Positions 1 to 50,705 of a stretch of DNA of 50,705 bases are shown here, one piece after another; position 1 is the first letter of the stretch, and each line of letters begins with the position of its first letter. The translations under genes and the position numbers were made by a program. The DNA is from Akkermansiaceae bacterium. Its GTDB lineage: Bacteria; Verrucomicrobiota; Verrucomicrobiia; Verrucomicrobiales; Akkermansiaceae. Where the stretch lies: NCBI GenBank assembly GCA_030725745.1, contig JANRFH010000002.1:85699-136403 (forward strand), in the 5' to 3' direction. Below the pieces are notes generated by a model that was not told where the DNA came from, did not search any database, and saw only the letters and a list, made by a program, of their open reading frames with translations.

Positions 1-1
1 A

Positions 2-118
2 GCTGGTCTCGGGATGCGGGCAAAACTCTCTGAGTATCTGGAGCTGCGCTTGGATCATGGGTGGAGATTAGACGATGCGGGAGGGAGGACGCATCTGGGG
101 CTTCGGACGGAATTTTAG
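2..118 (+). CDS. Possible 3' end of a gene cut by the window edge
   Basis: Reading from base 2, a frame stays open for 38 codons to a TAG at 116-118. The visible C-terminus is charged (it includes KLSEYLELRLDHGWRLDD) and reads like real protein, but I recognise no family. The frame has no visible start because it begins outside the window. It could be a chance open frame. The following 99 bases to the next ATG are AT-rich and contain nothing I can name. Confidence 0.25.
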   Translation, partial: AGLGMRAKLSEYLELRLDHGWRLDDAGGRTHLGLRTEF

Positions 119-217
119 ATTTTTTTGAAAAAACCTCAAGAAATGCAGAATATTTGGAAATCAATGCGATCAGGATGCGATTGTAATCAAGACATTTAGA
201 AACAACGTCATCCCTCC

Positions 218-448
218 ATGAAAAAGAAAAACACCACAGTAGAGTCGTTCTGCGATGAGAACATCATCGTGGATTTCCATGAAATGATTTCCCTGTTGAT
301 AGGGACGAATGCCCAAGCTCAGCAGGAATTCTTGAATGACGTGCTAAAGCGCGCCACTGAGATCCGCATGAGTCTACGTAACGGAAACAATTCAGATATT
401 GCGTCCTCGAAGCTCATCCATTTTCCAGCTTTTCCTCGCTCTGCGTAA
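218..448 (+). CDS. Small hypothetical protein, 76 aa
   Basis: An ATG-initiated frame of 76 residues after an AT-rich stretch. There is no clear ribosome binding site. The middle (roughly residues 15-55) is a plausible amphipathic helical region with FHEMISLLIG and FLNDVLKRA. There is no signal peptide, no membrane segment and no cysteine. I recognise no family. It stands alone with unexplained DNA on both sides, so it may be a genuine small orphan or a spurious call. The composition is more AT-rich than the long genes nearby. Confidence 0.35.
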   Translation: MKKKNTTVESFCDENIIVDFHEMISLLIGTNAQAQQEFLNDVLKRATEIRMSLRNGNNSDIASSKLIHFPAFPRSA

Positions 449-497
449 ATGAAGTTGGCTAGGCGAAGTAGAGTTCAGCCTATTTTAGAAAAAAGAA

Positions 498-533
498 CGG
501 TGGGTGCCGGGAAGCTATCCACAACACCCACCG
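498..533. terminator. Hairpin in the 449-789 gap, possible terminator
   Basis: Arms CGGTGGGTG (498-506) and CACCCACCG (525-533) form a perfect 9-bp stem with an 18-base loop. No clean T-tract follows on either strand, although an A-rich run lies to the left (489-495), so termination of a leftward transcript is as likely as of a rightward one. The remaining gap to 789 holds a perfect 12-bp palindrome, ACGTGATCACGT at 629-640, and no gene that I can support. Confidence 0.4.
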
Positions 534-789
534 CCTACATTTGTTTGGGGGGAATGTCATACGTGGTTTCTGGCTGGAAGCCCGCGCTGACTCACACATA
601 GTGCACCTGAATCGTCTTACGCGCTATAACGTGATCACGTAGTAATCTTGAAAATCAAAAAGACTGAATATCTAAGAGGATTTGCCGGGGTCGAAATGCG
701 TATTGCCATCGGGAACCTATACTAGTAGCTTCCGCGCCTGCCGCTAGGGATCATGTCGATCCACGGCGTTACCAACCAAGGCTTTCATT

Positions 790-2460
790 TTGGGATTTCT
801 TGACATCATCAAGCGCTGGAGACTCGCGCAAAAAGGATTTTCCCTCGCTAAAAAGCGCCGTGTTCATGGGGAAAGCGCCACCATACAGACACTAGAGGAC
901 AGTCTGTTCATCAAGCTCGCGCTCTACCTCACCTTTGCGGTCGCTTCGGCGGTCCTTGTGCTCAAAGCCTCGGCGACGGCGACCTTCGCGGGCGATCCCT
1001 TCGAAGGAATGCTATATGGCTTCGCCCTAGCGCTGACAGCACTGGCGATGTTTCACACCGGTCACCAGAATCTTTGCAGGAGAAACAGTCGCGTGATCCT
1101 CGTGCTTGGTGGCCTGATCGGGCAATTGCTCATCGTCAGGCTGATCATGGTGCTGGCGGACGCGGGCAGCATCCGGGAGAGTTACCGTTTCCTTTTCGTG
1201 CCATTCGCATTAGCGCCGATGCTCCACGGGATTTTGCTCGGCAGGACGGTTGGAGGTTTTTCTGCAGTCTATGTGAGCTTGATTGGTGCGCTGCTTGTTC
1301 CGGCTGGCGATGTGATGAATTTCTTAATCGTCAGCCTTGTGTGCGGGATGGTGGGTGTCCTGACTACAGATTGTGTGCGCAGGCGAGTTCAACTGATTCG
1401 TGCGGGCATCTATGTGGGGGTGGTCACCGTTTTGCTTGCCATTGTTTTAGGGAAAATGGGTGCCATGTCGGTGTTCGGCCCCAAGTCCATGGAGCATTTC
1501 CAGATCATCGGGACGGGAGCCGGGATCGCTTTTGTCACAGCATTGGCCACCGCCATGTTGATCAGCGGCGTGTTGCCGATGTTTGAGGGTGCCTTCCACC
1601 TCACCACGGACATCAGCTGGCTGGAACTGACGGATCTGAACCACAAACTCCTCAAGCGCATGCAACTAGAGGCACCTGGCACCTTCCACCACAGCCTAGT
1701 GGTTGCCTCGCTCTCAGAAGCCGCGGCGGAAGAGATCGGAGCAAATGCCTCGATGTGCCGGGTGTGCGCCTATTTCCACGATGTGGGGAAACTGAAGAAG
1801 CCCGGCTATTTCATCGAAAACCAGCACGACGGCGGCGAAAACCCGCACGACTCGCTGACTCCGACGATGAGCGCGCTCATCATCACCGCTCACGTGAAGG
1901 ACGGCATCGATCTGGCGGTGAAACATAAGCTCAACCCCCGCATCATCGATGTGATCCAGGAGCACCACGGTGATTCGCTGGTGTATTACTTCTACCGCAA
2001 GGCGCAGGAGCAGAAAAAGGCAGAGATGGAGAAAGTGGATCGCAGGCTCGAGAATCCCGAGGATCTGCCGAAGGTGGAGGAAAAGAATTTCCGCTATCCA
2101 GGGCCGCGTCCTAGGACGAAAGAGAGCGGGATCATCTGCATGGCGGACACGATCGAAAGCGCCTCGCGCACCCTCCGCAAGCCGACCCCCGCCAAGATCC
2201 GTGCGCTAATCGACGAACTCGTCCGCGCGAAGATCAGCGACGGCCAGCTCGACGATTGCCCGCTGACTCTCGGCGAGCTGGCGATGGTGAAGGACAGCTT
2301 TTCCAAGACCCTCCGGAGCATGCTCCACAGCCGTATCGACTACCAGAAACCGCCTGAGGAAAAAGCTAGTAACGGCGGCACCCGACGCGACTCTACACAA
2401 GGCCGCGAACCGGAAGCAAAGACCGGGCGACTTACCACAGCAGAGGAGCGCAGCAACTGA
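790..2460 (+). CDS. Membrane HD-domain phosphohydrolase, PgpH-like (putative c-di-AMP phosphodiesterase)
   Basis: Likely hydrolyses cyclic di-AMP at the inner face of the cytoplasmic membrane. Residues about 40-265 contain six to eight hydrophobic helices typical of the 7TM-HD family. The cytosolic HD domain follows with HHSLVVASL near 300, the HD pair at 330-331 (YFHDVGK), downstream histidines, EHHGD near 391 and CMADTIESA. The start is TTG at 790: an in-frame TAG lies at 745 and no in-frame ATG lies between. At 556 aa it is shorter than classical PgpH because the large extracellular 7TMR-HDED region before the membrane block is missing. The C-terminal 40 residues are low-complexity and charged. 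ybeY starts 16 bases downstream, a pairing common across bacteria. The substrate assignment comes from the family, not from the sequence itself. Confidence 0.85.
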   Translation: MGFLDIIKRWRLAQKGFSLAKKRRVHGESATIQTLEDSLFIKLALYLTFAVASAVLVLKASATATFAGDPFEGMLYGFALALTALAMFHTGHQNLCRRNSRVILVLGGLIGQLLIVRLIMVLADAGSIRESYRFLFVPFALAPMLHGILLGRTVGGFSAVYVSLIGALLVPAGDVMNFLIVSLVCGMVGVLTTDCVRRRVQLIRAGIYVGVVTVLLAIVLGKMGAMSVFGPKSMEHFQIIGTGAGIAFVTALATAMLISGVLPMFEGAFHLTTDISWLELTDLNHKLLKRMQLEAPGTFHHSLVVASLSEAAAEEIGANASMCRVCAYFHDVGKLKKPGYFIENQHDGGENPHDSLTPTMSALIITAHVKDGIDLAVKHKLNPRIIDVIQEHHGDSLVYYFYRKAQEQKKAEMEKVDRRLENPEDLPKVEEKNFRYPGPRPRTKESGIICMADTIESASRTLRKPTPAKIRALIDELVRAKISDGQLDDCPLTLGELAMVKDSFSKTLRSMLHSRIDYQKPPEEKASNGGTRRDSTQGREPEAKTGRLTTAEERSN

Positions 2461-2476
2461 TCCAATAAAGAGACTG

Positions 2477-2941
2477 ATGCAGCTGGAAATCATCATAGGC
2501 AACCATCAGGAAGCGGTGGATATTCCGCTGGGATGGCTTACCGCACTGGAAGACATCGGCGGGCAGGCTGCGAAAATGGCATTAGCCGCCGCGACTGATC
2601 CCGAAAATCCGCTCAGCCATCTCGCTACGCTGGAAGTAGCGATGGTGGATGATGAAACAAGCGCGCGAGTTCACATGGATTTCATGGAAATCCCCGGGGC
2701 GACGGATGTCATCACTTTCCACCATGGCGAGATCGTCATCGGAGCCGAGGTCGCGAAGCGGCAGGCGGAGGAATATGGGGAGCCGCTCGGGAGAGAGATT
2801 TTGCGTTATTTTGTCCACGGTCTTCTGCATCTAGCAGGCCACGAGGATGAGGAGGAAGATGAGCGGAAAGCGATGGAAGCCGCCCAAGAAGACATGGTTA
2901 CGAAGCTCTGGGTCGGCGGCCTCGACGCGAAGCTCTCTTGA
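2477..2941 (+). CDS. ybeY: Endoribonuclease / rRNA maturation factor YbeY
   Basis: A zinc-dependent endoribonuclease family acting in 16S rRNA 3'-end maturation and ribosome quality control. The 154-aa length is normal. The family signature is present as GATDVITFHHGE (substrate-side strand) and as HGLLHLAGHED. The usual metal motif is HGxLHLxGYDH. Here the last three positions read H-E-D, so the third canonical zinc histidine is replaced by Asp and a histidine sits two positions earlier. An acidic run (EDEEEDE) follows. The start is ATG at 2477, 16 bases after the HD gene, so the two are probably co-transcribed. The TGA stop lies inside the first bases of the dispersed repeat that follows. 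Confidence 0.93.
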   Translation: MQLEIIIGNHQEAVDIPLGWLTALEDIGGQAAKMALAAATDPENPLSHLATLEVAMVDDETSARVHMDFMEIPGATDVITFHHGEIVIGAEVAKRQAEEYGEPLGREILRYFVHGLLHLAGHEDEEEDERKAMEAAQEDMVTKLWVGGLDAKLS

Positions 2942-3134
2942 TCCTGAAAGGATCAAAGCAAGTAGCCGGGGGTCGAGCGCAGCGAACACCCCCGGATCAA
3001 TCGGCCAGCATATTGCATCCCGGAGGGATGCCAGCGAGCCGCTTCGATCCCTTCAGGATTGCATATTTTAGTGACACCCATCCGGGGGTGTTCGCTTTCG
3101 CTCGACCCCCGGCTACTGGCTGTAATCCCATTCG
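2939..3134. repeat. Dispersed inverted-repeat element, copy 1 (~196 bp)
   Basis: An element bounded by TGATCCTGAAAGGATC at the left and an ATCCC end at the right. Near each end lies a nested hairpin arm: GTAGCCGGGGGTCGAGCG... with its own ACCCCCGG partner on the left, and the complementary CCGGGGGTGTTCGCT...GGCTAC on the right, so the ends pair as terminal inverted repeats of roughly 40 bases. A second copy of almost the same length lies at 43885-44082. Short open frames across it on both strands are artefacts of the repeat. It resembles REP/BIME or MITE-like elements: non-coding, palindromic and between genes. Confidence 0.85.
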
Positions 3135-3175
3135 GTATAAAGAAAGGATCTAGGGTTCGATTCGTTGCAACCTGC

Positions 3176-3484
3176 CTAATTCACACCGACGTATTTATCC
3201 CCGCGCATCACTTCCACATCGCTGGAGTAAGTGATGATCGCCCAGTCTTCAAAATAAGATTCTGCGATGTCAGTCATGATCACGTCGGCAATTTCCGGGG
3301 AAACGATGGTATCGATCTGAGAGTTTCTGCCTTCGAAGTCCGATGTGCGGTTGCCGCGCGAGCCTTCGCCCTCAACAGCGGTGATCGACCAGCCGGTGGC
3401 TCCGTGTTTTTTCAGAAGATCAATGAGCTGATCGCGCAGCAGTCGCTCGGCGACGATGGTGACTTTTTTGAGTGCAGTTTTCAT
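3176..3484 (-). CDS. sbtB: SbtB, PII-like regulator of the bicarbonate transporter
   Basis: A small trimeric PII-like signalling protein. In cyanobacteria SbtB binds adenyl nucleotides including cAMP and c-di-AMP and controls SbtA. About 102 residues with the PII ferredoxin-like fold pattern and the SbtB-type T-loop region SRGNRTSDFEGRNSQID, ending in EVMRGDKYVGVN. The C-terminal cysteine pair found in some cyanobacterial SbtB proteins is absent. I place the start at the ATG at 3484, which gives a 4-base ATGA overlap with the end of sbtA; a TTG six bases upstream is also possible. Co-transcription with sbtA is clear. The ligand here is inferred from homologues. Confidence 0.88.
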   Translation of the reverse strand: MKTALKKVTIVAERLLRDQLIDLLKKHGATGWSITAVEGEGSRGNRTSDFEGRNSQIDTIVSPEIADVIMTDIAESYFEDWAIITYSSDVEVMRGDKYVGVN

Positions 3485-4440
3485 GTCCAAGAATGGAAGA
3501 GATTAGCGAGTTTTTGAAGGATGGGTATGCCGAAGGCGAGATTGAAGGGGAAAGTGATGCCGAGAGCTAGCGTGAGATAGTAGCCGGGATTCGCCTTCGG
3601 CAAGGCGATACGGACGGCGGCGGGCGCAGCGATGTATGAGGCACTGCCGACCATTGCTCCGAAAATGGCAGCTCCGCCTGGGCTCATGCCGACGAGGATC
3701 GCTCCGGCGACACCCAAGGCACCATGAAAGACTGGCAGGAAGCAGCCGAGCGCGATGAGTCTCCAGCCCGCCTTTCCGACATCGGCCAGCCTTTTCCCGG
3801 CGATGAGTCCCAGTTCAAGCAAGAAGATACAGAGCGCACCTTTGAAGCAGGCTTTGAAGAATGGCTCTACATCCACGAGCTTTTCAGGACCACAAGCTGC
3901 GCCGATGATCAGCCCGCCGACAAGGAGGACGATGCTCTTCCCGGTGACAACTTCATGCAGAGCTTTTTTCCAACCGCCACCCTGTCCACCGCTGCTAGCG
4001 AAGAGGAGCGCGACGATAATACCCGGCACTTCCAATACTGCGACAAGGGCGGGGAGGAAGCCTTCGTATTCCATGCCGGAGCGTTTCACGGCCTCGATGG
4101 CTGCTAGGAAAGTGACGACCGAGACCGAGCCGTAGTGCGCGGCAATGGCTGAGGCGTTCTCCCGGTTCATCCTGCCGAAGTTTTTCATCAGGAAATACGC
4201 TGAGACGGCGGTGACGCATCCTAGCGCGAAGGTCATGATGGCCGGCATGATCATTTCCGAGAAAGGCGTGACGGCCAGCGCGGCACCCCCTTTTAAGCCG
4301 ATGGCAAGCAGGAGGTAGATCGAAAGTCCCTGGTAGATCGGCTCGGGGATGGCGAGGTCGCTTTTGATCCAGCGTGCAATGATGCCGAGCGCGAAGCAAA
4401 GGACGACAGGAGAGATCAGGTTTTCCGCTAGCAAGTTCAT
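3481..4440 (-). CDS. sbtA: SbtA, sodium-dependent bicarbonate transporter
   Basis: Inner-membrane permease of the SbtA family, which takes up HCO3- with Na+. It has 319 residues with about ten hydrophobic segments in two inverted halves, a central hydrophilic stretch (SSGGQGGGWKKAL) and motifs such as GLKGGAALA, AHYGSVSVVTF and MVGSASYIAAPAAVRIALP that are shared by this family. The ATG start at 4440 is followed downstream by sbtB in a 4-base overlap. In a heterotroph the pair may supply bicarbonate for carboxylases or manage the CO2/bicarbonate balance. That role is inference. Confidence 0.9.
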   Translation of the reverse strand: MNLLAENLISPVVLCFALGIIARWIKSDLAIPEPIYQGLSIYLLLAIGLKGGAALAVTPFSEMIMPAIMTFALGCVTAVSAYFLMKNFGRMNRENASAIAAHYGSVSVVTFLAAIEAVKRSGMEYEGFLPALVAVLEVPGIIVALLFASSGGQGGGWKKALHEVVTGKSIVLLVGGLIIGAACGPEKLVDVEPFFKACFKGALCIFLLELGLIAGKRLADVGKAGWRLIALGCFLPVFHGALGVAGAILVGMSPGGAAIFGAMVGSASYIAAPAAVRIALPKANPGYYLTLALGITFPFNLAFGIPILQKLANLFHSWT

Positions 4441-4513
4441 CTAGCGCGCAGAATTCATTATTCGAAGTCATGCGCAAGGCTTAATACGAAAAATATTTCG
4501 TAAGTGATGCGAC

Positions 4514-4546
4514 AAAAAAGCCCTCCCGAGCTGTCAGGGAGGGCTT
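4514..4546 (-). terminator. Rho-independent terminator of the DUF5069 gene
   Basis: Perfect 10-bp stem AAGCCCTCCC (4518-4527) / GGGAGGGCTT (4537-4546) with a 9-base loop. On the minus strand it is followed directly by six U residues (the A-run at 4514-4519). It lies 19 bases past the stop of the DUF5069 gene. Confidence 0.9.
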
Positions 4547-4564
4547 GAAAGGTTTCTGGAAGGC

Positions 4565-5005
4565 TCAGATGCGATTTTCCTCGATGTCATAAACATCGAA
4601 CCACACACGCACGATTTTCCCCTCGGGGATGTTTGCTGGGATATAGTCTTCTAGAAATTCCTGAAGCTTAATCGGCATCTTGCTGATGTGCTTGTCACGC
4701 ATCTTGTTGTTCCATGCGATGACTTCACTGCGTTTCTTCTGCTTGGAGTTTTCCGTCACCCACTCGGAAATGGCTGCGTCATCCGCTCCAGAAGAGACGA
4801 ACTTGCGGAAGGCCTTGTATTTGATGCCGGCGAAGTCGAGCCAGACCTCATCGAGCGGGCAGCCGGAGTGGTATTCGCCTTCGGTGCCATTGAGAACGGC
4901 GCGGCACTTGTCCACGCAACGGGCGGCGACGACGTAGCCTCCGATGGAGGTGTCACGAGGGCTGCGGGGGAAAACTTGGGTGAGATCGATAGCTGGTATG
5001 TCCAT
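4565..5005 (-). CDS. DUF5069 family protein
   Basis: A 146-residue soluble protein of a family I recognise from its N-terminal pattern: DLTQVFPRSPRDTSIGGYV, then RCVDKCRAVLNGTEGEY and PLDEVWLDFAGI, followed by a helical stretch with AISEWV. Its biochemical function is not known to me. There is no signal peptide or membrane segment. The ATG start is at 5005, and the 163-base gap to the divergent Wzz gene contains a long inverted repeat. A strong terminator ends it, so it is probably transcribed alone. Confidence 0.85.
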   Translation of the reverse strand: MDIPAIDLTQVFPRSPRDTSIGGYVVAARCVDKCRAVLNGTEGEYHSGCPLDEVWLDFAGIKYKAFRKFVSSGADDAAISEWVTENSKQKKRSEVIAWNNKMRDKHISKMPIKLQEFLEDYIPANIPEGKIVRVWFDVYDIEENRI

Positions 5006-5048
5006 GGCAGGTTAGTTTGTGACGGGATTGTCACCTTGGCGAGGAAGG

Positions 5049-5129
5049 GATTGTGACAATTTTTTGGAAAGGAACCGGGATCGGATACCCAAGGGGCACA
5101 CCGATCGCGGTTCCTTTCGCGTCACAATC
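5049..5129. repeat. Long interrupted inverted repeat in a divergent promoter region
   Basis: The left arm contains GATTGTGAC (5049-5057) and GAAAGGAACCG-G-GATCGG (5067-5084). The right arm (5101-5129) is its inverted counterpart, with CCGATC-G-CGGTTCCTTTC and GTCACAATC. The two paired blocks total about 26 bp with one mismatch; the spacer between the blocks is 9 bases on one side and 2 on the other, and the loop is 16 bases. A further GTGAC/GTCAC pair lies nearby at 5019-5034. It sits between the divergent DUF5069 and Wzz genes and ends 39 bases before the Wzz start. Confidence 0.8.
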
Positions 5130-5168
5130 GTGGCTTGTCTGCGTTTCCCGGAGCCATAGTCTCCAGCC

Positions 5169-6053
5169 ATGTTCAAACGCTATTGGTGGATGTTTCTGGT
5201 GATGCTTCCGGTGGGAGCCGTGGGGGGATTCTTTATGGCGTCTGTAGTAACCTACGTCATGCCGAAGAAATATGAGAGCTCCGCGACGATTGAGATTAAA
5301 CCGCAGAGGCAACCCACCGGCACTTGGAGTGGTTCCCCTGATGCTGAAGCTCTTGGCGCTAGCCCACAGTTTTTTGGAACTGAGTTTGAAAAGATCAAGA
5401 GCCGGAACTCTCTGATGAAGGTGGTCGATACCTTGGATCTCAGCAACAAGTGGGGGATGGATAGGGAAAGTGTCCTGCAGATATTAAAAGGGATTGTAAC
5501 CACGGAAAATATCCGAGGAACGGATCTCATTTCGATCAGGGTGCGCCACACCAACAAGGAGGATGCGCGGGATATCGCGGCGGAGGTGGCGAGGGCTTAC
5601 AAGGATTACAGGACGGAATTGAAAGATAGAGTGTTTGAAAAATCAATCATGGAGCTGAAGAGGGCGGTGAGGGAACAGGAGGATAAGGTGGAGGAGAGGC
5701 GGAAGATCTTCGTCACAATCTCGAGACATAAAGGCCCATACCTGCTGGATGGATCAAATCTGCCTAAATCAGTTGATGGGTTGTCGCAGGAATATCTGGA
5801 TGCACAGAGGGACTTCGAAGTCGAACAAGGTTTGCTGGAGAAACTGAAACTGAAGCTCATTTCCGCCGAGATTGACGCCGATATCGAAATGGATTCGGTC
5901 ATCGTCCATGACGACCCTGTGATCTCTAATTCTCCCATTTCCCCGAATGTGAGGCTGAATCTGGTTCTTGGATTGGCGGGTGGTGCTTTGCTCTCCCCGT
6001 TCCTTGCGCTACCGGTGATGTGGTTTTTGAATCGACGCAGTGCGGTGAGCTGA
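5169..6053 (+). CDS. Wzz-type polysaccharide chain-length / co-polymerase protein
   Basis: An inner-membrane protein of the polysaccharide co-polymerase class that helps set polymer length during O-antigen, capsule or exopolysaccharide export. It has 294 residues: a first membrane helix at about 8-33, a Wzz domain with YVMPKKYESSATIEIKP, a charged coiled-coil periplasmic region (about 150-235, with RAVREQEDKVEERRKI), a proline-rich stretch (ISNSPISPNVRLN) and a second membrane helix at about 264-286. There is no C-terminal tyrosine kinase domain. The start is ATG at 5169. No glycosyltransferase cluster is adjacent, so the polymer is unknown. Confidence 0.85.
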   Translation: MFKRYWWMFLVMLPVGAVGGFFMASVVTYVMPKKYESSATIEIKPQRQPTGTWSGSPDAEALGASPQFFGTEFEKIKSRNSLMKVVDTLDLSNKWGMDRESVLQILKGIVTTENIRGTDLISIRVRHTNKEDARDIAAEVARAYKDYRTELKDRVFEKSIMELKRAVREQEDKVEERRKIFVTISRHKGPYLLDGSNLPKSVDGLSQEYLDAQRDFEVEQGLLEKLKLKLISAEIDADIEMDSVIVHDDPVISNSPISPNVRLNLVLGLAGGALLSPFLALPVMWFLNRRSAVS

Positions 6054-6072
6054 GGTGATTCGCCGTGCAGGA

Positions 6073-6090
6073 CGCGATTTCTAAATCGCG
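6073..6090. repeat. Perfect hairpin CGCGATTT-CT-AAATCGCG
   Basis: An 18-base perfect palindrome with 8-bp arms and a 2-base loop in the 90-base gap between the Wzz and PolX genes. It lies 20 bases past the Wzz stop. No T-tract follows directly (the next bases are GCTCCTTTCT), so it may be a weak terminator or a dispersed hairpin module. Only one copy is in the window. Confidence 0.6.
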
Positions 6091-6143
6091 GCTCCTTTCT
6101 GGGGGTTGCGCGGGCGGGAGATGGCGGGCATGTTTCTCGCGAT

Positions 6144-7877
6144 ATGAATCGGGAGGAAATGGCGGAGACGCTGGAGAAGATTGCGTTGTTGTTGGAGCTG
6201 AAAGGAGAGAACCCGTTTAAGGTTCGTGCTTACCGGCAGGGAGCTGAGGTGGTGCTTTCGATGGAGGAGGATGTGGTGGAGCTTGCGAAGAATGATGAAC
6301 TGAAAGGCATCAAGGGGATTGGCGAGGCACTGCGCGACAAGCTGGGGGAGATGGCGAAGACGGGTGGGTTGGGGTTTTACGAGAAGCTGAAAGCGGAGTT
6401 TCCAGAAACGGTTTTCGAGTTGTTCGAGGTGCAGGGATTGGGACCGAAGAAGATCAAGGCGATGTATGATAAGCTCGGCGTGGATTCCTTGGAAAAGCTG
6501 AAGACGGCTTGTGAGGAAGGTAAGGTGGCGGAGCTGCCGGGCTTCGGGGCGAAGACGCAGACGAAGATTTTGGAGGGTATGGCGGCGAACGAGAAGTATG
6601 CGGATCGGTTCAAGCTGGGAAGCATCGGTGCGCTGGTGGAGGGGATTCTGGAAATGCTGCGCATGCATCCAGAGGTGTCACGTGTGGCGGTGGCGGGATC
6701 TTACCGGCGGGCGAAGGAGTCCGTGGGGGATCTGGATTTCCTGGTATCGACCAAGGAAGGAGCGCTGGTGTGTGAGGATTTTACGACCCTGCCTGAGGTG
6801 GATGCGGTGATTGCTTGTGGGGATACCAAAGCCTCGGTGCGGCTGAAGAACGGGATGTATTGCGATCTGCGGGCGGTGAAGAACGAGGAGTTCCCTTTCG
6901 CGCTCCAGTATTTTACGGGTTCGAAGGAGCACAATGTGGCGCTGCGATCGCTGGCGCAGAAGCGGGGTTGGTCGCTCAATGAATATGGTTTCACCGTGGC
7001 CGAGGGCTCAGAGGCTCCGCCGGAGGTGAATGAGGAGTGGGATATCTACCGGGCGCTGGACTTGCAGTTCATCGAGCCGGAGCTTCGTGAGAACCGGGGT
7101 GAGATCGAGGCGGCAGCGGAGAGGAAACTGCCGAAGCTAGTGGAATGGTCGAACCTGCGCGGAACGTTTCACAACCACACCACGGAATCCGACGGACTGG
7201 ATTCGCTCGAGGGAATGGTGGATGAGGCGATGGAACTAGGTTTGCAGTATCTGGGGATTTCCGATCACTCGAAATCGACTGCCTTCGCTGGCGGGCTGAA
7301 TGAGGAACGGCTGTTGAAACAGGTCGCCGCGATACGTGAGCTGGAGAAGACTTTGGGTGGTTTCCGGATTTTCGCGGGTAATGAGGTGGATATCCTGATG
7401 GATGGCTCGCTGGATTTTGCGGACGAGATTTTGGAGCAATTGGATTTCGTGGTGGCCTCGGTGCACAACTTCGGAAAGCTGGATGAGGATCAGATGACGA
7501 ATCGTATCTGCCGCGCGATGGAGAACGAACATGTGACGATGCTGGGGCACTTGTCCGGTCGCTTGTTGCTGAAACGCGAGGGATACCCGGTGGATCACGC
7601 GAGGATCATCGACTGCGCGGCGGCGACGCGGACGGTGATCGAGCTAAACTGCAGCCCGATGCGCATGGACATGGACTGGCGCTGGTGGAAACGCGCGCGG
7701 GACAAGGGTGTGCTGTGTTCGATCAACCCGGACGCGCATTCACGGGCGCGGCTGCATCACATTGGCGTGGGAGCAAGGATCGCGCGCAAAGGCTGGTTAC
7801 GCCGTGAGGATGTGCTGAACACCCGCTCTGTGAAAGAGATCGAAGAGTTTCTGAGAACGCCGAAGGGCGAGAGGTGA
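6144..7877 (+). CDS. polX: DNA polymerase/3'-5' exonuclease PolX
   Basis: A bacterial family X polymerase fused to a PHP nuclease domain, acting in gap-filling DNA repair. It has 577 residues, the normal length. Residues 1-150 hold the 8-kDa lyase-like and helix-hairpin-helix parts (GIKGIGEAL, VQGLGPKKI, LPGFGAKT). The nucleotidyltransferase core has GSYRR at 185-189 and GDLDFL at 195-200, with D196 and D198 as metal ligands and D241 (CDLRAV) as the third. The PHP domain begins near 340 with FHNHTTESD (H343, H345, D350) and ISDHS at 372-376. It ends with NPDAHS. The ATG start gives full domain coverage. It appears monocistronic. Confidence 0.95.
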   Translation: MNREEMAETLEKIALLLELKGENPFKVRAYRQGAEVVLSMEEDVVELAKNDELKGIKGIGEALRDKLGEMAKTGGLGFYEKLKAEFPETVFELFEVQGLGPKKIKAMYDKLGVDSLEKLKTACEEGKVAELPGFGAKTQTKILEGMAANEKYADRFKLGSIGALVEGILEMLRMHPEVSRVAVAGSYRRAKESVGDLDFLVSTKEGALVCEDFTTLPEVDAVIACGDTKASVRLKNGMYCDLRAVKNEEFPFALQYFTGSKEHNVALRSLAQKRGWSLNEYGFTVAEGSEAPPEVNEEWDIYRALDLQFIEPELRENRGEIEAAAERKLPKLVEWSNLRGTFHNHTTESDGLDSLEGMVDEAMELGLQYLGISDHSKSTAFAGGLNEERLLKQVAAIRELEKTLGGFRIFAGNEVDILMDGSLDFADEILEQLDFVVASVHNFGKLDEDQMTNRICRAMENEHVTMLGHLSGRLLLKREGYPVDHARIIDCAAATRTVIELNCSPMRMDMDWRWWKRARDKGVLCSINPDAHSRARLHHIGVGARIARKGWLRREDVLNTRSVKEIEEFLRTPKGER

Positions 7878-7884
7878 TCGAAGT

Positions 7885-7943
7885 GGAGTGCTTGCTTTAG
7901 CTGGCGTTTCTCGTAGCTACACGCCAGCTAAAGCGAGCGCTCC
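7885..7943. repeat. Hairpin repeat between convergent genes (GCTTTAGCTGGCGT family, copy 1)
   Basis: Arms at 7885-7907 and 7921-7943 pair over 23 bases with two mismatches around a 13-base loop. The core is GCTTTAGCTGGCGT / ACGCCAGCTAAAGC. It fills the 77-base gap between the convergent PolX and DAHP-synthase genes and could stop transcription from both sides. A related, more decayed copy lies at 13948-14006. Confidence 0.8.
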
Positions 7944-7954
7944 GCTTGCGTACC

Positions 7955-9016
7955 TTATCCGCGGCGGTTGCGGACGGCTTCTGCGAGGGTGTCGAGGACT
8001 TCGATGGTATCGTCCCAGTTGATGCAAGCGTCGGTGACGGACTGGCCGTGGGTGAGCTCGGAGAGATTGGGTTTCAGCTTCTGATTTCCTTCGACGAGGT
8101 TTGACTCAATCATCACGGAGGTGATGGATTTCGAACCAGTGGAGATCTGGTTTGCCAGGTCTTTAGCAACGAGTGGCTGGTTGCGGTAATCCTTGTTCGA
8201 ATTGCCGTGTGAGCAGTCGATCATGAGGGATTGTGGAAGATTGGACTCGGCGAGCATGGCCTCAACGGAGGCGATGGATTCCTTGTCATAGTTCGGCCCC
8301 GTTTTTCCGCCGCGCAGGATGAGGTGGCAGGATTTATTTCCGGCGGTGGAGACGATGGCGGAGACGCCTTGTTTCGTGACGGAGAGAAAATGGTGCGGGT
8401 TCGAGGCGGATTGGATGGCGTCGAGGGCGATCTGGATGGAACCGCCAGTGCCGTTTTTGAAGCCGACGGGCATAGAAAGGCCGGAGGCGAGCTCGCGGTG
8501 GATTTGTGACTCGGTGGTGCGTGCGCCGATGGCTCCCCATGCGATGAGATCCGCGTAGTATTGCGGGGAGATGGTGTCGAGAAATTCGGTTCCTGCGGCG
8601 ATGCCCATGTTGGCGAGATCTAGCAGGAGCTTGCGAGCGACTCGGAGGCCACGGTTGATATCGAAGGAGTCGTCGAGGTTGGGATCGTTGATGAGTCCTT
8701 TCCAGCCGACGGTGGTGCGTGGTTTCTCAAAATAGACACGCATGATGATGCAGAGGTCTTTGCTGAGGCGCTCGGCTTCGACCTTGAGTTTTTCCGCATA
8801 CTCCATGGCAGCTTCCGGATCGTGGATCGAGCATGGGCCGATGACGACGAGGAGGCGGTCGTCACGGAGGTTGAGGATTTCATCAGCCTCGGTGCGTGCG
8901 TTGGCGACAACGGCGGCGGCCTGCTCATTGATAGGGAGATAGTAGGCAAGCACCGCAGGAGAGATGAGCGGATTGATGCCGGAAATGCGAAGGTCGTCTG
9001 TGCGGTGTTTGGTCAC
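7955..9016 (-). CDS. 3-deoxy-7-phosphoheptulonate (DAHP) synthase, class I
   Basis: Condenses phosphoenolpyruvate with erythrose 4-phosphate, the first step of the shikimate pathway. It has 353 residues, typical of the AroG/AroF/AroH type. Visible signatures are VVIGPCSIHDPEAA near residue 57, RVYFEKPRTTVGWKGLINDP, ARTTESQIHRELASGLSMPV, GNKSCHLILRGG and the metal-binding SLMIDCSHGNSNKDY. The ATG start at 9016 is the first in frame, preceding a canonical RTDDLRI N-terminus. Which of the AroF/G/H isozyme types it is, and its feedback inhibitor, cannot be decided here. It appears monocistronic. Confidence 0.95.
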   Translation of the reverse strand: MTKHRTDDLRISGINPLISPAVLAYYLPINEQAAAVVANARTEADEILNLRDDRLLVVIGPCSIHDPEAAMEYAEKLKVEAERLSKDLCIIMRVYFEKPRTTVGWKGLINDPNLDDSFDINRGLRVARKLLLDLANMGIAAGTEFLDTISPQYYADLIAWGAIGARTTESQIHRELASGLSMPVGFKNGTGGSIQIALDAIQSASNPHHFLSVTKQGVSAIVSTAGNKSCHLILRGGKTGPNYDKESIASVEAMLAESNLPQSLMIDCSHGNSNKDYRNQPLVAKDLANQISTGSKSITSVMIESNLVEGNQKLKPNLSELTHGQSVTDACINWDDTIEVLDTLAEAVRNRRG

Positions 9017-9086
9017 GGGGCGGGTATGGAAGAGCCTTGAGGCCGAAATGGCGAGTTTTATGTTGGGTATTCAGGGGTAATGGCTC

Positions 9087-9101
9087 GTGGCGAGACGCCA
9101 C
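9087..9101. repeat. Small perfect hairpin GTGGCG-AGA-CGCCAC
   Basis: A 6-bp stem with a 3-base loop lying 28 bases beyond the DUF4340 stop on the minus strand. No U-run follows, so it is a doubtful terminator. The rest of the 9017-9129 gap shows nothing else I can name. Confidence 0.4.
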
Positions 9102-9129
9102 TGAAACGGCCTGCGGCGGGACTTCGAAG

Positions 9130-10377
9130 CTACTCTTCTTCGGTTGGTGGGGCGTAAGGGATCTGAATGGGTTCGGTGACCGCAGAGGTGCCTGGGGGAA
9201 GGGTAGGAGCGCTTGGTGCTGGGCCGTCGCCTTTGCTCATGAGGTCGGTGCGGTTTTTTAGAAGCGCATCGACGGTGAATTTCGTGAGTTCAAAAGTGCG
9301 GCCTTCGAGGGCTTTGGCGGTTTCGAGGCGTTTGGTGAGTGTTGCTAGGCGCTCGGTGAAGGCTTTGTCAGCGGCAGCAGCGTCTTCTGGTTTTTCATCC
9401 GCGGGTATATTGCGCTCCTTAGGAAGTTCTGCGGAGACGGCCACGGTCATGAGGAAATTCTCGGATGGGACTTTGCCTTCTTCGGTTTTTACTGGCTGGA
9501 GGGCGATTTCATATTTGAAGCCTTCGAAGGTGGTGATGGTGGCTTTCTGTAGTTTTTCTGGGGTGGCGAGTTTTTCAACTTCGCTGGCAGGAATGAGATC
9601 TTCGAAGCGTGTGTAGGAGAAAAGCGACTTGAGCGGAGCGGTGGCGGCGGTGTCTATGTTCACGCCGGGGAAAGCATCGGTGAATTTAAAATCCGAGTTC
9701 TCGTCGTCGCGAGTGAGTGTCCACTCGCTGGTGTCGGAGTTGGGCTGGGTGAGATCGATGGTTTGGATTTTCTCGATGGTGAGGAAATCTTCTAAGAGCC
9801 AATCCTTGGGATCGGCTGAGAGTGCGCTAAACATTTCGGAAACGGCGTAGAAGCCGGATTCGTCTGCGTGGTTGCGGACATAGCGCCCGGTGGAGCCACC
9901 ACCGAAGGGCGATGCGGATGAGGCGGAATCGAGGCTTTTTCCGAAGGAGATTTTCGCAAGTTCATTGCCACCGGAGTTTTTGAAGGTGGCAGTGAGTCCG
10001 CGCTGTAAGGGGTCAGAAGAATTTTCGTCCATGCCGAAGCGAGCGGCGAAAGAGGAGCCAGCTTCGATGCCTTGGGTGACTTTTAGCTCGGTGAGTGAGC
10101 GGAGGAGATCGTTGATAGTGGAAGTGTTTGCCGGGAAACCATCACGCTCGGTAACGATCCATGATCCGTCTTTTTTCGTGAGAGTGACGGTGTTTTCTAC
10201 GCCGTTGATTTCGATGACGGAGGTTTCCTCTGCGGGGAAATCCTGGATTAAGGTTTGTCCTGCGGTGCGGGTGGTGGCGTTTTTCTCATCTCCGCCTTGG
10301 GATTTCTTGATGAAGAAAACGGCGGAGCCGAGGAGAAGGGCGATGATCCAGAGGATGGCGACGGTGCGGGCTTTCAT
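9130..10377 (-). CDS. DUF4340 protein, last gene of a Gld-type ABC operon
   Basis: A 415-residue membrane-anchored protein. One N-terminal helix (about 6-23) is followed by KKSQGGDEKNA and a long periplasmic region with repeated beta-rich DUF4340 units (for example TLTKKDGSWIVTERDGFPANTSTINDLL cut into strand pairs, and later WTLTRDDENSDFKF). A helical charged segment (about 330-365) and a proline-rich tail ending PYAPPTEEE follow. It sits 40 bases after the GldG-like gene and completes a four-gene minus-strand operon with the ABC ATPase and permease. The function is not established; co-occurrence with GldG suggests an envelope transport or surface role. Confidence 0.85.
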   Translation of the reverse strand: MKARTVAILWIIALLLGSAVFFIKKSQGGDEKNATTRTAGQTLIQDFPAEETSVIEINGVENTVTLTKKDGSWIVTERDGFPANTSTINDLLRSLTELKVTQGIEAGSSFAARFGMDENSSDPLQRGLTATFKNSGGNELAKISFGKSLDSASSASPFGGGSTGRYVRNHADESGFYAVSEMFSALSADPKDWLLEDFLTIEKIQTIDLTQPNSDTSEWTLTRDDENSDFKFTDAFPGVNIDTAATAPLKSLFSYTRFEDLIPASEVEKLATPEKLQKATITTFEGFKYEIALQPVKTEEGKVPSENFLMTVAVSAELPKERNIPADEKPEDAAAADKAFTERLATLTKRLETAKALEGRTFELTKFTVDALLKNRTDLMSKGDGPAPSAPTLPPGTSAVTEPIQIPYAPPTEEE

Positions 10378-10380
10378 TGG

Positions 10381-10415
10381 AAGTTTGCTAGTTGGAAGCT
10401 TTAAGTTTCAAGGTG
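10381..10415. repeat. Degenerate heptad element before the DUF4340 gene
   Basis: A seven-base-periodic AT-rich stretch (AAGTTTG, then AAGCTTT AAGTTTC and AAGGTGGGC) filling the spacer immediately upstream of the DUF4340 start. It resembles the complete 37-bp elements at 12291, 22123 and 44763, but the second unit is disrupted and the AAGGAAGAG end has become AAGGTGGGC. Confidence 0.5.
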
Positions 10416-10417
10416 GG

Positions 10418-12289
10418 CTAGCGGGCGCGGGTGGAGGAGCGGCGCTTCAGATAGAGGGTGAGGCCGAAGAGGATGACGAGGGCGGGCATGGCCGCGACGT
10501 TTAGGAGGGTGATGTTTCCGGCGAGCTTGTCTTTCTGGCGGCGGAGATCCTTTTGTTGTTCGCGGACGAGGCGGGAGTATTCGACCTGCTGCTCGCGGAG
10601 TTTTTCGATTTCCGCCTCCTGTTCGGGGGAGAGGAAGAGTTCGCTGCCTTGCGCTTTCTGAGCCTGAAGTTCCTGGAGCTTTTGCTGGGCTTCGATTTGC
10701 TTGGCTTGAAAATCGGCGATTTTGTTGCCGACTTCTTTGTCGAATTTCGCCTCCATTTCCTGGACGACGGTGAAGGGGCGGCGTGTGGCGGCGCGTGAGC
10801 GTGAGCCGATGAGGTATTTGGAGCCGGTTGCTTGGTCTAGGAGGTTGAGGAGCATGGCGGCGTTGCCGTTTGCCGGGGTGGCCATTTGCATGCCTCCGAA
10901 GTTCTGCACCGTGTAGGCGAAGCGGTCGTAGAAGGCATCGATATCGGCGATGAGGAAGACGTTTCCGGGCTTGACGGCTTTCTTGAGGGAATCGGTTGTT
11001 ACCTCTTCGGCAATGGCTTCTTCTCCATCCGCCGGTGGGGTGGCAGGTTTGCCTTCGGGGAAGGCGGTGCTGAAATTACCAGAGAGGTGGGTGACGAGAT
11101 CGAAGGCGGTGCCCTCGGATTTTACGGAGGTATCGAGCGAGGGGTCGAGGCGGGAGGCTTTGTTGGAATCGACGAAGCCTGCGCTGGTGGAGGAACGCAT
11201 GAGGGAGTTCACTGCCACGCCTGCACCTCCGGTGCGTTTGAAGGCGCCGGGTAGGTAGAGGGTGACGGACTCGATGGATTTTGTGATGATGTTGTCCTTC
11301 TGCGGCATGGCAGACTGGGGAAGGGTCAGGACGGCGATGCCCTTGCGGCCACCGCCGAGTTCAGTTGCGTAGATCGGATCGGCGAGGACTTGGTTGGAAA
11401 CAAACTCGACGCCCCATGCCTTGAGTAGGGTGGGGAGGGTGGAGGTGGCCGGTGCGCCGGGCTGGCCGGTCATGGGGTTGCCACCACCGAGCATCTGGGC
11501 GGAAACGGAGTAGGCATCGAGGCAGGCGACGACCGTGCCGCCGTTGAGAAGGTATTGATCGACGAGGTATTCCGTTTCCGGGGTGATGTCGGATGGGTGG
11601 AAGAGGAGGAGGACTTTGATTTCGTTCGGGTCGATCTTATCCGGGGTCATTCCGAGGTCTTTCAGGTCAAAGGCTTGTTGGAGCTGCTGGTAGAAGACCC
11701 ATGCAGGCATCGGTTGCTGGCCGGGCATCATGGCGGGGGTGCCTGCGAGATCGAGGGCAGACATGACGCCGATGACGGGTTTGACCGGTGTGGAGACCTC
11801 GGCGATGGCTTTGGAAATGTTGTATTCCAGCATGGTTTCCTCGGAGGGATCGAGAAAAGGGAGGACGACTTTCTTGTCGAGGGCGCAGACCGCCATGCCG
11901 AGGAAGAGGTTGTCGTAGTCGATCTGCTGGCCGCTGAGGCCGTCTAGTGCGGCGGAGTCTTCGGCATCGGTGTCCGGCTCGGGATCGAGGTTTTCGATGC
12001 GGAGTTTGCCGCCGGAGAGATTGGCGTATTCCTTGAGGAGGTCGTCCACGCGATTCATGTGCACTTTCACCTGCTCCGGCATGTAGTCGGAGTTACGGGA
12101 GGCGTAGTAGCGGATGACAACCGGAGTATCCAGCTCTGCGAGGATGGCTTTGGTGCCGTCGGAGAGGGTGTGGACTTTGTTTTCTGTGAAATCAACGCCG
12201 CGATTTCCGGCCGGGGTGAGGGAGATCAGCCAGTTGGCGAGGATGGCGATGGTGACGAGGGCGAGGATGCCGAGGAGAGCTTTTTTCAT
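10418..12289 (-). CDS. GldG-like ABC auxiliary transport protein
   Basis: A 623-residue protein with one N-terminal membrane helix (about 4-24), a large periplasmic DUF/ABC-transport auxiliary domain starting DFTENKVHTLSDGTKAILAEL, a coiled coil rich in Gln/Lys/Glu (about 515-590, with QAKQIEAQQKLQELQAQ) and a C-terminal helix just before LKRRSSTRAR. This is the architecture of GldG and of the eukaryotic-IFT52-like periplasmic family members. The ATG start at 12289 has a heptad repeat element directly upstream and no Shine-Dalgarno sequence. It is encoded between the permease and DUF4340. In Bacteroidetes GldAFG supports gliding; a gliding role here is unproven. Confidence 0.88.
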   Translation of the reverse strand: MKKALLGILALVTIAILANWLISLTPAGNRGVDFTENKVHTLSDGTKAILAELDTPVVIRYYASRNSDYMPEQVKVHMNRVDDLLKEYANLSGGKLRIENLDPEPDTDAEDSAALDGLSGQQIDYDNLFLGMAVCALDKKVVLPFLDPSEETMLEYNISKAIAEVSTPVKPVIGVMSALDLAGTPAMMPGQQPMPAWVFYQQLQQAFDLKDLGMTPDKIDPNEIKVLLLFHPSDITPETEYLVDQYLLNGGTVVACLDAYSVSAQMLGGGNPMTGQPGAPATSTLPTLLKAWGVEFVSNQVLADPIYATELGGGRKGIAVLTLPQSAMPQKDNIITKSIESVTLYLPGAFKRTGGAGVAVNSLMRSSTSAGFVDSNKASRLDPSLDTSVKSEGTAFDLVTHLSGNFSTAFPEGKPATPPADGEEAIAEEVTTDSLKKAVKPGNVFLIADIDAFYDRFAYTVQNFGGMQMATPANGNAAMLLNLLDQATGSKYLIGSRSRAATRRPFTVVQEMEAKFDKEVGNKIADFQAKQIEAQQKLQELQAQKAQGSELFLSPEQEAEIEKLREQQVEYSRLVREQQKDLRRQKDKLAGNITLLNVAAMPALVILFGLTLYLKRRSSTRAR

Positions 12290-12290
12290 G

Positions 12291-12327
12291 AAACTTTAAA
12301 CTTTAGATTTTAAACTCCAAGGAAGAG
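12291..12327. repeat. 37-bp heptad element upstream of gldG
   Basis: On the plus strand the units are AAACTTT, AAACTTT, AGATTTT and AAACTCC, followed by AAGGAAGAG: four heptads plus a 9-base end. It begins one base from the GldG-like start codon and ends two bases from the upstream permease stop, so it fills the whole spacer. Copies of exactly the same length lie at 22123-22159 and 44763-44799. Confidence 0.85.
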
Positions 12328-12328
12328 A

Positions 12329-13060
12329 TTAGGCGCGTTTGGCGCTGAGGATGGTGGAGGTGCCGATGAGGCAGAGGCCGATGAAGGAGACGAACCAGAC
12401 GAGATCCTGTAGGCGGAAGAGGCCACGGGTGAGGGAGGAGAAATGATCCCAGACGCCGAAGGAAATGACGGCTTCGACAGTGGATTTCGAGGTGGCCTTG
12501 GCTAGCTCGCGGGTGAAGGAGTCATATCCGCAGAGCACCATGATGGTGCAGATGGTAACGGAGACGATGAGGCAGACGACCTGATCGCGGGTGCATGCGG
12601 AGACGAGCATGGTGATGGCGATGAAGGTGCAGCAGACGAGGAAAGAGCCGATGTATCCGGAGGCGATGGTACCGTTGTCAGGGCTGCCGAGGTAGTTCAC
12701 CGTGAGGATGATGGGGAAGGTGAGGAGGAGCGCGACGAGCGAGACCGTGGCGGCGGCGAGGAATTTTCCGACGATGGCAGACCATGTGGAGACGGGGAAG
12801 GTGCCGAGAAGCTCGATGGTGCCGGTGCGCTGCTCATCCGCCCAGAGCTTCATGGCGATGGCAGGGGCGATGAGCATGTAGAGCCACGGGTGCCAGAAGA
12901 AGAAGGAGTATTCGAGCGAGGCATCGCCGACATTCATGAACTCACCGAAGGAGAAGGTGAATCCCAGCGAGAGGAGGAGGAAGATGACGATGATCGCGTA
13001 GGCGGTGGGCTGGGCGAAGTAGGATTTTAACTCGCGCTTGAAGATGGTGAGGGAAGACAT
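12329..13060 (-). CDS. ABC-2 type permease (GldF-like)
   Basis: An inner-membrane permease of the ABC-2 family, 243 residues with six hydrophobic helices. It begins with a cytosolic FKRELKSYFAQPTAYAI stretch before helix 1, and contains WHPWLYMLIAPAIAMKLWADEQRTG, the typical region after helix 2, and FPVSTWSAIVGKF. It is the membrane partner of the ATPase encoded just upstream and of the GldG-like protein downstream. The start at 13060 is ATG. Substrate unknown. Confidence 0.9.
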   Translation of the reverse strand: MSSLTIFKRELKSYFAQPTAYAIIVIFLLLSLGFTFSFGEFMNVGDASLEYSFFFWHPWLYMLIAPAIAMKLWADEQRTGTIELLGTFPVSTWSAIVGKFLAAATVSLVALLLTFPIILTVNYLGSPDNGTIASGYIGSFLVCCTFIAITMLVSACTRDQVVCLIVSVTICTIMVLCGYDSFTRELAKATSKSTVEAVISFGVWDHFSSLTRGLFRLQDLVWFVSFIGLCLIGTSTILSAKRA

Positions 13061-13082
13061 GGGTATTAAGTAAAAAGTGCCG

Positions 13083-13101
13083 AGTGATCAGTGATCAGTG
13101 G
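13083..13101. repeat. GTGATCA tandem motif in the ATPase-permease spacer
   Basis: AGTGATCAGTGATCAGTGG is a short tandem of the 7-base unit GTGATCA within the 61-base gap between the ABC ATPase stop and the permease start. It has the same seven-base period as the heptad elements but a different sequence. Its function is unknown. Confidence 0.5.
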
Positions 13102-13121
13102 GAAGACTTTGCTTGTTGAAT

Positions 13122-13847
13122 TTATGCGGCGGTGTCGGTGGTGGTGACTTTGCGGAAGAGGTCGGTGAGGGAGCCGTTGGGGGCTTGGGCGAGGAGTTCT
13201 TTCGGGGTGCCGTCGGCGACGATTTTTCCGCGATCGACGATGACAGCGCGGGTGCAGGAGGCTTCGACTTCTTCGAGGATGTGGGTGGAGAAGAGGATGG
13301 CCTTGGTCTCGCCGAGACGCTTGATGAGCTGGCGGACTTCGTATTTCTGGTTGGGATCGAGGCCGTCGGTGGGCTCATCGAGGATGAGGACTTCGGGATC
13401 GTGGAGGAGGGCTTGCGCGAGGCAGGTGCGGTGGCGGTAGCCTTTTGAGAGGGTGTCGATGGATTGGCGGGCGACGCTGGTGAGGAAGCAGGTTTCGATG
13501 GAGCGCTCGACGGCTTCGTTTTTCTCGGGGCCGGTGAGTCCGCGGATTTCGGCGCAGAATTTGAGGAAGCCGATGACCGTCATGTCGTTGTAGAGCGGGG
13601 CGGATTCCGGGAGGTAGCCGATCTTGCGTTTCGCGGCGGCTGGGTTTTCTACGATGGAGATTCCGCAGATTTTAGCGTCGCCGGAAGTGGGTGGTATGAA
13701 TCCTGTGACCATGCGCATGGTGGTGGATTTTCCTGCTCCGTTGGGGCCAAGGAATCCTAGGACATCGCCTTTTTCGACGGTGAATGAGAGATTGTCCACG
13801 GCGAGCTTGCTTCCGAAACGTTTGGTGAGTTTTGCGGCTTCGATCAT
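13122..13847 (-). CDS. ABC transporter ATPase (GldA-like)
   Basis: A cytosolic ATP-binding subunit of 241 residues. Walker A is GPNGAGKSTT (about 34-43). The signature motif is unusual: the position of LSGGQ reads LSKGYRHR, as in GldA/NatA-type ATPases. Walker B is LILDEPTDGLDP, with the H-loop in FSTHILEE. It opens the minus-strand operon ATPase - permease - GldG - DUF4340. The start at 13847 is ATG. Proximity gives the partner assignment; substrate unknown. Confidence 0.93.
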   Translation of the reverse strand: MIEAAKLTKRFGSKLAVDNLSFTVEKGDVLGFLGPNGAGKSTTMRMVTGFIPPTSGDAKICGISIVENPAAAKRKIGYLPESAPLYNDMTVIGFLKFCAEIRGLTGPEKNEAVERSIETCFLTSVARQSIDTLSKGYRHRTCLAQALLHDPEVLILDEPTDGLDPNQKYEVRQLIKRLGETKAILFSTHILEEVEASCTRAVIVDRGKIVADGTPKELLAQAPNGSLTDLFRKVTTTDTAA

Positions 13848-13947
13848 GATGGGTTACGAGAGTGTGCGGGCACGCACTTTTTAGGCGTTACGTGTTTATT
13901 TGCGACACGGAAAGCGGGATTTGTTTGGGAAATTGGATGATGCGCTA

Positions 13948-14006
13948 GGAGCGCTTGCTTTAGCTGGCGTGCGGGATGGTGACTCGCCGCCTAAAGGCAG
14001 CGCTCC
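13948..14006. repeat. Hairpin repeat (GCTTTAGCTGGCGT family, copy 2)
   Basis: GGAGCGCTTGCTTTAGCTGG starts the left arm (13948-13970), and the right arm at 13982-14006 is its imperfect complement, with compensating-looking changes around CCGCCTAAAGGC. The left arm is nearly identical to that of the hairpin at 7885-7943. It lies 8 bases from the clpX stop on the minus strand and may end clpX transcription. Confidence 0.75.
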
Positions 14007-14013
14007 TTCCAAC

Positions 14014-15315
14014 TTACGCGGCGTCTTCCTCGGCGCTGCTGGATTTTCGGCGGCGGAGGGAGGGGGCTTTGGTGCCTTCGACGACGGCGCGGTTGATGGA
14101 GACGCCTTCGATATCGCCACGGGAGGGGACATCATACATGACATCGAGCATCATTTTTTCGAAAATGGATCGGAGGGCGCGTGCACCGGTGCCGCGTTCG
14201 ACAGCCATGGCTGCGATGGCGCGGAGAGCGTCGCGAGTGATGCGGAGCTTCGCACCATTGAGGGCGAGTTGCTTGGAGTATTGTTTCACCAAGGCGTTTT
14301 TCGGCTCGGTGAGGATCTGGACGAGTTCCTGCTCGGTGAGCTTGCGCAGGGCGGTAATGACTGGGAGTCGACCAATGAACTCGGGGATGAGGCCGAAGTG
14401 GAGGAGGTCTTCTGGTAGAACTTTTTCGAGGATTTTGGCGGATTTTTCGTCGAAGACGTCGGTGTTTTGCTCCGAGTGGAAGCCGAGGGTCTTGCTGCCG
14501 AGGCGGCGGCGGACGATGTCTTCGAGGCCGACGAATGCTCCGCCGCAGATGAAGAGGATTTTCTCGGTGTTAATCTGGATGTATTCCTGCTGCGGGTGCT
14601 TGCGGCCACCCTGCGGTGGGACGTTGCAGACGGTGCCTTCGAGGATTTTCAGGAGGGCTTGCTGGACGCCTTCACCCGAGACGTCGCGGGTGATGGAGAC
14701 GTTTTCGGTCTTGCGGCCGATTTTGTCGATTTCATCAACGTAGATGATGCCGCGTTCGGCGCGCTCGACATCGAAGTCGGCAGCTTGAAGGAGGCGGAGG
14801 ATGATATTTTCTACATCTTCGCCAACATAGCCGGCCTCGGTGAGGGTGGTGGCATCGACGATGCAGAAGGGGACGTCGAGGACGCGTGCGAGGGTGCGTG
14901 CGAGGAGGGTTTTTCCTGAACCGGTTGAGCCCAAGAGGAGGACGTTGGATTTCTCGATCTCCACGTCGTTATATTCGGCGGAGACTCCGAGATCGTCTTG
15001 ATTGAGGCGGAGGTAGTGGTTGTAAACGGCGACGGAGAGGACGCGTTTGGCGATTTCCTGGCCGATGACGTAGTTGTCGAGCTCAGCGACGAGCTCTGCG
15101 GGTGTGGCTGACGTTTCCTTAGGGCGGGAGCCTTTCTTGCTCTTCTTGCCTGAGCCAGACTCCTCGGGTGGGTTGAGTTCCTTGGCGAGGATGTTGCCGC
15201 AGACGTCGACGCATTCGTTGCAAATATACACGCCGGGGCCAGCGATGAGTTTCTTGACCTCTGAGTGGCTCTTTCCGCAGAAGGAGCACATGGTGAGATT
15301 GGAAGCGCGTGCCAT
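14014..15315 (-). CDS. clpX: ATP-dependent Clp protease ATPase subunit ClpX
   Basis: An AAA+ unfoldase that feeds substrates to ClpP. It has 433 residues: an N-terminal zinc-binding domain with C10, C13, C32 and C35; a Gly/Lys-rich linker at about 51-68; Walker A GSTGSGKT near 129; Walker B YVDEID; a [11 protein letters not shown] segment; and the IGF-equivalent loop region, followed by the sensor-2 [10 protein letters not shown]. It lies 50 bases downstream of clpP on the minus strand in the conserved order tig-clpP-clpX. The spacer is a heptad repeat. The C-terminal tail ([13 protein letters not shown]) is variable. The ATG start at 15315 is set by the zinc domain. Confidence 0.97.
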
Positions 15316-15320
15316 GGGTG

Positions 15321-15355
15321 AAACTTTAAACCTTAAACTTTAAACTCTAAACTAA
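15321..15355. repeat. Heptad element in the clpP-clpX spacer (variant)
   Basis: Five seven-base units on the plus strand: AAACTTT, AAACCTT, AAACTTT, AAACTCT and AAACTAA. It belongs to the same family as 12291-12327 but lacks the AAGGAAGAG end, which is replaced by GAAATTTGG. It lies five bases from the clpX start codon, in the 5' untranslated region. Confidence 0.75.
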
Positions 15356-15365
15356 GAAATTTGGA

Positions 15366-16043
15366 TTAGTCCTTTTTGTCTAGCTCGGTCTGGACGGCGT
15401 CGGGGAGTTGTTTGCGGGATTCCAGGACTTTGTCGACGAGGCCGTAGGCTACGGATTCCTCGGCGGTCATGTAGTTGTCGCGGTCGGAGTCGTTTTCAAC
15501 TTCTTCGATGGTCTTGCCGGTGTGGTGGGCGAGGATGCCGTTGAGGCGTTTCTTGAGGTTGAACATGAAGCCGATGGTGCGCTCGACGTCTGAGGCAGTG
15601 CCCTGTGCTCCGCCGGAGACCTGGTGGATCATGACGTGGGAGTTCGGCAGGCAGAAGCGTTTGCCTTTTGTCCCTGCGGTGAGGAGGACGGAGCCCATGG
15701 ATGCGCAGATGCCGATGCAGTAGGTGTTCACATCACAAGTGAGGAACTGCATGGTGTCATAGATGGCAAGGCCTGCGGTGACGGAGCCGCCGGGGCTGTT
15801 GATGTAAATGTGGATGTCCTTTTTTGGATCCTGCATCTGGAGGAAAAGCAGCTGGGCGATGACCGAGTTCGCGACGTAATCATCGATGCCGACACCGATG
15901 AAGATGATGCGATCCTTGAGCAGGCGTGAATAGATATCGAACGAGCGTTCGCCGCGGCCATCGGACTCAACGACGACGGGGACGTAGTAGCTGTTCTTCG
16001 GTGCTTGCGGGGAGGAGTTGTTGGAAGGAGGGAAAAGGTTCAT
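15366..16043 (-). CDS. clpP: ATP-dependent Clp protease proteolytic subunit ClpP
   Basis: A tetradecameric serine peptidase, 225 residues. Catalytic Ser115 lies in CASMGS, His140 in SHVMIHQ, and the Asp in the DSDRDNYM segment near 187-189. Other family marks are [18 protein letters not shown] and the end AYGLVDKVL. The first 18 residues are Ser/Pro/Asn-rich and probably removed or disordered. It lies 6 bases after the trigger factor stop and 50 before clpX, giving the conserved folding-and-degradation operon. Confidence 0.97.
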
Positions 16044-16049
16044 TTCTGC

Positions 16050-17390
16050 TTATGCTTCTGGTGTGGCTTCAAATTCCTCTTGGGAAACTTCGGTGACCTT
16101 CGCCTCTTCCAAAAGGAAGTCAATGGTGCGACCGATGACCATGGAGTTCCGGATGGACTGGATCTGGTTGTTTTTCTGGAGATCCTTGATGACCTTTTTG
16201 ATGGGCTCCTTACGCTGCTGAGCGATCTGGCTGATGTGCTGGAGGAGATCGGCGTCTGGGACGGTGATCTTTTCCTCACCGGCGATTTCTTGGAGGATGA
16301 AGTTGGTGCGGAGGTTGGTGACGGCTCGCTGTGTGGCGGCTGCGAAGATCTGCTCTTCTTTGCCGGCGATGTCTTCATTGGAGGCACCAGCCTTGTTGCC
16401 TTCTTGGACGATGGCGTTTGCTTGGTTCTGCGTCTCGCGCGTGACGATATCCTCGGGGAGTTCGAACTGGGCGGCGGCGTTGAGTTGCTCGACGATCTGG
16501 TTGACCTTGAGTTCGTTGATCTGCTTGGTCTTTTCCTGGGACATGTTGCCCTTGATCATGTCCTTGATTTCCTCAAGCGACTTGTCAGGGACGAGTTTTG
16601 CGGCGAATTCGTCGTTCAGCTCAGGGAGTTTCGCTTCCTTGATGCCGGTGAGGGTGGTGTGGAGGGTCATTTCCTTGCCGCGTAGCTCCTCGAAGGGGAA
16701 TTCATCGTCGAGGGTGATAGTGACGTCCTTTTTGTCGCCTTCCTTCATGCCGACGAGCTGATCGGCGTAGCCGGGGAGGAAGGAGCCTTCTTTGATGGGG
16801 AGCCAGTGATTTTCACGCTTGGCGAGGTAGTTGCCCTTTTCACCGATGACTTCGGTGAGCGGCTGGCCATCGATAGTGGAGGTGAAATCGACGACGGCGA
16901 TGTCGTCATTCTGGAGAGGGCGGTCGGAAATGTCGTCGAACTCGGCGAGGCGCTCGCGGAGGTTTTCGAGCTGGGCGTTGATTTCCTCGTCGGTGACTTC
17001 AGCGGAAGGAGCTTTGACCTCAAGGCCTTTGTAAGTCGGGAGGGTGAACTCCGGGGCGAGGATGAGCTTGGTGTCGAAGGCGATGGAGCCGTCTGGGCGC
17101 TCGTTGACGTTATCCGGGAAGCCGAAGTCGAGGACTTTGAGTTTTTCTTTTTCGAGGGCTTGGTCGCAAGCTTCGCCGAAGAGGGCGTCCTTGAGTTCAT
17201 CAGAGATTTGTTTGCCGAAACGTTTCTGGATCACGCTTTTCGGGGCTTTTCCGGGGCGGAAGCCAGAGAGTTTTGCCTGGGATGCGTAGGTGGCGGTGAT
17301 GGATTCGCGCTTGGCGGCGACATCAGCGGAGGGAACCTCCACGCTGAGGGTTGCGATGCACTTTGGCTGTTTTTCGACGACGATATTCAT
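16050..17390 (-). CDS. tig: Trigger factor, ribosome-associated chaperone and prolyl isomerase
   Basis: Binds nascent chains at the ribosome exit. It has 446 residues from the ATG at 17390 (MNIVVEKQP), which matches the beta strand that starts this family; a further 20 in-frame codons upstream look untranslated. The ribosome-binding signature is FRPGKAPKSVIQKRFGK. The FKBP-like isomerase domain (about 155-240) includes DFTSTIDGQPL, PGYADQLVGMKEGDKKDV and FPFEELRGK. A long helical C-terminal domain ends EEFEATPEA. It starts the tig-clpP-clpX operon. Confidence 0.95.
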   Translation of the reverse strand: MNIVVEKQPKCIATLSVEVPSADVAAKRESITATYASQAKLSGFRPGKAPKSVIQKRFGKQISDELKDALFGEACDQALEKEKLKVLDFGFPDNVNERPDGSIAFDTKLILAPEFTLPTYKGLEVKAPSAEVTDEEINAQLENLRERLAEFDDISDRPLQNDDIAVVDFTSTIDGQPLTEVIGEKGNYLAKRENHWLPIKEGSFLPGYADQLVGMKEGDKKDVTITLDDEFPFEELRGKEMTLHTTLTGIKEAKLPELNDEFAAKLVPDKSLEEIKDMIKGNMSQEKTKQINELKVNQIVEQLNAAAQFELPEDIVTRETQNQANAIVQEGNKAGASNEDIAGKEEQIFAAATQRAVTNLRTNFILQEIAGEEKITVPDADLLQHISQIAQQRKEPIKKVIKDLQKNNQIQSIRNSMVIGRTIDFLLEEAKVTEVSQEEFEATPEA

Positions 17391-17464
17391 AAAATTTCTG
17401 CGGTGGGGCGGGGAAAGTAGGGTCGGGGGAGCCGGATTGGCAACTTTCAACTGGTAAGGGGGAT

Positions 17465-17502
17465 AAAAAAGCGCCGCAGCCTGTGTGAGAGGCAGCGGCG
17501 CT
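17465..17502 (-). terminator. Rho-independent terminator of the PEP-CTERM gene
   Basis: Arms AGCGCCGCAGCC (17470-17481) and GGCAGCGGCGCT (17491-17502) pair over 12 bases with one mismatch and are followed on the minus strand by a U-run (A-run 17465-17470). It lies 20 bases past the gene stop and isolates this gene from tig. Confidence 0.88.
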
Positions 17503-17522
17503 GGGGAGAATCAGAAACCTGA

Positions 17523-18355
17523 TTAGCGGCGGCGGCGGAGAAGGGCGAGTGCGCCCAAGGCTCCGAGGAGAGCGGTGGATGGCTCGGGAACCGCGTCAAA
17601 GGTGATGCCGGTGATGCTGCCGCCTTGAGCAGCGGTCCGTTGTGAATTTTCGATCGCAAAGACTCCGGATGTTTCGCCATTCAGATCGATGTCAAAAAAG
17701 ACCATGTTTGGAATGCTCCCGGCAGTGGTCTCCAAGCCTGTGACTGTAGAATACACGGTTGAACCACCGTCAGTGATTCGGAAACCGGTGGGATCCCAAC
17801 GCGCATCACTCGTTCCTTCGGTTCCGGCAATAATACCGAGACGGAATAGTTGCGGCGTGCTGGCATTGAAGGTGATTTCCAAGAGTTCACCCCATGCGCC
17901 GGCTCCACCTTCGTCTGTTCGTGTGTTGAAAGCGACATTCGCCCAGTCAGCAACAGTGGTGCTAATACCAACCGTAGGATTGTCCATCGGTCCCTGATCA
18001 CTGCTGGCACGGACATTGTTGGCCATGTGCTGTCCTGCCGTAACCGTGGCCCAGGTCGCTCCAACTTTGGTATGGGCAGCCGCGAAAGATGTGCCGCCGC
18101 TTCCAATAGCAGTTCCACCACCCATCATGACCAGCCCTTCGGTTCCGTAGGCATTGTCCACCGTGCCGACATCGAAGGTTTTGATGACACCGCTGGATCG
18201 GTAAGAGTTCACTTGGTTGGTTTGAGCGGCAACGCCGGTTGCGCCAAAGAGATCGTAACCCGTGCCATCACCCACAGCGGTACAATGATTGCGGCCTGGG
18301 ATGAGGCGGAAAACGCCAAAAGTGCGAAGGTTACTAGAGATGCGGGAATCTTCAT
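17523..18355 (-). pseudogene. PEP-CTERM-sorted exported protein, frameshifted after the signal peptide
   Basis: The C-terminus carries a textbook PEP-CTERM sorting tag (VPEPSTALLGALGALALL plus four arginines). The mature part has a beta-rich, Gly/Thr/Ala-rich composition of a surface protein. In the single 250-aa frame the only start is a GTG at 18275 and no signal peptide is present. A good signal peptide (MKIPASLVTFALLAFSASSQ, then AA) starts at an ATG at 18355 in another frame and runs into the mature frame at about 18280-18290; adding one base near GTACC/GCTGTG joins them. So the gene has a one-base deletion, a sequencing error, or a programmed -1 shift. Function otherwise unknown. Confidence 0.75.
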
Positions 18356-18446
18356 GTTGTTTTTGTTTTGGGGATTACTAGCTTCCGAGATGTGTAAATC
18401 GCTGAAATGCAAGGGTTTAACTTACCATCTACCGATGACTCGTCTG

Positions 18447-18465
18447 CCCCCTAAAATCTGGGGGG
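18447..18465. promoter_or_regulatory. C5/G5 palindrome upstream of the sensor kinase
   Basis: CCCCC (18447-18451) and a G6 run (18460-18465) flank an AT-rich centre, TAAAATCT. It lies about 90 bases before the kinase start, in the divergent gap from the PEP-CTERM gene, followed by TGGTGTATTTTTC. It could be an operator of the adjacent response regulator or a short terminator-like hairpin. The palindrome is short and this is a weak call. Confidence 0.35.
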
Positions 18466-18553
18466 TGGTGTATTTTTCTGAAAATCATTCGGAATCGGTT
18501 CATGCGAGCGATTTCCTGTTTGCCGCTCAAAGGCCGGAAGGCTATCAACGACC

Positions 18554-20605
18554 ATGGTGAACGCTCCTACAGTCTTCCTGATGACACTGTTGTTGGCGTT
18601 TCAAGGGGTGTTTGCAGAAACGGGGAATGGGGTGTCTGAATATGAGGGGCAGACCCTGGAGCAAATTGAGTTCAAGCTGGAGCAGATTGATCGCGAACTC
18701 GATGGGCTGGCGAGATTCACGCTGCGCAGCGGGTTGGGAAACATTGGGTGGATTTCCAAGCGGGATCATAGACCTAATAATAAGCAATGGGTGGAGATCA
18801 CTCTTGCGCAGGAGGCGGAAATTGACCGGATTGTGTTGGCTCCTGTTATCTGGAACGATGCGATGAAAGGGCCGCAGGCGGATGCGCTGCCGGAAGCATT
18901 CGATATCATTGTAGGGACTGGAGCTGAAGATGAGGGGCGGGTCATCGCCAGTCTCGGAGCCGAAGACGAGTTTTTGCCGCGTATTGCGCCGCTGGTGATA
19001 CGCATTCCGCCTACGAAAGCCACTTGGGTGAGGATACAGCCAAGCAGGCTATCAGCAGATGCGCGGACGGGGAATTATCAATTTAGTCTCTCCGAAATCA
19101 TGGTCTTTAGTGGCGAGAGGAATGTCGCCTTGGGCTGCCAAGTGCGAGTTTCCTCGAACATCGGGGGATGGGGGGCGGCTGGTATATATAAGGAGGCGCT
19201 GGTGGATGGATTCACCCCTTACCTGATGGATGCTTCCACGGGGGAAGACAGCAACGCGTTCAAAGTGTTTTTCAACGAAGGCCAGCGCTTCTCAGCTGTA
19301 ATAGATCTGGGGGAGGAAGTCCCGGTAGATGAAATCCGCCTGCATACGGCGGATGCAAGTGAGTATGTCCCGCAGTTGGTTCCGGGTGACTTTGGCCTGC
19401 CGGCCGATCTTTTGATCGAGGGGGCCAATCTTCCGAATTTTTCCGATGCGACCCCACTTGTGGCCTACCAGAAAGGCTCACTTTACCAGCTAGGCCCCAT
19501 TCTTTCATGGTATTTGCCGGAAACGAGCTGCCGCTACATCCGGCTATCTGCACCCGAGGGCTATGAAATTCCTGAGAGTGACATGCAGCCGTTCTGTGTG
19601 ATTTTGGCGGAAATCGAAGTTGTCTCCAAAGGGCGCAATGTTGCTAAGGGAAAGGCTCCGAAAATCCCCCGCAAGCCGGGTATTGCTTTGCTTTTCCCAA
19701 GTGAGCTTACGGATGGGCGGAATCACTTTGGGGACATTCTTTCCACCTCCGAATGGATGGATCAGCTGGCTCGCCGCCATGATCTGGAAGCCGAGCGCCC
19801 CGGTGTGGCGGCGGCGCTACAGCTCCGCTACGAGCAGCAGAAAGCGAAATTGATCCGCATTTCCTGGATCGCGGCGATTTTCGGAGCGGGGATCATTTTC
19901 ACCATGATGATCGGGCGGATGCTGCGGATGCGTGCGATCGAAAAGCTGAGGGAGCGGCTTGCGGCGGACATGCATGACGAGCTCGGGGCCAATATCCACA
20001 CGATTGGCTTGCTCAGCGACAGCGCGAACGCTTCGCGCGAATCTGAGGAAGAATGGGAAATGCTGCACCGGAGGATACGTGCGCTGACCGAGCAAACCGG
20101 ACGGGCGGTGAGGAGGTGCTCAAAGGTGGTGGATGATGCGGCGAATTATACGGATCTGATCGAGGACATGAAGCGCACGGCACGGAGGATCACCGGGCAG
20201 TTCGAGCATAGCATTTCCATCGAGGGTGAGGAGTATTTAGGGCGGTTCAGTTCACAAACGCTGCTCGATACCTACCTTTTCTACAAAGAGTGTCTCGTAA
20301 ATATCTACCGGCATTCCCACGCGACTAGGTTTCAGACTCATATGATAGCCGCTCAAAAGGAGATTATTCTTACGGTCTCCGACAACGGGCAGGGTCTCCC
20401 GGAAGGCTTGGCAGGGGATGCGCCACCCTCTCTGAAACGGCGGGCACGGCTATTGAGGGGCAAACTTTCTATCGAAAAACGCGAGGAAGGCGGAACGCGC
20501 CTTGTCCTGAAAGTCCGCAACCGGAAGTGGTGGCAGGGCAAAGGTGGCATTTCCTCCGAATCCAAGGTAGCTTTTGGTAGTCTCTCCCAAACTGAAACCC
20601 CATGA
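18554..20605 (+). CDS. Membrane sensor histidine kinase with periplasmic discoidin-like domains
   Basis: The sensor half of a two-component system, 683 residues. A signal peptide (1-21) is followed by a heptad-rich helix (about 30-52). A large periplasmic region (about 55-360) contains two units that look like F5/8 type C (discoidin, carbohydrate-binding) domains: GNIGWISKRDHRPNNKQWVEI near 62 and, later, NVALGCQVRVSSNIGGWG with EALVDG. A membrane helix lies at about 433-455. The HisKA_3 domain has the phospho-acceptor His474 in ADMHDELGANIH, and an HATPase domain ends with NGQGLP. It overlaps the response regulator gene by the ATGA of 20602-20605. Sensing a polysaccharide is inferred from the domain type. 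Confidence 0.85.
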   Translation: MVNAPTVFLMTLLLAFQGVFAETGNGVSEYEGQTLEQIEFKLEQIDRELDGLARFTLRSGLGNIGWISKRDHRPNNKQWVEITLAQEAEIDRIVLAPVIWNDAMKGPQADALPEAFDIIVGTGAEDEGRVIASLGAEDEFLPRIAPLVIRIPPTKATWVRIQPSRLSADARTGNYQFSLSEIMVFSGERNVALGCQVRVSSNIGGWGAAGIYKEALVDGFTPYLMDASTGEDSNAFKVFFNEGQRFSAVIDLGEEVPVDEIRLHTADASEYVPQLVPGDFGLPADLLIEGANLPNFSDATPLVAYQKGSLYQLGPILSWYLPETSCRYIRLSAPEGYEIPESDMQPFCVILAEIEVVSKGRNVAKGKAPKIPRKPGIALLFPSELTDGRNHFGDILSTSEWMDQLARRHDLEAERPGVAAALQLRYEQQKAKLIRISWIAAIFGAGIIFTMMIGRMLRMRAIEKLRERLAADMHDELGANIHTIGLLSDSANASRESEEEWEMLHRRIRALTEQTGRAVRRCSKVVDDAANYTDLIEDMKRTARRITGQFEHSISIEGEEYLGRFSSQTLLDTYLFYKECLVNIYRHSHATRFQTHMIAAQKEIILTVSDNGQGLPEGLAGDAPPSLKRRARLLRGKLSIEKREEGGTRLVLKVRNRKWWQGKGGISSESKVAFGSLSQTETP

Positions 20606-21258
20606 ATAAAACCATCAAAGTGATGATGATCGAGGATCATCCGGAATATCGCGAGGCCGTGCAGCACGTTCTTGCCAAGGAGAAGGATATCAATTTCGTT
20701 GGTGTTTTCGGAAATGCGGATCAAGCACTGCGCAGCCTCCAGCAGGAGAATCACTCGGATCTTCCTGATGTGATTCTCCTAGACCTGTGCCTCCCTGGGA
20801 TGTCCGGGTTTGAGGCGATGTCGTGGATCGTGGAATACGCTCCGTTGGCGAAAATTATGGTTCTCAGCCAGTCTGACAAAGAGTCTGAGGTGTTTGCAGC
20901 GATTCAAAAAGGAGCTTCCGGGTATCTTTTGAAATCCTCGACAATGGACGAGATCAAGTCTGGGATCAGAACCGTGATGACTGGGGGGGCCACGCTGGAT
21001 CCTTCCATTGCCAAATATTTATTAAACGAACTTCGCGCGCAGGTCTCACGCGAGCAAGAGGATCAGGCGCTCACTCCGAGGGAAATAGATATCCTGAAGC
21101 TGATCGCCGAGGGACTCTCCCAGAAAGACATAGCACGCCAACTGAAGCTGAGCGTTTACACCGTTGCAGAACACCTGACCCACATCTACGGGAAGCTCCA
21201 AGTGCAGAATGCTCCTTCTGCAGTCAGCAAGGCATTCAGAAGCGGGATACTGAAGTGA
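20602..21258 (+). CDS. NarL/FixJ-type response regulator
   Basis: A DNA-binding output partner of the kinase before it, 218 residues. The receiver domain has the acidic pair at E11/D12 (MMIEDHPEY), phospho-acceptor Asp61 in LLDLCLPGMSG, the Ser/Thr switch at LSQSD and Lys at YLLKSS. The C-terminal LuxR-type helix-turn-helix runs over about 148-212 with LTPREIDILKLIAEGLSQ and KLSVYTVAEHLTHIYGKL. It is translationally coupled by a 4-base overlap. Targets are unknown. Confidence 0.94.
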   Translation: MNKTIKVMMIEDHPEYREAVQHVLAKEKDINFVGVFGNADQALRSLQQENHSDLPDVILLDLCLPGMSGFEAMSWIVEYAPLAKIMVLSQSDKESEVFAAIQKGASGYLLKSSTMDEIKSGIRTVMTGGATLDPSIAKYLLNELRAQVSREQEDQALTPREIDILKLIAEGLSQKDIARQLKLSVYTVAEHLTHIYGKLQVQNAPSAVSKAFRSGILK

Positions 21259-21264
21259 TTCCGG

Positions 21265-22122
21265 TCAGTCAGGAAAGACGATGGCGCGGTGGCCGTCGAT
21301 GATGGTGCGGTCGTGCACGTGGTAGCGGATGCCTTTTGCAAGGGCAGCGCGCTCGCAGTGGCGGCCGAGGCGGGCAAGATCTGTGGGGGAATGGAAGTGT
21401 GAGACACGCTCGACTTCCTGCTCGATGATAGGGCCTGCATCGAGGTCTGCGGTGACGTAGTGGCAGGTCGCACCGATGAGTTTCACCCCGCGATCGTGTG
21501 CTTGGCGGTAGGGGTTTGCGCCGATGAAGGCGGGCAGGAAGGAATGGTGTATATTGATGATCCTGCCCGAGAATTCCTGACAGAAGCTGTCCGGTAGGAT
21601 CTGCATGAAACGGGCGAGCACGATGAGCTCCACGTCCTGAGCGAGGATGAGATCGCGGATTTCGGCGAAGCCTTTTTCACGCTGCTCGCCATCCATCTCG
21701 ATGTGGTGGAAGGGCAGGTGAGAGCGTGCGGCGATGGGTGCGCAGGAGTCGCGGTTTGCGATGATGGAGGTGATCTCGATGGGCAGTTCGCCCAGCTCGG
21801 TGCGGAGGAGGATTTCGTTGAGGCAGTGGTCGGTCTTGGTGACGAGCACGGCGGTGCGCATTTTGTAAGGCAGCTCGCGGAAGTGCCAGTTCGCCCCGAG
21901 AGAGCGGCCAAGCGTGCCGAATCCGGTTTTGAAATCCTCGACAGTCACGTCCAGCCCGGAGGTGTCGATCTCCAGTCGCGCGAAGAATTTTTTCCCGATC
22001 TGATCGGAAAACTGGCTGAACTCCGTGAGGTTTCCGCTGTGCGAGGCAACGTATGAAGCGATCTTCGCGACGATGCCGGGGGAGTCCGGGGAGGAGAGCT
22101 TGAGGATGAGTCCAGGGCGCAT
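21265..22122 (-). CDS. purU: Formyltetrahydrofolate deformylase PurU
   Basis: Hydrolyses 10-formyl-tetrahydrofolate to formate and tetrahydrofolate, balancing one-carbon units and supplying formate for PurT. From the ATG at 22122 it has 285 residues. An N-terminal ACT domain (LKLSSPDSPGIVAKIASYV) is followed by the formyl-transferase fold: INIHHSFLPAFIGANPY carries the conserved Asn-His pair and ADLDAGPIIEQ the catalytic Asp. An in-frame TTG at 22131 lies inside the adjacent heptad repeat and is an unlikely start. It ends six bases from the convergent response regulator. Confidence 0.95.
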   Translation of the reverse strand: MRPGLILKLSSPDSPGIVAKIASYVASHSGNLTEFSQFSDQIGKKFFARLEIDTSGLDVTVEDFKTGFGTLGRSLGANWHFRELPYKMRTAVLVTKTDHCLNEILLRTELGELPIEITSIIANRDSCAPIAARSHLPFHHIEMDGEQREKGFAEIRDLILAQDVELIVLARFMQILPDSFCQEFSGRIINIHHSFLPAFIGANPYRQAHDRGVKLIGATCHYVTADLDAGPIIEQEVERVSHFHSPTDLARLGRHCERAALAKGIRYHVHDRTIIDGHRAIVFPD

Positions 22123-22159
22123 AACTTTCAAATTTCAATTTTCAACTCTCAAGGAAGAG
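22123..22159. repeat. 37-bp heptad element upstream of purU
   Basis: Plus-strand units are AACTTTC, AAATTTC, AATTTTC and AACTCTC, followed by AAGGAAGAG. It has exactly the length and end of the elements at 12291 and 44763, and it abuts the purU start codon with no intervening base. The minus-strand leader of purU therefore consists of CTCTTCCTT plus four AT-rich heptads and has no Shine-Dalgarno sequence. Confidence 0.85.
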
Positions 22160-22231
22160 GGCGAATGTAGGGGGCGGATGGTTGCGGGAAAATCGGTTGG
22201 TGACAAGCCTGCCGGTGGGTAGGCTGGGGAC

Positions 22232-22585
22232 ATGGAAATAAGAAACAAGGATACGCAGACGCCGTTCACGACGAAGGATGGTTCCACGATCACGAGCCTG
22301 CTTGATTCCGCCAATGCGCCGGTGAAGAACCAAAGCCTTGCGGAAGCGTTCATTCCTGCTGGTGGTGCAACGCAGCGGCACTACCACAGGGAGAGTGAAG
22401 AGTTCTACTACATTTCAGAAGGAGCGGGTGTGATGGAGATCGATGGGGAAACGCGGGAAGTAGGCGTGGGGGATGCGGTGCTGATCCCGGCGGGGGCTTG
22501 GCATGAGATCACGGCTACTACGGATCTGGTATTTCTCTGTTGCTGCGCGCCTCCCTACCGGCATGAGGATACGTATTTTGAGTGA
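22232..22585 (+). CDS. Single-domain cupin protein
   Basis: A 117-residue cytosolic beta-barrel of the cupin family. Cupin motif 1 is visible as HYHRESEEFYYISEGAG with the His/His/Glu metal set, and motif 2 as GDAVLIPAGAWHEI. Such small cupins bind a metal and may act as isomerases, dioxygenases or sugar-binding sensors; nothing here separates these. It is a single gene with ATG start at 22232. A secreted NIPSNAP gene follows 43 bases later. Confidence 0.88.
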   Translation: MEIRNKDTQTPFTTKDGSTITSLLDSANAPVKNQSLAEAFIPAGGATQRHYHRESEEFYYISEGAGVMEIDGETREVGVGDAVLIPAGAWHEITATTDLVFLCCCAPPYRHEDTYFE

Positions 22586-22628
22586 AATTTCACATTGCGG
22601 AATATTTCGCGCCCGTCAGTTTGTAGTG

Positions 22629-23423
22629 ATGATCAAAACCCTTGTGTTCTCGTTCTTGTTTTGCGCTTTTGCCGTTTGTGGTGCGCGGGCTCAAATGGCA
22701 GGCGACAAAATGCCCAAATTTGATGGCGAAACCGTTCTCGAGCTCCGCACTTACCATGCCGCTCCCGGAAAGCTTGATGCGCTACTCACCCGTTTCCGCG
22801 ATCATACCTGCGGACTTTTTACCAAGCATGGCATGGCCAGTGTTTGCTATTGGGTTCCCGCTGAAAATCCGGACAATCTCCTGGTCTATCTTCTGGCATT
22901 TCCTGATATGGATTCGCGCAATAAATCATGGAAGGAATTCAGCAAAGATCCGGATTGGAAAAAAGCCGCGGCAGAATCCCAAAGAGACGGGAAGCTGGTG
23001 GAGAAGGTGGATCAGCTCTTTCTCATTCCGACGGATTTCGCCGAAGGGTTCGGAGTTCCTTTCGCTGGAGATGCCGAGCGCCTGTTCGAGATGCGCACTT
23101 ACACCGCAACTGAAGGCGAACTCGCGAGCTTGGATTCGCGTTTTCGGGATCATACCCTCACCCTATTCAAGAGGCATGGCATCACGAACCTCGGGTATTT
23201 TCATTTGAGCCCTGACCAACCGGGCGCCGAGAACACCCTGCTCTATTTCATCGCCCACAAGGATGCGGAAGCCGCCAAGAAATCATGGGAGGATTTCAGG
23301 AATGATCGCGATTGGGTGGCGGTGAAGAAGGCTTCCGAAGAAAAAGCGGGCGGTTCGTTGACGGTCGAGGGCGGGGTTAAATCACTATATTTAAAACCGA
23401 CCGACTTTTCTCCGGTGAGATAG
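22629..23423 (+). CDS. Exported double-NIPSNAP-domain protein
   Basis: From the ATG at 22629 it has 264 residues with a signal peptide of about 20 residues (LVFSFLFCAFAVCGARAQ). Two tandem NIPSNAP domains (dimeric alpha-beta barrel fold) follow, each starting with an E-R-TY strand: LELRTYHAAPGKLDALLTRF and FEMRTYTATEGELASLDSRF. Both continue with RDHT...FKRHG/FTKHG, and each has a KSW-DF-DW segment. The first 42 codons of the longer frame overlap the cupin gene and are rejected in favour of this start. Function unknown; NIPSNAP proteins are poorly characterised in bacteria. It lies immediately before the urea transporter genes but has no obvious link. Confidence 0.82.
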   Translation: MIKTLVFSFLFCAFAVCGARAQMAGDKMPKFDGETVLELRTYHAAPGKLDALLTRFRDHTCGLFTKHGMASVCYWVPAENPDNLLVYLLAFPDMDSRNKSWKEFSKDPDWKKAAAESQRDGKLVEKVDQLFLIPTDFAEGFGVPFAGDAERLFEMRTYTATEGELASLDSRFRDHTLTLFKRHGITNLGYFHLSPDQPGAENTLLYFIAHKDAEAAKKSWEDFRNDRDWVAVKKASEEKAGGSLTVEGGVKSLYLKPTDFSPVR

Positions 23424-23445
23424 TATTATATCAAGCGCAGACCGA

Positions 23446-23463
23446 ACTGGCATAGCCAGTGCT
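23446..23463 (+). promoter_or_regulatory. Palindrome and possible sigma-54 promoter before urtB
   Basis: ACTGGC-ATA-GCCAGT (23446-23460) is a perfect 6-3-6 palindrome. The same bases read TGGCATAGCCAGTGCT at 23448-23463, which keeps the invariant GG and GC of a sigma-54 promoter at the correct distance and matches 10 of 12 informative consensus positions. The expected transcript start (about 23474) would leave only a five-base leader before the ATG at 23479, which weakens the promoter reading and leaves an operator as the alternative. Confidence 0.45.
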
Positions 23464-23478
23464 TAGTTGGCGTTTGTG

Positions 23479-25209
23479 ATGGTCTCCCCCACGATTACTA
23501 GGAATATCCTTTGGGTTTCGTGTGTCATCGCACTTCTTTTTTGCGCAAACAAAATTTCTGCTCAGGAAGAATCCGTCAAAAAGAAGATCGCTGCGATCAT
23601 CGCGCTGGGAGAAGGTGATGAGCAGACTGAAGCCGTGCTCGCGCTGAAAAAGACTCCGAGTCCTGAGATTGTCGGGTGGTTGGAGAAATGGAAACAGGGA
23701 GTCATCTATATCTACGAGGCTCCTGACGGGACGATCATTCCCGTAATCATGGGTGATAAGATCGAAGGAACTCGCAAAACGGCGATTAGCAGGTTTTCCG
23801 ATGATTCGCCCGTCCTTGATGAGTCTGGAGAACAGGTGGGAGTGGGGAAATATGATCTGGATATGGCTGATACCAACTCGAAGCTGCGAAGGGCGATGAG
23901 CGAAGTTGAGAGCCTTGCGTCGCTGGCTGATCCGGATCCTGAGGAGCGGATCAAGGCCATTGTGAAATCAGCGATAGGACAGAGGCAAGATAAACTGCCG
24001 GCGCTGCTAGAGCTTCAGAAAATCGAAACTGAAAGCAAGGTGAAGCGTGCTCTTGAAGAGTCCATCGCACTTATCAATCTGCGCTCGGATGATGCCGATA
24101 AGCGTCTGGCGGCCGCGGAATTGTTAGGCAAGCGCGGTTCTCTTGCTGCATTTGATATTCTCAAGACCATCGCAAAAGAATCCAAGGAATCCGGCGACAA
24201 AAAGATGGAGGAAGCTGCATTGCTGGGTGTGAAACGAATCGAAGCACACATTTCACGTATTAATGCAGTAGGCACTTTATTCCGCGGCGTATCTTCCGGC
24301 TCAGTGCTGCTTGTGGTGGCCATTGGGCTGGCGATCACCTTCGGGCTGATGGGCATCATTAACATGGCGCACGGAGAGTTCATCGCCGTGGGTGCCTACA
24401 CTGCCTACATGGTGCAGAATATTTTTGGAACGGGCATCAAGCTCTCGCCATTCGGCCAGTCGATCACAATTCCTGGCTTCGGGTTCGGCGAGTTTGGGAT
24501 GAGTCTATATTTCGCCGTGGCGATCCCATTGAGTTTCATTGTTGCTGCTCTAGTTGGGCTTTTGTTGGAGCGTAGCGTCATCCAGTTCCTATATCGCAGA
24601 CCACTAGAATCCCTGCTCGCAACATGGGGAGTTTCCCTCGTCATGCAGCAGCTTTTCCGACTCATCTTCGGGCCCAACAATGTGCAGGTTTCCAGTCCTG
24701 TCTGGCTTTCGGGAAACTGGACGGTGAACGATGTGGTCTTTGGCTGGAACCGCCTCTTCGTGATCGGTTTCGCCATTCTAATCATTGTCGCCACCTGGCT
24801 GGTGCTTAACAAAACCTCTCTCGGCCTCCTCATCAGGAGTGTGATGCAAAACCGGAATATGGCCGCTTGCATGGGTGTGCGCACCGAGCGTGTAAACATG
24901 ATGACCTTCGCCTTCGGTTGCGGCCTTGCGGGGCTTGCCGGTGCATTCCTTTCGCAGATCTCAAACGTCGGCCCCTCGCTCGGCCAGAACTACATCGTGG
25001 ATGCGTTCATGACAGTGGTGGTCGGCGGCGTCGGAAACATCCTCGGCACGGTGGTGAGCGCGCTCGGCATCGGCATGGCTGACCAAGGCCTCCAGCAATA
25101 CCTAGGCAATCCGGTGATCGGCAAAATCCTCGTGCTCGCCCTGATTATTCTCTTCCTCCAGTGGCGCCCACAAGGGCTCTTCGTAACCCGCTCCCGTAGC
25201 CTCGACTGA
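23479..25209 (+). CDS. urtB: Urea ABC transporter permease UrtB
   Basis: One of the two membrane subunits of the urea importer, LivH-like. From the ATG at 23479 it has 576 residues. A signal sequence and about 250 residues of charged helical periplasmic sequence precede the permease part, an N-terminal extension known in UrtB. The permease core has [20 protein letters not shown], the [23 protein letters not shown] stretch, [20 protein letters not shown] and [10 protein letters not shown]. Other in-frame starts upstream (TTG 23467, GTG 23476) would add only a few residues. It leads a tight block: urtC starts at the last base of its stop codon. Confidence 0.93.
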
Positions 25210-26348
25210 TGACCAAAGCGCCCGCCGCATCAAAGATCCAGATGCCATTGCTCATCGTGATGGCGGTGTTCCTTGTCATCGTCATGCCTCTTTTGAACGT
25301 GACCGGCCACATCGAGGATTTCACCCTCAACGTGTGGGGGAAATACCTGTGTTACGCGATCATGGCGGTCTCTATCGATCTGCTCTGGGGCTACACAGGA
25401 CTGCTTTGTCTAGGTCAGGCGCTATTCTTCACGCTCGGTGGATACATGATGGGAATGCACCTCATGCTGATGATCGGTAAGTTGGGTTCCTACAACAGTG
25501 ACCTGCCTGACTTCCTAGTCTTCCTCGGCCATAAAAAACTTCCTGCGTTCTGGGAGCCGTTCTACTCCTTTCCGTTCGCTGCACTCATGGTATTTTTGGT
25601 TCCGGGTCTTCTGGCGCTGATCTTCGGATTCCTCGCTTTCAGGTCTCGGATCAAAGGAGTGTATTTCTCTATTCTGACCCAGGCTCTTACTTATGCCGCC
25701 GCCTTGCTTTTCTTCAGAAATGAACTCCTGATGGGAGGGAACAATGGCTTCACTGACTTCCGCACTTTGCTCGGTGCGAACCTTCGTGAGCCATCGACCC
25801 AGCGCGTACTCTACATTGTCACGGCAGTATTGCTCGTCGCTGTTATTGCAGGTTGCAAATGGCTCACCGCATCACGCTTCGGGCTCATCCAGCGAGCCAT
25901 TCGTGACTCCGAAAATCGAGTGCTTTTCTCCGGCTATGCCACCGCAAATTTCAAGCTCTTCATCTTCGTCATTTGCGCGATGATCGCCGCGATGGCCGGT
26001 GCCCTTTACGTGCCTCAGGTAGGCATTATCAACCCCGGTGAGATGACCACCGAGCGCTCTTTGGAGGCTGTCGTATGGGTTGCCCTCGGAGGTCGCGGGA
26101 CACTCGTGGGGCCAGTAGTTGGTGCTGTTGGTGTAAATGCCCTGAAGAGCTGGGCGACTCGCGCTTATCCCGATATGTGGCTTTTGATTCTCGGCGGTGC
26201 CTTCGTCCTCGTGGTCATGTTCATGCCAAAGGGCATCGTCGGCATACCCGGCCAGATCCGCGATTGGATGGCGAAGTCAAAGAATAGGCGGGAGAACAAA
26301 AAGGAATCCGACGTTCCTGAATCCGAAGGGGAAATTAACGAATCATGA
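25209..26348 (+). CDS. urtC: Urea ABC transporter permease UrtC
   Basis: The second membrane subunit, LivM-like, 379 residues with about ten helices. Recognisable are [62 protein letters not shown] and [18 protein letters not shown] short charged C-terminal tail ([14 protein letters not shown]) is encoded before the stop. It starts one base within the urtB stop (TGATG) and overlaps urtD by ATGA, so translation is coupled. Confidence 0.94.
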
Positions 26349-27124
26349 AACAGGATCCATTTCAAAAGCCTTACCTTCTTGCTGCCGAGGGGCTGAACAA
26401 ATCCTTCGACGGCTTCAAGGCCATCAACGATCTGAATTTTTACCTCGACGAGGGCGAACTTCGCACGGTCATCGGCCCCAACGGTGCAGGCAAAACTACA
26501 TTCCTCGACATCATCACCGGACGTACTCAACCGGATACCGGAACCTTGGTATGGGATGCTGACCACGACCTACTAAAGCTCAACGAATACGAGATCTACC
26601 GCCACGGCATCGGGCGCAAATTCCAAACGCCAACGGTTTACGGAGACCACACGGTCATGGAAAACCTCATCCTATCAATGGCCGGGCCGCGAAGTATCTG
26701 GCACAGCCTTTTCGGAAAAATCCTCGATCCTCAGAAGGAGCGGCTCGCCGAGATTCTTGAAACGATCAAGCTGAGCACCCATGCCTACCGCAAGGCTGGC
26801 GAGCTTGCGCACGGTCAAAAACAATGGCTAGAGATCGGAATGCTTCTAGCCCAAGAGGCTCGCCTCCTTCTCGTCGATGAGCCAGCAGCCGGTATGACAG
26901 ATGAGGAAACTTACCGCACCGGCGAACTCCTGCTCTCACTCGCGGGCAAGCACACCATCGTCGTCATTGAGCACGACATGGAGTTCGTCCGTCAGATTTC
27001 ACAGGGCAGGAAAGTCACCGTGCTTCACCATGGGCATGTCCTCTGCGAAGGGCCGGTGGACAAGGTTCAATCAGACGAACGGGTTCTCGAAGTTTATCTC
27101 GGCCGTAAATCCAAAGCCGCCTGA
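26345..27124 (+). CDS. urtD: Urea ABC transporter ATPase UrtD
   Basis: An LivG-like ATPase, 259 residues. Walker A is [32 protein letters not shown] follows, typical of branched-chain/urea ATPases. The signature region reads [16 protein letters not shown] in place of LSGGQ, as usual for this subfamily. Walker B is [15 protein letters not shown] and the H-loop is [13 protein letters not shown] at 26345 overlaps the urtC stop by four bases. urtE follows after five bases. Confidence 0.95.
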
Positions 27125-27129
27125 TTGCC

Positions 27130-27855
27130 ATGTCCGTAGCCACTCCAACTTCAGAAAAGATCCTAGTAGATAATATGCGCGTCTCAATCGGAGGCAGCAC
27201 TATCCTGCGTGGGGTGGGATTTGGAATCCGTGAAAAATCCGTCTTCTGCCTCATGGGAAGGAATGGTGTCGGCAAGAGCACTACGCTCAAGGCGTTGATG
27301 GGACTGCTCCCGTTAGACTCTGGGACAATCACGCTAGACGGTGAGAAGATCCACCGCATGCCGACAGCGTTGCGCGCGCGCGCTGGCCTTGCTTACGTCC
27401 CGCAGGGACGCGACATTTTTCCTCATCTGAGTGTCGAAGAGAATCTCTACATTGGCCTCAAGGCTCGCGGAGCGAAAAAAGACAAGGAAGAGATTGATCG
27501 CGTCTTTACCCTGTTTCCGATCATTCGAGAATTCCTAAACCGCAAGGGTGGCATGCTTTCAGGTGGTCAGCAGCAGCAGCTCGCGATCAGTCGTGCGCTG
27601 CTTACAAAGCCGAAGCTCCTCATCCTCGACGAGCCTACCGAAGGTATTCAGCCAAACATCATTGACCAGATCGGGGATGCTATCAAAATGCTCCGCGAAG
27701 AAGGGAAAATGGCGATACTACTGGTTGAGCAGTATCTTGATTTCTGCCGTGAGCTTGGCGATGATTTCGCAATTCTTGATCGGGGCTCAGTATGCGCCTC
27801 CGGTCAAATGGGTGATCTGAGCGACGGGATCGTGAAGGAGTTTCTTACCGTTTGA
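27130..27855 (+). CDS. urtE: Urea ABC transporter ATPase UrtE
   Basis: An LivF-like ATPase, 241 residues. Walker A GRNGVGKSTTLKALMGLL, AYVPQGRDIFPHLSVEENL, LSGGQQQQLAISRALL, Walker B LLILDEPTEGIQPNI and the H-loop LVEQYLDF are all intact. It pairs with UrtD. The run of 219 bases downstream before the porin contains regulatory-looking DNA. Confidence 0.95.
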   Translation: MSVATPTSEKILVDNMRVSIGGSTILRGVGFGIREKSVFCLMGRNGVGKSTTLKALMGLLPLDSGTITLDGEKIHRMPTALRARAGLAYVPQGRDIFPHLSVEENLYIGLKARGAKKDKEEIDRVFTLFPIIREFLNRKGGMLSGGQQQQLAISRALLTKPKLLILDEPTEGIQPNIIDQIGDAIKMLREEGKMAILLVEQYLDFCRELGDDFAILDRGSVCASGQMGDLSDGIVKEFLTV

Positions 27856-27875
27856 GTAGGGCTCCGGTTTCCTTT

Positions 27876-27958
27876 TGGTGCATGCGAAGCGACACAAGAA
27901 TTCATTGTGCTTGGATGGCTATGAATAGGATTCATGTATTCCGGTAATGGTGCATTAC
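27876..27958 (+). promoter_or_regulatory. Cluster of half-sites and palindromes upstream of the porin
   Basis: Two TGGTGCA motifs (27876-27882 and 27948-27954) match the half-site of an NtrC-type enhancer (TGCACC...TGGTGCA). Palindromes ATGAAT-AGG-ATTCAT (27921-27935) and GTAAT-GGTGC-ATTAC (27944-27958) lie between and around them, followed by GTATTCATGGTATATT. They sit 35-120 bases upstream of the possible sigma-54 promoter at 27993, where an activator would bind. No full NtrC palindrome was found. Confidence 0.4.
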
Positions 27959-27992
27959 GGTATTCATGGTATATTTTGCCATTTAGGTTGAG

Positions 27993-28008
27993 TGGTACGG
28001 AATGCGCT
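27993..28008 (+). promoter_or_regulatory. Possible sigma-54 promoter before porin-urtA
   Basis: TGGTACGGAATGCGCT keeps GG and GC with the correct ten-base distance and the flanking AC, G and T, but deviates at three consensus positions. The start codon lies 68 bases downstream. Several enhancer-like motifs lie upstream. Confidence 0.4.
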
Positions 28009-28046
28009 AAACTTATCCGGGTTCGTCAAATATGATTGGCCCACAC

Positions 28047-28074
28047 AACACACGATAAACAACACACGATAAAC
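28047..28074 (+). repeat. 14-base tandem duplication directly before the porin start codon
   Basis: AACACACGATAAAC occurs twice in exact tandem (28047-28060, 28061-28074), and the ATG begins two bases later. The leader contains no G-rich Shine-Dalgarno sequence. An exact duplication at this place suggests either recent slippage or a repeated translation or RNA-protein site. Confidence 0.8.
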
Positions 28075-28075
28075 A

Positions 28076-28927
28076 ATGAAAAATAAATATCAACGCACCC
28101 TCATCCAATCTGCCGTTCTTGCGACAGGACTAGGCAGTGGTATCGCGCTCGCTGGTCCTATCGAAGTAGAACCGGCTCCTGAGATGGAAGTTGCTACCGA
28201 AGACGTCGTCTCAGGCTCCCTGAGCCTTGATTTCAACTCCCACTTCGTTTCCTACGGCGTTGACGTTTGGAATGATGGAGATTCAATGAGTGATCCTACA
28301 TTCAATCCTTCCCTGGAGCTTGCATTTGCTCTTCCTGGAGATGTAACTTTCACCCTGGGAACTTGGTGGGATGTCAACAGCAAGGCTCAGAGTACCCTCG
28401 GTGGGCGTATTCAGGAAATTGATGTCTGGGCTGGTCTTTCCAAGGACTTCGGTCCAGTCAGTCTTGGTGTCACATATCAAGCCTGGATGTATGGTGGTAC
28501 TACAGAAGAGATTCTCGATATCTCTATCGGTTATGATACTTTTCTCTCCCCATCTCTTGTGATTCACAATCGTCTAGATTCAGGCGCTTCTGGTGGGGAC
28601 ACCGGAACGGTTCTTGTCCTTGGGCTTGAGCATGGCATCGAAGCAGGGCCTGTTTCGATCTCCTTCCCATTCAGCATCGCATACTTCACGGATGAAGGTT
28701 TCCACGGCACGGGTCCAATAGCTGCTGGTGGAGCCGACAGTGGTATCGGCTACGCAAGTTTCGGAGTCGGATTTTCAGTTCCTCTCTCCACCGTGGTTGG
28801 CGAAGCCTACGGTGATTGGGATCTGCATGGTGGACTTACCTATTACGTAACCGATCGGGACGTCATCCCGGGTCGCGCTAAGGGTGATTTCCTCACTGCA
28901 AACGTTGGTCTCGGCCTTTCCTTCTAA
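28076..28927 (+). CDS. Outer-membrane beta-barrel porin of the urea uptake locus
   Basis: A 283-residue exported protein. The signal peptide (about 1-26) ends ALAGP. A short acidic linker follows, then alternating hydrophobic strands with aromatic girdles (SLSLDFNSHFVSYGVDVW, TFTLGTWWDVN, YQAWMYGG). The last strand ends in Phe (LTANVGLGLSF), the usual signal for outer-membrane insertion. It is placed between urtE and urtA, so it probably lets urea or short amides cross the outer membrane, as FmdC-like porins are proposed to do near other urt loci. The family (TorF-like/DUF-type porin) is judged from pattern only. Confidence 0.78.
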   Translation: MKNKYQRTLIQSAVLATGLGSGIALAGPIEVEPAPEMEVATEDVVSGSLSLDFNSHFVSYGVDVWNDGDSMSDPTFNPSLELAFALPGDVTFTLGTWWDVNSKAQSTLGGRIQEIDVWAGLSKDFGPVSLGVTYQAWMYGGTTEEILDISIGYDTFLSPSLVIHNRLDSGASGGDTGTVLVLGLEHGIEAGPVSISFPFSIAYFTDEGFHGTGPIAAGGADSGIGYASFGVGFSVPLSTVVGEAYGDWDLHGGLTYYVTDRDVIPGRAKGDFLTANVGLGLSF

Positions 28928-28960
28928 TTTTTAGATCTCCTCCTGTTGTTAGGTTGCTTG

Positions 28961-29000
28961 CGGAAGGGTTCGACTCGTTTTTTCGACAAGAGCCCTTCCG
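28961..29000 (+). terminator. Hairpin in the porin-urtA spacer, attenuator or partial terminator
   Basis: Arms CGGAAGGG (28961-28968) and CCCTTCCG (28993-29000) frame an inner imperfect stem around a T6 loop. No U-tract follows directly. It lies between the porin stop and the urtA start (29043) and may set the porin to urtA expression ratio or protect one of the mRNAs. Confidence 0.5.
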
Positions 29001-29042
29001 TTGGCAGCCTTACTTTTAAATATATTTCCCCCATAAATAACT

Positions 29043-30287
29043 ATGAAACGAATTCTAACATCAGCTCTTGCTGCTACTGCAATGATCCTGCCGCTCTCCA
29101 AGGCAGAAGAAACTGTCAAAGTCGGCGTCCTCCATTCCCTCAGTGGAACAATGGCGATTAGCGAAACCTCGCTCCGCGACATCCTCCTTTTCACTTTCGA
29201 TGAAATCAATGCCAGCGGTGGCGTGATGGGCAAAATGATCGAGCCTGTCGTTGTCGATGGTGCTTCGGACTGGCCTCTCTTTGCGGAAAAAGCCAAGCAG
29301 CTCCTCGACCAAGACAAAGCCGCGGTCACCTTCGGCTGCTGGACATCTGTCAGCCGCCAATCGGTTCTTCCTGTTTACGAAGAAAAAGGAGGACTCCTTT
29401 TCTACCCTGTTCAATACGAGGGTGAGGAAATGTCTCCGAACATTTTCTACACAGCTGAGGCCGTTAACCAGCAGGCAACTCCTGCGGTTGATTACATGCT
29501 CGAAGAAGGTAAGAAGAAATTCTATCTCCTCGGTACGGACTACGTCTATCCTCAAACAACCAACCTTGTTCTTCTTGAGTATCTCCTTAGCAAAGGAGTT
29601 CCGATTGAAAATATTGGTGGTGGTTTCACGAAGGATGATGAGGGAAACATCATTTCAGCAGGGAAATACACCCCGTTCGGCCATACCGATTACCAGCAGA
29701 TCATTTCGGAAATCAAGCAGTTCGCTGCTTCCGGTGATGCCTGCGTGATCAATACGCTCAATGGTGATACCAACGTTCCTTTCTTCAAGGAGTATGCGGC
29801 CTCTGGTCTGGATGCAGAGACTTGCCCTGTTGTGAGCTTCTCTATCTCCGAGGATGAGTTCCGTGGACTTCCTGCTGACCAACTTGTGGGTCAGCTTGGT
29901 TGCTGGACTTACTTCCAATCGATCAAATCTGAAGCTAACGAGAAATTCGTTGATAATTTCATGGCATGGCTTGAGAAGTCAGACGTTCCGGGCATTGTGA
30001 AAGATGATCGTGTGACATGCTCTCCTATGGTTCTCTCCTATGTTGGCGTCTACCTCTGGAAGGCAGCTGTTGAACAAGCAGGAAGTTTTGAGCCTGAAAA
30101 AGTTATGGCTGAACTCAAGAAGGGTATAAGCTTCGATGGCCCTGGTGGCACAGTGACCAGCCAAGAAAACCATCACCTCACGAAGAACGTCTTCATCGGT
30201 GAGACCCGTGCAAACGGTCAGTTCAAGATTATCAAGGAATACAAAGACGTTGTCGGCGAGCCTTTCCTGAAGGGCACCTACAAGTAA
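29043..30287 (+). CDS. urtA: Urea ABC transporter substrate-binding protein UrtA
   Basis: A periplasmic urea receptor of 414 residues. A signal peptide (about 1-20, [18 protein letters not shown]) is followed by the amide-binding (type 1 periplasmic) fold: [17 protein letters not shown], a hallmark of UrtA, then [36 protein letters not shown], and the late [19 protein letters not shown]. It is encoded after the porin rather than before urtB as in most bacteria. A strong terminator ends the transcript. No Shine-Dalgarno sequence is visible. Confidence 0.95.
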
Positions 30288-30306
30288 GCCTTTCGCTTTC
30301 CTCCAG

Positions 30307-30343
30307 ACCCCGGGTTCCTCATGGGATCCGGGGTTTTATTTTT
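30307..30343 (+). terminator. Rho-independent terminator after urtA
   Basis: Arms ACCCCGGGTTCC (30307-30318) and GGGATCCGGGGT (30323-30334) pair over 12 bases with two G-T pairs and close with a four-base loop. TTTTATTTTT follows. It separates the urt transcripts from the urease operon, whose promoter begins two bases later. Confidence 0.95.
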
Positions 30344-30344
30344 G

Positions 30345-30360
30345 TGGCACGGCGTTTGCT
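30345..30360 (+). promoter_or_regulatory. Consensus sigma-54 promoter of the urease operon
   Basis: TGGCACGGCGTTTGCT matches the sigma-54 -24/-12 consensus TGGCAC-R-N4-TTGCW at every informative position with the required spacing. The predicted transcript starts near 30371, 17 bases before the first gene of the operon. Sigma-54 control means that an enhancer-binding activator, of the NtrC type, is needed; none is in the window. Confidence 0.9.
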
Positions 30361-30387
30361 AAATGTGAGTTGTAAAGTCAGACATAT

Positions 30388-30654
30388 ATGAAAGCGCAAC
30401 GACACATCCTTACAGCTGCTCTCGCGATTTTTCTTGGATCCGGCGCTTTGGCGCAGGCTCATCCCGGCGCACCGGGGCATTATCATCCAGATGAAGTGGA
30501 TGAGTTTGATCAGGTATCCTTGACCGAGCCAGCCTCTTCGCGAAATTTTGATATTGGTGGAATACTTGTCCTTACAGTCATTGCAGCATCCATTGGCTAC
30601 GCCTTTTTCCAAAAAGAAGGGGGCATCTGGGTGGATGTGACCCAGAAGCACTGA
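30388..30654 (+). CDS. Small His-rich membrane protein at the head of the urease operon
   Basis: An 88-residue protein of no family that I recognise. The signal peptide (about 1-23, ILTAALAIFLGSGALAQA) is followed by HPGAPGHYHPDEVDEFDQ, a histidine/proline/acid cluster that looks able to bind a divalent metal, then one membrane helix (about 55-73, IGGILVLTVIAASIGYAFF) and the short tail KEGGIWVDVTQKH. Its N-terminal His-Pro-Gly pattern recalls the start of HupE/UreJ proteins, but the rest does not. It is the first gene after the sigma-54 promoter and lies 15 bases before ureA, so it is probably a nickel- or urease-related factor. That is an inference from position and composition. Confidence 0.7.
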   Translation: MKAQRHILTAALAIFLGSGALAQAHPGAPGHYHPDEVDEFDQVSLTEPASSRNFDIGGILVLTVIAASIGYAFFQKEGGIWVDVTQKH

Positions 30655-30669
30655 TTTACCGATTACGCC

Positions 30670-30972
30670 ATGCATCTAAGCCCAAGGGAGCAGGAAAAAC
30701 TGCTCATCGTCGTAGCGGCGGATCTCGCCCGTAGGCGCATGGATCGCGGGCTGAAGCTCAACCATCCTGAAGCGGTGGCATTCATCACTGCGGAAATCCT
30801 CGAAGGTGCACGTGATGGGAAAACTGTTTCCGAACTCATGAGCTACGGCACTACCCTGCTTTCTCGCGACAAAGTGATGGAAGGCGTTCCAGAGATGATT
30901 CATGACGTGCAAGTGGAGGCTACTTTCCCCGATGGCACGAAGCTCGTAACCGTTCACGATCCCATACGATGA
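30670..30972 (+). CDS. ureA: Urease subunit gamma
   Basis: The smallest urease subunit, 100 residues, normal length. It starts with [12 protein letters not shown] and contains [24 protein letters not shown] and [24 protein letters not shown], all typical. The stop overlaps the ureB start by four bases. The holoenzyme with UreB and UreC hydrolyses urea to ammonia and carbamate in the cytosol. Confidence 0.97.
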
Positions 30973-31280
30973 TACCCGGAGAAATCATCACCCCAGCAGG
31001 TGCGCCCGATATAGAGCTAAATGTAGGCTTGGAAAAACTCGCTATGGTCGTCGCGAACCGTGGTGACAGGCCGGTGCAAGTTGGTAGTCACTTCCACTTC
31101 GCGGAGGTGAATTCCGAACTGGATTTCGACAGGGCTACTGCGGTTGGATTTCGGCTGGATATTCCCGCAGGCACTGCGGTGCGTTTCGAGCCGGGTGATA
31201 CTCGTGAGGTTCATCTGGTGGCTTTTGCCGGGGAACGTGAACTCCATGGCTTCAATGGTCGCATCAACGGGAAACTTTGA
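30969..31280 (+). CDS. ureB: Urease subunit beta
   Basis: 103 residues. The start [18 protein letters not shown] and the core [41 protein letters not shown] and [18 protein letters not shown] are canonical. The ATG at 30969 overlaps the ureA stop (ATGA). ureC begins three bases after its stop. Confidence 0.97.
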
Positions 31281-31283
31281 AGG

Positions 31284-33005
31284 ATGAAACAGACGCGGAA
31301 AAATTATGCAGGCACCTTCGGCCCCACGGTCGGGGATCAAGTTCGCTTGGCTGATACCGAGCTTTTCATCGAAGTGGAGCGCGATCTCATTACTGAAGCT
31401 GGCGGCTACGGAAATGAGGTGAAATTTGGCGGAGGAAAAGTCATCCGCGACGGCATGGCGCAATCCCCGTTGGCGCTTGATGCGGACTCGCTAGACCTAG
31501 TCATCACCAACGCCCTCATCCTCGATTCCGCGCACGGGGTGATCAAGGCGGACATCGGCATCAAGGGCGGGCGAATCGTTGGCGTAGGCCATGCGGGTAA
31601 TCCGTTGCTTCAGGATGGAATTACCATGACCATAGGAGCTGCGACCGAGGTCATTGCGGCGGAAGGCTGCATCGTTACGGCGGGCGCGATCGATTCACAT
31701 ATCCATTTCATCTGCCCGCAGCAGATCGAACACGCCATAGCCAGCGGCGTAACCACGATGCTAGGTGGCGGCACGGGACCCGCACACGGCACATACGCGA
31801 CGACTTGTACGCCCGGGAAATGGAATATTCACCGTATGCTAGAGGCGGCAGAGGCTTTCCCGATGAATCTCGGATTTCTCGGAAAAGGTAACTGCTCCAC
31901 TCACGAGCCTCTGCGCGAACAGGTGATGGCTGGTGCGATGGGGCTGAAGCTACACGAGGACTGGGGGACGACTCCCGCTGCTATCGATTCCTGTCTCACC
32001 GTAGCTGACGAGCTCGATGTGCAGGTGGCGATCCATACCGATACTCTCAACGAAGCGGGCTTTCTCGAAAGCACTCTCGATGCATTCGCTGGTAGGACGA
32101 TCCATACCTACCACTCAGAAGGCGCGGGCGGAGGTCATGCGCCGGATATCATCCGTGTCTGCGGTGAAGCAAACGTGCTGCCCTCCTCCACGAATCCAAC
32201 TCGTCCTTTTACAACCAACACCATCGCAGAGCATCTCGACATGCTGATGGTTTGCCATCACCTCGATTCACGCATTCCAGAGGATGTTGCTTTTGCCGAA
32301 AGCCGCATTCGTCCAGAGACCATCGCTGCGGAAGACCTACTGCACGACATGGGTGCGATCTCTATGATGTCCAGTGACAGCCAAGCGATGGGAAGGGTGG
32401 GCGAGGTCATCACCCGCACTTGGCAGACGGCGCATAAGATGAAGGTGCAGTTCGGCAAGCTGGAGGATGAAACGCATCCCGCAGCCGATAATTTCCGAGC
32501 TCTTCGCTATGTCTCGAAATACACAATTTGCCCCGCCACTACTCATGGCATCGCTCATGAAGTGGGCAGTCTTGAGGTAGGGAAACTGGCGGACATTGTC
32601 ATTTGGAAGCCCGCCTTTTTCGGAGTGAAGCCAGAGACTATCATCAAGGGAGGTTTCATCGCGTGGGCGAATATGGGAGACCCAAATGCCTCGATCCCGA
32701 CTCCCCAACCGACGATCTACCGCCCTCAGTTTGGTGCCTTTGGGCGTTCCATTGCAACGACATCACTAACTTTCGTCAGCGCTATCTCGCTCGAGTCCGG
32801 TGGCTTGGATTACCTCGGTTTGCAGAAAAGACTCTCTGCGGTGAAAGGCTGCCGCGCCGTCACCAAGCACGATCTCGCATACAACGCAGCATTGCCGAAA
32901 ATCACCGTTGATCCCGAGACCTACAGCGTCGTCGCCGATGGTCGTGAGCTGCGCTGCGAGCCTCTTTCCGTCTTGCCGATGGCACAGCGATACTTTCTTT
33001 TCTGA
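31284..33005 (+). CDS. ureC: Urease subunit alpha, catalytic
   Basis: The di-nickel active-site subunit, 573 residues. Nickel ligands and catalytic residues are all present: H139 and H141 in DSHIHF, the carbamylated K222 in [10 protein letters not shown]251 in AIHTDTL, H277 in [11 protein letters not shown], the flap C324/H325 in MVCHHLD, and D365 in [12 protein letters not shown]-free N-terminus [20 protein letters not shown] is typical. The enzyme should be active if nickel is inserted by UreDEFG, which are encoded downstream. Confidence 0.98.
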
Positions 33006-33007
33006 TC

Positions 33008-33433
33008 ATGCATCTGATCGAAAGGATGGTCGCGCCGGAGTCTGACAAGCTTCCAGAACACAGAATTGAGCTAGCAGTCGAACGACGAAAATTCTTGAAG
33101 CGTAGGTGGCGTGGGACGGCTTCTGATGGTACGGATTTTGGTTTCGATCTTGAGAGCAGACTCACTGATGGATGCGTGATTTTTCAGAGTTTGGAAAATG
33201 ACTACATCGTCCGCCAGCTTCCGGAGAAGGTCTATGAGGTTCCGTTTTCAAATCCCGAGGAAGGAGCATTAATCGGCTGGAAAGTCGGAAACTTGCACCT
33301 CCCGGCACAGGTCATGGATGGCTCTCTCCGCATTCTTCATGATGATGCGATGAAACAGCTGCTCGAGCGCGAGGGCTGGCCATTTTCCGAACCCGAAGTC
33401 CTCTTCACCCCCATGAAGGTGATGGCGCATTGA
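33008..33433 (+). CDS. ureE: Urease accessory nickel-binding protein UreE
   Basis: A metallochaperone that hands nickel to the UreG-UreF-UreD complex. It has 141 residues with the UreE N-terminal domain (KRRWRGTASDGTDFGFDLES) and the C-terminal metal-binding GWKVGNLHLPAQVMDGSLRIL. It lacks the long His-rich tail of some homologues; only the final AH remains. This makes another nickel store, such as the His-rich protein at the head of the operon, plausible. It starts two bases after the ureC stop. Confidence 0.9.
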   Translation: MHLIERMVAPESDKLPEHRIELAVERRKFLKRRWRGTASDGTDFGFDLESRLTDGCVIFQSLENDYIVRQLPEKVYEVPFSNPEEGALIGWKVGNLHLPAQVMDGSLRILHDDAMKQLLEREGWPFSEPEVLFTPMKVMAH

Positions 33434-34170
33434 AAATTCAAATTCCAAATCTCAAACTTCAAAAAGACTCTTCCTCTGTGTCCTCTGCGCTCTCTGCGGT
33501 TAAAAATCCGCCCGATCCTTTGCTCTGGCTACTGCAGTCAAACGATACCGGCTACCCATCCGGCGGCTACGCGCATTCGTATGGCTTGGAGGAGTTGGTA
33601 AGGGTGGGAGTTGTCAAAGATCCGGAAAGCCTAGAGCGCTTTCTCATGAAGCAGGTTGTTCCTGCGCTGTTGCGTTTTGAACTTCCGTTTTTCAAGAAAG
33701 CCCACCGCGCGGCTTCGGAAGGTGATTCCGATTTATTGCGTAAGATCGATGCGGAGCTGGATGCATGGCGCATCGCTCCGGAGTTGCGAGATGCAAGCCG
33801 TCGTGTCGGTTCCCAGCGGCTTGGACTGCTATGTGAATTGGATAATTCCGTGTTCATCTCAGATTTCCGAAAGACCAATCCGCGAGCACACCATCTCGCC
33901 GTCACCGCTATCGAACTCCGCAACATACCGGCTCCTGATGCAGCGCGCGCCTTCGCTTTCCAAGCAATTGTCTCTGGCACGGCTGCTTCCATGAAGCTCA
34001 TGCGCATCGGACAAATCGCCTGCCAGACTATCCTAAACCGCGTTCTCATCCAGCTTGGCTCCGAGGTGGATGCTTCCCTCAAAGTTGAACCCGACGGATT
34101 TTTTAACCCACTTCTAGAAATTGCTTCCCTCAAACACGCCCACTCCAATGAACGACTCTTCATCTCCTGA
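33430..34170 (+). CDS. ureF: Urease accessory protein UreF, with repeat-derived N-terminus
   Basis: Part of the UreD-UreF-UreG complex that loads nickel and CO2 into urease. The conserved body begins at about residue 28 with [29 protein letters not shown] and continues to the typical C-terminal [20 protein letters not shown]. The start at TTG 33430 overlaps the ureE stop; the first 27 residues ([14 protein letters not shown], then [11 protein letters not shown]) are encoded by intergenic repeats and have no family similarity. A GTG at 33478 would remove most of this. It overlaps ureG by 23 bases. Confidence 0.88.
33433..33506 (+). repeat. Heptad element fused to a CTCTGTG...GGTTAAAAA repeat at the 5' end of ureF
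   Basis: Four seven-base units, AAAATTC, AAATTCC, AAATCTC and AAACTTC (33433-33460), are followed by AAAAAGACTCTTCCT and then a repeat-like stretch (33472-33506) with TCCTCTGCGCTCTCTGCGG and TTAAAAA. The last motif is related to the palindrome arms at 42319-42429, which also carry GCGGTTAAAA. These sequences lie wholly inside the ureF reading frame and appear to be intergenic repeats. Confidence 0.7.
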
Positions 34171-34780
34171 AACGAAAAAACGCCCGTTCCGTCTCGGAGT
34201 AGGCGGCCCCGTAGGCTCGGGGAAAACCATGTGCGTGCTACGTCTCAGCCAGTGGCTTAAAGATGAGATCTCACTCGCCGTTATCACGAACGACATCTAC
34301 ACCCGTGAGGATGCCGAGTTTCTCCTACGTGCTAACGTGCTCCCCGCCGACCGTGTGATCGGTGTGGAAACTGGCGGCTGCCCTCACACCGCGATTCGTG
34401 ACGACACGAGCATGAACATGGCTGCTGTAACTGATCTCGAAACGCGCCACCCAGATCTCGAACTCATCCTCATCGAGAGCGGCGGGGATAACCTCTCCGC
34501 GACGTTTTCACCGGAGCTCGTCGATGCCTACATCTACGTAATCGATGTCGCGGAGGGCGATAAGATACCCCGAAAAGGCGGCCCCGCCATTCGCACCAGC
34601 GATTTGCTGCTTATCAACAAGATTGAGCTCGCCCCCTATGTCGGTGCTGATCTCGATGTGATGGCACGCGATTCAAAAACGCAGCGAGGCGAGCGTCCTG
34701 TCGTCTTTGCGGATCTAAAATCGGAGATTGGAAAAGATAAACTCCTAGCCTGGCTAAAGCACGAATACCTCTTCATCTGA
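34148..34780 (+). CDS. ureG: Urease accessory GTPase UreG
   Basis: A SIMIBI-class GTPase that drives nickel delivery. From the ATG at 34148 it has 210 residues: P-loop [12 protein letters not shown] near 18-29, [14 protein letters not shown], the invariant [15 protein letters not shown] with the CPH nickel site, [15 protein letters not shown], and NKIELAP for the base. The longer frame from 34121 lies inside ureF and is not needed. It overlaps the ureF stop by 23 bases and ends one base into ureD (TGATG). Confidence 0.97.
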
Positions 34781-35616
34781 TGGAGGCTATGACAGGAAAT
34801 TCCCTGAGCGGCCACTTACAGCTGCGTTGTGATGTCGGTGCGGACGGCGCGCCATATCTTTCCGAGCAGAGCTTCGAAGTGCCCATCCACCTCAGCAAAG
34901 CTCACCTCTCAGACGACGGGAAAATACTCGTCCTAACCGTTGTGAACCCCACTGCCGGATTCTTCGATGGAGACAAAATCGTAAGTGAGGTGACCATTGG
35001 CCAAGGCGCGGCATTAGCTCTGAGCACGCCGAGTTCTTCGCGAGTTTTTCGTACACGCTCCGGGATGGACGCGCTGTGTGAGCAGAAATTTTCGGTGGAA
35101 ACGGAGGGATTTCTTGAATGGATACCAGAGGTTTTCATCCCTCACCAAGGTGCGCGTTACATTCAAAAGACCCGTGTGGATCTCCAGCCAGGCGCTGGTT
35201 TGTTGTTCATCGATTGGATCTCACCAGGGCGCGTGGCGAGGGGGGAAATTTTCCAATACGAAAACCTCAGGTGGGAGTTTGACTTACGGCTGGAAGGGAA
35301 GCTTCTCGCCCGCGAGCGTTACGACATGTCCGGCGAGGGTCTCGAGGGGATCACTGCGATGTTCGAGGCGGGGCATTATGTTTCCATCTACGTCGCCGGG
35401 GAAATGCTCAGAAATTTTCCAACAGCAGAAGTGGACGCCCTCGGAAACGAAGACACTTACTTAGGCCACGGCCTTCTCGAAGGCGGGGAGGTCATGGTCA
35501 TCCGTGCACTTTGCCGAGACAGCCTCGCCGCCCGCCGCTTGATCGAGCGCATACGTATTGTGCTTTATGAGGCGGCAAAAATGAATACTCCGTCACTTGG
35601 GCGGCTCTTCATGTGA
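34780..35616 (+). CDS. ureD: Urease accessory protein UreD (UreH)
   Basis: The scaffold that links the urease apoprotein to UreF and UreG. It has 278 residues, with LTVVNPTAGFFDGDKIVSEV, STPSSSRVFRT, the mid-protein FLEWIPEVFIPHQGARYIQ, GLLFIDWISPGRVARGE and a C-terminal RRLIERIRIVLYEAAKMN. The order E-F-G-D places ureD last, whereas in many bacteria it is first. The TauE/SafE gene follows 57 bases later. Confidence 0.92.
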   Translation: MEAMTGNSLSGHLQLRCDVGADGAPYLSEQSFEVPIHLSKAHLSDDGKILVLTVVNPTAGFFDGDKIVSEVTIGQGAALALSTPSSSRVFRTRSGMDALCEQKFSVETEGFLEWIPEVFIPHQGARYIQKTRVDLQPGAGLLFIDWISPGRVARGEIFQYENLRWEFDLRLEGKLLARERYDMSGEGLEGITAMFEAGHYVSIYVAGEMLRNFPTAEVDALGNEDTYLGHGLLEGGEVMVIRALCRDSLAARRLIERIRIVLYEAAKMNTPSLGRLFM

Positions 35617-35673
35617 GCCAGGAATGGTATTGGAGGTTGATCAAGTTACGTGAAAATCTTCTACTGACTGCGG

Positions 35674-36036
35674 ATGAAAATCATTCTTCTTTCGATAGTC
35701 ATAGGGCTTGTGGCAGGTCTTCTCGGCGCGCTTTGCGGAGTCGGCGGCGGTATTGTGATGGTGCCAGCCTTCGTCTCGATCCTTGGCTTCGGCCAGAAAC
35801 AGGCGGTAGCGACCTCGCTGGCGATCATCATCATCACGGCACTTTCTTCGACGATCAATAATGCCCGCGCCGGGAATCTCATCGATTGGAAAATCGTCGC
35901 GGCTGTAGGTATCGCCTCGGCTTTGACGGCATGGTTCGGAACAGATTTGATGAGAAATCTTTCTAACCAGACATTGACCCGCACGTTCGGTGTCGTGCTA
36001 GTGGTTTTCGGCGCGCGTATGCTGATCAAGGGATAG
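35674..36036 (+). CDS. Half-size TauE/SafE membrane protein
   Basis: 120 residues with four hydrophobic helices, one repeat of the TauE/SafE family of anion exporters (sulfite, sulfoacetate and similar). The repeat signature is GLLGALCGVGGGIVMVPAFV, followed by QAVATSLAII and NNARAGNLIDWKI. Full-size members have two such repeats (about 250 residues), so this one must work as a dimer or with a partner. It is encoded 57 bases after ureD and may belong to the urease transcript. Substrate unknown; a role in releasing an ionic by-product is speculative. Confidence 0.8.
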   Translation: MKIILLSIVIGLVAGLLGALCGVGGGIVMVPAFVSILGFGQKQAVATSLAIIIITALSSTINNARAGNLIDWKIVAAVGIASALTAWFGTDLMRNLSNQTLTRTFGVVLVVFGARMLIKG

Positions 36037-36041
36037 GCTTC

Positions 36042-36983
36042 TCAGAAGCTACCGGGGATCGCGGCTAGGACACGCTCGACCTCTAGCTCTGTCTGGCAGC
36101 GGCCATCGAGCAGGCACTTCGGTGAAAGGCAGGGTGCGCACTCGACATGACGTTTTACCACGACATGACGTTTTCCTAGAGGTCTTTTCCAGACTGCATC
36201 GTTGGGCCCGAAAAGAGTCACACACGTGGATCCCGCATGTGCGGCGAGGTGCGGCAGCGAGCCATCTGCCGCGATGATGAGTTGATGCACGGCGAGCAGG
36301 GGCAGCATCGCCTCTAAGGGGGCCGCATGGAAAAACTCTGCATCGCCACCGAGCCTTCCGGCGAGGACTTTGCCGAGTTTGCGTCCGCCCACGACTCCGG
36401 CGACGGTGATCCTTTTGCCTTTTTCCAAAAGTGCTTCCGCCAGTTCCTGCCACCGATCCAGCGGCCACTCGTGGCTGGCTCCGAAATCCGATCCCGGGCA
36501 GAGGAGCACGGTGTTAGGCTCGGCGGGTATACCCAGTGGGGCGGCCATGAAATACTCGGGCTTGTTCACCTCTATGCCCATTTGCACACAGGCATTGATG
36601 TACATGCGGACGCGGTGTTCGGTCGGTGATTCCTTCGCGGCGAGTGGGTGGGTGAGCAGTTTGCCGAGCTTTCCTTCATCGGGGCCGAGCCGCTTTTCAA
36701 TCCCGCTTTTAGCAAGGGCGCTGGCTGCTGTGCCTTCTTCCCATACGACGGATGCGTCCCAGCCTTTGCCAATTTCCGCGGCCAATTTCCCGGCCTTTGA
36801 TCGTGCTGTGAAATGGATTTGTGGCAGGTGTGTGACGGTTTTCCAAAACACCGATTGCTCCTCACGGCAGAGTAGTCCGGTGGCGAGGCCAGAGCTGATC
36901 AGCGCTCGCACTGCAGGCACAGAGAAGCAAGCCTCGTCCCAGCGTTCGGGCGCGGCGACTAGCATTCCTTTGGCTTCACTCAT
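36042..36983 (-). CDS. Glycosyltransferase family 9 (heptosyltransferase-like)
   Basis: Transfers a sugar, usually heptose, during lipopolysaccharide or related glycan assembly. It has 313 residues. The GT9 pattern is visible: VLLCPGSDFGASHEWPLDRW near 180-200, a motif with a non-standard AADGSLPHLAAHAG (usually S/NDSGPMHLA), LFGPNDAVWKRPL, and ending CAPCLSPKCLLDGRCQTELE with cysteines common in the family. The start ATG is at 36983. It is convergent with the TauE gene (five bases apart), and HupE follows in the same direction upstream with a 54-base gap. Confidence 0.85.
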   Translation of the reverse strand: MSEAKGMLVAAPERWDEACFSVPAVRALISSGLATGLLCREEQSVFWKTVTHLPQIHFTARSKAGKLAAEIGKGWDASVVWEEGTAASALAKSGIEKRLGPDEGKLGKLLTHPLAAKESPTEHRVRMYINACVQMGIEVNKPEYFMAAPLGIPAEPNTVLLCPGSDFGASHEWPLDRWQELAEALLEKGKRITVAGVVGGRKLGKVLAGRLGGDAEFFHAAPLEAMLPLLAVHQLIIAADGSLPHLAAHAGSTCVTLFGPNDAVWKRPLGKRHVVVKRHVECAPCLSPKCLLDGRCQTELEVERVLAAIPGSF

Positions 36984-37037
36984 CCTACTATCGATCCTGC
37001 ACCAGTTGGGTTTAGCTTCAATTCCGATCTATCAGTT

Positions 37038-38213
37038 TCAGGCGAAAATCCTCTCGAACATCCAGAAAAGCCCTGCGAGCGCAACGATAACGGAACCGAC
37101 CGTCTGAACGTGCTTCGTGTATTTTTTCAGCGGAAGCAGTATCAGGAAAGCGCAGGCGAGCACGGTGATCTGTGCTAGCTCGACTCCGACATTGAAGCCT
37201 ACGAGGGGCAGGGCGACTTGCTTTCCGGACAAATCACCTAATTTGTCACGGAGCATGCTGGCAAAGCCCATGCCGTGAAGTAATCCGAACGCAAAAACCA
37301 GAATCAGCCTTGATGGCTTGAGTTTTTTCACCAGCAGATTCTCGATGCCGATCCATGCAATACTGGCGGCGATGAGGATCTCGATGAGCCTGGACGGCAG
37401 GGTGATCATTCCAAAAATCGCTAGGGCGAGAGTGATTGAGTGGGCGACCGTAAACAGAAGTGATTGCCCCATGAGCGGCTTCCACTTGGGAGCGAGGAGA
37501 AATAATCCCAAAATGAAAAGTAGGTGGTCGAGGCCTTCCGGCGCGCGAAGCTCTAAAATGGCTTGGAAGAAATCATGAGAAATCACATGGCCAAATCCCA
37601 AGATGATCCAGCTCTCTGCCTGTGAGGATCGGGTTGGAGTTGTAGCTACAATTTCGGTTTCACCTGGAGCAGGCGCGCTCACTTTCAGCAAGGTGTCCGA
37701 CATGTCGGATGAAATGCTCAGCAGACCGATATTTTCGCCCTCCTCGATGATGACGATTAGCGTGGATTCTAGGTTATCGTGCCAGGAGGCGGTGAATTCC
37801 CCCGGCCCCGTCTGTTGATCGACGGTGATTTCCGCTTTCATCAGCGCCCAGCCGCCTTCTTCGGGCGGCAGGACGAGAGGTTCCTCCTCGAAATCTGGAA
37901 AGCGTATGTCCCACTTCAGTTCCTTGCCGTTATACTGGAGCTTTAGTAGCTGCCGCATGGTGTGCTCGGTAGTCTGGACTATGCGATCGTGCTCCTGCTC
38001 AGGTGCTGCCATCACATCTTTTCTGAAAAGTGGCGGGGCACCCTCCACGCCGCGCGATTCCGGCATCATGTAGGCGATGTCGAGCAGGCCTTCGAGTTTC
38101 CATTTGCCATCGGTGCGGAGCAGCTCAAGCTCGACCGTATCGACTTGGTGTGCGGAAGCTGTTTGCAAAAACAGCCATGCGAAGAGGTGTGTGAAAAGTG
38201 CGGCGAATTTCAT
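37038..38213 (-). CDS. Two-domain HupE/UreJ family membrane protein
   Basis: From the ATG at 38213 it has 391 residues. It starts with a signal peptide (LFTHLFAWLFLQTASAHQ) and a 190-residue periplasmic beta-rich domain, then the HupE/UreJ domain with a first helix region GFGHVISHDFF, the family mark GLDHLLFILGLFLLAPKWKPL, SITLALAIFGMITLP and LLHGMGFASML. UreJ/HupE proteins import nickel (or similar metals) for urease or hydrogenase, so a role in urease nickel supply fits its place beside the ure genes. The 26 residues upstream in the longer frame look untranslated. The divergent gap to preA is 123 bases. Confidence 0.85.
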   Translation of the reverse strand: MKFAALFTHLFAWLFLQTASAHQVDTVELELLRTDGKWKLEGLLDIAYMMPESRGVEGAPPLFRKDVMAAPEQEHDRIVQTTEHTMRQLLKLQYNGKELKWDIRFPDFEEEPLVLPPEEGGWALMKAEITVDQQTGPGEFTASWHDNLESTLIVIIEEGENIGLLSISSDMSDTLLKVSAPAPGETEIVATTPTRSSQAESWIILGFGHVISHDFFQAILELRAPEGLDHLLFILGLFLLAPKWKPLMGQSLLFTVAHSITLALAIFGMITLPSRLIEILIAASIAWIGIENLLVKKLKPSRLILVFAFGLLHGMGFASMLRDKLGDLSGKQVALPLVGFNVGVELAQITVLACAFLILLPLKKYTKHVQTVGSVIVALAGLFWMFERIFA

Positions 38214-38285
38214 ATCTGAAGTGGCAACTATCGCCACAGTGCTGATGTCTGCAAGTCTTGCTGGAATGAAAGAACGCTTCGCAAT

Positions 38286-38301
38286 GGGCATGAATTAAGC
38301 T
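38286..38301 (+). promoter_or_regulatory. Weak sigma-54-like site before preA
   Basis: GGGCATGAATTAAGCT keeps GG, CA and G of the -24 element and the GCT end of the -12 element with the exact spacing, but lacks the first T and the central TT. It lies 35 bases before the preA ATG. It is close to the sites at 40758 and 23448, which share a GGCAT half. Confidence 0.35.
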
Positions 38302-38336
38302 ACAAATGCCCTTTACCCACCATCATTGGAAAAATC

Positions 38337-39461
38337 ATGAGCACTTTAGCAACCACCGTTGACGGCCTGAACTTTAAGAACCCATTTGTCATCGGATCGG
38401 GGCCTCCGGGGACGAACGTAAAGGTGATCAAGCGTGCCTTTAAAGAAGGATGGGGCGGAGTCATCGCGAAAACGGTCAGCCTCGATAGCTCAAAGGTCAT
38501 CAACGTCAGTCCTCGCTATGGCAAGCTCCATGCAAACGACGGCAAGGAAGTCATCGGCTGGGAAAACATCGAGCTAATCAGTGATCGGAAGCTGGAAACT
38601 TGGATCGATGAATTCAAAGAGGCGAAGGACGCGCATCCGGACGGTATTCTCATCGCCTCAGTGATGGAGGAATACAACAAGGACGGCTGGTGCGAGCTGA
38701 TCGAGCGCTGCCAAGATGCTGGGGTGGACGCTTTTGAACTGAATTTCTCCTGCCCACACGGCATGCCTGAGCGAAAAATGGGTGCTGCAATGGGGCAAGA
38801 TCCCGAGATGCTGGAAGAGGTCTGCGGATGGGTCATGGGCGTTTCTAAAATACCTGCTTGGGCGAAAATGACGCCGAATATCACACACATTGAGGAGCCG
38901 AGCGCCGCCGCATTGCGTGCTGGGTGCCACGGGATTTCGGCAATCAATACCATACGCAGTGTGATCGGTGTGAATCTCGATACGCTCCGCCCCGAGCCAA
39001 GTGTTGAGGGCTACACGACTCCCGGCGGATATTCCTCGAAGGCCGTGAAGCCTATTGCCCTCCGCATGTGCATGGAGGTCGCCCAACTCATCAAAAAGGA
39101 TTTCCCCGGTCGTTCACTCTCCGGCCTAGGTGGGGTGGAAACGGGAGCGGACGCCGCCCAGTTCATCCTACTCGGCAGTGATACGGTTCAGGTCTGCACT
39201 GGCGTGATGAAATTCGGCTACGGAATGGTGCAGGGGCTTTGCGACGAGCTCCTTGAGTTCATGGAAGGCAAAGGCTTCGAAACCATCGATGATTTCAAGG
39301 GCGCGAGCCTTCCGTATTTTACCAGCCATACCGAGCTCGTGCGCATGCAGGCTGAGCGCAAGGCCAAGCAAGCTGCGGAAAAAGAAGCAGCCATGGTAAA
39401 GAACGACGCGGAGTGGGACGGCGACGACTTCGTCAAGCAGTCCGACGCGCTTTCGAGGTAG
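38337..39461 (+). CDS. preA: Dihydropyrimidine dehydrogenase catalytic subunit PreA-like, without Fe-S domain
   Basis: The FMN-binding subunit that reduces uracil or thymine to the dihydro form. It has 374 residues with the TIM-barrel motifs LNFKNPFVIGSGPPG, GWGGVIAKTVSLD, the active-site Cys139 in ELNFSCPHGMPERKMG, AKMTPNITHI, SAINTIRSVIGVNLDTL, GGYSSKAVKPIALR, GLGGVETGADAAQF and LGSDTVQVCTGVM. The E. coli protein continues with a two-[4Fe-4S] ferredoxin domain of about 70 residues. Here the tail (from about 330) is a charged helix without any cysteine. No preT partner is in the window. The start ATG at 38337 is the first in frame. It is convergent with the amidohydrolase (two bases). Confidence 0.88.
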   Translation: MSTLATTVDGLNFKNPFVIGSGPPGTNVKVIKRAFKEGWGGVIAKTVSLDSSKVINVSPRYGKLHANDGKEVIGWENIELISDRKLETWIDEFKEAKDAHPDGILIASVMEEYNKDGWCELIERCQDAGVDAFELNFSCPHGMPERKMGAAMGQDPEMLEEVCGWVMGVSKIPAWAKMTPNITHIEEPSAAALRAGCHGISAINTIRSVIGVNLDTLRPEPSVEGYTTPGGYSSKAVKPIALRMCMEVAQLIKKDFPGRSLSGLGGVETGADAAQFILLGSDTVQVCTGVMKFGYGMVQGLCDELLEFMEGKGFETIDDFKGASLPYFTSHTELVRMQAERKAKQAAEKEAAMVKNDAEWDGDDFVKQSDALSR

Positions 39462-39462
39462 G

Positions 39463-40716
39463 CTAGTGTGACAAGATCCAGGCAATGGTCTTGTCGGCGA
39501 GCTTGTCCATGGCGACGACGGATTGGGCGATGTGCTCTTCCTTGGTATCCTCGATCTTGTTGTGGCTGATACCGTGCAGGCTCTGCACGAACATCATCAC
39601 GGTCGGGATGCCGGCTAGGGAAACTTCTGCCGCATCATGCAGCGGGCCGGACGGCATGCGGTGGACGACACCGCACGTTTCGTGAATGGCTTGCCCGCAA
39701 TGATCAATCAGCTCCGGGTGAAACGGCTCCGGAGCGATCTGCCAAATACGTTCCCAGGAAACTTCGCAGCCAGCTTCTCCGGAAAACCGCATACTGGCAT
39801 CATCAGCCTCATAGAGCATTTGCTTTAGAGACTCTGCATCAATGTGCCTTTGATCCAGTGTGATCTCGCATTCGGCGACGACGCTCGTCACGATCCCCGG
39901 CTTGGTTTTACAGGAGCCGATGGTGCAGACGCCTCCATTGCGGCGTGTGATTTCGTAGATTTCAGGAGCCATTCTCGCTGCTGCGAGAAATGCATCCTGC
40001 CTGCGATCCATGGGGGTGCTTCCCGAGTGCGCGGCCTGGCCGTGGAAGGTGATTCTGTGCCTTTCGACACCGCACGTTCCGAGGACAACAGCCAGCGGCA
40101 GATCGAGATCTAGCAGCACGGGCCCTTGCTCGATGTGGAGTTCGAGATACGCGGCAGCGTTCGCCTGTTCTGCGGTTGCCTGTTTGACGTTTTCGAAATC
40201 GATACCGAACTCCGCGAGGGCATCGACCAGTGAAATGCCGTCCTTGTCAGTCAGGCCGCGGGCTTCCTCCATGTTGAGGTTTCCCGAGAAAGCGGAGGAG
40301 CCGAAAAGGCTTTTGCCAAAGCGCGCGCCTTCCTCATCCGCCCAATCGACCACGCGTATCGTCACCGGAGGCTTGCCCTTGTATTGGGCGTTGAGGCGTC
40401 GGAGAATTTCTACCCCTGCCATGACGTTGAGGCAGCCATCGAGCCAGCCGCCGTTCGGCACGGAATCCATGTGGCCTCCGATGATAAGGCATTTTTCTGA
40501 TTCGCCGGGCAGGGTGAACCAGAGGTTTCCCGCAGCATCGGTCGTTTCGCTCACAGGCAGTTCGGACATGATAGCCTTGAGCCAATTTCGCGCTTTGGCC
40601 CATGTTTCCGTAAAAGCGACGCGCTGTGCACCGTTTTCGTCACCGGTAATTTCCCGCAAATTTTTCAGCTCTGCGATGGTTCTTTGCGGATCGAGTGTTT
40701 GAGATGGTGTAGTCAT
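39463..40716 (-). CDS. Zn-dependent N-carbamoyl amidohydrolase, M20 family (beta-ureidopropionase-like)
   Basis: Cleaves an N-carbamoyl group from amino acids, giving CO2, ammonia and the amine. With its neighbours the likely substrate is N-carbamoyl-beta-alanine (or the beta-aminoisobutyrate analogue). It has 417 residues. Zinc and binding motifs are complete: GGHMDSVPNGGWLDG (His, Asp), ADEEGARFGKSLFGSSA (Glu), HIEQGPVL (His), FHGQAAHSGSTPMDRRQDA and MPSGPLHDAAEVS (His). Allantoate amidohydrolase is the main alternative; the surrounding genes favour pyrimidine breakdown. It is divergent from the dehydrogenase gene with a 99-base shared promoter region. Confidence 0.88.
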   Translation of the reverse strand: MTTPSQTLDPQRTIAELKNLREITGDENGAQRVAFTETWAKARNWLKAIMSELPVSETTDAAGNLWFTLPGESEKCLIIGGHMDSVPNGGWLDGCLNVMAGVEILRRLNAQYKGKPPVTIRVVDWADEEGARFGKSLFGSSAFSGNLNMEEARGLTDKDGISLVDALAEFGIDFENVKQATAEQANAAAYLELHIEQGPVLLDLDLPLAVVLGTCGVERHRITFHGQAAHSGSTPMDRRQDAFLAAARMAPEIYEITRRNGGVCTIGSCKTKPGIVTSVVAECEITLDQRHIDAESLKQMLYEADDASMRFSGEAGCEVSWERIWQIAPEPFHPELIDHCGQAIHETCGVVHRMPSGPLHDAAEVSLAGIPTVMMFVQSLHGISHNKIEDTKEEHIAQSVVAMDKLADKTIAWILSH

Positions 40717-40757
40717 GGCTCGCGGGTTTACGCTGTGTGGGTTACAGGTGCTTTAAG

Positions 40758-40773
40758 TGGCATGGCAAACGCT
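40758..40773 (+). promoter_or_regulatory. Possible sigma-54 promoter before mmsA
   Basis: TGGCATGGCAAACGCT matches the -24 element at TGGCA and G, and the -12 element at GCT, with correct spacing; position 6 and the two central Ts differ. Predicted transcription start is near 40784, 32 bases before the ATG at 40816. It lies in the divergent gap with the amidohydrolase gene. Confidence 0.5.
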
Positions 40774-40815
40774 AGCCCAAGCTCCTTATGTGCCAAAACC
40801 TGAATCTCCGCAACC

Positions 40816-42315
40816 ATGAGTGACTCCTCCACACCCCTATGCCCGAATTACCTAGATGGAAAATGGGTAACACCTTCCGGAAAAGAAACTTCCAATGTTT
40901 ACAATCCATCGCGCGGATCGGTCATCGCCGGTGTGCCGATGTGCGGAAAAGTAGAGGTTGATGCCGTCGTTGCTTCCGCTCTTAAAGCCTTCCCAGATTG
41001 GGGCGACACTCCTCCGAACGAACGAGCCCAAGTGTTATTTCGTGCTAAGATCATGCTTGAAGATGCGTTCGACGAACTCTGCCTCGGCATTGCGACGGAG
41101 CATGGAAAAACACTTTCCGAAGCGCGTGGTGATTTGCGGCGTGGCATCGAAGTCGTCGAGTATGCGTGCGGCGTCCCGACCCTGCTGATGGGCGAGAGCT
41201 TGGAGAACATCGCGCGTGGAATCGATTGCCATACGGATCGCCACCCGCTCGGTGTGGTGGCTGGCATCTGCCCTTTCAATTTCCCCGCGCTCGTCCCGAT
41301 GTGGATGTGGCCACTGGCCATTGCTTGTGGAAATACCTTTGTCCTCAAGCCCAGCGAGAAAGTGCCGCTCACCATGCAGCGCGTGGTGGCGATCCTTGAA
41401 AAAGCAGGCCTGCCGCCGGGTGTGATGAACATCGTGCACGGCGGGCGCGAGTGTGTGGATGCGATCTTGGAGCACCCGGATGTTAAGGCGATCAGCTTCG
41501 TAGGCTCCACCCCGGTAGCTCGCGAAATTCATCGCAAGGGTACGCTAAATGGCAAGCGTGTGCAGGCGGCGGGTGGTGCGAAGAATTTCATCATCCTCAT
41601 GCCGGATGCAGACATCGACCGCACCGTCGAGGCGGTGAAGGACGGCGCTTTCGGCTGTGCTGGAGAAAGGTGCATGGCGGGTTCTACGGCAGTTGCCGTA
41701 GGTGAGGCGGGTGAGAGGCTTCTCCCTGCACTGGCAGATCTGGTGAGCTCCATGAAAACGGGGACGACCGATACCGTGGACTCCCAGCCAGACATGGGGG
41801 CGGTTATTTCCGCTGAGCACCGCAGCAAGGTCGCGGGCATCATTGATGCGGGCGAACGTGCGGGTGCCAAAGTGCTTTCAGATGGTCGCCCGGTGAAGGT
41901 GAATGAGGCTCCGGAAGGATTTTTCCTCGGCCCCACGCTCATCGATCACGTGGAGGAATCGAATCCGATCATGGAAACAGAAGTCTTCGGCCCCGTGCTT
42001 GCAGTGCTGCGTGCGAAGACTCTCGACGAGGCCATCGAAAAGGCGAACCGGCAGGCATTTGGTAACGGAGCAGCGATTTTCACCAACTCGGGCAAGGCAG
42101 CCCGTGAATTCCGCCGCAAGGTGAGTGCTGGTATGGTGGGTATCAATGTGGGTGTTCCTGCGCCGTTGGCGTATTTCCCTTTCACAGGTTGGAATGATTC
42201 ATTCTTCGGTGATCTCCATATCCAAGGGAAAGAAGGTGTGGAATTCTACACCCAGCGTAAGACTACGACGACGCGGTGGTTTGGCTTCGGGGATGGGGAG
42301 ATCTGGGCTAAGTAG
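40816..42315 (+). CDS. mmsA: CoA-acylating methylmalonate/malonate-semialdehyde dehydrogenase
   Basis: Converts malonate semialdehyde (from beta-alanine) or methylmalonate semialdehyde to acetyl-CoA or propionyl-CoA with NAD+ and CoA, releasing CO2. It has 499 residues of the aldehyde dehydrogenase fold: catalytic Cys286 in CAGERCMAG, GVVAGICPFNFPALVPMWMW, KPSEKVPLTM, and the MmsA-type C-terminus MVGINVGVPAPLAYFPFTGW (with SFFGDLHIQGKEG following). It fits as the last step of the uracil pathway. A long palindrome separates it from hydA. Confidence 0.93.
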   Translation: MSDSSTPLCPNYLDGKWVTPSGKETSNVYNPSRGSVIAGVPMCGKVEVDAVVASALKAFPDWGDTPPNERAQVLFRAKIMLEDAFDELCLGIATEHGKTLSEARGDLRRGIEVVEYACGVPTLLMGESLENIARGIDCHTDRHPLGVVAGICPFNFPALVPMWMWPLAIACGNTFVLKPSEKVPLTMQRVVAILEKAGLPPGVMNIVHGGRECVDAILEHPDVKAISFVGSTPVAREIHRKGTLNGKRVQAAGGAKNFIILMPDADIDRTVEAVKDGAFGCAGERCMAGSTAVAVGEAGERLLPALADLVSSMKTGTTDTVDSQPDMGAVISAEHRSKVAGIIDAGERAGAKVLSDGRPVKVNEAPEGFFLGPTLIDHVEESNPIMETEVFGPVLAVLRAKTLDEAIEKANRQAFGNGAAIFTNSGKAAREFRRKVSAGMVGINVGVPAPLAYFPFTGWNDSFFGDLHIQGKEGVEFYTQRKTTTTRWFGFGDGEIWAK

Positions 42316-42318
42316 AAA

Positions 42319-42429
42319 TTTTAACCGCTAAGACGCAAAGGCGCGAAGCTAGAAAGAATAAGTTTTTGAGAAAATAGAGAAATATTTTTCACAACCCAGC
42401 TTTGCGCCTTTGCGTCTTAGCGGTTAAAA
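42319..42429. repeat. Long palindrome with 32-bp arms in the mmsA-hydA spacer
   Basis: Arms at 42319-42350 and 42398-42429 are inverted copies matching at 31 of 32 positions. Their inner core is TAAGACGCAAAGGCGC and its complement, and their outer ends are TTTTAACCGC / GCGGTTAAAA. The 47-base loop is AT-rich and has no gene. It fills nearly the whole spacer: it starts four bases after the mmsA stop and ends ten bases before the hydA start. In RNA it would form a strong hairpin between two genes of the same pathway. The same GCGGTTAAAA end occurs inside ureF. Confidence 0.9.
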
Positions 42430-42439
42430 AATCTAAGAC

Positions 42440-43861
42440 ATGCCACTCCTCATCAAAAACGCCACCATTGTCACTGCCGACGAGACTTTCGCCGGTGATG
42501 TGCTTGCCGAAGACGGAGTTATCAAGGAAATCGGTGCCGGGCTTTCTGCTCCGCATGCGGAGATGATTGATGCGACGGGCAAATATCTTTTCCCCGGCTT
42601 CATCGATCCGCATGTTCACATTTACCTGCCGTTCATGGGGACGTTCTCGAAGGATGATTATGCCTCGGGAAGCAAGGCGGCGCTGATGGGTGGGACGACG
42701 ACTTTGATCGAGATGTGTTGCCCGGCAAGGTGCGAGGATCCTCTGGAGGCGATACGGCTTTGGAAAAGCAAGGCGGCAGGGATTTCCTCCTGCGACTATA
42801 CTTTTCACATGGGCGTGACGCGTTTCGATGAAACGACAGCCGAAGCGCTCGACATCATTGTGCGCGAAGAAAAGGTGACTTCTTTGAAAATCTTCCTCGC
42901 CTACAAGGGAGCGTTTGGAATCGAGGACAACGAGCTTTATAAGACGTTATCTTTTGCTGCCGATCGCGGGTTGGTCGTTACCGCACACTGCGAGAATGCT
43001 GATCTGGTGTCGGAGAGGCAGAAGAAACTTGTGGCTGAGGGCAAGACTGGCCCCGAATGGCACGAGCCCTCTCGTCCAATTTCGGTGGAGGCAGATGGCT
43101 GCCACCACCTGATGACTTTTGCGGAGGCGACTGGTGCGGAGGTTTATGTGGTTCACACGAGTTGTATTCCGGCAGTCGAGGCGATCGAGGCGGCTCGGAA
43201 GCGCGGGGTGAAGGCGCACATCGAGACGGTGGCGCCTTATCTGACGCTCGACAGCTCGTATGCGGAGCTCCCGGATTTTGAGGGGGCGAAGTTTGTGATG
43301 TCGCCACCGATCCGTGAAAAGAAACACGGGGATTTTCTCTGGAAGAAAATCGCGGATGGAACGGTGGATACTGTCGGAACCGATCATGCGCCCTTTGATT
43401 TTGAAACCCAGAAGCGTATGGGGCATCCGGAGAATGCTCTGGATGCGGGCATGAACCCCACGGGTAAGCCGGGGAATTTCACGTTGATCCCAAACGGTAT
43501 TCCAAGCGTGGAGGAGCGGGTGAAACTGCTCTACACCGACGGGGTGTGTGAAGGGAAAATTGATCTTCAGACTCTCGTCCGATGCGCGAGCACGAATGCG
43601 GCGAAGATCTTTGGGCTGTATCCGAGGAAAGGCGCGATCCAGATCGGCAGCGATGCGGATCTGGTGCTTTGGGACCCGGAGTATCGGGGTGAGATTTCCG
43701 TAAAAACCCACTCGATGGCGACAGACTACTCCGCCTTCGAGGGCAAAAAGGTAAAAGGCTGTGCGGAGCTTGTCACCGTGCGCGGTCAGGTGCTGGTACG
43801 GGATGGCGAGTGGGCTGGGAAAGGTGGGGAAGGTTGTTTCCTTGTGCGTAGTGTGGGTTAA
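42440..43861 (+). CDS. hydA: Dihydropyrimidinase
   Basis: Hydrolyses dihydrouracil to N-carbamoyl-beta-alanine. It has 473 residues of the cyclic-amidohydrolase family. Metal ligands H58 and H60 (PHVHIYLPF), the carbamylated K150 in SLKIFLAYKG, H183 in AHCENADLV, a further His in YVVHTSC, and D near 316 in GTDHAPFDFE are present. The WHEPSRPISVEADG insertion and SDADLVLWDPEYRG C-terminal sheet fit dihydropyrimidinase/hydantoinase. Allantoinase is the alternative. The ATG at 42440 follows the palindrome by ten bases. A second copy of the dispersed repeat follows 23 bases after its stop. Confidence 0.92.
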   Translation: MPLLIKNATIVTADETFAGDVLAEDGVIKEIGAGLSAPHAEMIDATGKYLFPGFIDPHVHIYLPFMGTFSKDDYASGSKAALMGGTTTLIEMCCPARCEDPLEAIRLWKSKAAGISSCDYTFHMGVTRFDETTAEALDIIVREEKVTSLKIFLAYKGAFGIEDNELYKTLSFAADRGLVVTAHCENADLVSERQKKLVAEGKTGPEWHEPSRPISVEADGCHHLMTFAEATGAEVYVVHTSCIPAVEAIEAARKRGVKAHIETVAPYLTLDSSYAELPDFEGAKFVMSPPIREKKHGDFLWKKIADGTVDTVGTDHAPFDFETQKRMGHPENALDAGMNPTGKPGNFTLIPNGIPSVEERVKLLYTDGVCEGKIDLQTLVRCASTNAAKIFGLYPRKGAIQIGSDADLVLWDPEYRGEISVKTHSMATDYSAFEGKKVKGCAELVTVRGQVLVRDGEWAGKGGEGCFLVRSVG

Positions 43862-43884
43862 AAATCTTCTACTCTATTTTCCTA

Positions 43885-44082
43885 TGATCCTGAAAGGATC
43901 GCAGCAAGTAGCCGGGGGTTGCGCGAAGCGACTACCCCCGGAGCGCTTGGGAAAATTTCAAGTGATCCAGAAGGGATCGCAGCGGGCTGGCATACCCTTC
44001 GGGATGCAATATCTCGGATGATGGAACCGGGGGTGTTCGCTGCGCTCGACCCCCGGCTACTTGCTGTCATCCCGCCGGGATA
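43885..44082. repeat. Dispersed inverted-repeat element, copy 2 (~198 bp)
   Basis: It starts TGATCCTGAAAGGATC like copy 1 at 2939, with AGCAAGTAGCCGGGGGT next, and ends with the complementary CTCGACCCCCGGCTACTTGC followed by ATCCC. The central part carries GGATGC/GGCATACCC pairs. The terminal arms of copy 2 are closer to perfect than those of copy 1 at the right end but altered at the left (TTGCGCGAAGCGACTACCCC). The element fills the gap between the convergent hydA and phosphatase genes. Confidence 0.85.
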
Positions 44083-44114
44083 AGAGACTTAGGATGTGTG
44101 CGGATAATGTCGCG

Positions 44115-44756
44115 TTAGTGATTCAGTAGGGCATTGAGCTCCTCCGCATCATCCGCGATGGCATCTGCGTAGGAGAGGTGTTCGCGGTCGTGGTAGCCCC
44201 AGGTGACGGCGATGGATTTCATGCCAGCGTTTTTCGCGGTGTCGAGATCCATGGTGGAGTCGCCGACGAGGGTGCATTGCTCCGGAGAGAGGGCGAGGGT
44301 GGCGGCGATTTCCAGTGCTCCGGTGGGGTCGGGCTTGTGGGCGAGGCCTTCGCGGTTGCCGAGGATGGCGGCGAAGGTGTTTGCCGGGAAAAGCTTTTCG
44401 ACGATCTCCACGGTGAAGGGGTGGGGTTTGTTCGAGAGGACGGCGAGGGGGACGTTTTTTGCAGAAAGATCGGCAAGGGCTTCTAAGATGCCGGGAAAGA
44501 TGGAAGTGCCGGTGGGCCATGAGACGGCATAGTCTTCGGCGAAAAACTTGAGGATGCTGGCGCGTGTTTCATCGGTGGAGGCGGTGGGAACGGCACGTTG
44601 GACGAGCATTTTCGCCCCATCTCCGATGAAGGTACGGACGGCGGCATGGCCGTGCTGTGGTAGTCCGTGCATGGCGAGGGCACGGTTGAGCGACGCGGCA
44701 ATGCCGGGGAGGGACTCCACGAGGGTGCCGTCGAGATCGAAGATAATGGCTTTCAC
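44115..44756 (-). CDS. HAD family phosphatase, phosphoglycolate phosphatase-like
   Basis: A cytosolic HAD hydrolase, 213 residues. HAD motif I is FDLDGTLVES (nucleophile D7 and acid/base D9), motif II lies in VLSNKPH, motif III at HKPDPTGALEIA (Lys) and motif IV at LVGDSTMDLDTAKNAGM. Gph of this type removes phosphoglycolate made from damaged 3' ends of DNA. PpaX-like pyrophosphatase or another sugar phosphatase is possible; sequence alone does not decide. The ATG start at 44756 has a heptad element 6 bases upstream. Confidence 0.85.
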   Translation of the reverse strand: MKAIIFDLDGTLVESLPGIAASLNRALAMHGLPQHGHAAVRTFIGDGAKMLVQRAVPTASTDETRASILKFFAEDYAVSWPTGTSIFPGILEALADLSAKNVPLAVLSNKPHPFTVEIVEKLFPANTFAAILGNREGLAHKPDPTGALEIAATLALSPEQCTLVGDSTMDLDTAKNAGMKSIAVTWGYHDREHLSYADAIADDAEELNALLNH

Positions 44757-44762
44757 TGGGGG

Positions 44763-44799
44763 AAACTTTAAATTTTAAACTTTAAACTTCAAGGAAGAG
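44763..44799. repeat. 37-bp heptad element in a divergent spacer
   Basis: Plus-strand units AAACTTT, AAATTTT, AAACTTT and AAACTTC, followed by AAGGAAGAG. Third complete copy with the same 4 x 7 + 9 plan. It lies between the HAD gene (minus) and the permease gene (plus), nearer the former, with the same orientation relative to the HAD gene as the other complete copies have to theirs. Confidence 0.85.
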
Positions 44800-44821
44800 G
44801 CACTGGGTATAGTTTCCCGGT

Positions 44822-45769
44822 GTGGCAGGAACGATTGCAAAGACACAAGGCAGCTCTCTGTGGAGCGATGCGTGGCACCGGCTTTCCCGGAATAAGGCGG
44901 CGCTGGTGAGTCTTGCTGTTCTGGTGGTGATCCTGCTGGTGTGTTTTGTGGGGCCGTTTCTGCCGGTTGTAAAAAGCCCGACGGAGATCAATCTGGCGAA
45001 TGCCATGTCCCCGCCGAGCTGGCAGCATTGGTTCGGCACGGATCAACTGGGGCGCGATTTGCTTTCGCGGGTGTTGAGTGGCGGGCAGGTGTCACTGTTG
45101 GTCGGGCTAGTGGCGACTGGGGTGGCGGTGCTGATCGGTGTGATTTACGGTGCAGTTTCCGGATATGTGGGTGGGATGGTGGACTCGGTGATGATGCGTT
45201 TCGTGGATATTCTCTTTGCTCTGCCGTTCTTGGTGCTGGTGATTCTTTTTGCGCTGGTGGCGGACGAGCCTTCCGCGAATTTTACAACTTGGATTGTTGA
45301 AACGACCGGATGGCCGCGAGATCGGGTGGCACCGATCTCGACACTGATTCCGCTGTTTGTCGCGATCGGGGCGATTGGGTGGCTGACGATTGCGCGCATC
45401 GTAAGGGCGCAGGTAATGAGTATCAAGAAGCTGGAGTTTGTGGAGGCGGCGGTGTCGTTGGGGTTGAGTCAGGCACGTATTCTTTTTCGCCATATTTTAC
45501 CGAATGTTATCGGACCCGTGATCATTTACACGACGCTTGCTGTGCCGGGGATCATGCTGCTAGAGAGTGTGCTTTCATTCCTGGGGCTGGGAGTGAAACC
45601 GCCGAATTCATCGTGGGGCATCCTGATCAAGGAAGGTGCCGACCGGATGGAGATCACGCCGTATCTGCTGTTTTTTCCTTCTATGTTTTTCGCGACGACT
45701 CTGTTTGCGCTAAACTTCTTGGGTGACGGATTGCGTGATGCGCTGGATCCGAAGTCTTCGAAGGATTGA
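44822..45769 (+). CDS. Orphan OppC/DppC-type ABC permease
   Basis: An inner-membrane permease of the peptide/nickel transport class, 315 residues. An N-terminal OppC domain (SRNKAALVSLAVLVVILLVC) precedes a periplasmic segment (HWFGTDQLGRDLLSRV is the family mark) and five further helices, with the ATPase-contact EAA loop at EAAVSLGLSQARILFRHILPN and the VLSFLGLGVKPPNSSWG end. The start is the GTG at 44822. The usual partner genes (OppB, substrate-binding protein, ATPases) are absent from its flanks, so it may act with components encoded elsewhere. Peptide or nickel as substrate cannot be settled from sequence. Confidence 0.88.
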   Translation: MAGTIAKTQGSSLWSDAWHRLSRNKAALVSLAVLVVILLVCFVGPFLPVVKSPTEINLANAMSPPSWQHWFGTDQLGRDLLSRVLSGGQVSLLVGLVATGVAVLIGVIYGAVSGYVGGMVDSVMMRFVDILFALPFLVLVILFALVADEPSANFTTWIVETTGWPRDRVAPISTLIPLFVAIGAIGWLTIARIVRAQVMSIKKLEFVEAAVSLGLSQARILFRHILPNVIGPVIIYTTLAVPGIMLLESVLSFLGLGVKPPNSSWGILIKEGADRMEITPYLLFFPSMFFATTLFALNFLGDGLRDALDPKSSKD

Positions 45770-45787
45770 TACTTTAGTCGTATTAGC

Positions 45788-46837
45788 TTGGTTGCAAAGG
45801 GTGGCGGGTTGTGGGATAAGGTGTGTGTGCGAGTTTCCGCCCTAACGGATGTTTTTAAGGTATGGGTGTGGGCATTCGGGTCGTTAGTGATCGCGTTGTG
45901 GGCGACGCCGGTTTGTTACAACGGGGGGAAGGCGCTTTCCGAACTCTCTGCGACGAAGGACTTCAATGGGTTGGTGAACAAGGTGGCTGCGTGGTGTGGG
46001 GCGGCGGAGTTGGGTGATTTTTTCAAGGTGTGCTGGCCGCTGGCGGCGTTGTTGCTGCTGTTTCCGCTGATGGAATGGCTAAGGCTCGGCAACGAGAGGG
46101 GTGGGAAGCGGGTATGGTCGGTGCGCTTGCCACACGGTGCGGGCGGTGGGCAACCGATTGAGCCGAACCGTTGGGGGCCGTTGCATGGGGTAGCTGGCTT
46201 CTGCTTGAGCTTTGGGTGTTTTGTGCTGATCGGGTATGCCTTGCTCAAGGCTGGCTCATTTCGCTGGGCGGCGGATTACGGCAAGTGGCATCATGGGTTG
46301 TTTTTTGACATCGGCTGGGCGCTGACACTGGCGGTAGTGATGGAATTCTTTTTCCGCTGTGTCTTGCTGGGTATTTTCTTGAGGGCGATGGGAGTTTGGT
46401 CGGCGATTGCGCTGGCGGCGGTGATGTTTGGCATGGTGCATTTCCTGATGAGTGGTTTCGCGGTGGCGAAGGCTCTGGATGGGGAGATGCTTTCGGCGGT
46501 GCAGTTGACGGGGACTTTGCTGGCTGGGGGGGATCTGGCGATGCGTGTGGTGACGGTTTTTGTGCCGTGGTTTGCCTTTGGTTGTGTGCTGGGCTGGGCG
46601 CGGTGGCGGACGGCTTCGGTGTGGTTGCCGGCTTCGTTGCTGATGGGGTGGCTGCTGGCGGATAGGCTTTTTACGAAAGCGACGGATGTGGTGGAGATCC
46701 CGGACAGGCTGGCGGCATTCGTTTCGGCGGGATCGGTGCATGAGGGGATTGCGCCGTTCCTTGGGGTAATCGCGGTGGGTGGGATGGTTCATATTTTCAC
46801 CTACCTGAATGCAAGTGGACGCGAAGCGAGGGATTGA
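45788..46837 (+). CDS. CPBP-type intramembrane protein with degenerate metalloprotease motif
   Basis: 349 residues with seven or eight hydrophobic helices. The CPBP (CAAX protease and bacteriocin-processing) region is visible at about 175-290. Motif 1, normally EExxxR, reads MEFFFR: the first Glu is replaced by Met. Motif 2 is FGMVHF with the conserved His, and a late Asn/His motif is not clear. Whether it is active is uncertain. The start is TTG at 45788; other low-quality starts (GTG 45821) exist. The 3' end overlaps comF by 29 bases. A second CPBP gene lies on the other side of comF. Confidence 0.7.
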   Translation: MVAKGGGLWDKVCVRVSALTDVFKVWVWAFGSLVIALWATPVCYNGGKALSELSATKDFNGLVNKVAAWCGAAELGDFFKVCWPLAALLLLFPLMEWLRLGNERGGKRVWSVRLPHGAGGGQPIEPNRWGPLHGVAGFCLSFGCFVLIGYALLKAGSFRWAADYGKWHHGLFFDIGWALTLAVVMEFFFRCVLLGIFLRAMGVWSAIALAAVMFGMVHFLMSGFAVAKALDGEMLSAVQLTGTLLAGGDLAMRVVTVFVPWFAFGCVLGWARWRTASVWLPASLLMGWLLADRLFTKATDVVEIPDRLAAFVSAGSVHEGIAPFLGVIAVGGMVHIFTYLNASGREARD

Positions 46838-47552
46838 GGTGCTGGATTGGGTTTATCCTCCGGTGTGCGAGATCTGCGGTTGTGGATTGGGCGGGGGTGA
46901 TGCGCTTTGTGAAGAATGCTCCGGAAAAATGCTGCGTATCGAGGCACCATTCTGCGATATGTGTGGTGAGGGTTTCGAGGGGCAGATCGATGGTGCTTTT
47001 GATTGCCCAAACTGCCGGGAGGTTTCGTTTCACTTTGAGTTCGCGAGGGCGGCGATGCTGCGTTCTGAGAGGGTGCTGGATCTGGTGCACCGTCTAAAAT
47101 ATGGCAGGGAAGTGCATCTTGCAGGTGCCTTGGGAAGATTGGCCGTCGGGGCTTTTTCTGATAGGAGATTGGGTGTGGCTATGGAGGAGAAATGGCCATT
47201 GGTGCCCGTGCCGCTTCACCGGAGCAGGCAGCGGGAGAGGTATTTCAATCAGGCAGATGAGATCTGCCGGGCAATCGCTGAGGAGACAGGGCTGGAGGTG
47301 CAGCGGCTGCTGAAGCGTGTGCGTAAGACTGAGACGCAGACACGCCTGAACAGGAAGCAGCGCATGGAAAATCTCAAAGGCGCGTTCGCGGTGAGGCGTC
47401 CGTGGGGGCGGGAAATGAAGATGCCAGATACGCCCGGAGTGATTCTTGTGGACGATGTTTTCACTACGGGATCCACCGTAGATGCCTGTGCGAAGGTTCT
47501 GAAAAAAGTCGGAGTCGAGCGGGTGGCGGTGCTGACGGTAATGCGCGGCTAG
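46809..47552 (+). CDS. ComF family protein (phosphoribosyltransferase-like)
   Basis: A cytosolic ComF-type protein, 247 residues. An N-terminal double zinc finger (CEICGCGL at 18-25, then CEEC, CDMC and CPNC) is followed by a phosphoribosyltransferase fold with the PRPP signature VILVDDVFTTGSTVDAC. In naturally competent bacteria ComF helps DNA uptake or recombination; elsewhere its role is unclear. The ATG at 46809 lies inside the 3' end of the CPBP gene. It ends four bases inside the facing CPBP gene, an overlap of convergent genes. Confidence 0.9.
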   Translation: MQVDAKRGIEVLDWVYPPVCEICGCGLGGGDALCEECSGKMLRIEAPFCDMCGEGFEGQIDGAFDCPNCREVSFHFEFARAAMLRSERVLDLVHRLKYGREVHLAGALGRLAVGAFSDRRLGVAMEEKWPLVPVPLHRSRQRERYFNQADEICRAIAEETGLEVQRLLKRVRKTETQTRLNRKQRMENLKGAFAVRRPWGREMKMPDTPGVILVDDVFTTGSTVDACAKVLKKVGVERVAVLTVMRG

Positions 47553-48520
47553 TGTTCGCCAGTGGGCTTATCGAAAAGCCTGACAACAAAGAAGCAGGCA
47601 ACGAAGCTGAAGCCGAGAGTGACGACGGGGAGGATGCCAGTTTTCAGATCAGTGCCGATGAACCAAGGGTAGAGCGGTGAGTGGGTGTTTGTGTCACGTG
47701 TGAGCGTGAAGGTCTTGAGCGCGAGGACGAGTCCAGCATGTAGCCCGATGGGGAACCAGAGTGCATTTGTGCGCGAGCGGCACCATGCGAGGATGAGGCC
47801 GAAGACGGCGAGAGTGGTGAATTCTGTGACAAAGAATTTAGCATTGGCGAAATGGCCAAGGGCATTGCCGAGGATTTCGAGGCCGGCGTGCCATGCGCGT
47901 GGGTCGCTGATTTCCATGCCGGGAGGCGCTTTGAGGAAATGCACGAAGGCAAAAAATAGCGAGCTGCCGATCCATGCGGTCAAGGCCGGGCTGGCGCGCA
48001 GCCAGAGGCCGAGGATGAGGCCGCGGAAAATGAGCTCTTCAACTACCCCGGCACCGAGCGCAGGGATGAGTGCTTTCGAGAAAAATCGTGAGATGGAGAA
48101 TGTTTCATCCTTGGAGTCGGCAGCTCCGGCGAGGTGTAGGATGAGGGCGAGTGCTCCCAACGTAGCAGCACCTATAAGGATGCCAGTGCCAAGTTGCGCG
48201 AGGCGCTGAGACCATGGAAGACGGGAGCTGGGTGGGACGATGGAGGCAGGATCGCGAGGTATGGCTTTGATCCTCCGGGCAAGCAGGGGAACGAGTGCGA
48301 GTCCAGCGATGAGAAGTGCTCGGCTGAAAAATCGATCCGGCTCCGCGCGGCCTGCTGAGCCTGCGATGGATTCGATAATGGAGGGGTAGTCTGCGGTTTC
48401 TGCGTTATGAGCGAGCGTTTTCCCTGCATCGTATAGATACGGTGTGAGCAGGGCGGCTGCCAGTAGGGATACCGCTAGCCATAGGATGATGGCTCCGGCT
48501 TCTGATTTCAGGAAACGCAT
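47549..48520 (-). CDS. CPBP family intramembrane metalloprotease
   Basis: 323 residues with about eight helices. The catalytic motifs look complete: EELIFRG (motif EExxxR), FFAFVHF with its His, and a final HAG near 280. Members process prenylated or bacteriocin-type peptides in the membrane. The ATG is at 48520. This is a paralogue-like partner of the CPBP gene at 45788 across comF. Its substrate is unknown. Confidence 0.88.
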   Translation of the reverse strand: MRFLKSEAGAIILWLAVSLLAAALLTPYLYDAGKTLAHNAETADYPSIIESIAGSAGRAEPDRFFSRALLIAGLALVPLLARRIKAIPRDPASIVPPSSRLPWSQRLAQLGTGILIGAATLGALALILHLAGAADSKDETFSISRFFSKALIPALGAGVVEELIFRGLILGLWLRASPALTAWIGSSLFFAFVHFLKAPPGMEISDPRAWHAGLEILGNALGHFANAKFFVTEFTTLAVFGLILAWCRSRTNALWFPIGLHAGLVLALKTFTLTRDTNTHSPLYPWFIGTDLKTGILPVVTLGFSFVACFFVVRLFDKPTGEH

Positions 48521-48543
48521 GTGAGACGCTATTTATAACCCGA

Positions 48544-49827
48544 TCAACCAATGCTGGTCGAGCCGAAGTATGGGACTAGGGCTTCGGGGATTTTAATTGA
48601 GCCATCCGGCTGCTGGTATTGCTCTAGCAGGGCGACGTAGAGGCGCGGGAGTGCTGTGCCGGAGCCGTTCAGTGTGTGTGGAAAACGGTTTTTGCCCTCG
48701 GCGTCTTTGAAACGCGTTTTCATGCGGCGTGCCTGGTAGTCGCCGAAGCAGGAACAGGAGGAGACTTCGAGGTATTTCCCGTGGCCGGGCGCCCAAACTT
48801 CGATGTCGTAGGTTTTGGCGGAGGATTGGCCGACGTCTCCGGTGCAGAGCTCGATGACGCGGTAGTGGAGACCGAGTTTCTGCAGGATGCTTTCGGCGTG
48901 GCCGGTGAGTTGCTCAAGGACTTCGAAGCCTGTCTCAGGATCGACGATCTGGACGAGCTCGACTTTGTCGAACTGGTGCATGCGGATGATGCCCTTGTTG
49001 TCGCGGCCTGCGGAGCCGGCTTCGCGGCGGAAACACGGGGTGTAAGCGACCATCTTCACCGGCAGATCGGCGGCGGGGATGATCGTATCGCGGTAAAGGT
49101 TCGTCACAGGGACTTCTGCGGTGGGGGCGAGGAAAAGGGTGTTGCGGCCATCGCTTTCGGCGGGCTCGGTGCCGTACATGTCGTCCTCGAATTTCGGGAG
49201 CTGGCCGGTGCCTTCCATGCACTCACGCAGGACGAGGTGGGGGACGTTGACTTCCTCGTAGCCGTTGTCCGACTGGGTATCTAGTAGGAAGCTGATGAGG
49301 GCGCGCTCAAGGCGTGCGCCTTTGCCGCGATAGACCGCGAAGCCGGAGCCGGAGAGGCGGATGGCATCTTCCCACGAGATGAGGCCGTGTTGGGTGGCGA
49401 GGTCGACGTGGTCTTTCGGGTCGGTGAGATTTGGCTTTTCACCCCACTCGCGGATGACGGGGTTTGCGTCCTCGTTGTCGCCAATGGGGCAGGCCTCGTG
49501 GGGGAGGTTGGGGATGTTGAGGAGGAGGTCGTTTTGCTTGGCGGTGGTCTCTTCAGCGAGGGTGTCGAACTTGGCGATCTCCTCGTTGATGGCGCGGACT
49601 TCGGCCTCAATGGGGGAGGTGTCTTCGCCCTTGGATTTCAGTTGGCCGATCTGCTTGGAGGTGCTCTTGCGCTTGGCTTGGAGTTCCTGCTTGGATGTTT
49701 CTGCGGCGCGGCGGGATTCATCGCAGGCGAGGACTTCGTCGATAAGCTTCCAATGGTCGCCGCCGCGAGCTTTAAGGCGCGTTTTTACGTCTTCTGCGTT
49801 TTCCCGAATGATTCTGATGTCCAGCAT
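48544..49827 (-). CDS. serS: Seryl-tRNA synthetase
   Basis: Charges tRNA-Ser. It has 427 residues: an N-terminal antiparallel coiled-coil arm (about 30-100, ELQAKRKSTSKQIGQLKS), class II motif 1 region GYEEVNVPHLVLRECMEGTG, motif 2 CFRREAGSAGRDNKGIIRMHQF and motif 3 HTLNGSGTALPRLYVALLEQ. TAEVPVTNLYRDTI is the family TxE loop. The ATG at 49827 gives the typical N-terminus MLDIRIIRENAEDVK. It lies 23 bases after the CPBP gene on the same strand. Confidence 0.97.
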   Translation of the reverse strand: MLDIRIIRENAEDVKTRLKARGGDHWKLIDEVLACDESRRAAETSKQELQAKRKSTSKQIGQLKSKGEDTSPIEAEVRAINEEIAKFDTLAEETTAKQNDLLLNIPNLPHEACPIGDNEDANPVIREWGEKPNLTDPKDHVDLATQHGLISWEDAIRLSGSGFAVYRGKGARLERALISFLLDTQSDNGYEEVNVPHLVLRECMEGTGQLPKFEDDMYGTEPAESDGRNTLFLAPTAEVPVTNLYRDTIIPAADLPVKMVAYTPCFRREAGSAGRDNKGIIRMHQFDKVELVQIVDPETGFEVLEQLTGHAESILQKLGLHYRVIELCTGDVGQSSAKTYDIEVWAPGHGKYLEVSSCSCFGDYQARRMKTRFKDAEGKNRFPHTLNGSGTALPRLYVALLEQYQQPDGSIKIPEALVPYFGSTSIG

Positions 49828-49895
49828 GGCTGGCGGGAGTCTTGTTGAGGGGGTGGTTGGATGGCAAGGGAAAGGTGAAACCTACCAACCCGATC

Positions 49896-50198
49896 TCATC
49901 CCCGTTTGCGACGTGTTCCGAATTCAGGCTTTCTGGCATTGTGCCTGATTACCTGCACTCGCACCCTGTCGTTCAGATCCTCATACAGGATGTTAAATGG
50001 AAATGTGTTCATGTTCAGGCGTCTCAAGCCCGAAGGATCGAAATGGTGACTGACCGATGTTGAACGAATTGCTTCCAAGGCGGACGAAAGTTCGTCCCAG
50101 AACTGTGTGGCAACGAATTCCGAGGCGTTCTCAAAGTAATACTTCATTGCCTCATTGATATCCCGCTGAACTTGCGGGTGGTAGCGGATCGGTTTCAA
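49896..50198 (-). CDS. RelE/ParE-superfamily toxin
   Basis: A 100-residue type II toxin. The ParE/RelE-fold is visible in IRYHPQVQRDINEAMKYYFEN, FWDELSSALEAIRS, and the C-terminal strand RRLNMNTFPFNILYEDLNDRVRVQVIRHNARKP with the Arg/His pattern. It overlaps the antitoxin stop by four bases. RelE-type toxins cut mRNA at the ribosome and ParE-type toxins poison gyrase; the Arg/His set does not decide between them. Confidence 0.85.
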   Translation of the reverse strand: MKPIRYHPQVQRDINEAMKYYFENASEFVATQFWDELSSALEAIRSTSVSHHFDPSGLRRLNMNTFPFNILYEDLNDRVRVQVIRHNARKPEFGTRRKRG

Positions 50199-50410
50199 TT
50201 CGTCCGAAGATGATTGAGTCCGGCTAGCAGCTCTTCATGTGAAATGTCCTGCACTTCGCCGCTGGAGGTTTCCCGGATGCGCTGGGTGACCTCGGCATCG
50301 CTCACATCGTATTCAGGGGAGCCGAAATCCTCAAGTAACCTAGCTATAAGTTCGCCCTGCTTCGAACGGGGTAAATGTCGGGCTTCCGAGCGGATCTCTT
50401 CGACGTTCAT
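50195..50410 (-). CDS. Antitoxin of the addiction-module family
   Basis: From the ATG at 50410 it has 71 residues, starting MNVEEIRSEARHLPRSKQGE. It resembles the small antitoxins of the CHP02574 type that pair with RelE/ParE toxins: a helical LIARLLEDFGSPEYDVSDAE, and a tail ISHEELLAGLNHLRTN. The first 60 codons of the longer frame, up to 50590, are not protein-like and overlap the next gene. Translational coupling to the toxin through ATGA supports the pairing. It probably binds its own promoter. Confidence 0.82.
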   Translation of the reverse strand: MNVEEIRSEARHLPRSKQGELIARLLEDFGSPEYDVSDAEVTQRIRETSSGEVQDISHEELLAGLNHLRTN

Positions 50411-50468
50411 GGTTACTATAGATAGCTGGAAATGAGGGAAATGACAAGTTCTCAACCGCATTGCCGGG

Positions 50469-50693
50469 CTAGAGTTCCCCGATTCCTTGGGCGAGTCGGG
50501 TGGCGTTTGCGGATGAGTGCAGGAGGTATTCGGTTTCATTCTGCGGCTTAAAAAAGTCAGCGACCTCTGAGTGTGGCATGACTTTTTCACTTTTCACATC
50601 TTCACGGGCAGCCTCGATGGCCGCGAGGAAATGGATACGCTCCTCGATCTGCTCCCAAGAAGCGTCTTCCGGTAGGTCACGGATCGACTCCAT
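50469..50693 (-). CDS. Antitoxin-like small protein, apparent chimera
   Basis: 74 residues, complete within the window. The first 50 residues (SIRDLPEDASWEQIEERIHF and AIEAAREDVKSEK) follow a known RelE-partner antitoxin pattern. The last 25 (ETEYLLHSSANATRLAQGI) resemble the C-terminal segment of YefM/Phd antitoxins. I read it as a fusion by recombination or a short truncated member; both parts are weak matches by eye. The gap of 58 bases to the next antitoxin gene on the same strand has no toxin. Confidence 0.6.
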   Translation of the reverse strand: MESIRDLPEDASWEQIEERIHFLAAIEAAREDVKSEKVMPHSEVADFFKPQNETEYLLHSSANATRLAQGIGEL

Positions 50694-50705
50694 TGCAAGT
50701 TCCTT

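Follow-up and report, generated by a model that had tools for sequence, protein, structure and literature searches.

Heptad-repeat elements at gene edges of an Akkermansiaceae bacterium may help ribosomes to start without a Shine-Dalgarno signal

Why should a short element built of tandem heptads lie directly beside start codons? The question is raised by a 50,705-nt stretch of an Akkermansiaceae genome (GCA_030725745.1, contig JANRFH010000002.1), which is referred to here as the window. The element has a nearly fixed length of ∼39 nt and consists of a pyrimidine-rich head followed by three to four degenerate TTTRRRR heptads. In the sense of the adjoining gene, its plan is [C/G]TCTTCCTTGA, three to four RTTTRRR heptads, and GTTTC, and the profile consensus of the copies in this genome is CCTCTTCCTTGAAGTTTAAAGTTTAAAATTTAAAGTTTC, with frequent purine swaps. 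The CTCTTCC end is termed the head and the GTTTC end the tail; the heptad tail adjoins the gene, and the head is directed away from it. Arrays of at least three units (n = 172) have three units in 98 cases, four in 56, five in 14, and six in 4. Arrays with a period of 7 are found at 31 of 380 start edges, 13 of 303 stop edges, 3 of 674 mid-spacer positions, and 1 of 1,399 coding pieces (arrays in short spacers may count from both edges), and among the other periods from 5 to 11, none is seen at more than 7 of the 380 start edges.

The original prediction, made from the window alone, described three complete copies of common plan that lie 0 to 6 nt from a start codon and turn their CTCTTCC end away from the gene, and all three are as described. 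The copy at 12290..12328 (minus strand; profile score, 37.8) fills the entire 39-nt spacer between an ABC-2 permease gene (12329-13060) and an ABC_transp_aux gene (10418-12289, ATG at 12289). The second, a TTGAAA variant at 22122..22160 (minus strand; score, 30.9, in a profile window that takes in the A of the ATG), abuts the ATG of a formyltransferase/ACT (PurU-like) gene (21265-22122), and the third, at 44762..44800 (minus strand; score, 42.6), stands in a divergent spacer, 5 nt before the GTG of a HAD hydrolase gene (44115-44756). A degenerate copy noted at 15321, before clpX (14014-15315), was recovered by the profile at 15320..15358 (minus strand; score, 31.7), with a degenerate head and a tail 4 nt from the ATG. 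The copy placed in ureF at 33433 is a member of the family (33432..33470, minus strand; score, 26.2) but not a start-side one: it lies in mirror orientation, its tail overlapping the stop codon of a UreE-like gene (33008-33433, plus strand), within the 5′ part of a mechanically defined ureF frame that opens at 33430 and matches Pfam UreF from residue 62. A further copy claimed at 10381, before the DUF4340 gene (9130-10377), has to be withdrawn, as the AT-rich spacer at 10378..10417 (minus strand) has no profile match at a score of ≥8 and is a nonmember.

The element occurs well above chance. In 571,655 bases of this genome, a strand-resolved profile gave 45 matches with scores of >14, compared with none in Markov-1 shuffles, and only one extra match scored 8 to 14. 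Across the whole genome, the head plus three heptads with ≤3 mismatches gave 76 matches (28 + 48), compared with none for the reversed control; a strict-pattern search for the element gave zero matches. The simpler pattern (AAACTTT)x3 with ≤3 mismatches matched 116 + 78 times, against 19 + 11 for a reversed control that is itself another heptad family, and these matches do not equal sites, because a single array may be matched in more than one register. Five pairs of inverted copies bracketing a single spacer are found among the 45 copies of this genome.

The family appears to be confined to relatives. The exact pattern was found in 39 stretches of named genome contigs, from metagenome-assembled genomes assigned to Verrucomicrobiales, Verrucomicrobiaceae, Akkermansiaceae, Akkermansia, Luteolibacter, or Prosthecobacter, in a collection that may omit the genome of the window itself. 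The three-heptad pattern had at least one match in 13 of 39 relatives. When the head and heptads were sought across the phylum, this genome was the only one with a match among 288 sampled; the sample included three further members of the genus, which are not among the known carriers.

Position was surveyed for 168 copies in stretches of five related genomes, in which genes were called with two codon models; 165 had a called gene on either side, and 163 were analyzed. Only 2 of the 165 lie inside genes. The tail is ≤12 nt from a gene edge in 120 of the 163 copies and the head in 26. Restricting the survey to spacers of ≥80 nt leaves 117 copies, of which 78 have the tail and 1 has the head within 12 nt of the edge; random position and orientation would give ∼21. 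Tails face starts in 122 copies and stops in 41 (about three-quarters versus one-quarter), and in co-directional spacers of ≤70 nt they point toward the start in 29 cases and toward the stop in 4. Some of the copies at larger distances probably result from miscalled starts or missed genes. With tighter bounds, placement at start codons, as originally proposed, holds for 104 of 163 copies (tail −20 to +25 nt from the start) but not for the 37 that are located at stop codons in mirror orientation, and a start-codon role is therefore not the whole story.

These stop-side copies, about one-quarter of the total and directly after stops, were overlooked in the earlier description. Most of their tails overlap the stop codon by 1 to 10 nt, because the stop is a heptad-internal TAA or a TGA to which the tail contributes. 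The RNA of such mirror copies would be the complement of that at starts.

A preference for starts is not a property of heptads at large. In four relatives in which the family is absent or nearly so (G018, G023, G006, and G044, with 0, 1, 2, and 2 weak profile hits, respectively, in 80 to 100 kb each), arrays of period 7 are common in spacers but show no clear enrichment at starts (12/217) over mid-spacer (26/658). The first three of these genomes had no match in the three-heptad search of relatives, and G044 was outside that search. Arrays of the same period occur at 16/185 stop edges and in 6/2,533 coding pieces of the same genomes. The idea that any heptad array prefers starts is thus unsupported there, and the preference belongs to this family.

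Orthologous genes were used to determine whether copies are kept. Orthologous starts carry the element in both members of 43 pairs, against 12.7 expected by chance, in one member of 39, and in neither member of 225; presence in sister genomes, raised in the original prediction, is accordingly shared at some starts and lacking at others. Given an element in one genome, the probability of an element in the other is 0.69, compared with a baseline of 0.20. At orthologous stops, the element is present in both members of 4 pairs (two of these belong to the close pair G015-G017) and in one member only of 28. When one pair per orthogroup is taken and G015-G017 pairs are omitted, starts give ∼12.7 pairs with both and 18.3 with one; with one pair per orthogroup, stops give 0.9 and 8.2, respectively. 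The contrast between starts and stops keeps its direction with one random pair per orthogroup and is not significant (median P = 0.13). Repeated insertion at favored sites may be an alternative source of the sharing at orthologous starts. The spacing between tail and aligned start agrees to within 2 nt in 42% of orthologous pairs versus 23% of random pairs. The 39 discordant start pairs comprise 6 in which the second member is weak, 6 without a spacer, 21 without a recognized repeat, and 6 with a repeat of another period; the 21 without a recognizable repeat indicate that no single gene needs the element.

Within the element, change is distributed unevenly. In 36 far pairs (without G015-G017), the element is 73% identical, while the 25 nt upstream are 32% identical and 4-fold-degenerate sites 50%. 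At the nine TT positions, 8 of 324 comparisons show a change, a figure that is somewhat biased because the positions were chosen after the profile was seen and the pairs were accepted by that profile, which itself weights T positions; the corresponding counts are 104 of 324 for the nine purine positions and 139 of 288 for the eight outermost positions of the head. Between genomes, elements at unrelated genes reach 66 to 71% identity, and identity overall is the same within genomes (0.659) as between them (0.657). Variable positions are therefore near saturation while the frame stays, with no sign of genome-specific homogenization. The nearly fixed TT positions beside changing purines, the equal identity within and between genomes, and the occupation of the same site by other repeat families in some relatives all favor the view, put forward in the original prediction, that selection acts on form.

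That prediction also spoke of leaders without Shine-Dalgarno sequences, and no clear signal is seen in the five genomes or in this genome alone. Shine-Dalgarno 4-mers at −18 to −4 precede 11.6% of 1,043 element-free genes in the five genomes (controls, 10.5% and 14.6%) and 14.0% of 420 in this genome (controls, 13.6% and 17.4%); 5-mers precede 4.8% in the five genomes, versus 2.3% and 4.1% in controls. The assembly has no 16S match that could show the anti-Shine-Dalgarno end. Leaders with the element (101 genes) have a GC content of 0.31, compared with 0.51 in 760 genes, and a minimum free energy for −40 to +20 of −6.4 rather than −9.4 kcal/mol, and they have slightly less structure than their own shuffles.

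The reading that we tentatively favor, while stopping somewhat short of calling it probable, is that of a dispersed heptad repeat of the kind found in Xanthomonas and Nostoc which is kept at starts as an unstructured, Shine-Dalgarno-independent translation leader. The element would be retained at starts because its RNA provides an AU-rich leader of this type, with ribosomal protein S1 or another RNA-binding protein perhaps contacting U-triplets spaced seven nucleotides apart. Stop-codon copies would mostly be tolerated by-products. TAA inside the heptads is a stop in every frame, and a stop-side copy therefore ends its gene cleanly. The mirror-image copies at stops are nevertheless the main weakness of a reading based on translation only, as well as the main support for one based on DNA or on neutrality.

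A nonfunctional dispersed heptad repeat of the STRR/SSR type, whose insertion targets coding edges or is tolerated only there, is somewhat unlikely and is the alternative that survives best. Bases beside a start would be free where there are no Shine-Dalgarno signals, and copies in mid-spacer would be lost by hitting promoters or terminators. Such a repeat would fit the occurrence of copies at stops as well as starts, the low sharing of stop-side copies between orthologues, the many copies missing from orthologues, and the limitation of the family to part of one genus in the sampled genomes. However, simulated neutral change to 60 to 45% identity leaves only 2 to 0.03% of copies above the threshold, and neutral decay cannot hold the profile at the observed divergence; moreover, change is far rarer at the TT positions than elsewhere in the element, and a neutral process alone gives no 78-to-1 tail-first polarity.

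Other repeats at the same starts bear on what, if anything, is read. Loci were compared by eye in two sets, 27 of 30 and 25 of 30, with 3 and 5 partial or unrelated loci excluded. TTTCAAA-type heptads precede the ABC_transp_aux gene in 8 of 27 loci of relatives, and upstream of clpX there are TTTCAGC-type octads in G018, G023, and G040 and CTTCTGT heptads in G006. Two of the six discordant pairs with another period resemble the TTGAAA variant of the element family with a misplaced start, and the remaining four, at three starts, have CATTCGCGTT decamers, CTTTGCG octads, or TTTCAGC octads. An extra pair, with CACTGTC-type heptads where the orthologous start has GTTTAAA, did not reach the period threshold of the final count. 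It is conceivable, though we consider it unlikely, that the leader is modular, with a [C/G]TCTTCC head and interchangeable tracts of GTTTAAA, CACTGAT, or, at a few orthologous starts, CATTCGCGTT, CTTTGCGT, or TTTCAGC; a rhythm of short repeats, and not one sequence, would then be read by a multidomain RNA-binding protein or the ribosome at starts without a Shine-Dalgarno signal.

A gene-boundary element acting in DNA, with a protein that binds the duplex heptads at either gene end and works alike in both orientations, is decidedly unlikely. The mirror symmetry at starts and stops agrees with it, as does the equal symmetry of the Xanthomonas and Nostoc heptamers in the available text of PMC4692102, but sharing at stops is low, and tails favor starts 122 to 41 despite spacer edges of 385 starts and 311 stops in the sample of this genome. 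A promoter of leaderless or near-leaderless mRNAs, with the start-adjacent TTTAAA as a −10 box, is very unlikely. TTTAAA does end ∼5 nt before the ATG with a conserved TTG upstream, which could be assigned as boxes; against this, all heptads are constrained alike, without two boxes and a free spacer, divergent starts are not enriched (31 of 104 with the element versus 418 of 1,046 among all starts with spacers of ≥35 nt), and element spacers are shorter (median, 96 versus 145 nt). Mobilization as a REP/REPIN-like element by a RAYT-type transposase can be set aside almost entirely: there are ten Y1_Tnp matches in this genome, inverted pairs exist, and REP ends can supply stop codons (PMC3733652, as far as its accessible text goes), yet copies lie near one of the six Y1_Tnp regions examined, the head forms no palindrome (2.42 of 4 stem pairs versus 2.45 in shuffles), and the consensus has neither GTAG nor CGTC. 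The promoter, REP, and quadruplex readings have thus failed, wholly or in part, the tests applied here.

No paper listed by literature searches was seen to describe the element, and the one match to the sequence string was a nematode paper. The closest parallels are the GGGAATC and GGGGA(C/T)T heptamers of Xanthomonas and Nostoc, which in two species often adjoin the same genes and which form G-quadruplexes in arrays of 2 to 26 units; several bacterial genomes carry an excess of heptamer repeats, for which no role had been found, according to the accessible portion of that report (Rehm et al. 2015, PMC4692102). As portrayed there, they share with the element tandem 7-nt units at many intergenic places, similar unit counts, inverted pairs, and mirror polarity. 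The element differs in its range of three to six units, in having four GGG or CCC tracts in none of 168 copies, and in adding a conserved head, a start-codon preference, and the TT constraint. The absence of G tracts implies that quadruplexes are not needed for a heptad arrangement. The cyanobacterial STRR repeats include the P6b repeats of the trnL intron. STRR heptanucleotides of Calothrix, mentioned in the available part of PMC4692102, are likewise tandem heptads that form several families. REP and REPIN sequences, as outlined in the accessible part of PMC3733652, number Verrucomicrobia among their hosts and are also small dispersed repeats with inverted pairs and ends able to provide stop codons; the palindrome and the GTAG or CGTC tags are theirs and were not found in the element.

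On the translation side, Bacteroidetes leaders are described, in the accessible text of Accetto and Avgustin 2011 (PMC3155529), as unstructured and without Shine-Dalgarno sequences, and S1 was proposed as their reader; Akkermansia and the Verrucomicrobia named in the available text of PMC10783764 are likewise poor in such sequences. The element leaders resemble those of Bacteroidetes in having no Shine-Dalgarno signal, a low GC content, and weak structure, and the S1 proposal is, by analogy and on those portions of text, the nearest worked-out idea for them; a dispersed heptad element is unmentioned in the same portions of both papers. The element is set apart by its nearly fixed length, head, strict polarity at edges, and signature of constraint, in genomes without a clear Shine-Dalgarno signal. 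These traits allow two questions to be tested together, namely, the role of dispersed heptads and the choice of starts without Shine-Dalgarno pairing. As judged from sequence, the heptads may help ribosomes to start where the usual start signal is absent.

The ABC operon of the window displays the variety of such spacers within a single run of genes, ABC ATPase gene (13122-13847), ABC-2 permease gene, ABC_transp_aux gene, and DUF4340 gene. Its second spacer is the GTTTAAA element and its third the AT-rich nonmember, while the first (13061..13107, minus strand) belongs to a different heptad family of similar plan, with a GTCTTCC head and CACTGAT-type heptads, and runs up to the ATG of the permease gene. 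Eight other CACTGAT contexts could be read in this genome (a ninth, displaced by a contig end, is uncounted); 4 of them terminate in GGAAGAC or GTCTTCC and another 2 in GGGAGAC, which offers a lead, not proof, that the head may be common to several repeat families.

Tandem repeats other than the GTTTAAA-type heptads also abut start codons. The ATG at 28076 in the window is likewise touched by one, a perfect repeat of the 14-base unit ACAACACACGATAA in 2.3 copies (28045-28076) that ends at this codon. Regular long arrays lie immediately upstream of clpX in two related genomes, composed of about eight CTTCTGT heptads in G006 (locus L113) and of more than 10 TTTCAGC-type octads in G040 (L121).

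Elsewhere in the window's own genome (G000), whose assembly as a whole yielded 10 matches to Y1_Tnp (IS200/RAYT-type) and none to 16S rRNA, a long and regular array of CACTGAT/TACTGTT heptads occupies positions 30139-30215 of contig C49 (L258), far exceeding the usual few units. Further repeat families with units of 8 to 10 bases, CGAATGAACGC, CACGAAGGCACGAAG, and CTAAGACGCAAAGGCG, were seen on contig C2 of G000 (L001-L005), where they form inverted pairs, with one copy at each end of a single spacer (e.g., 644-764, 27176-27361, and 128014-128137).
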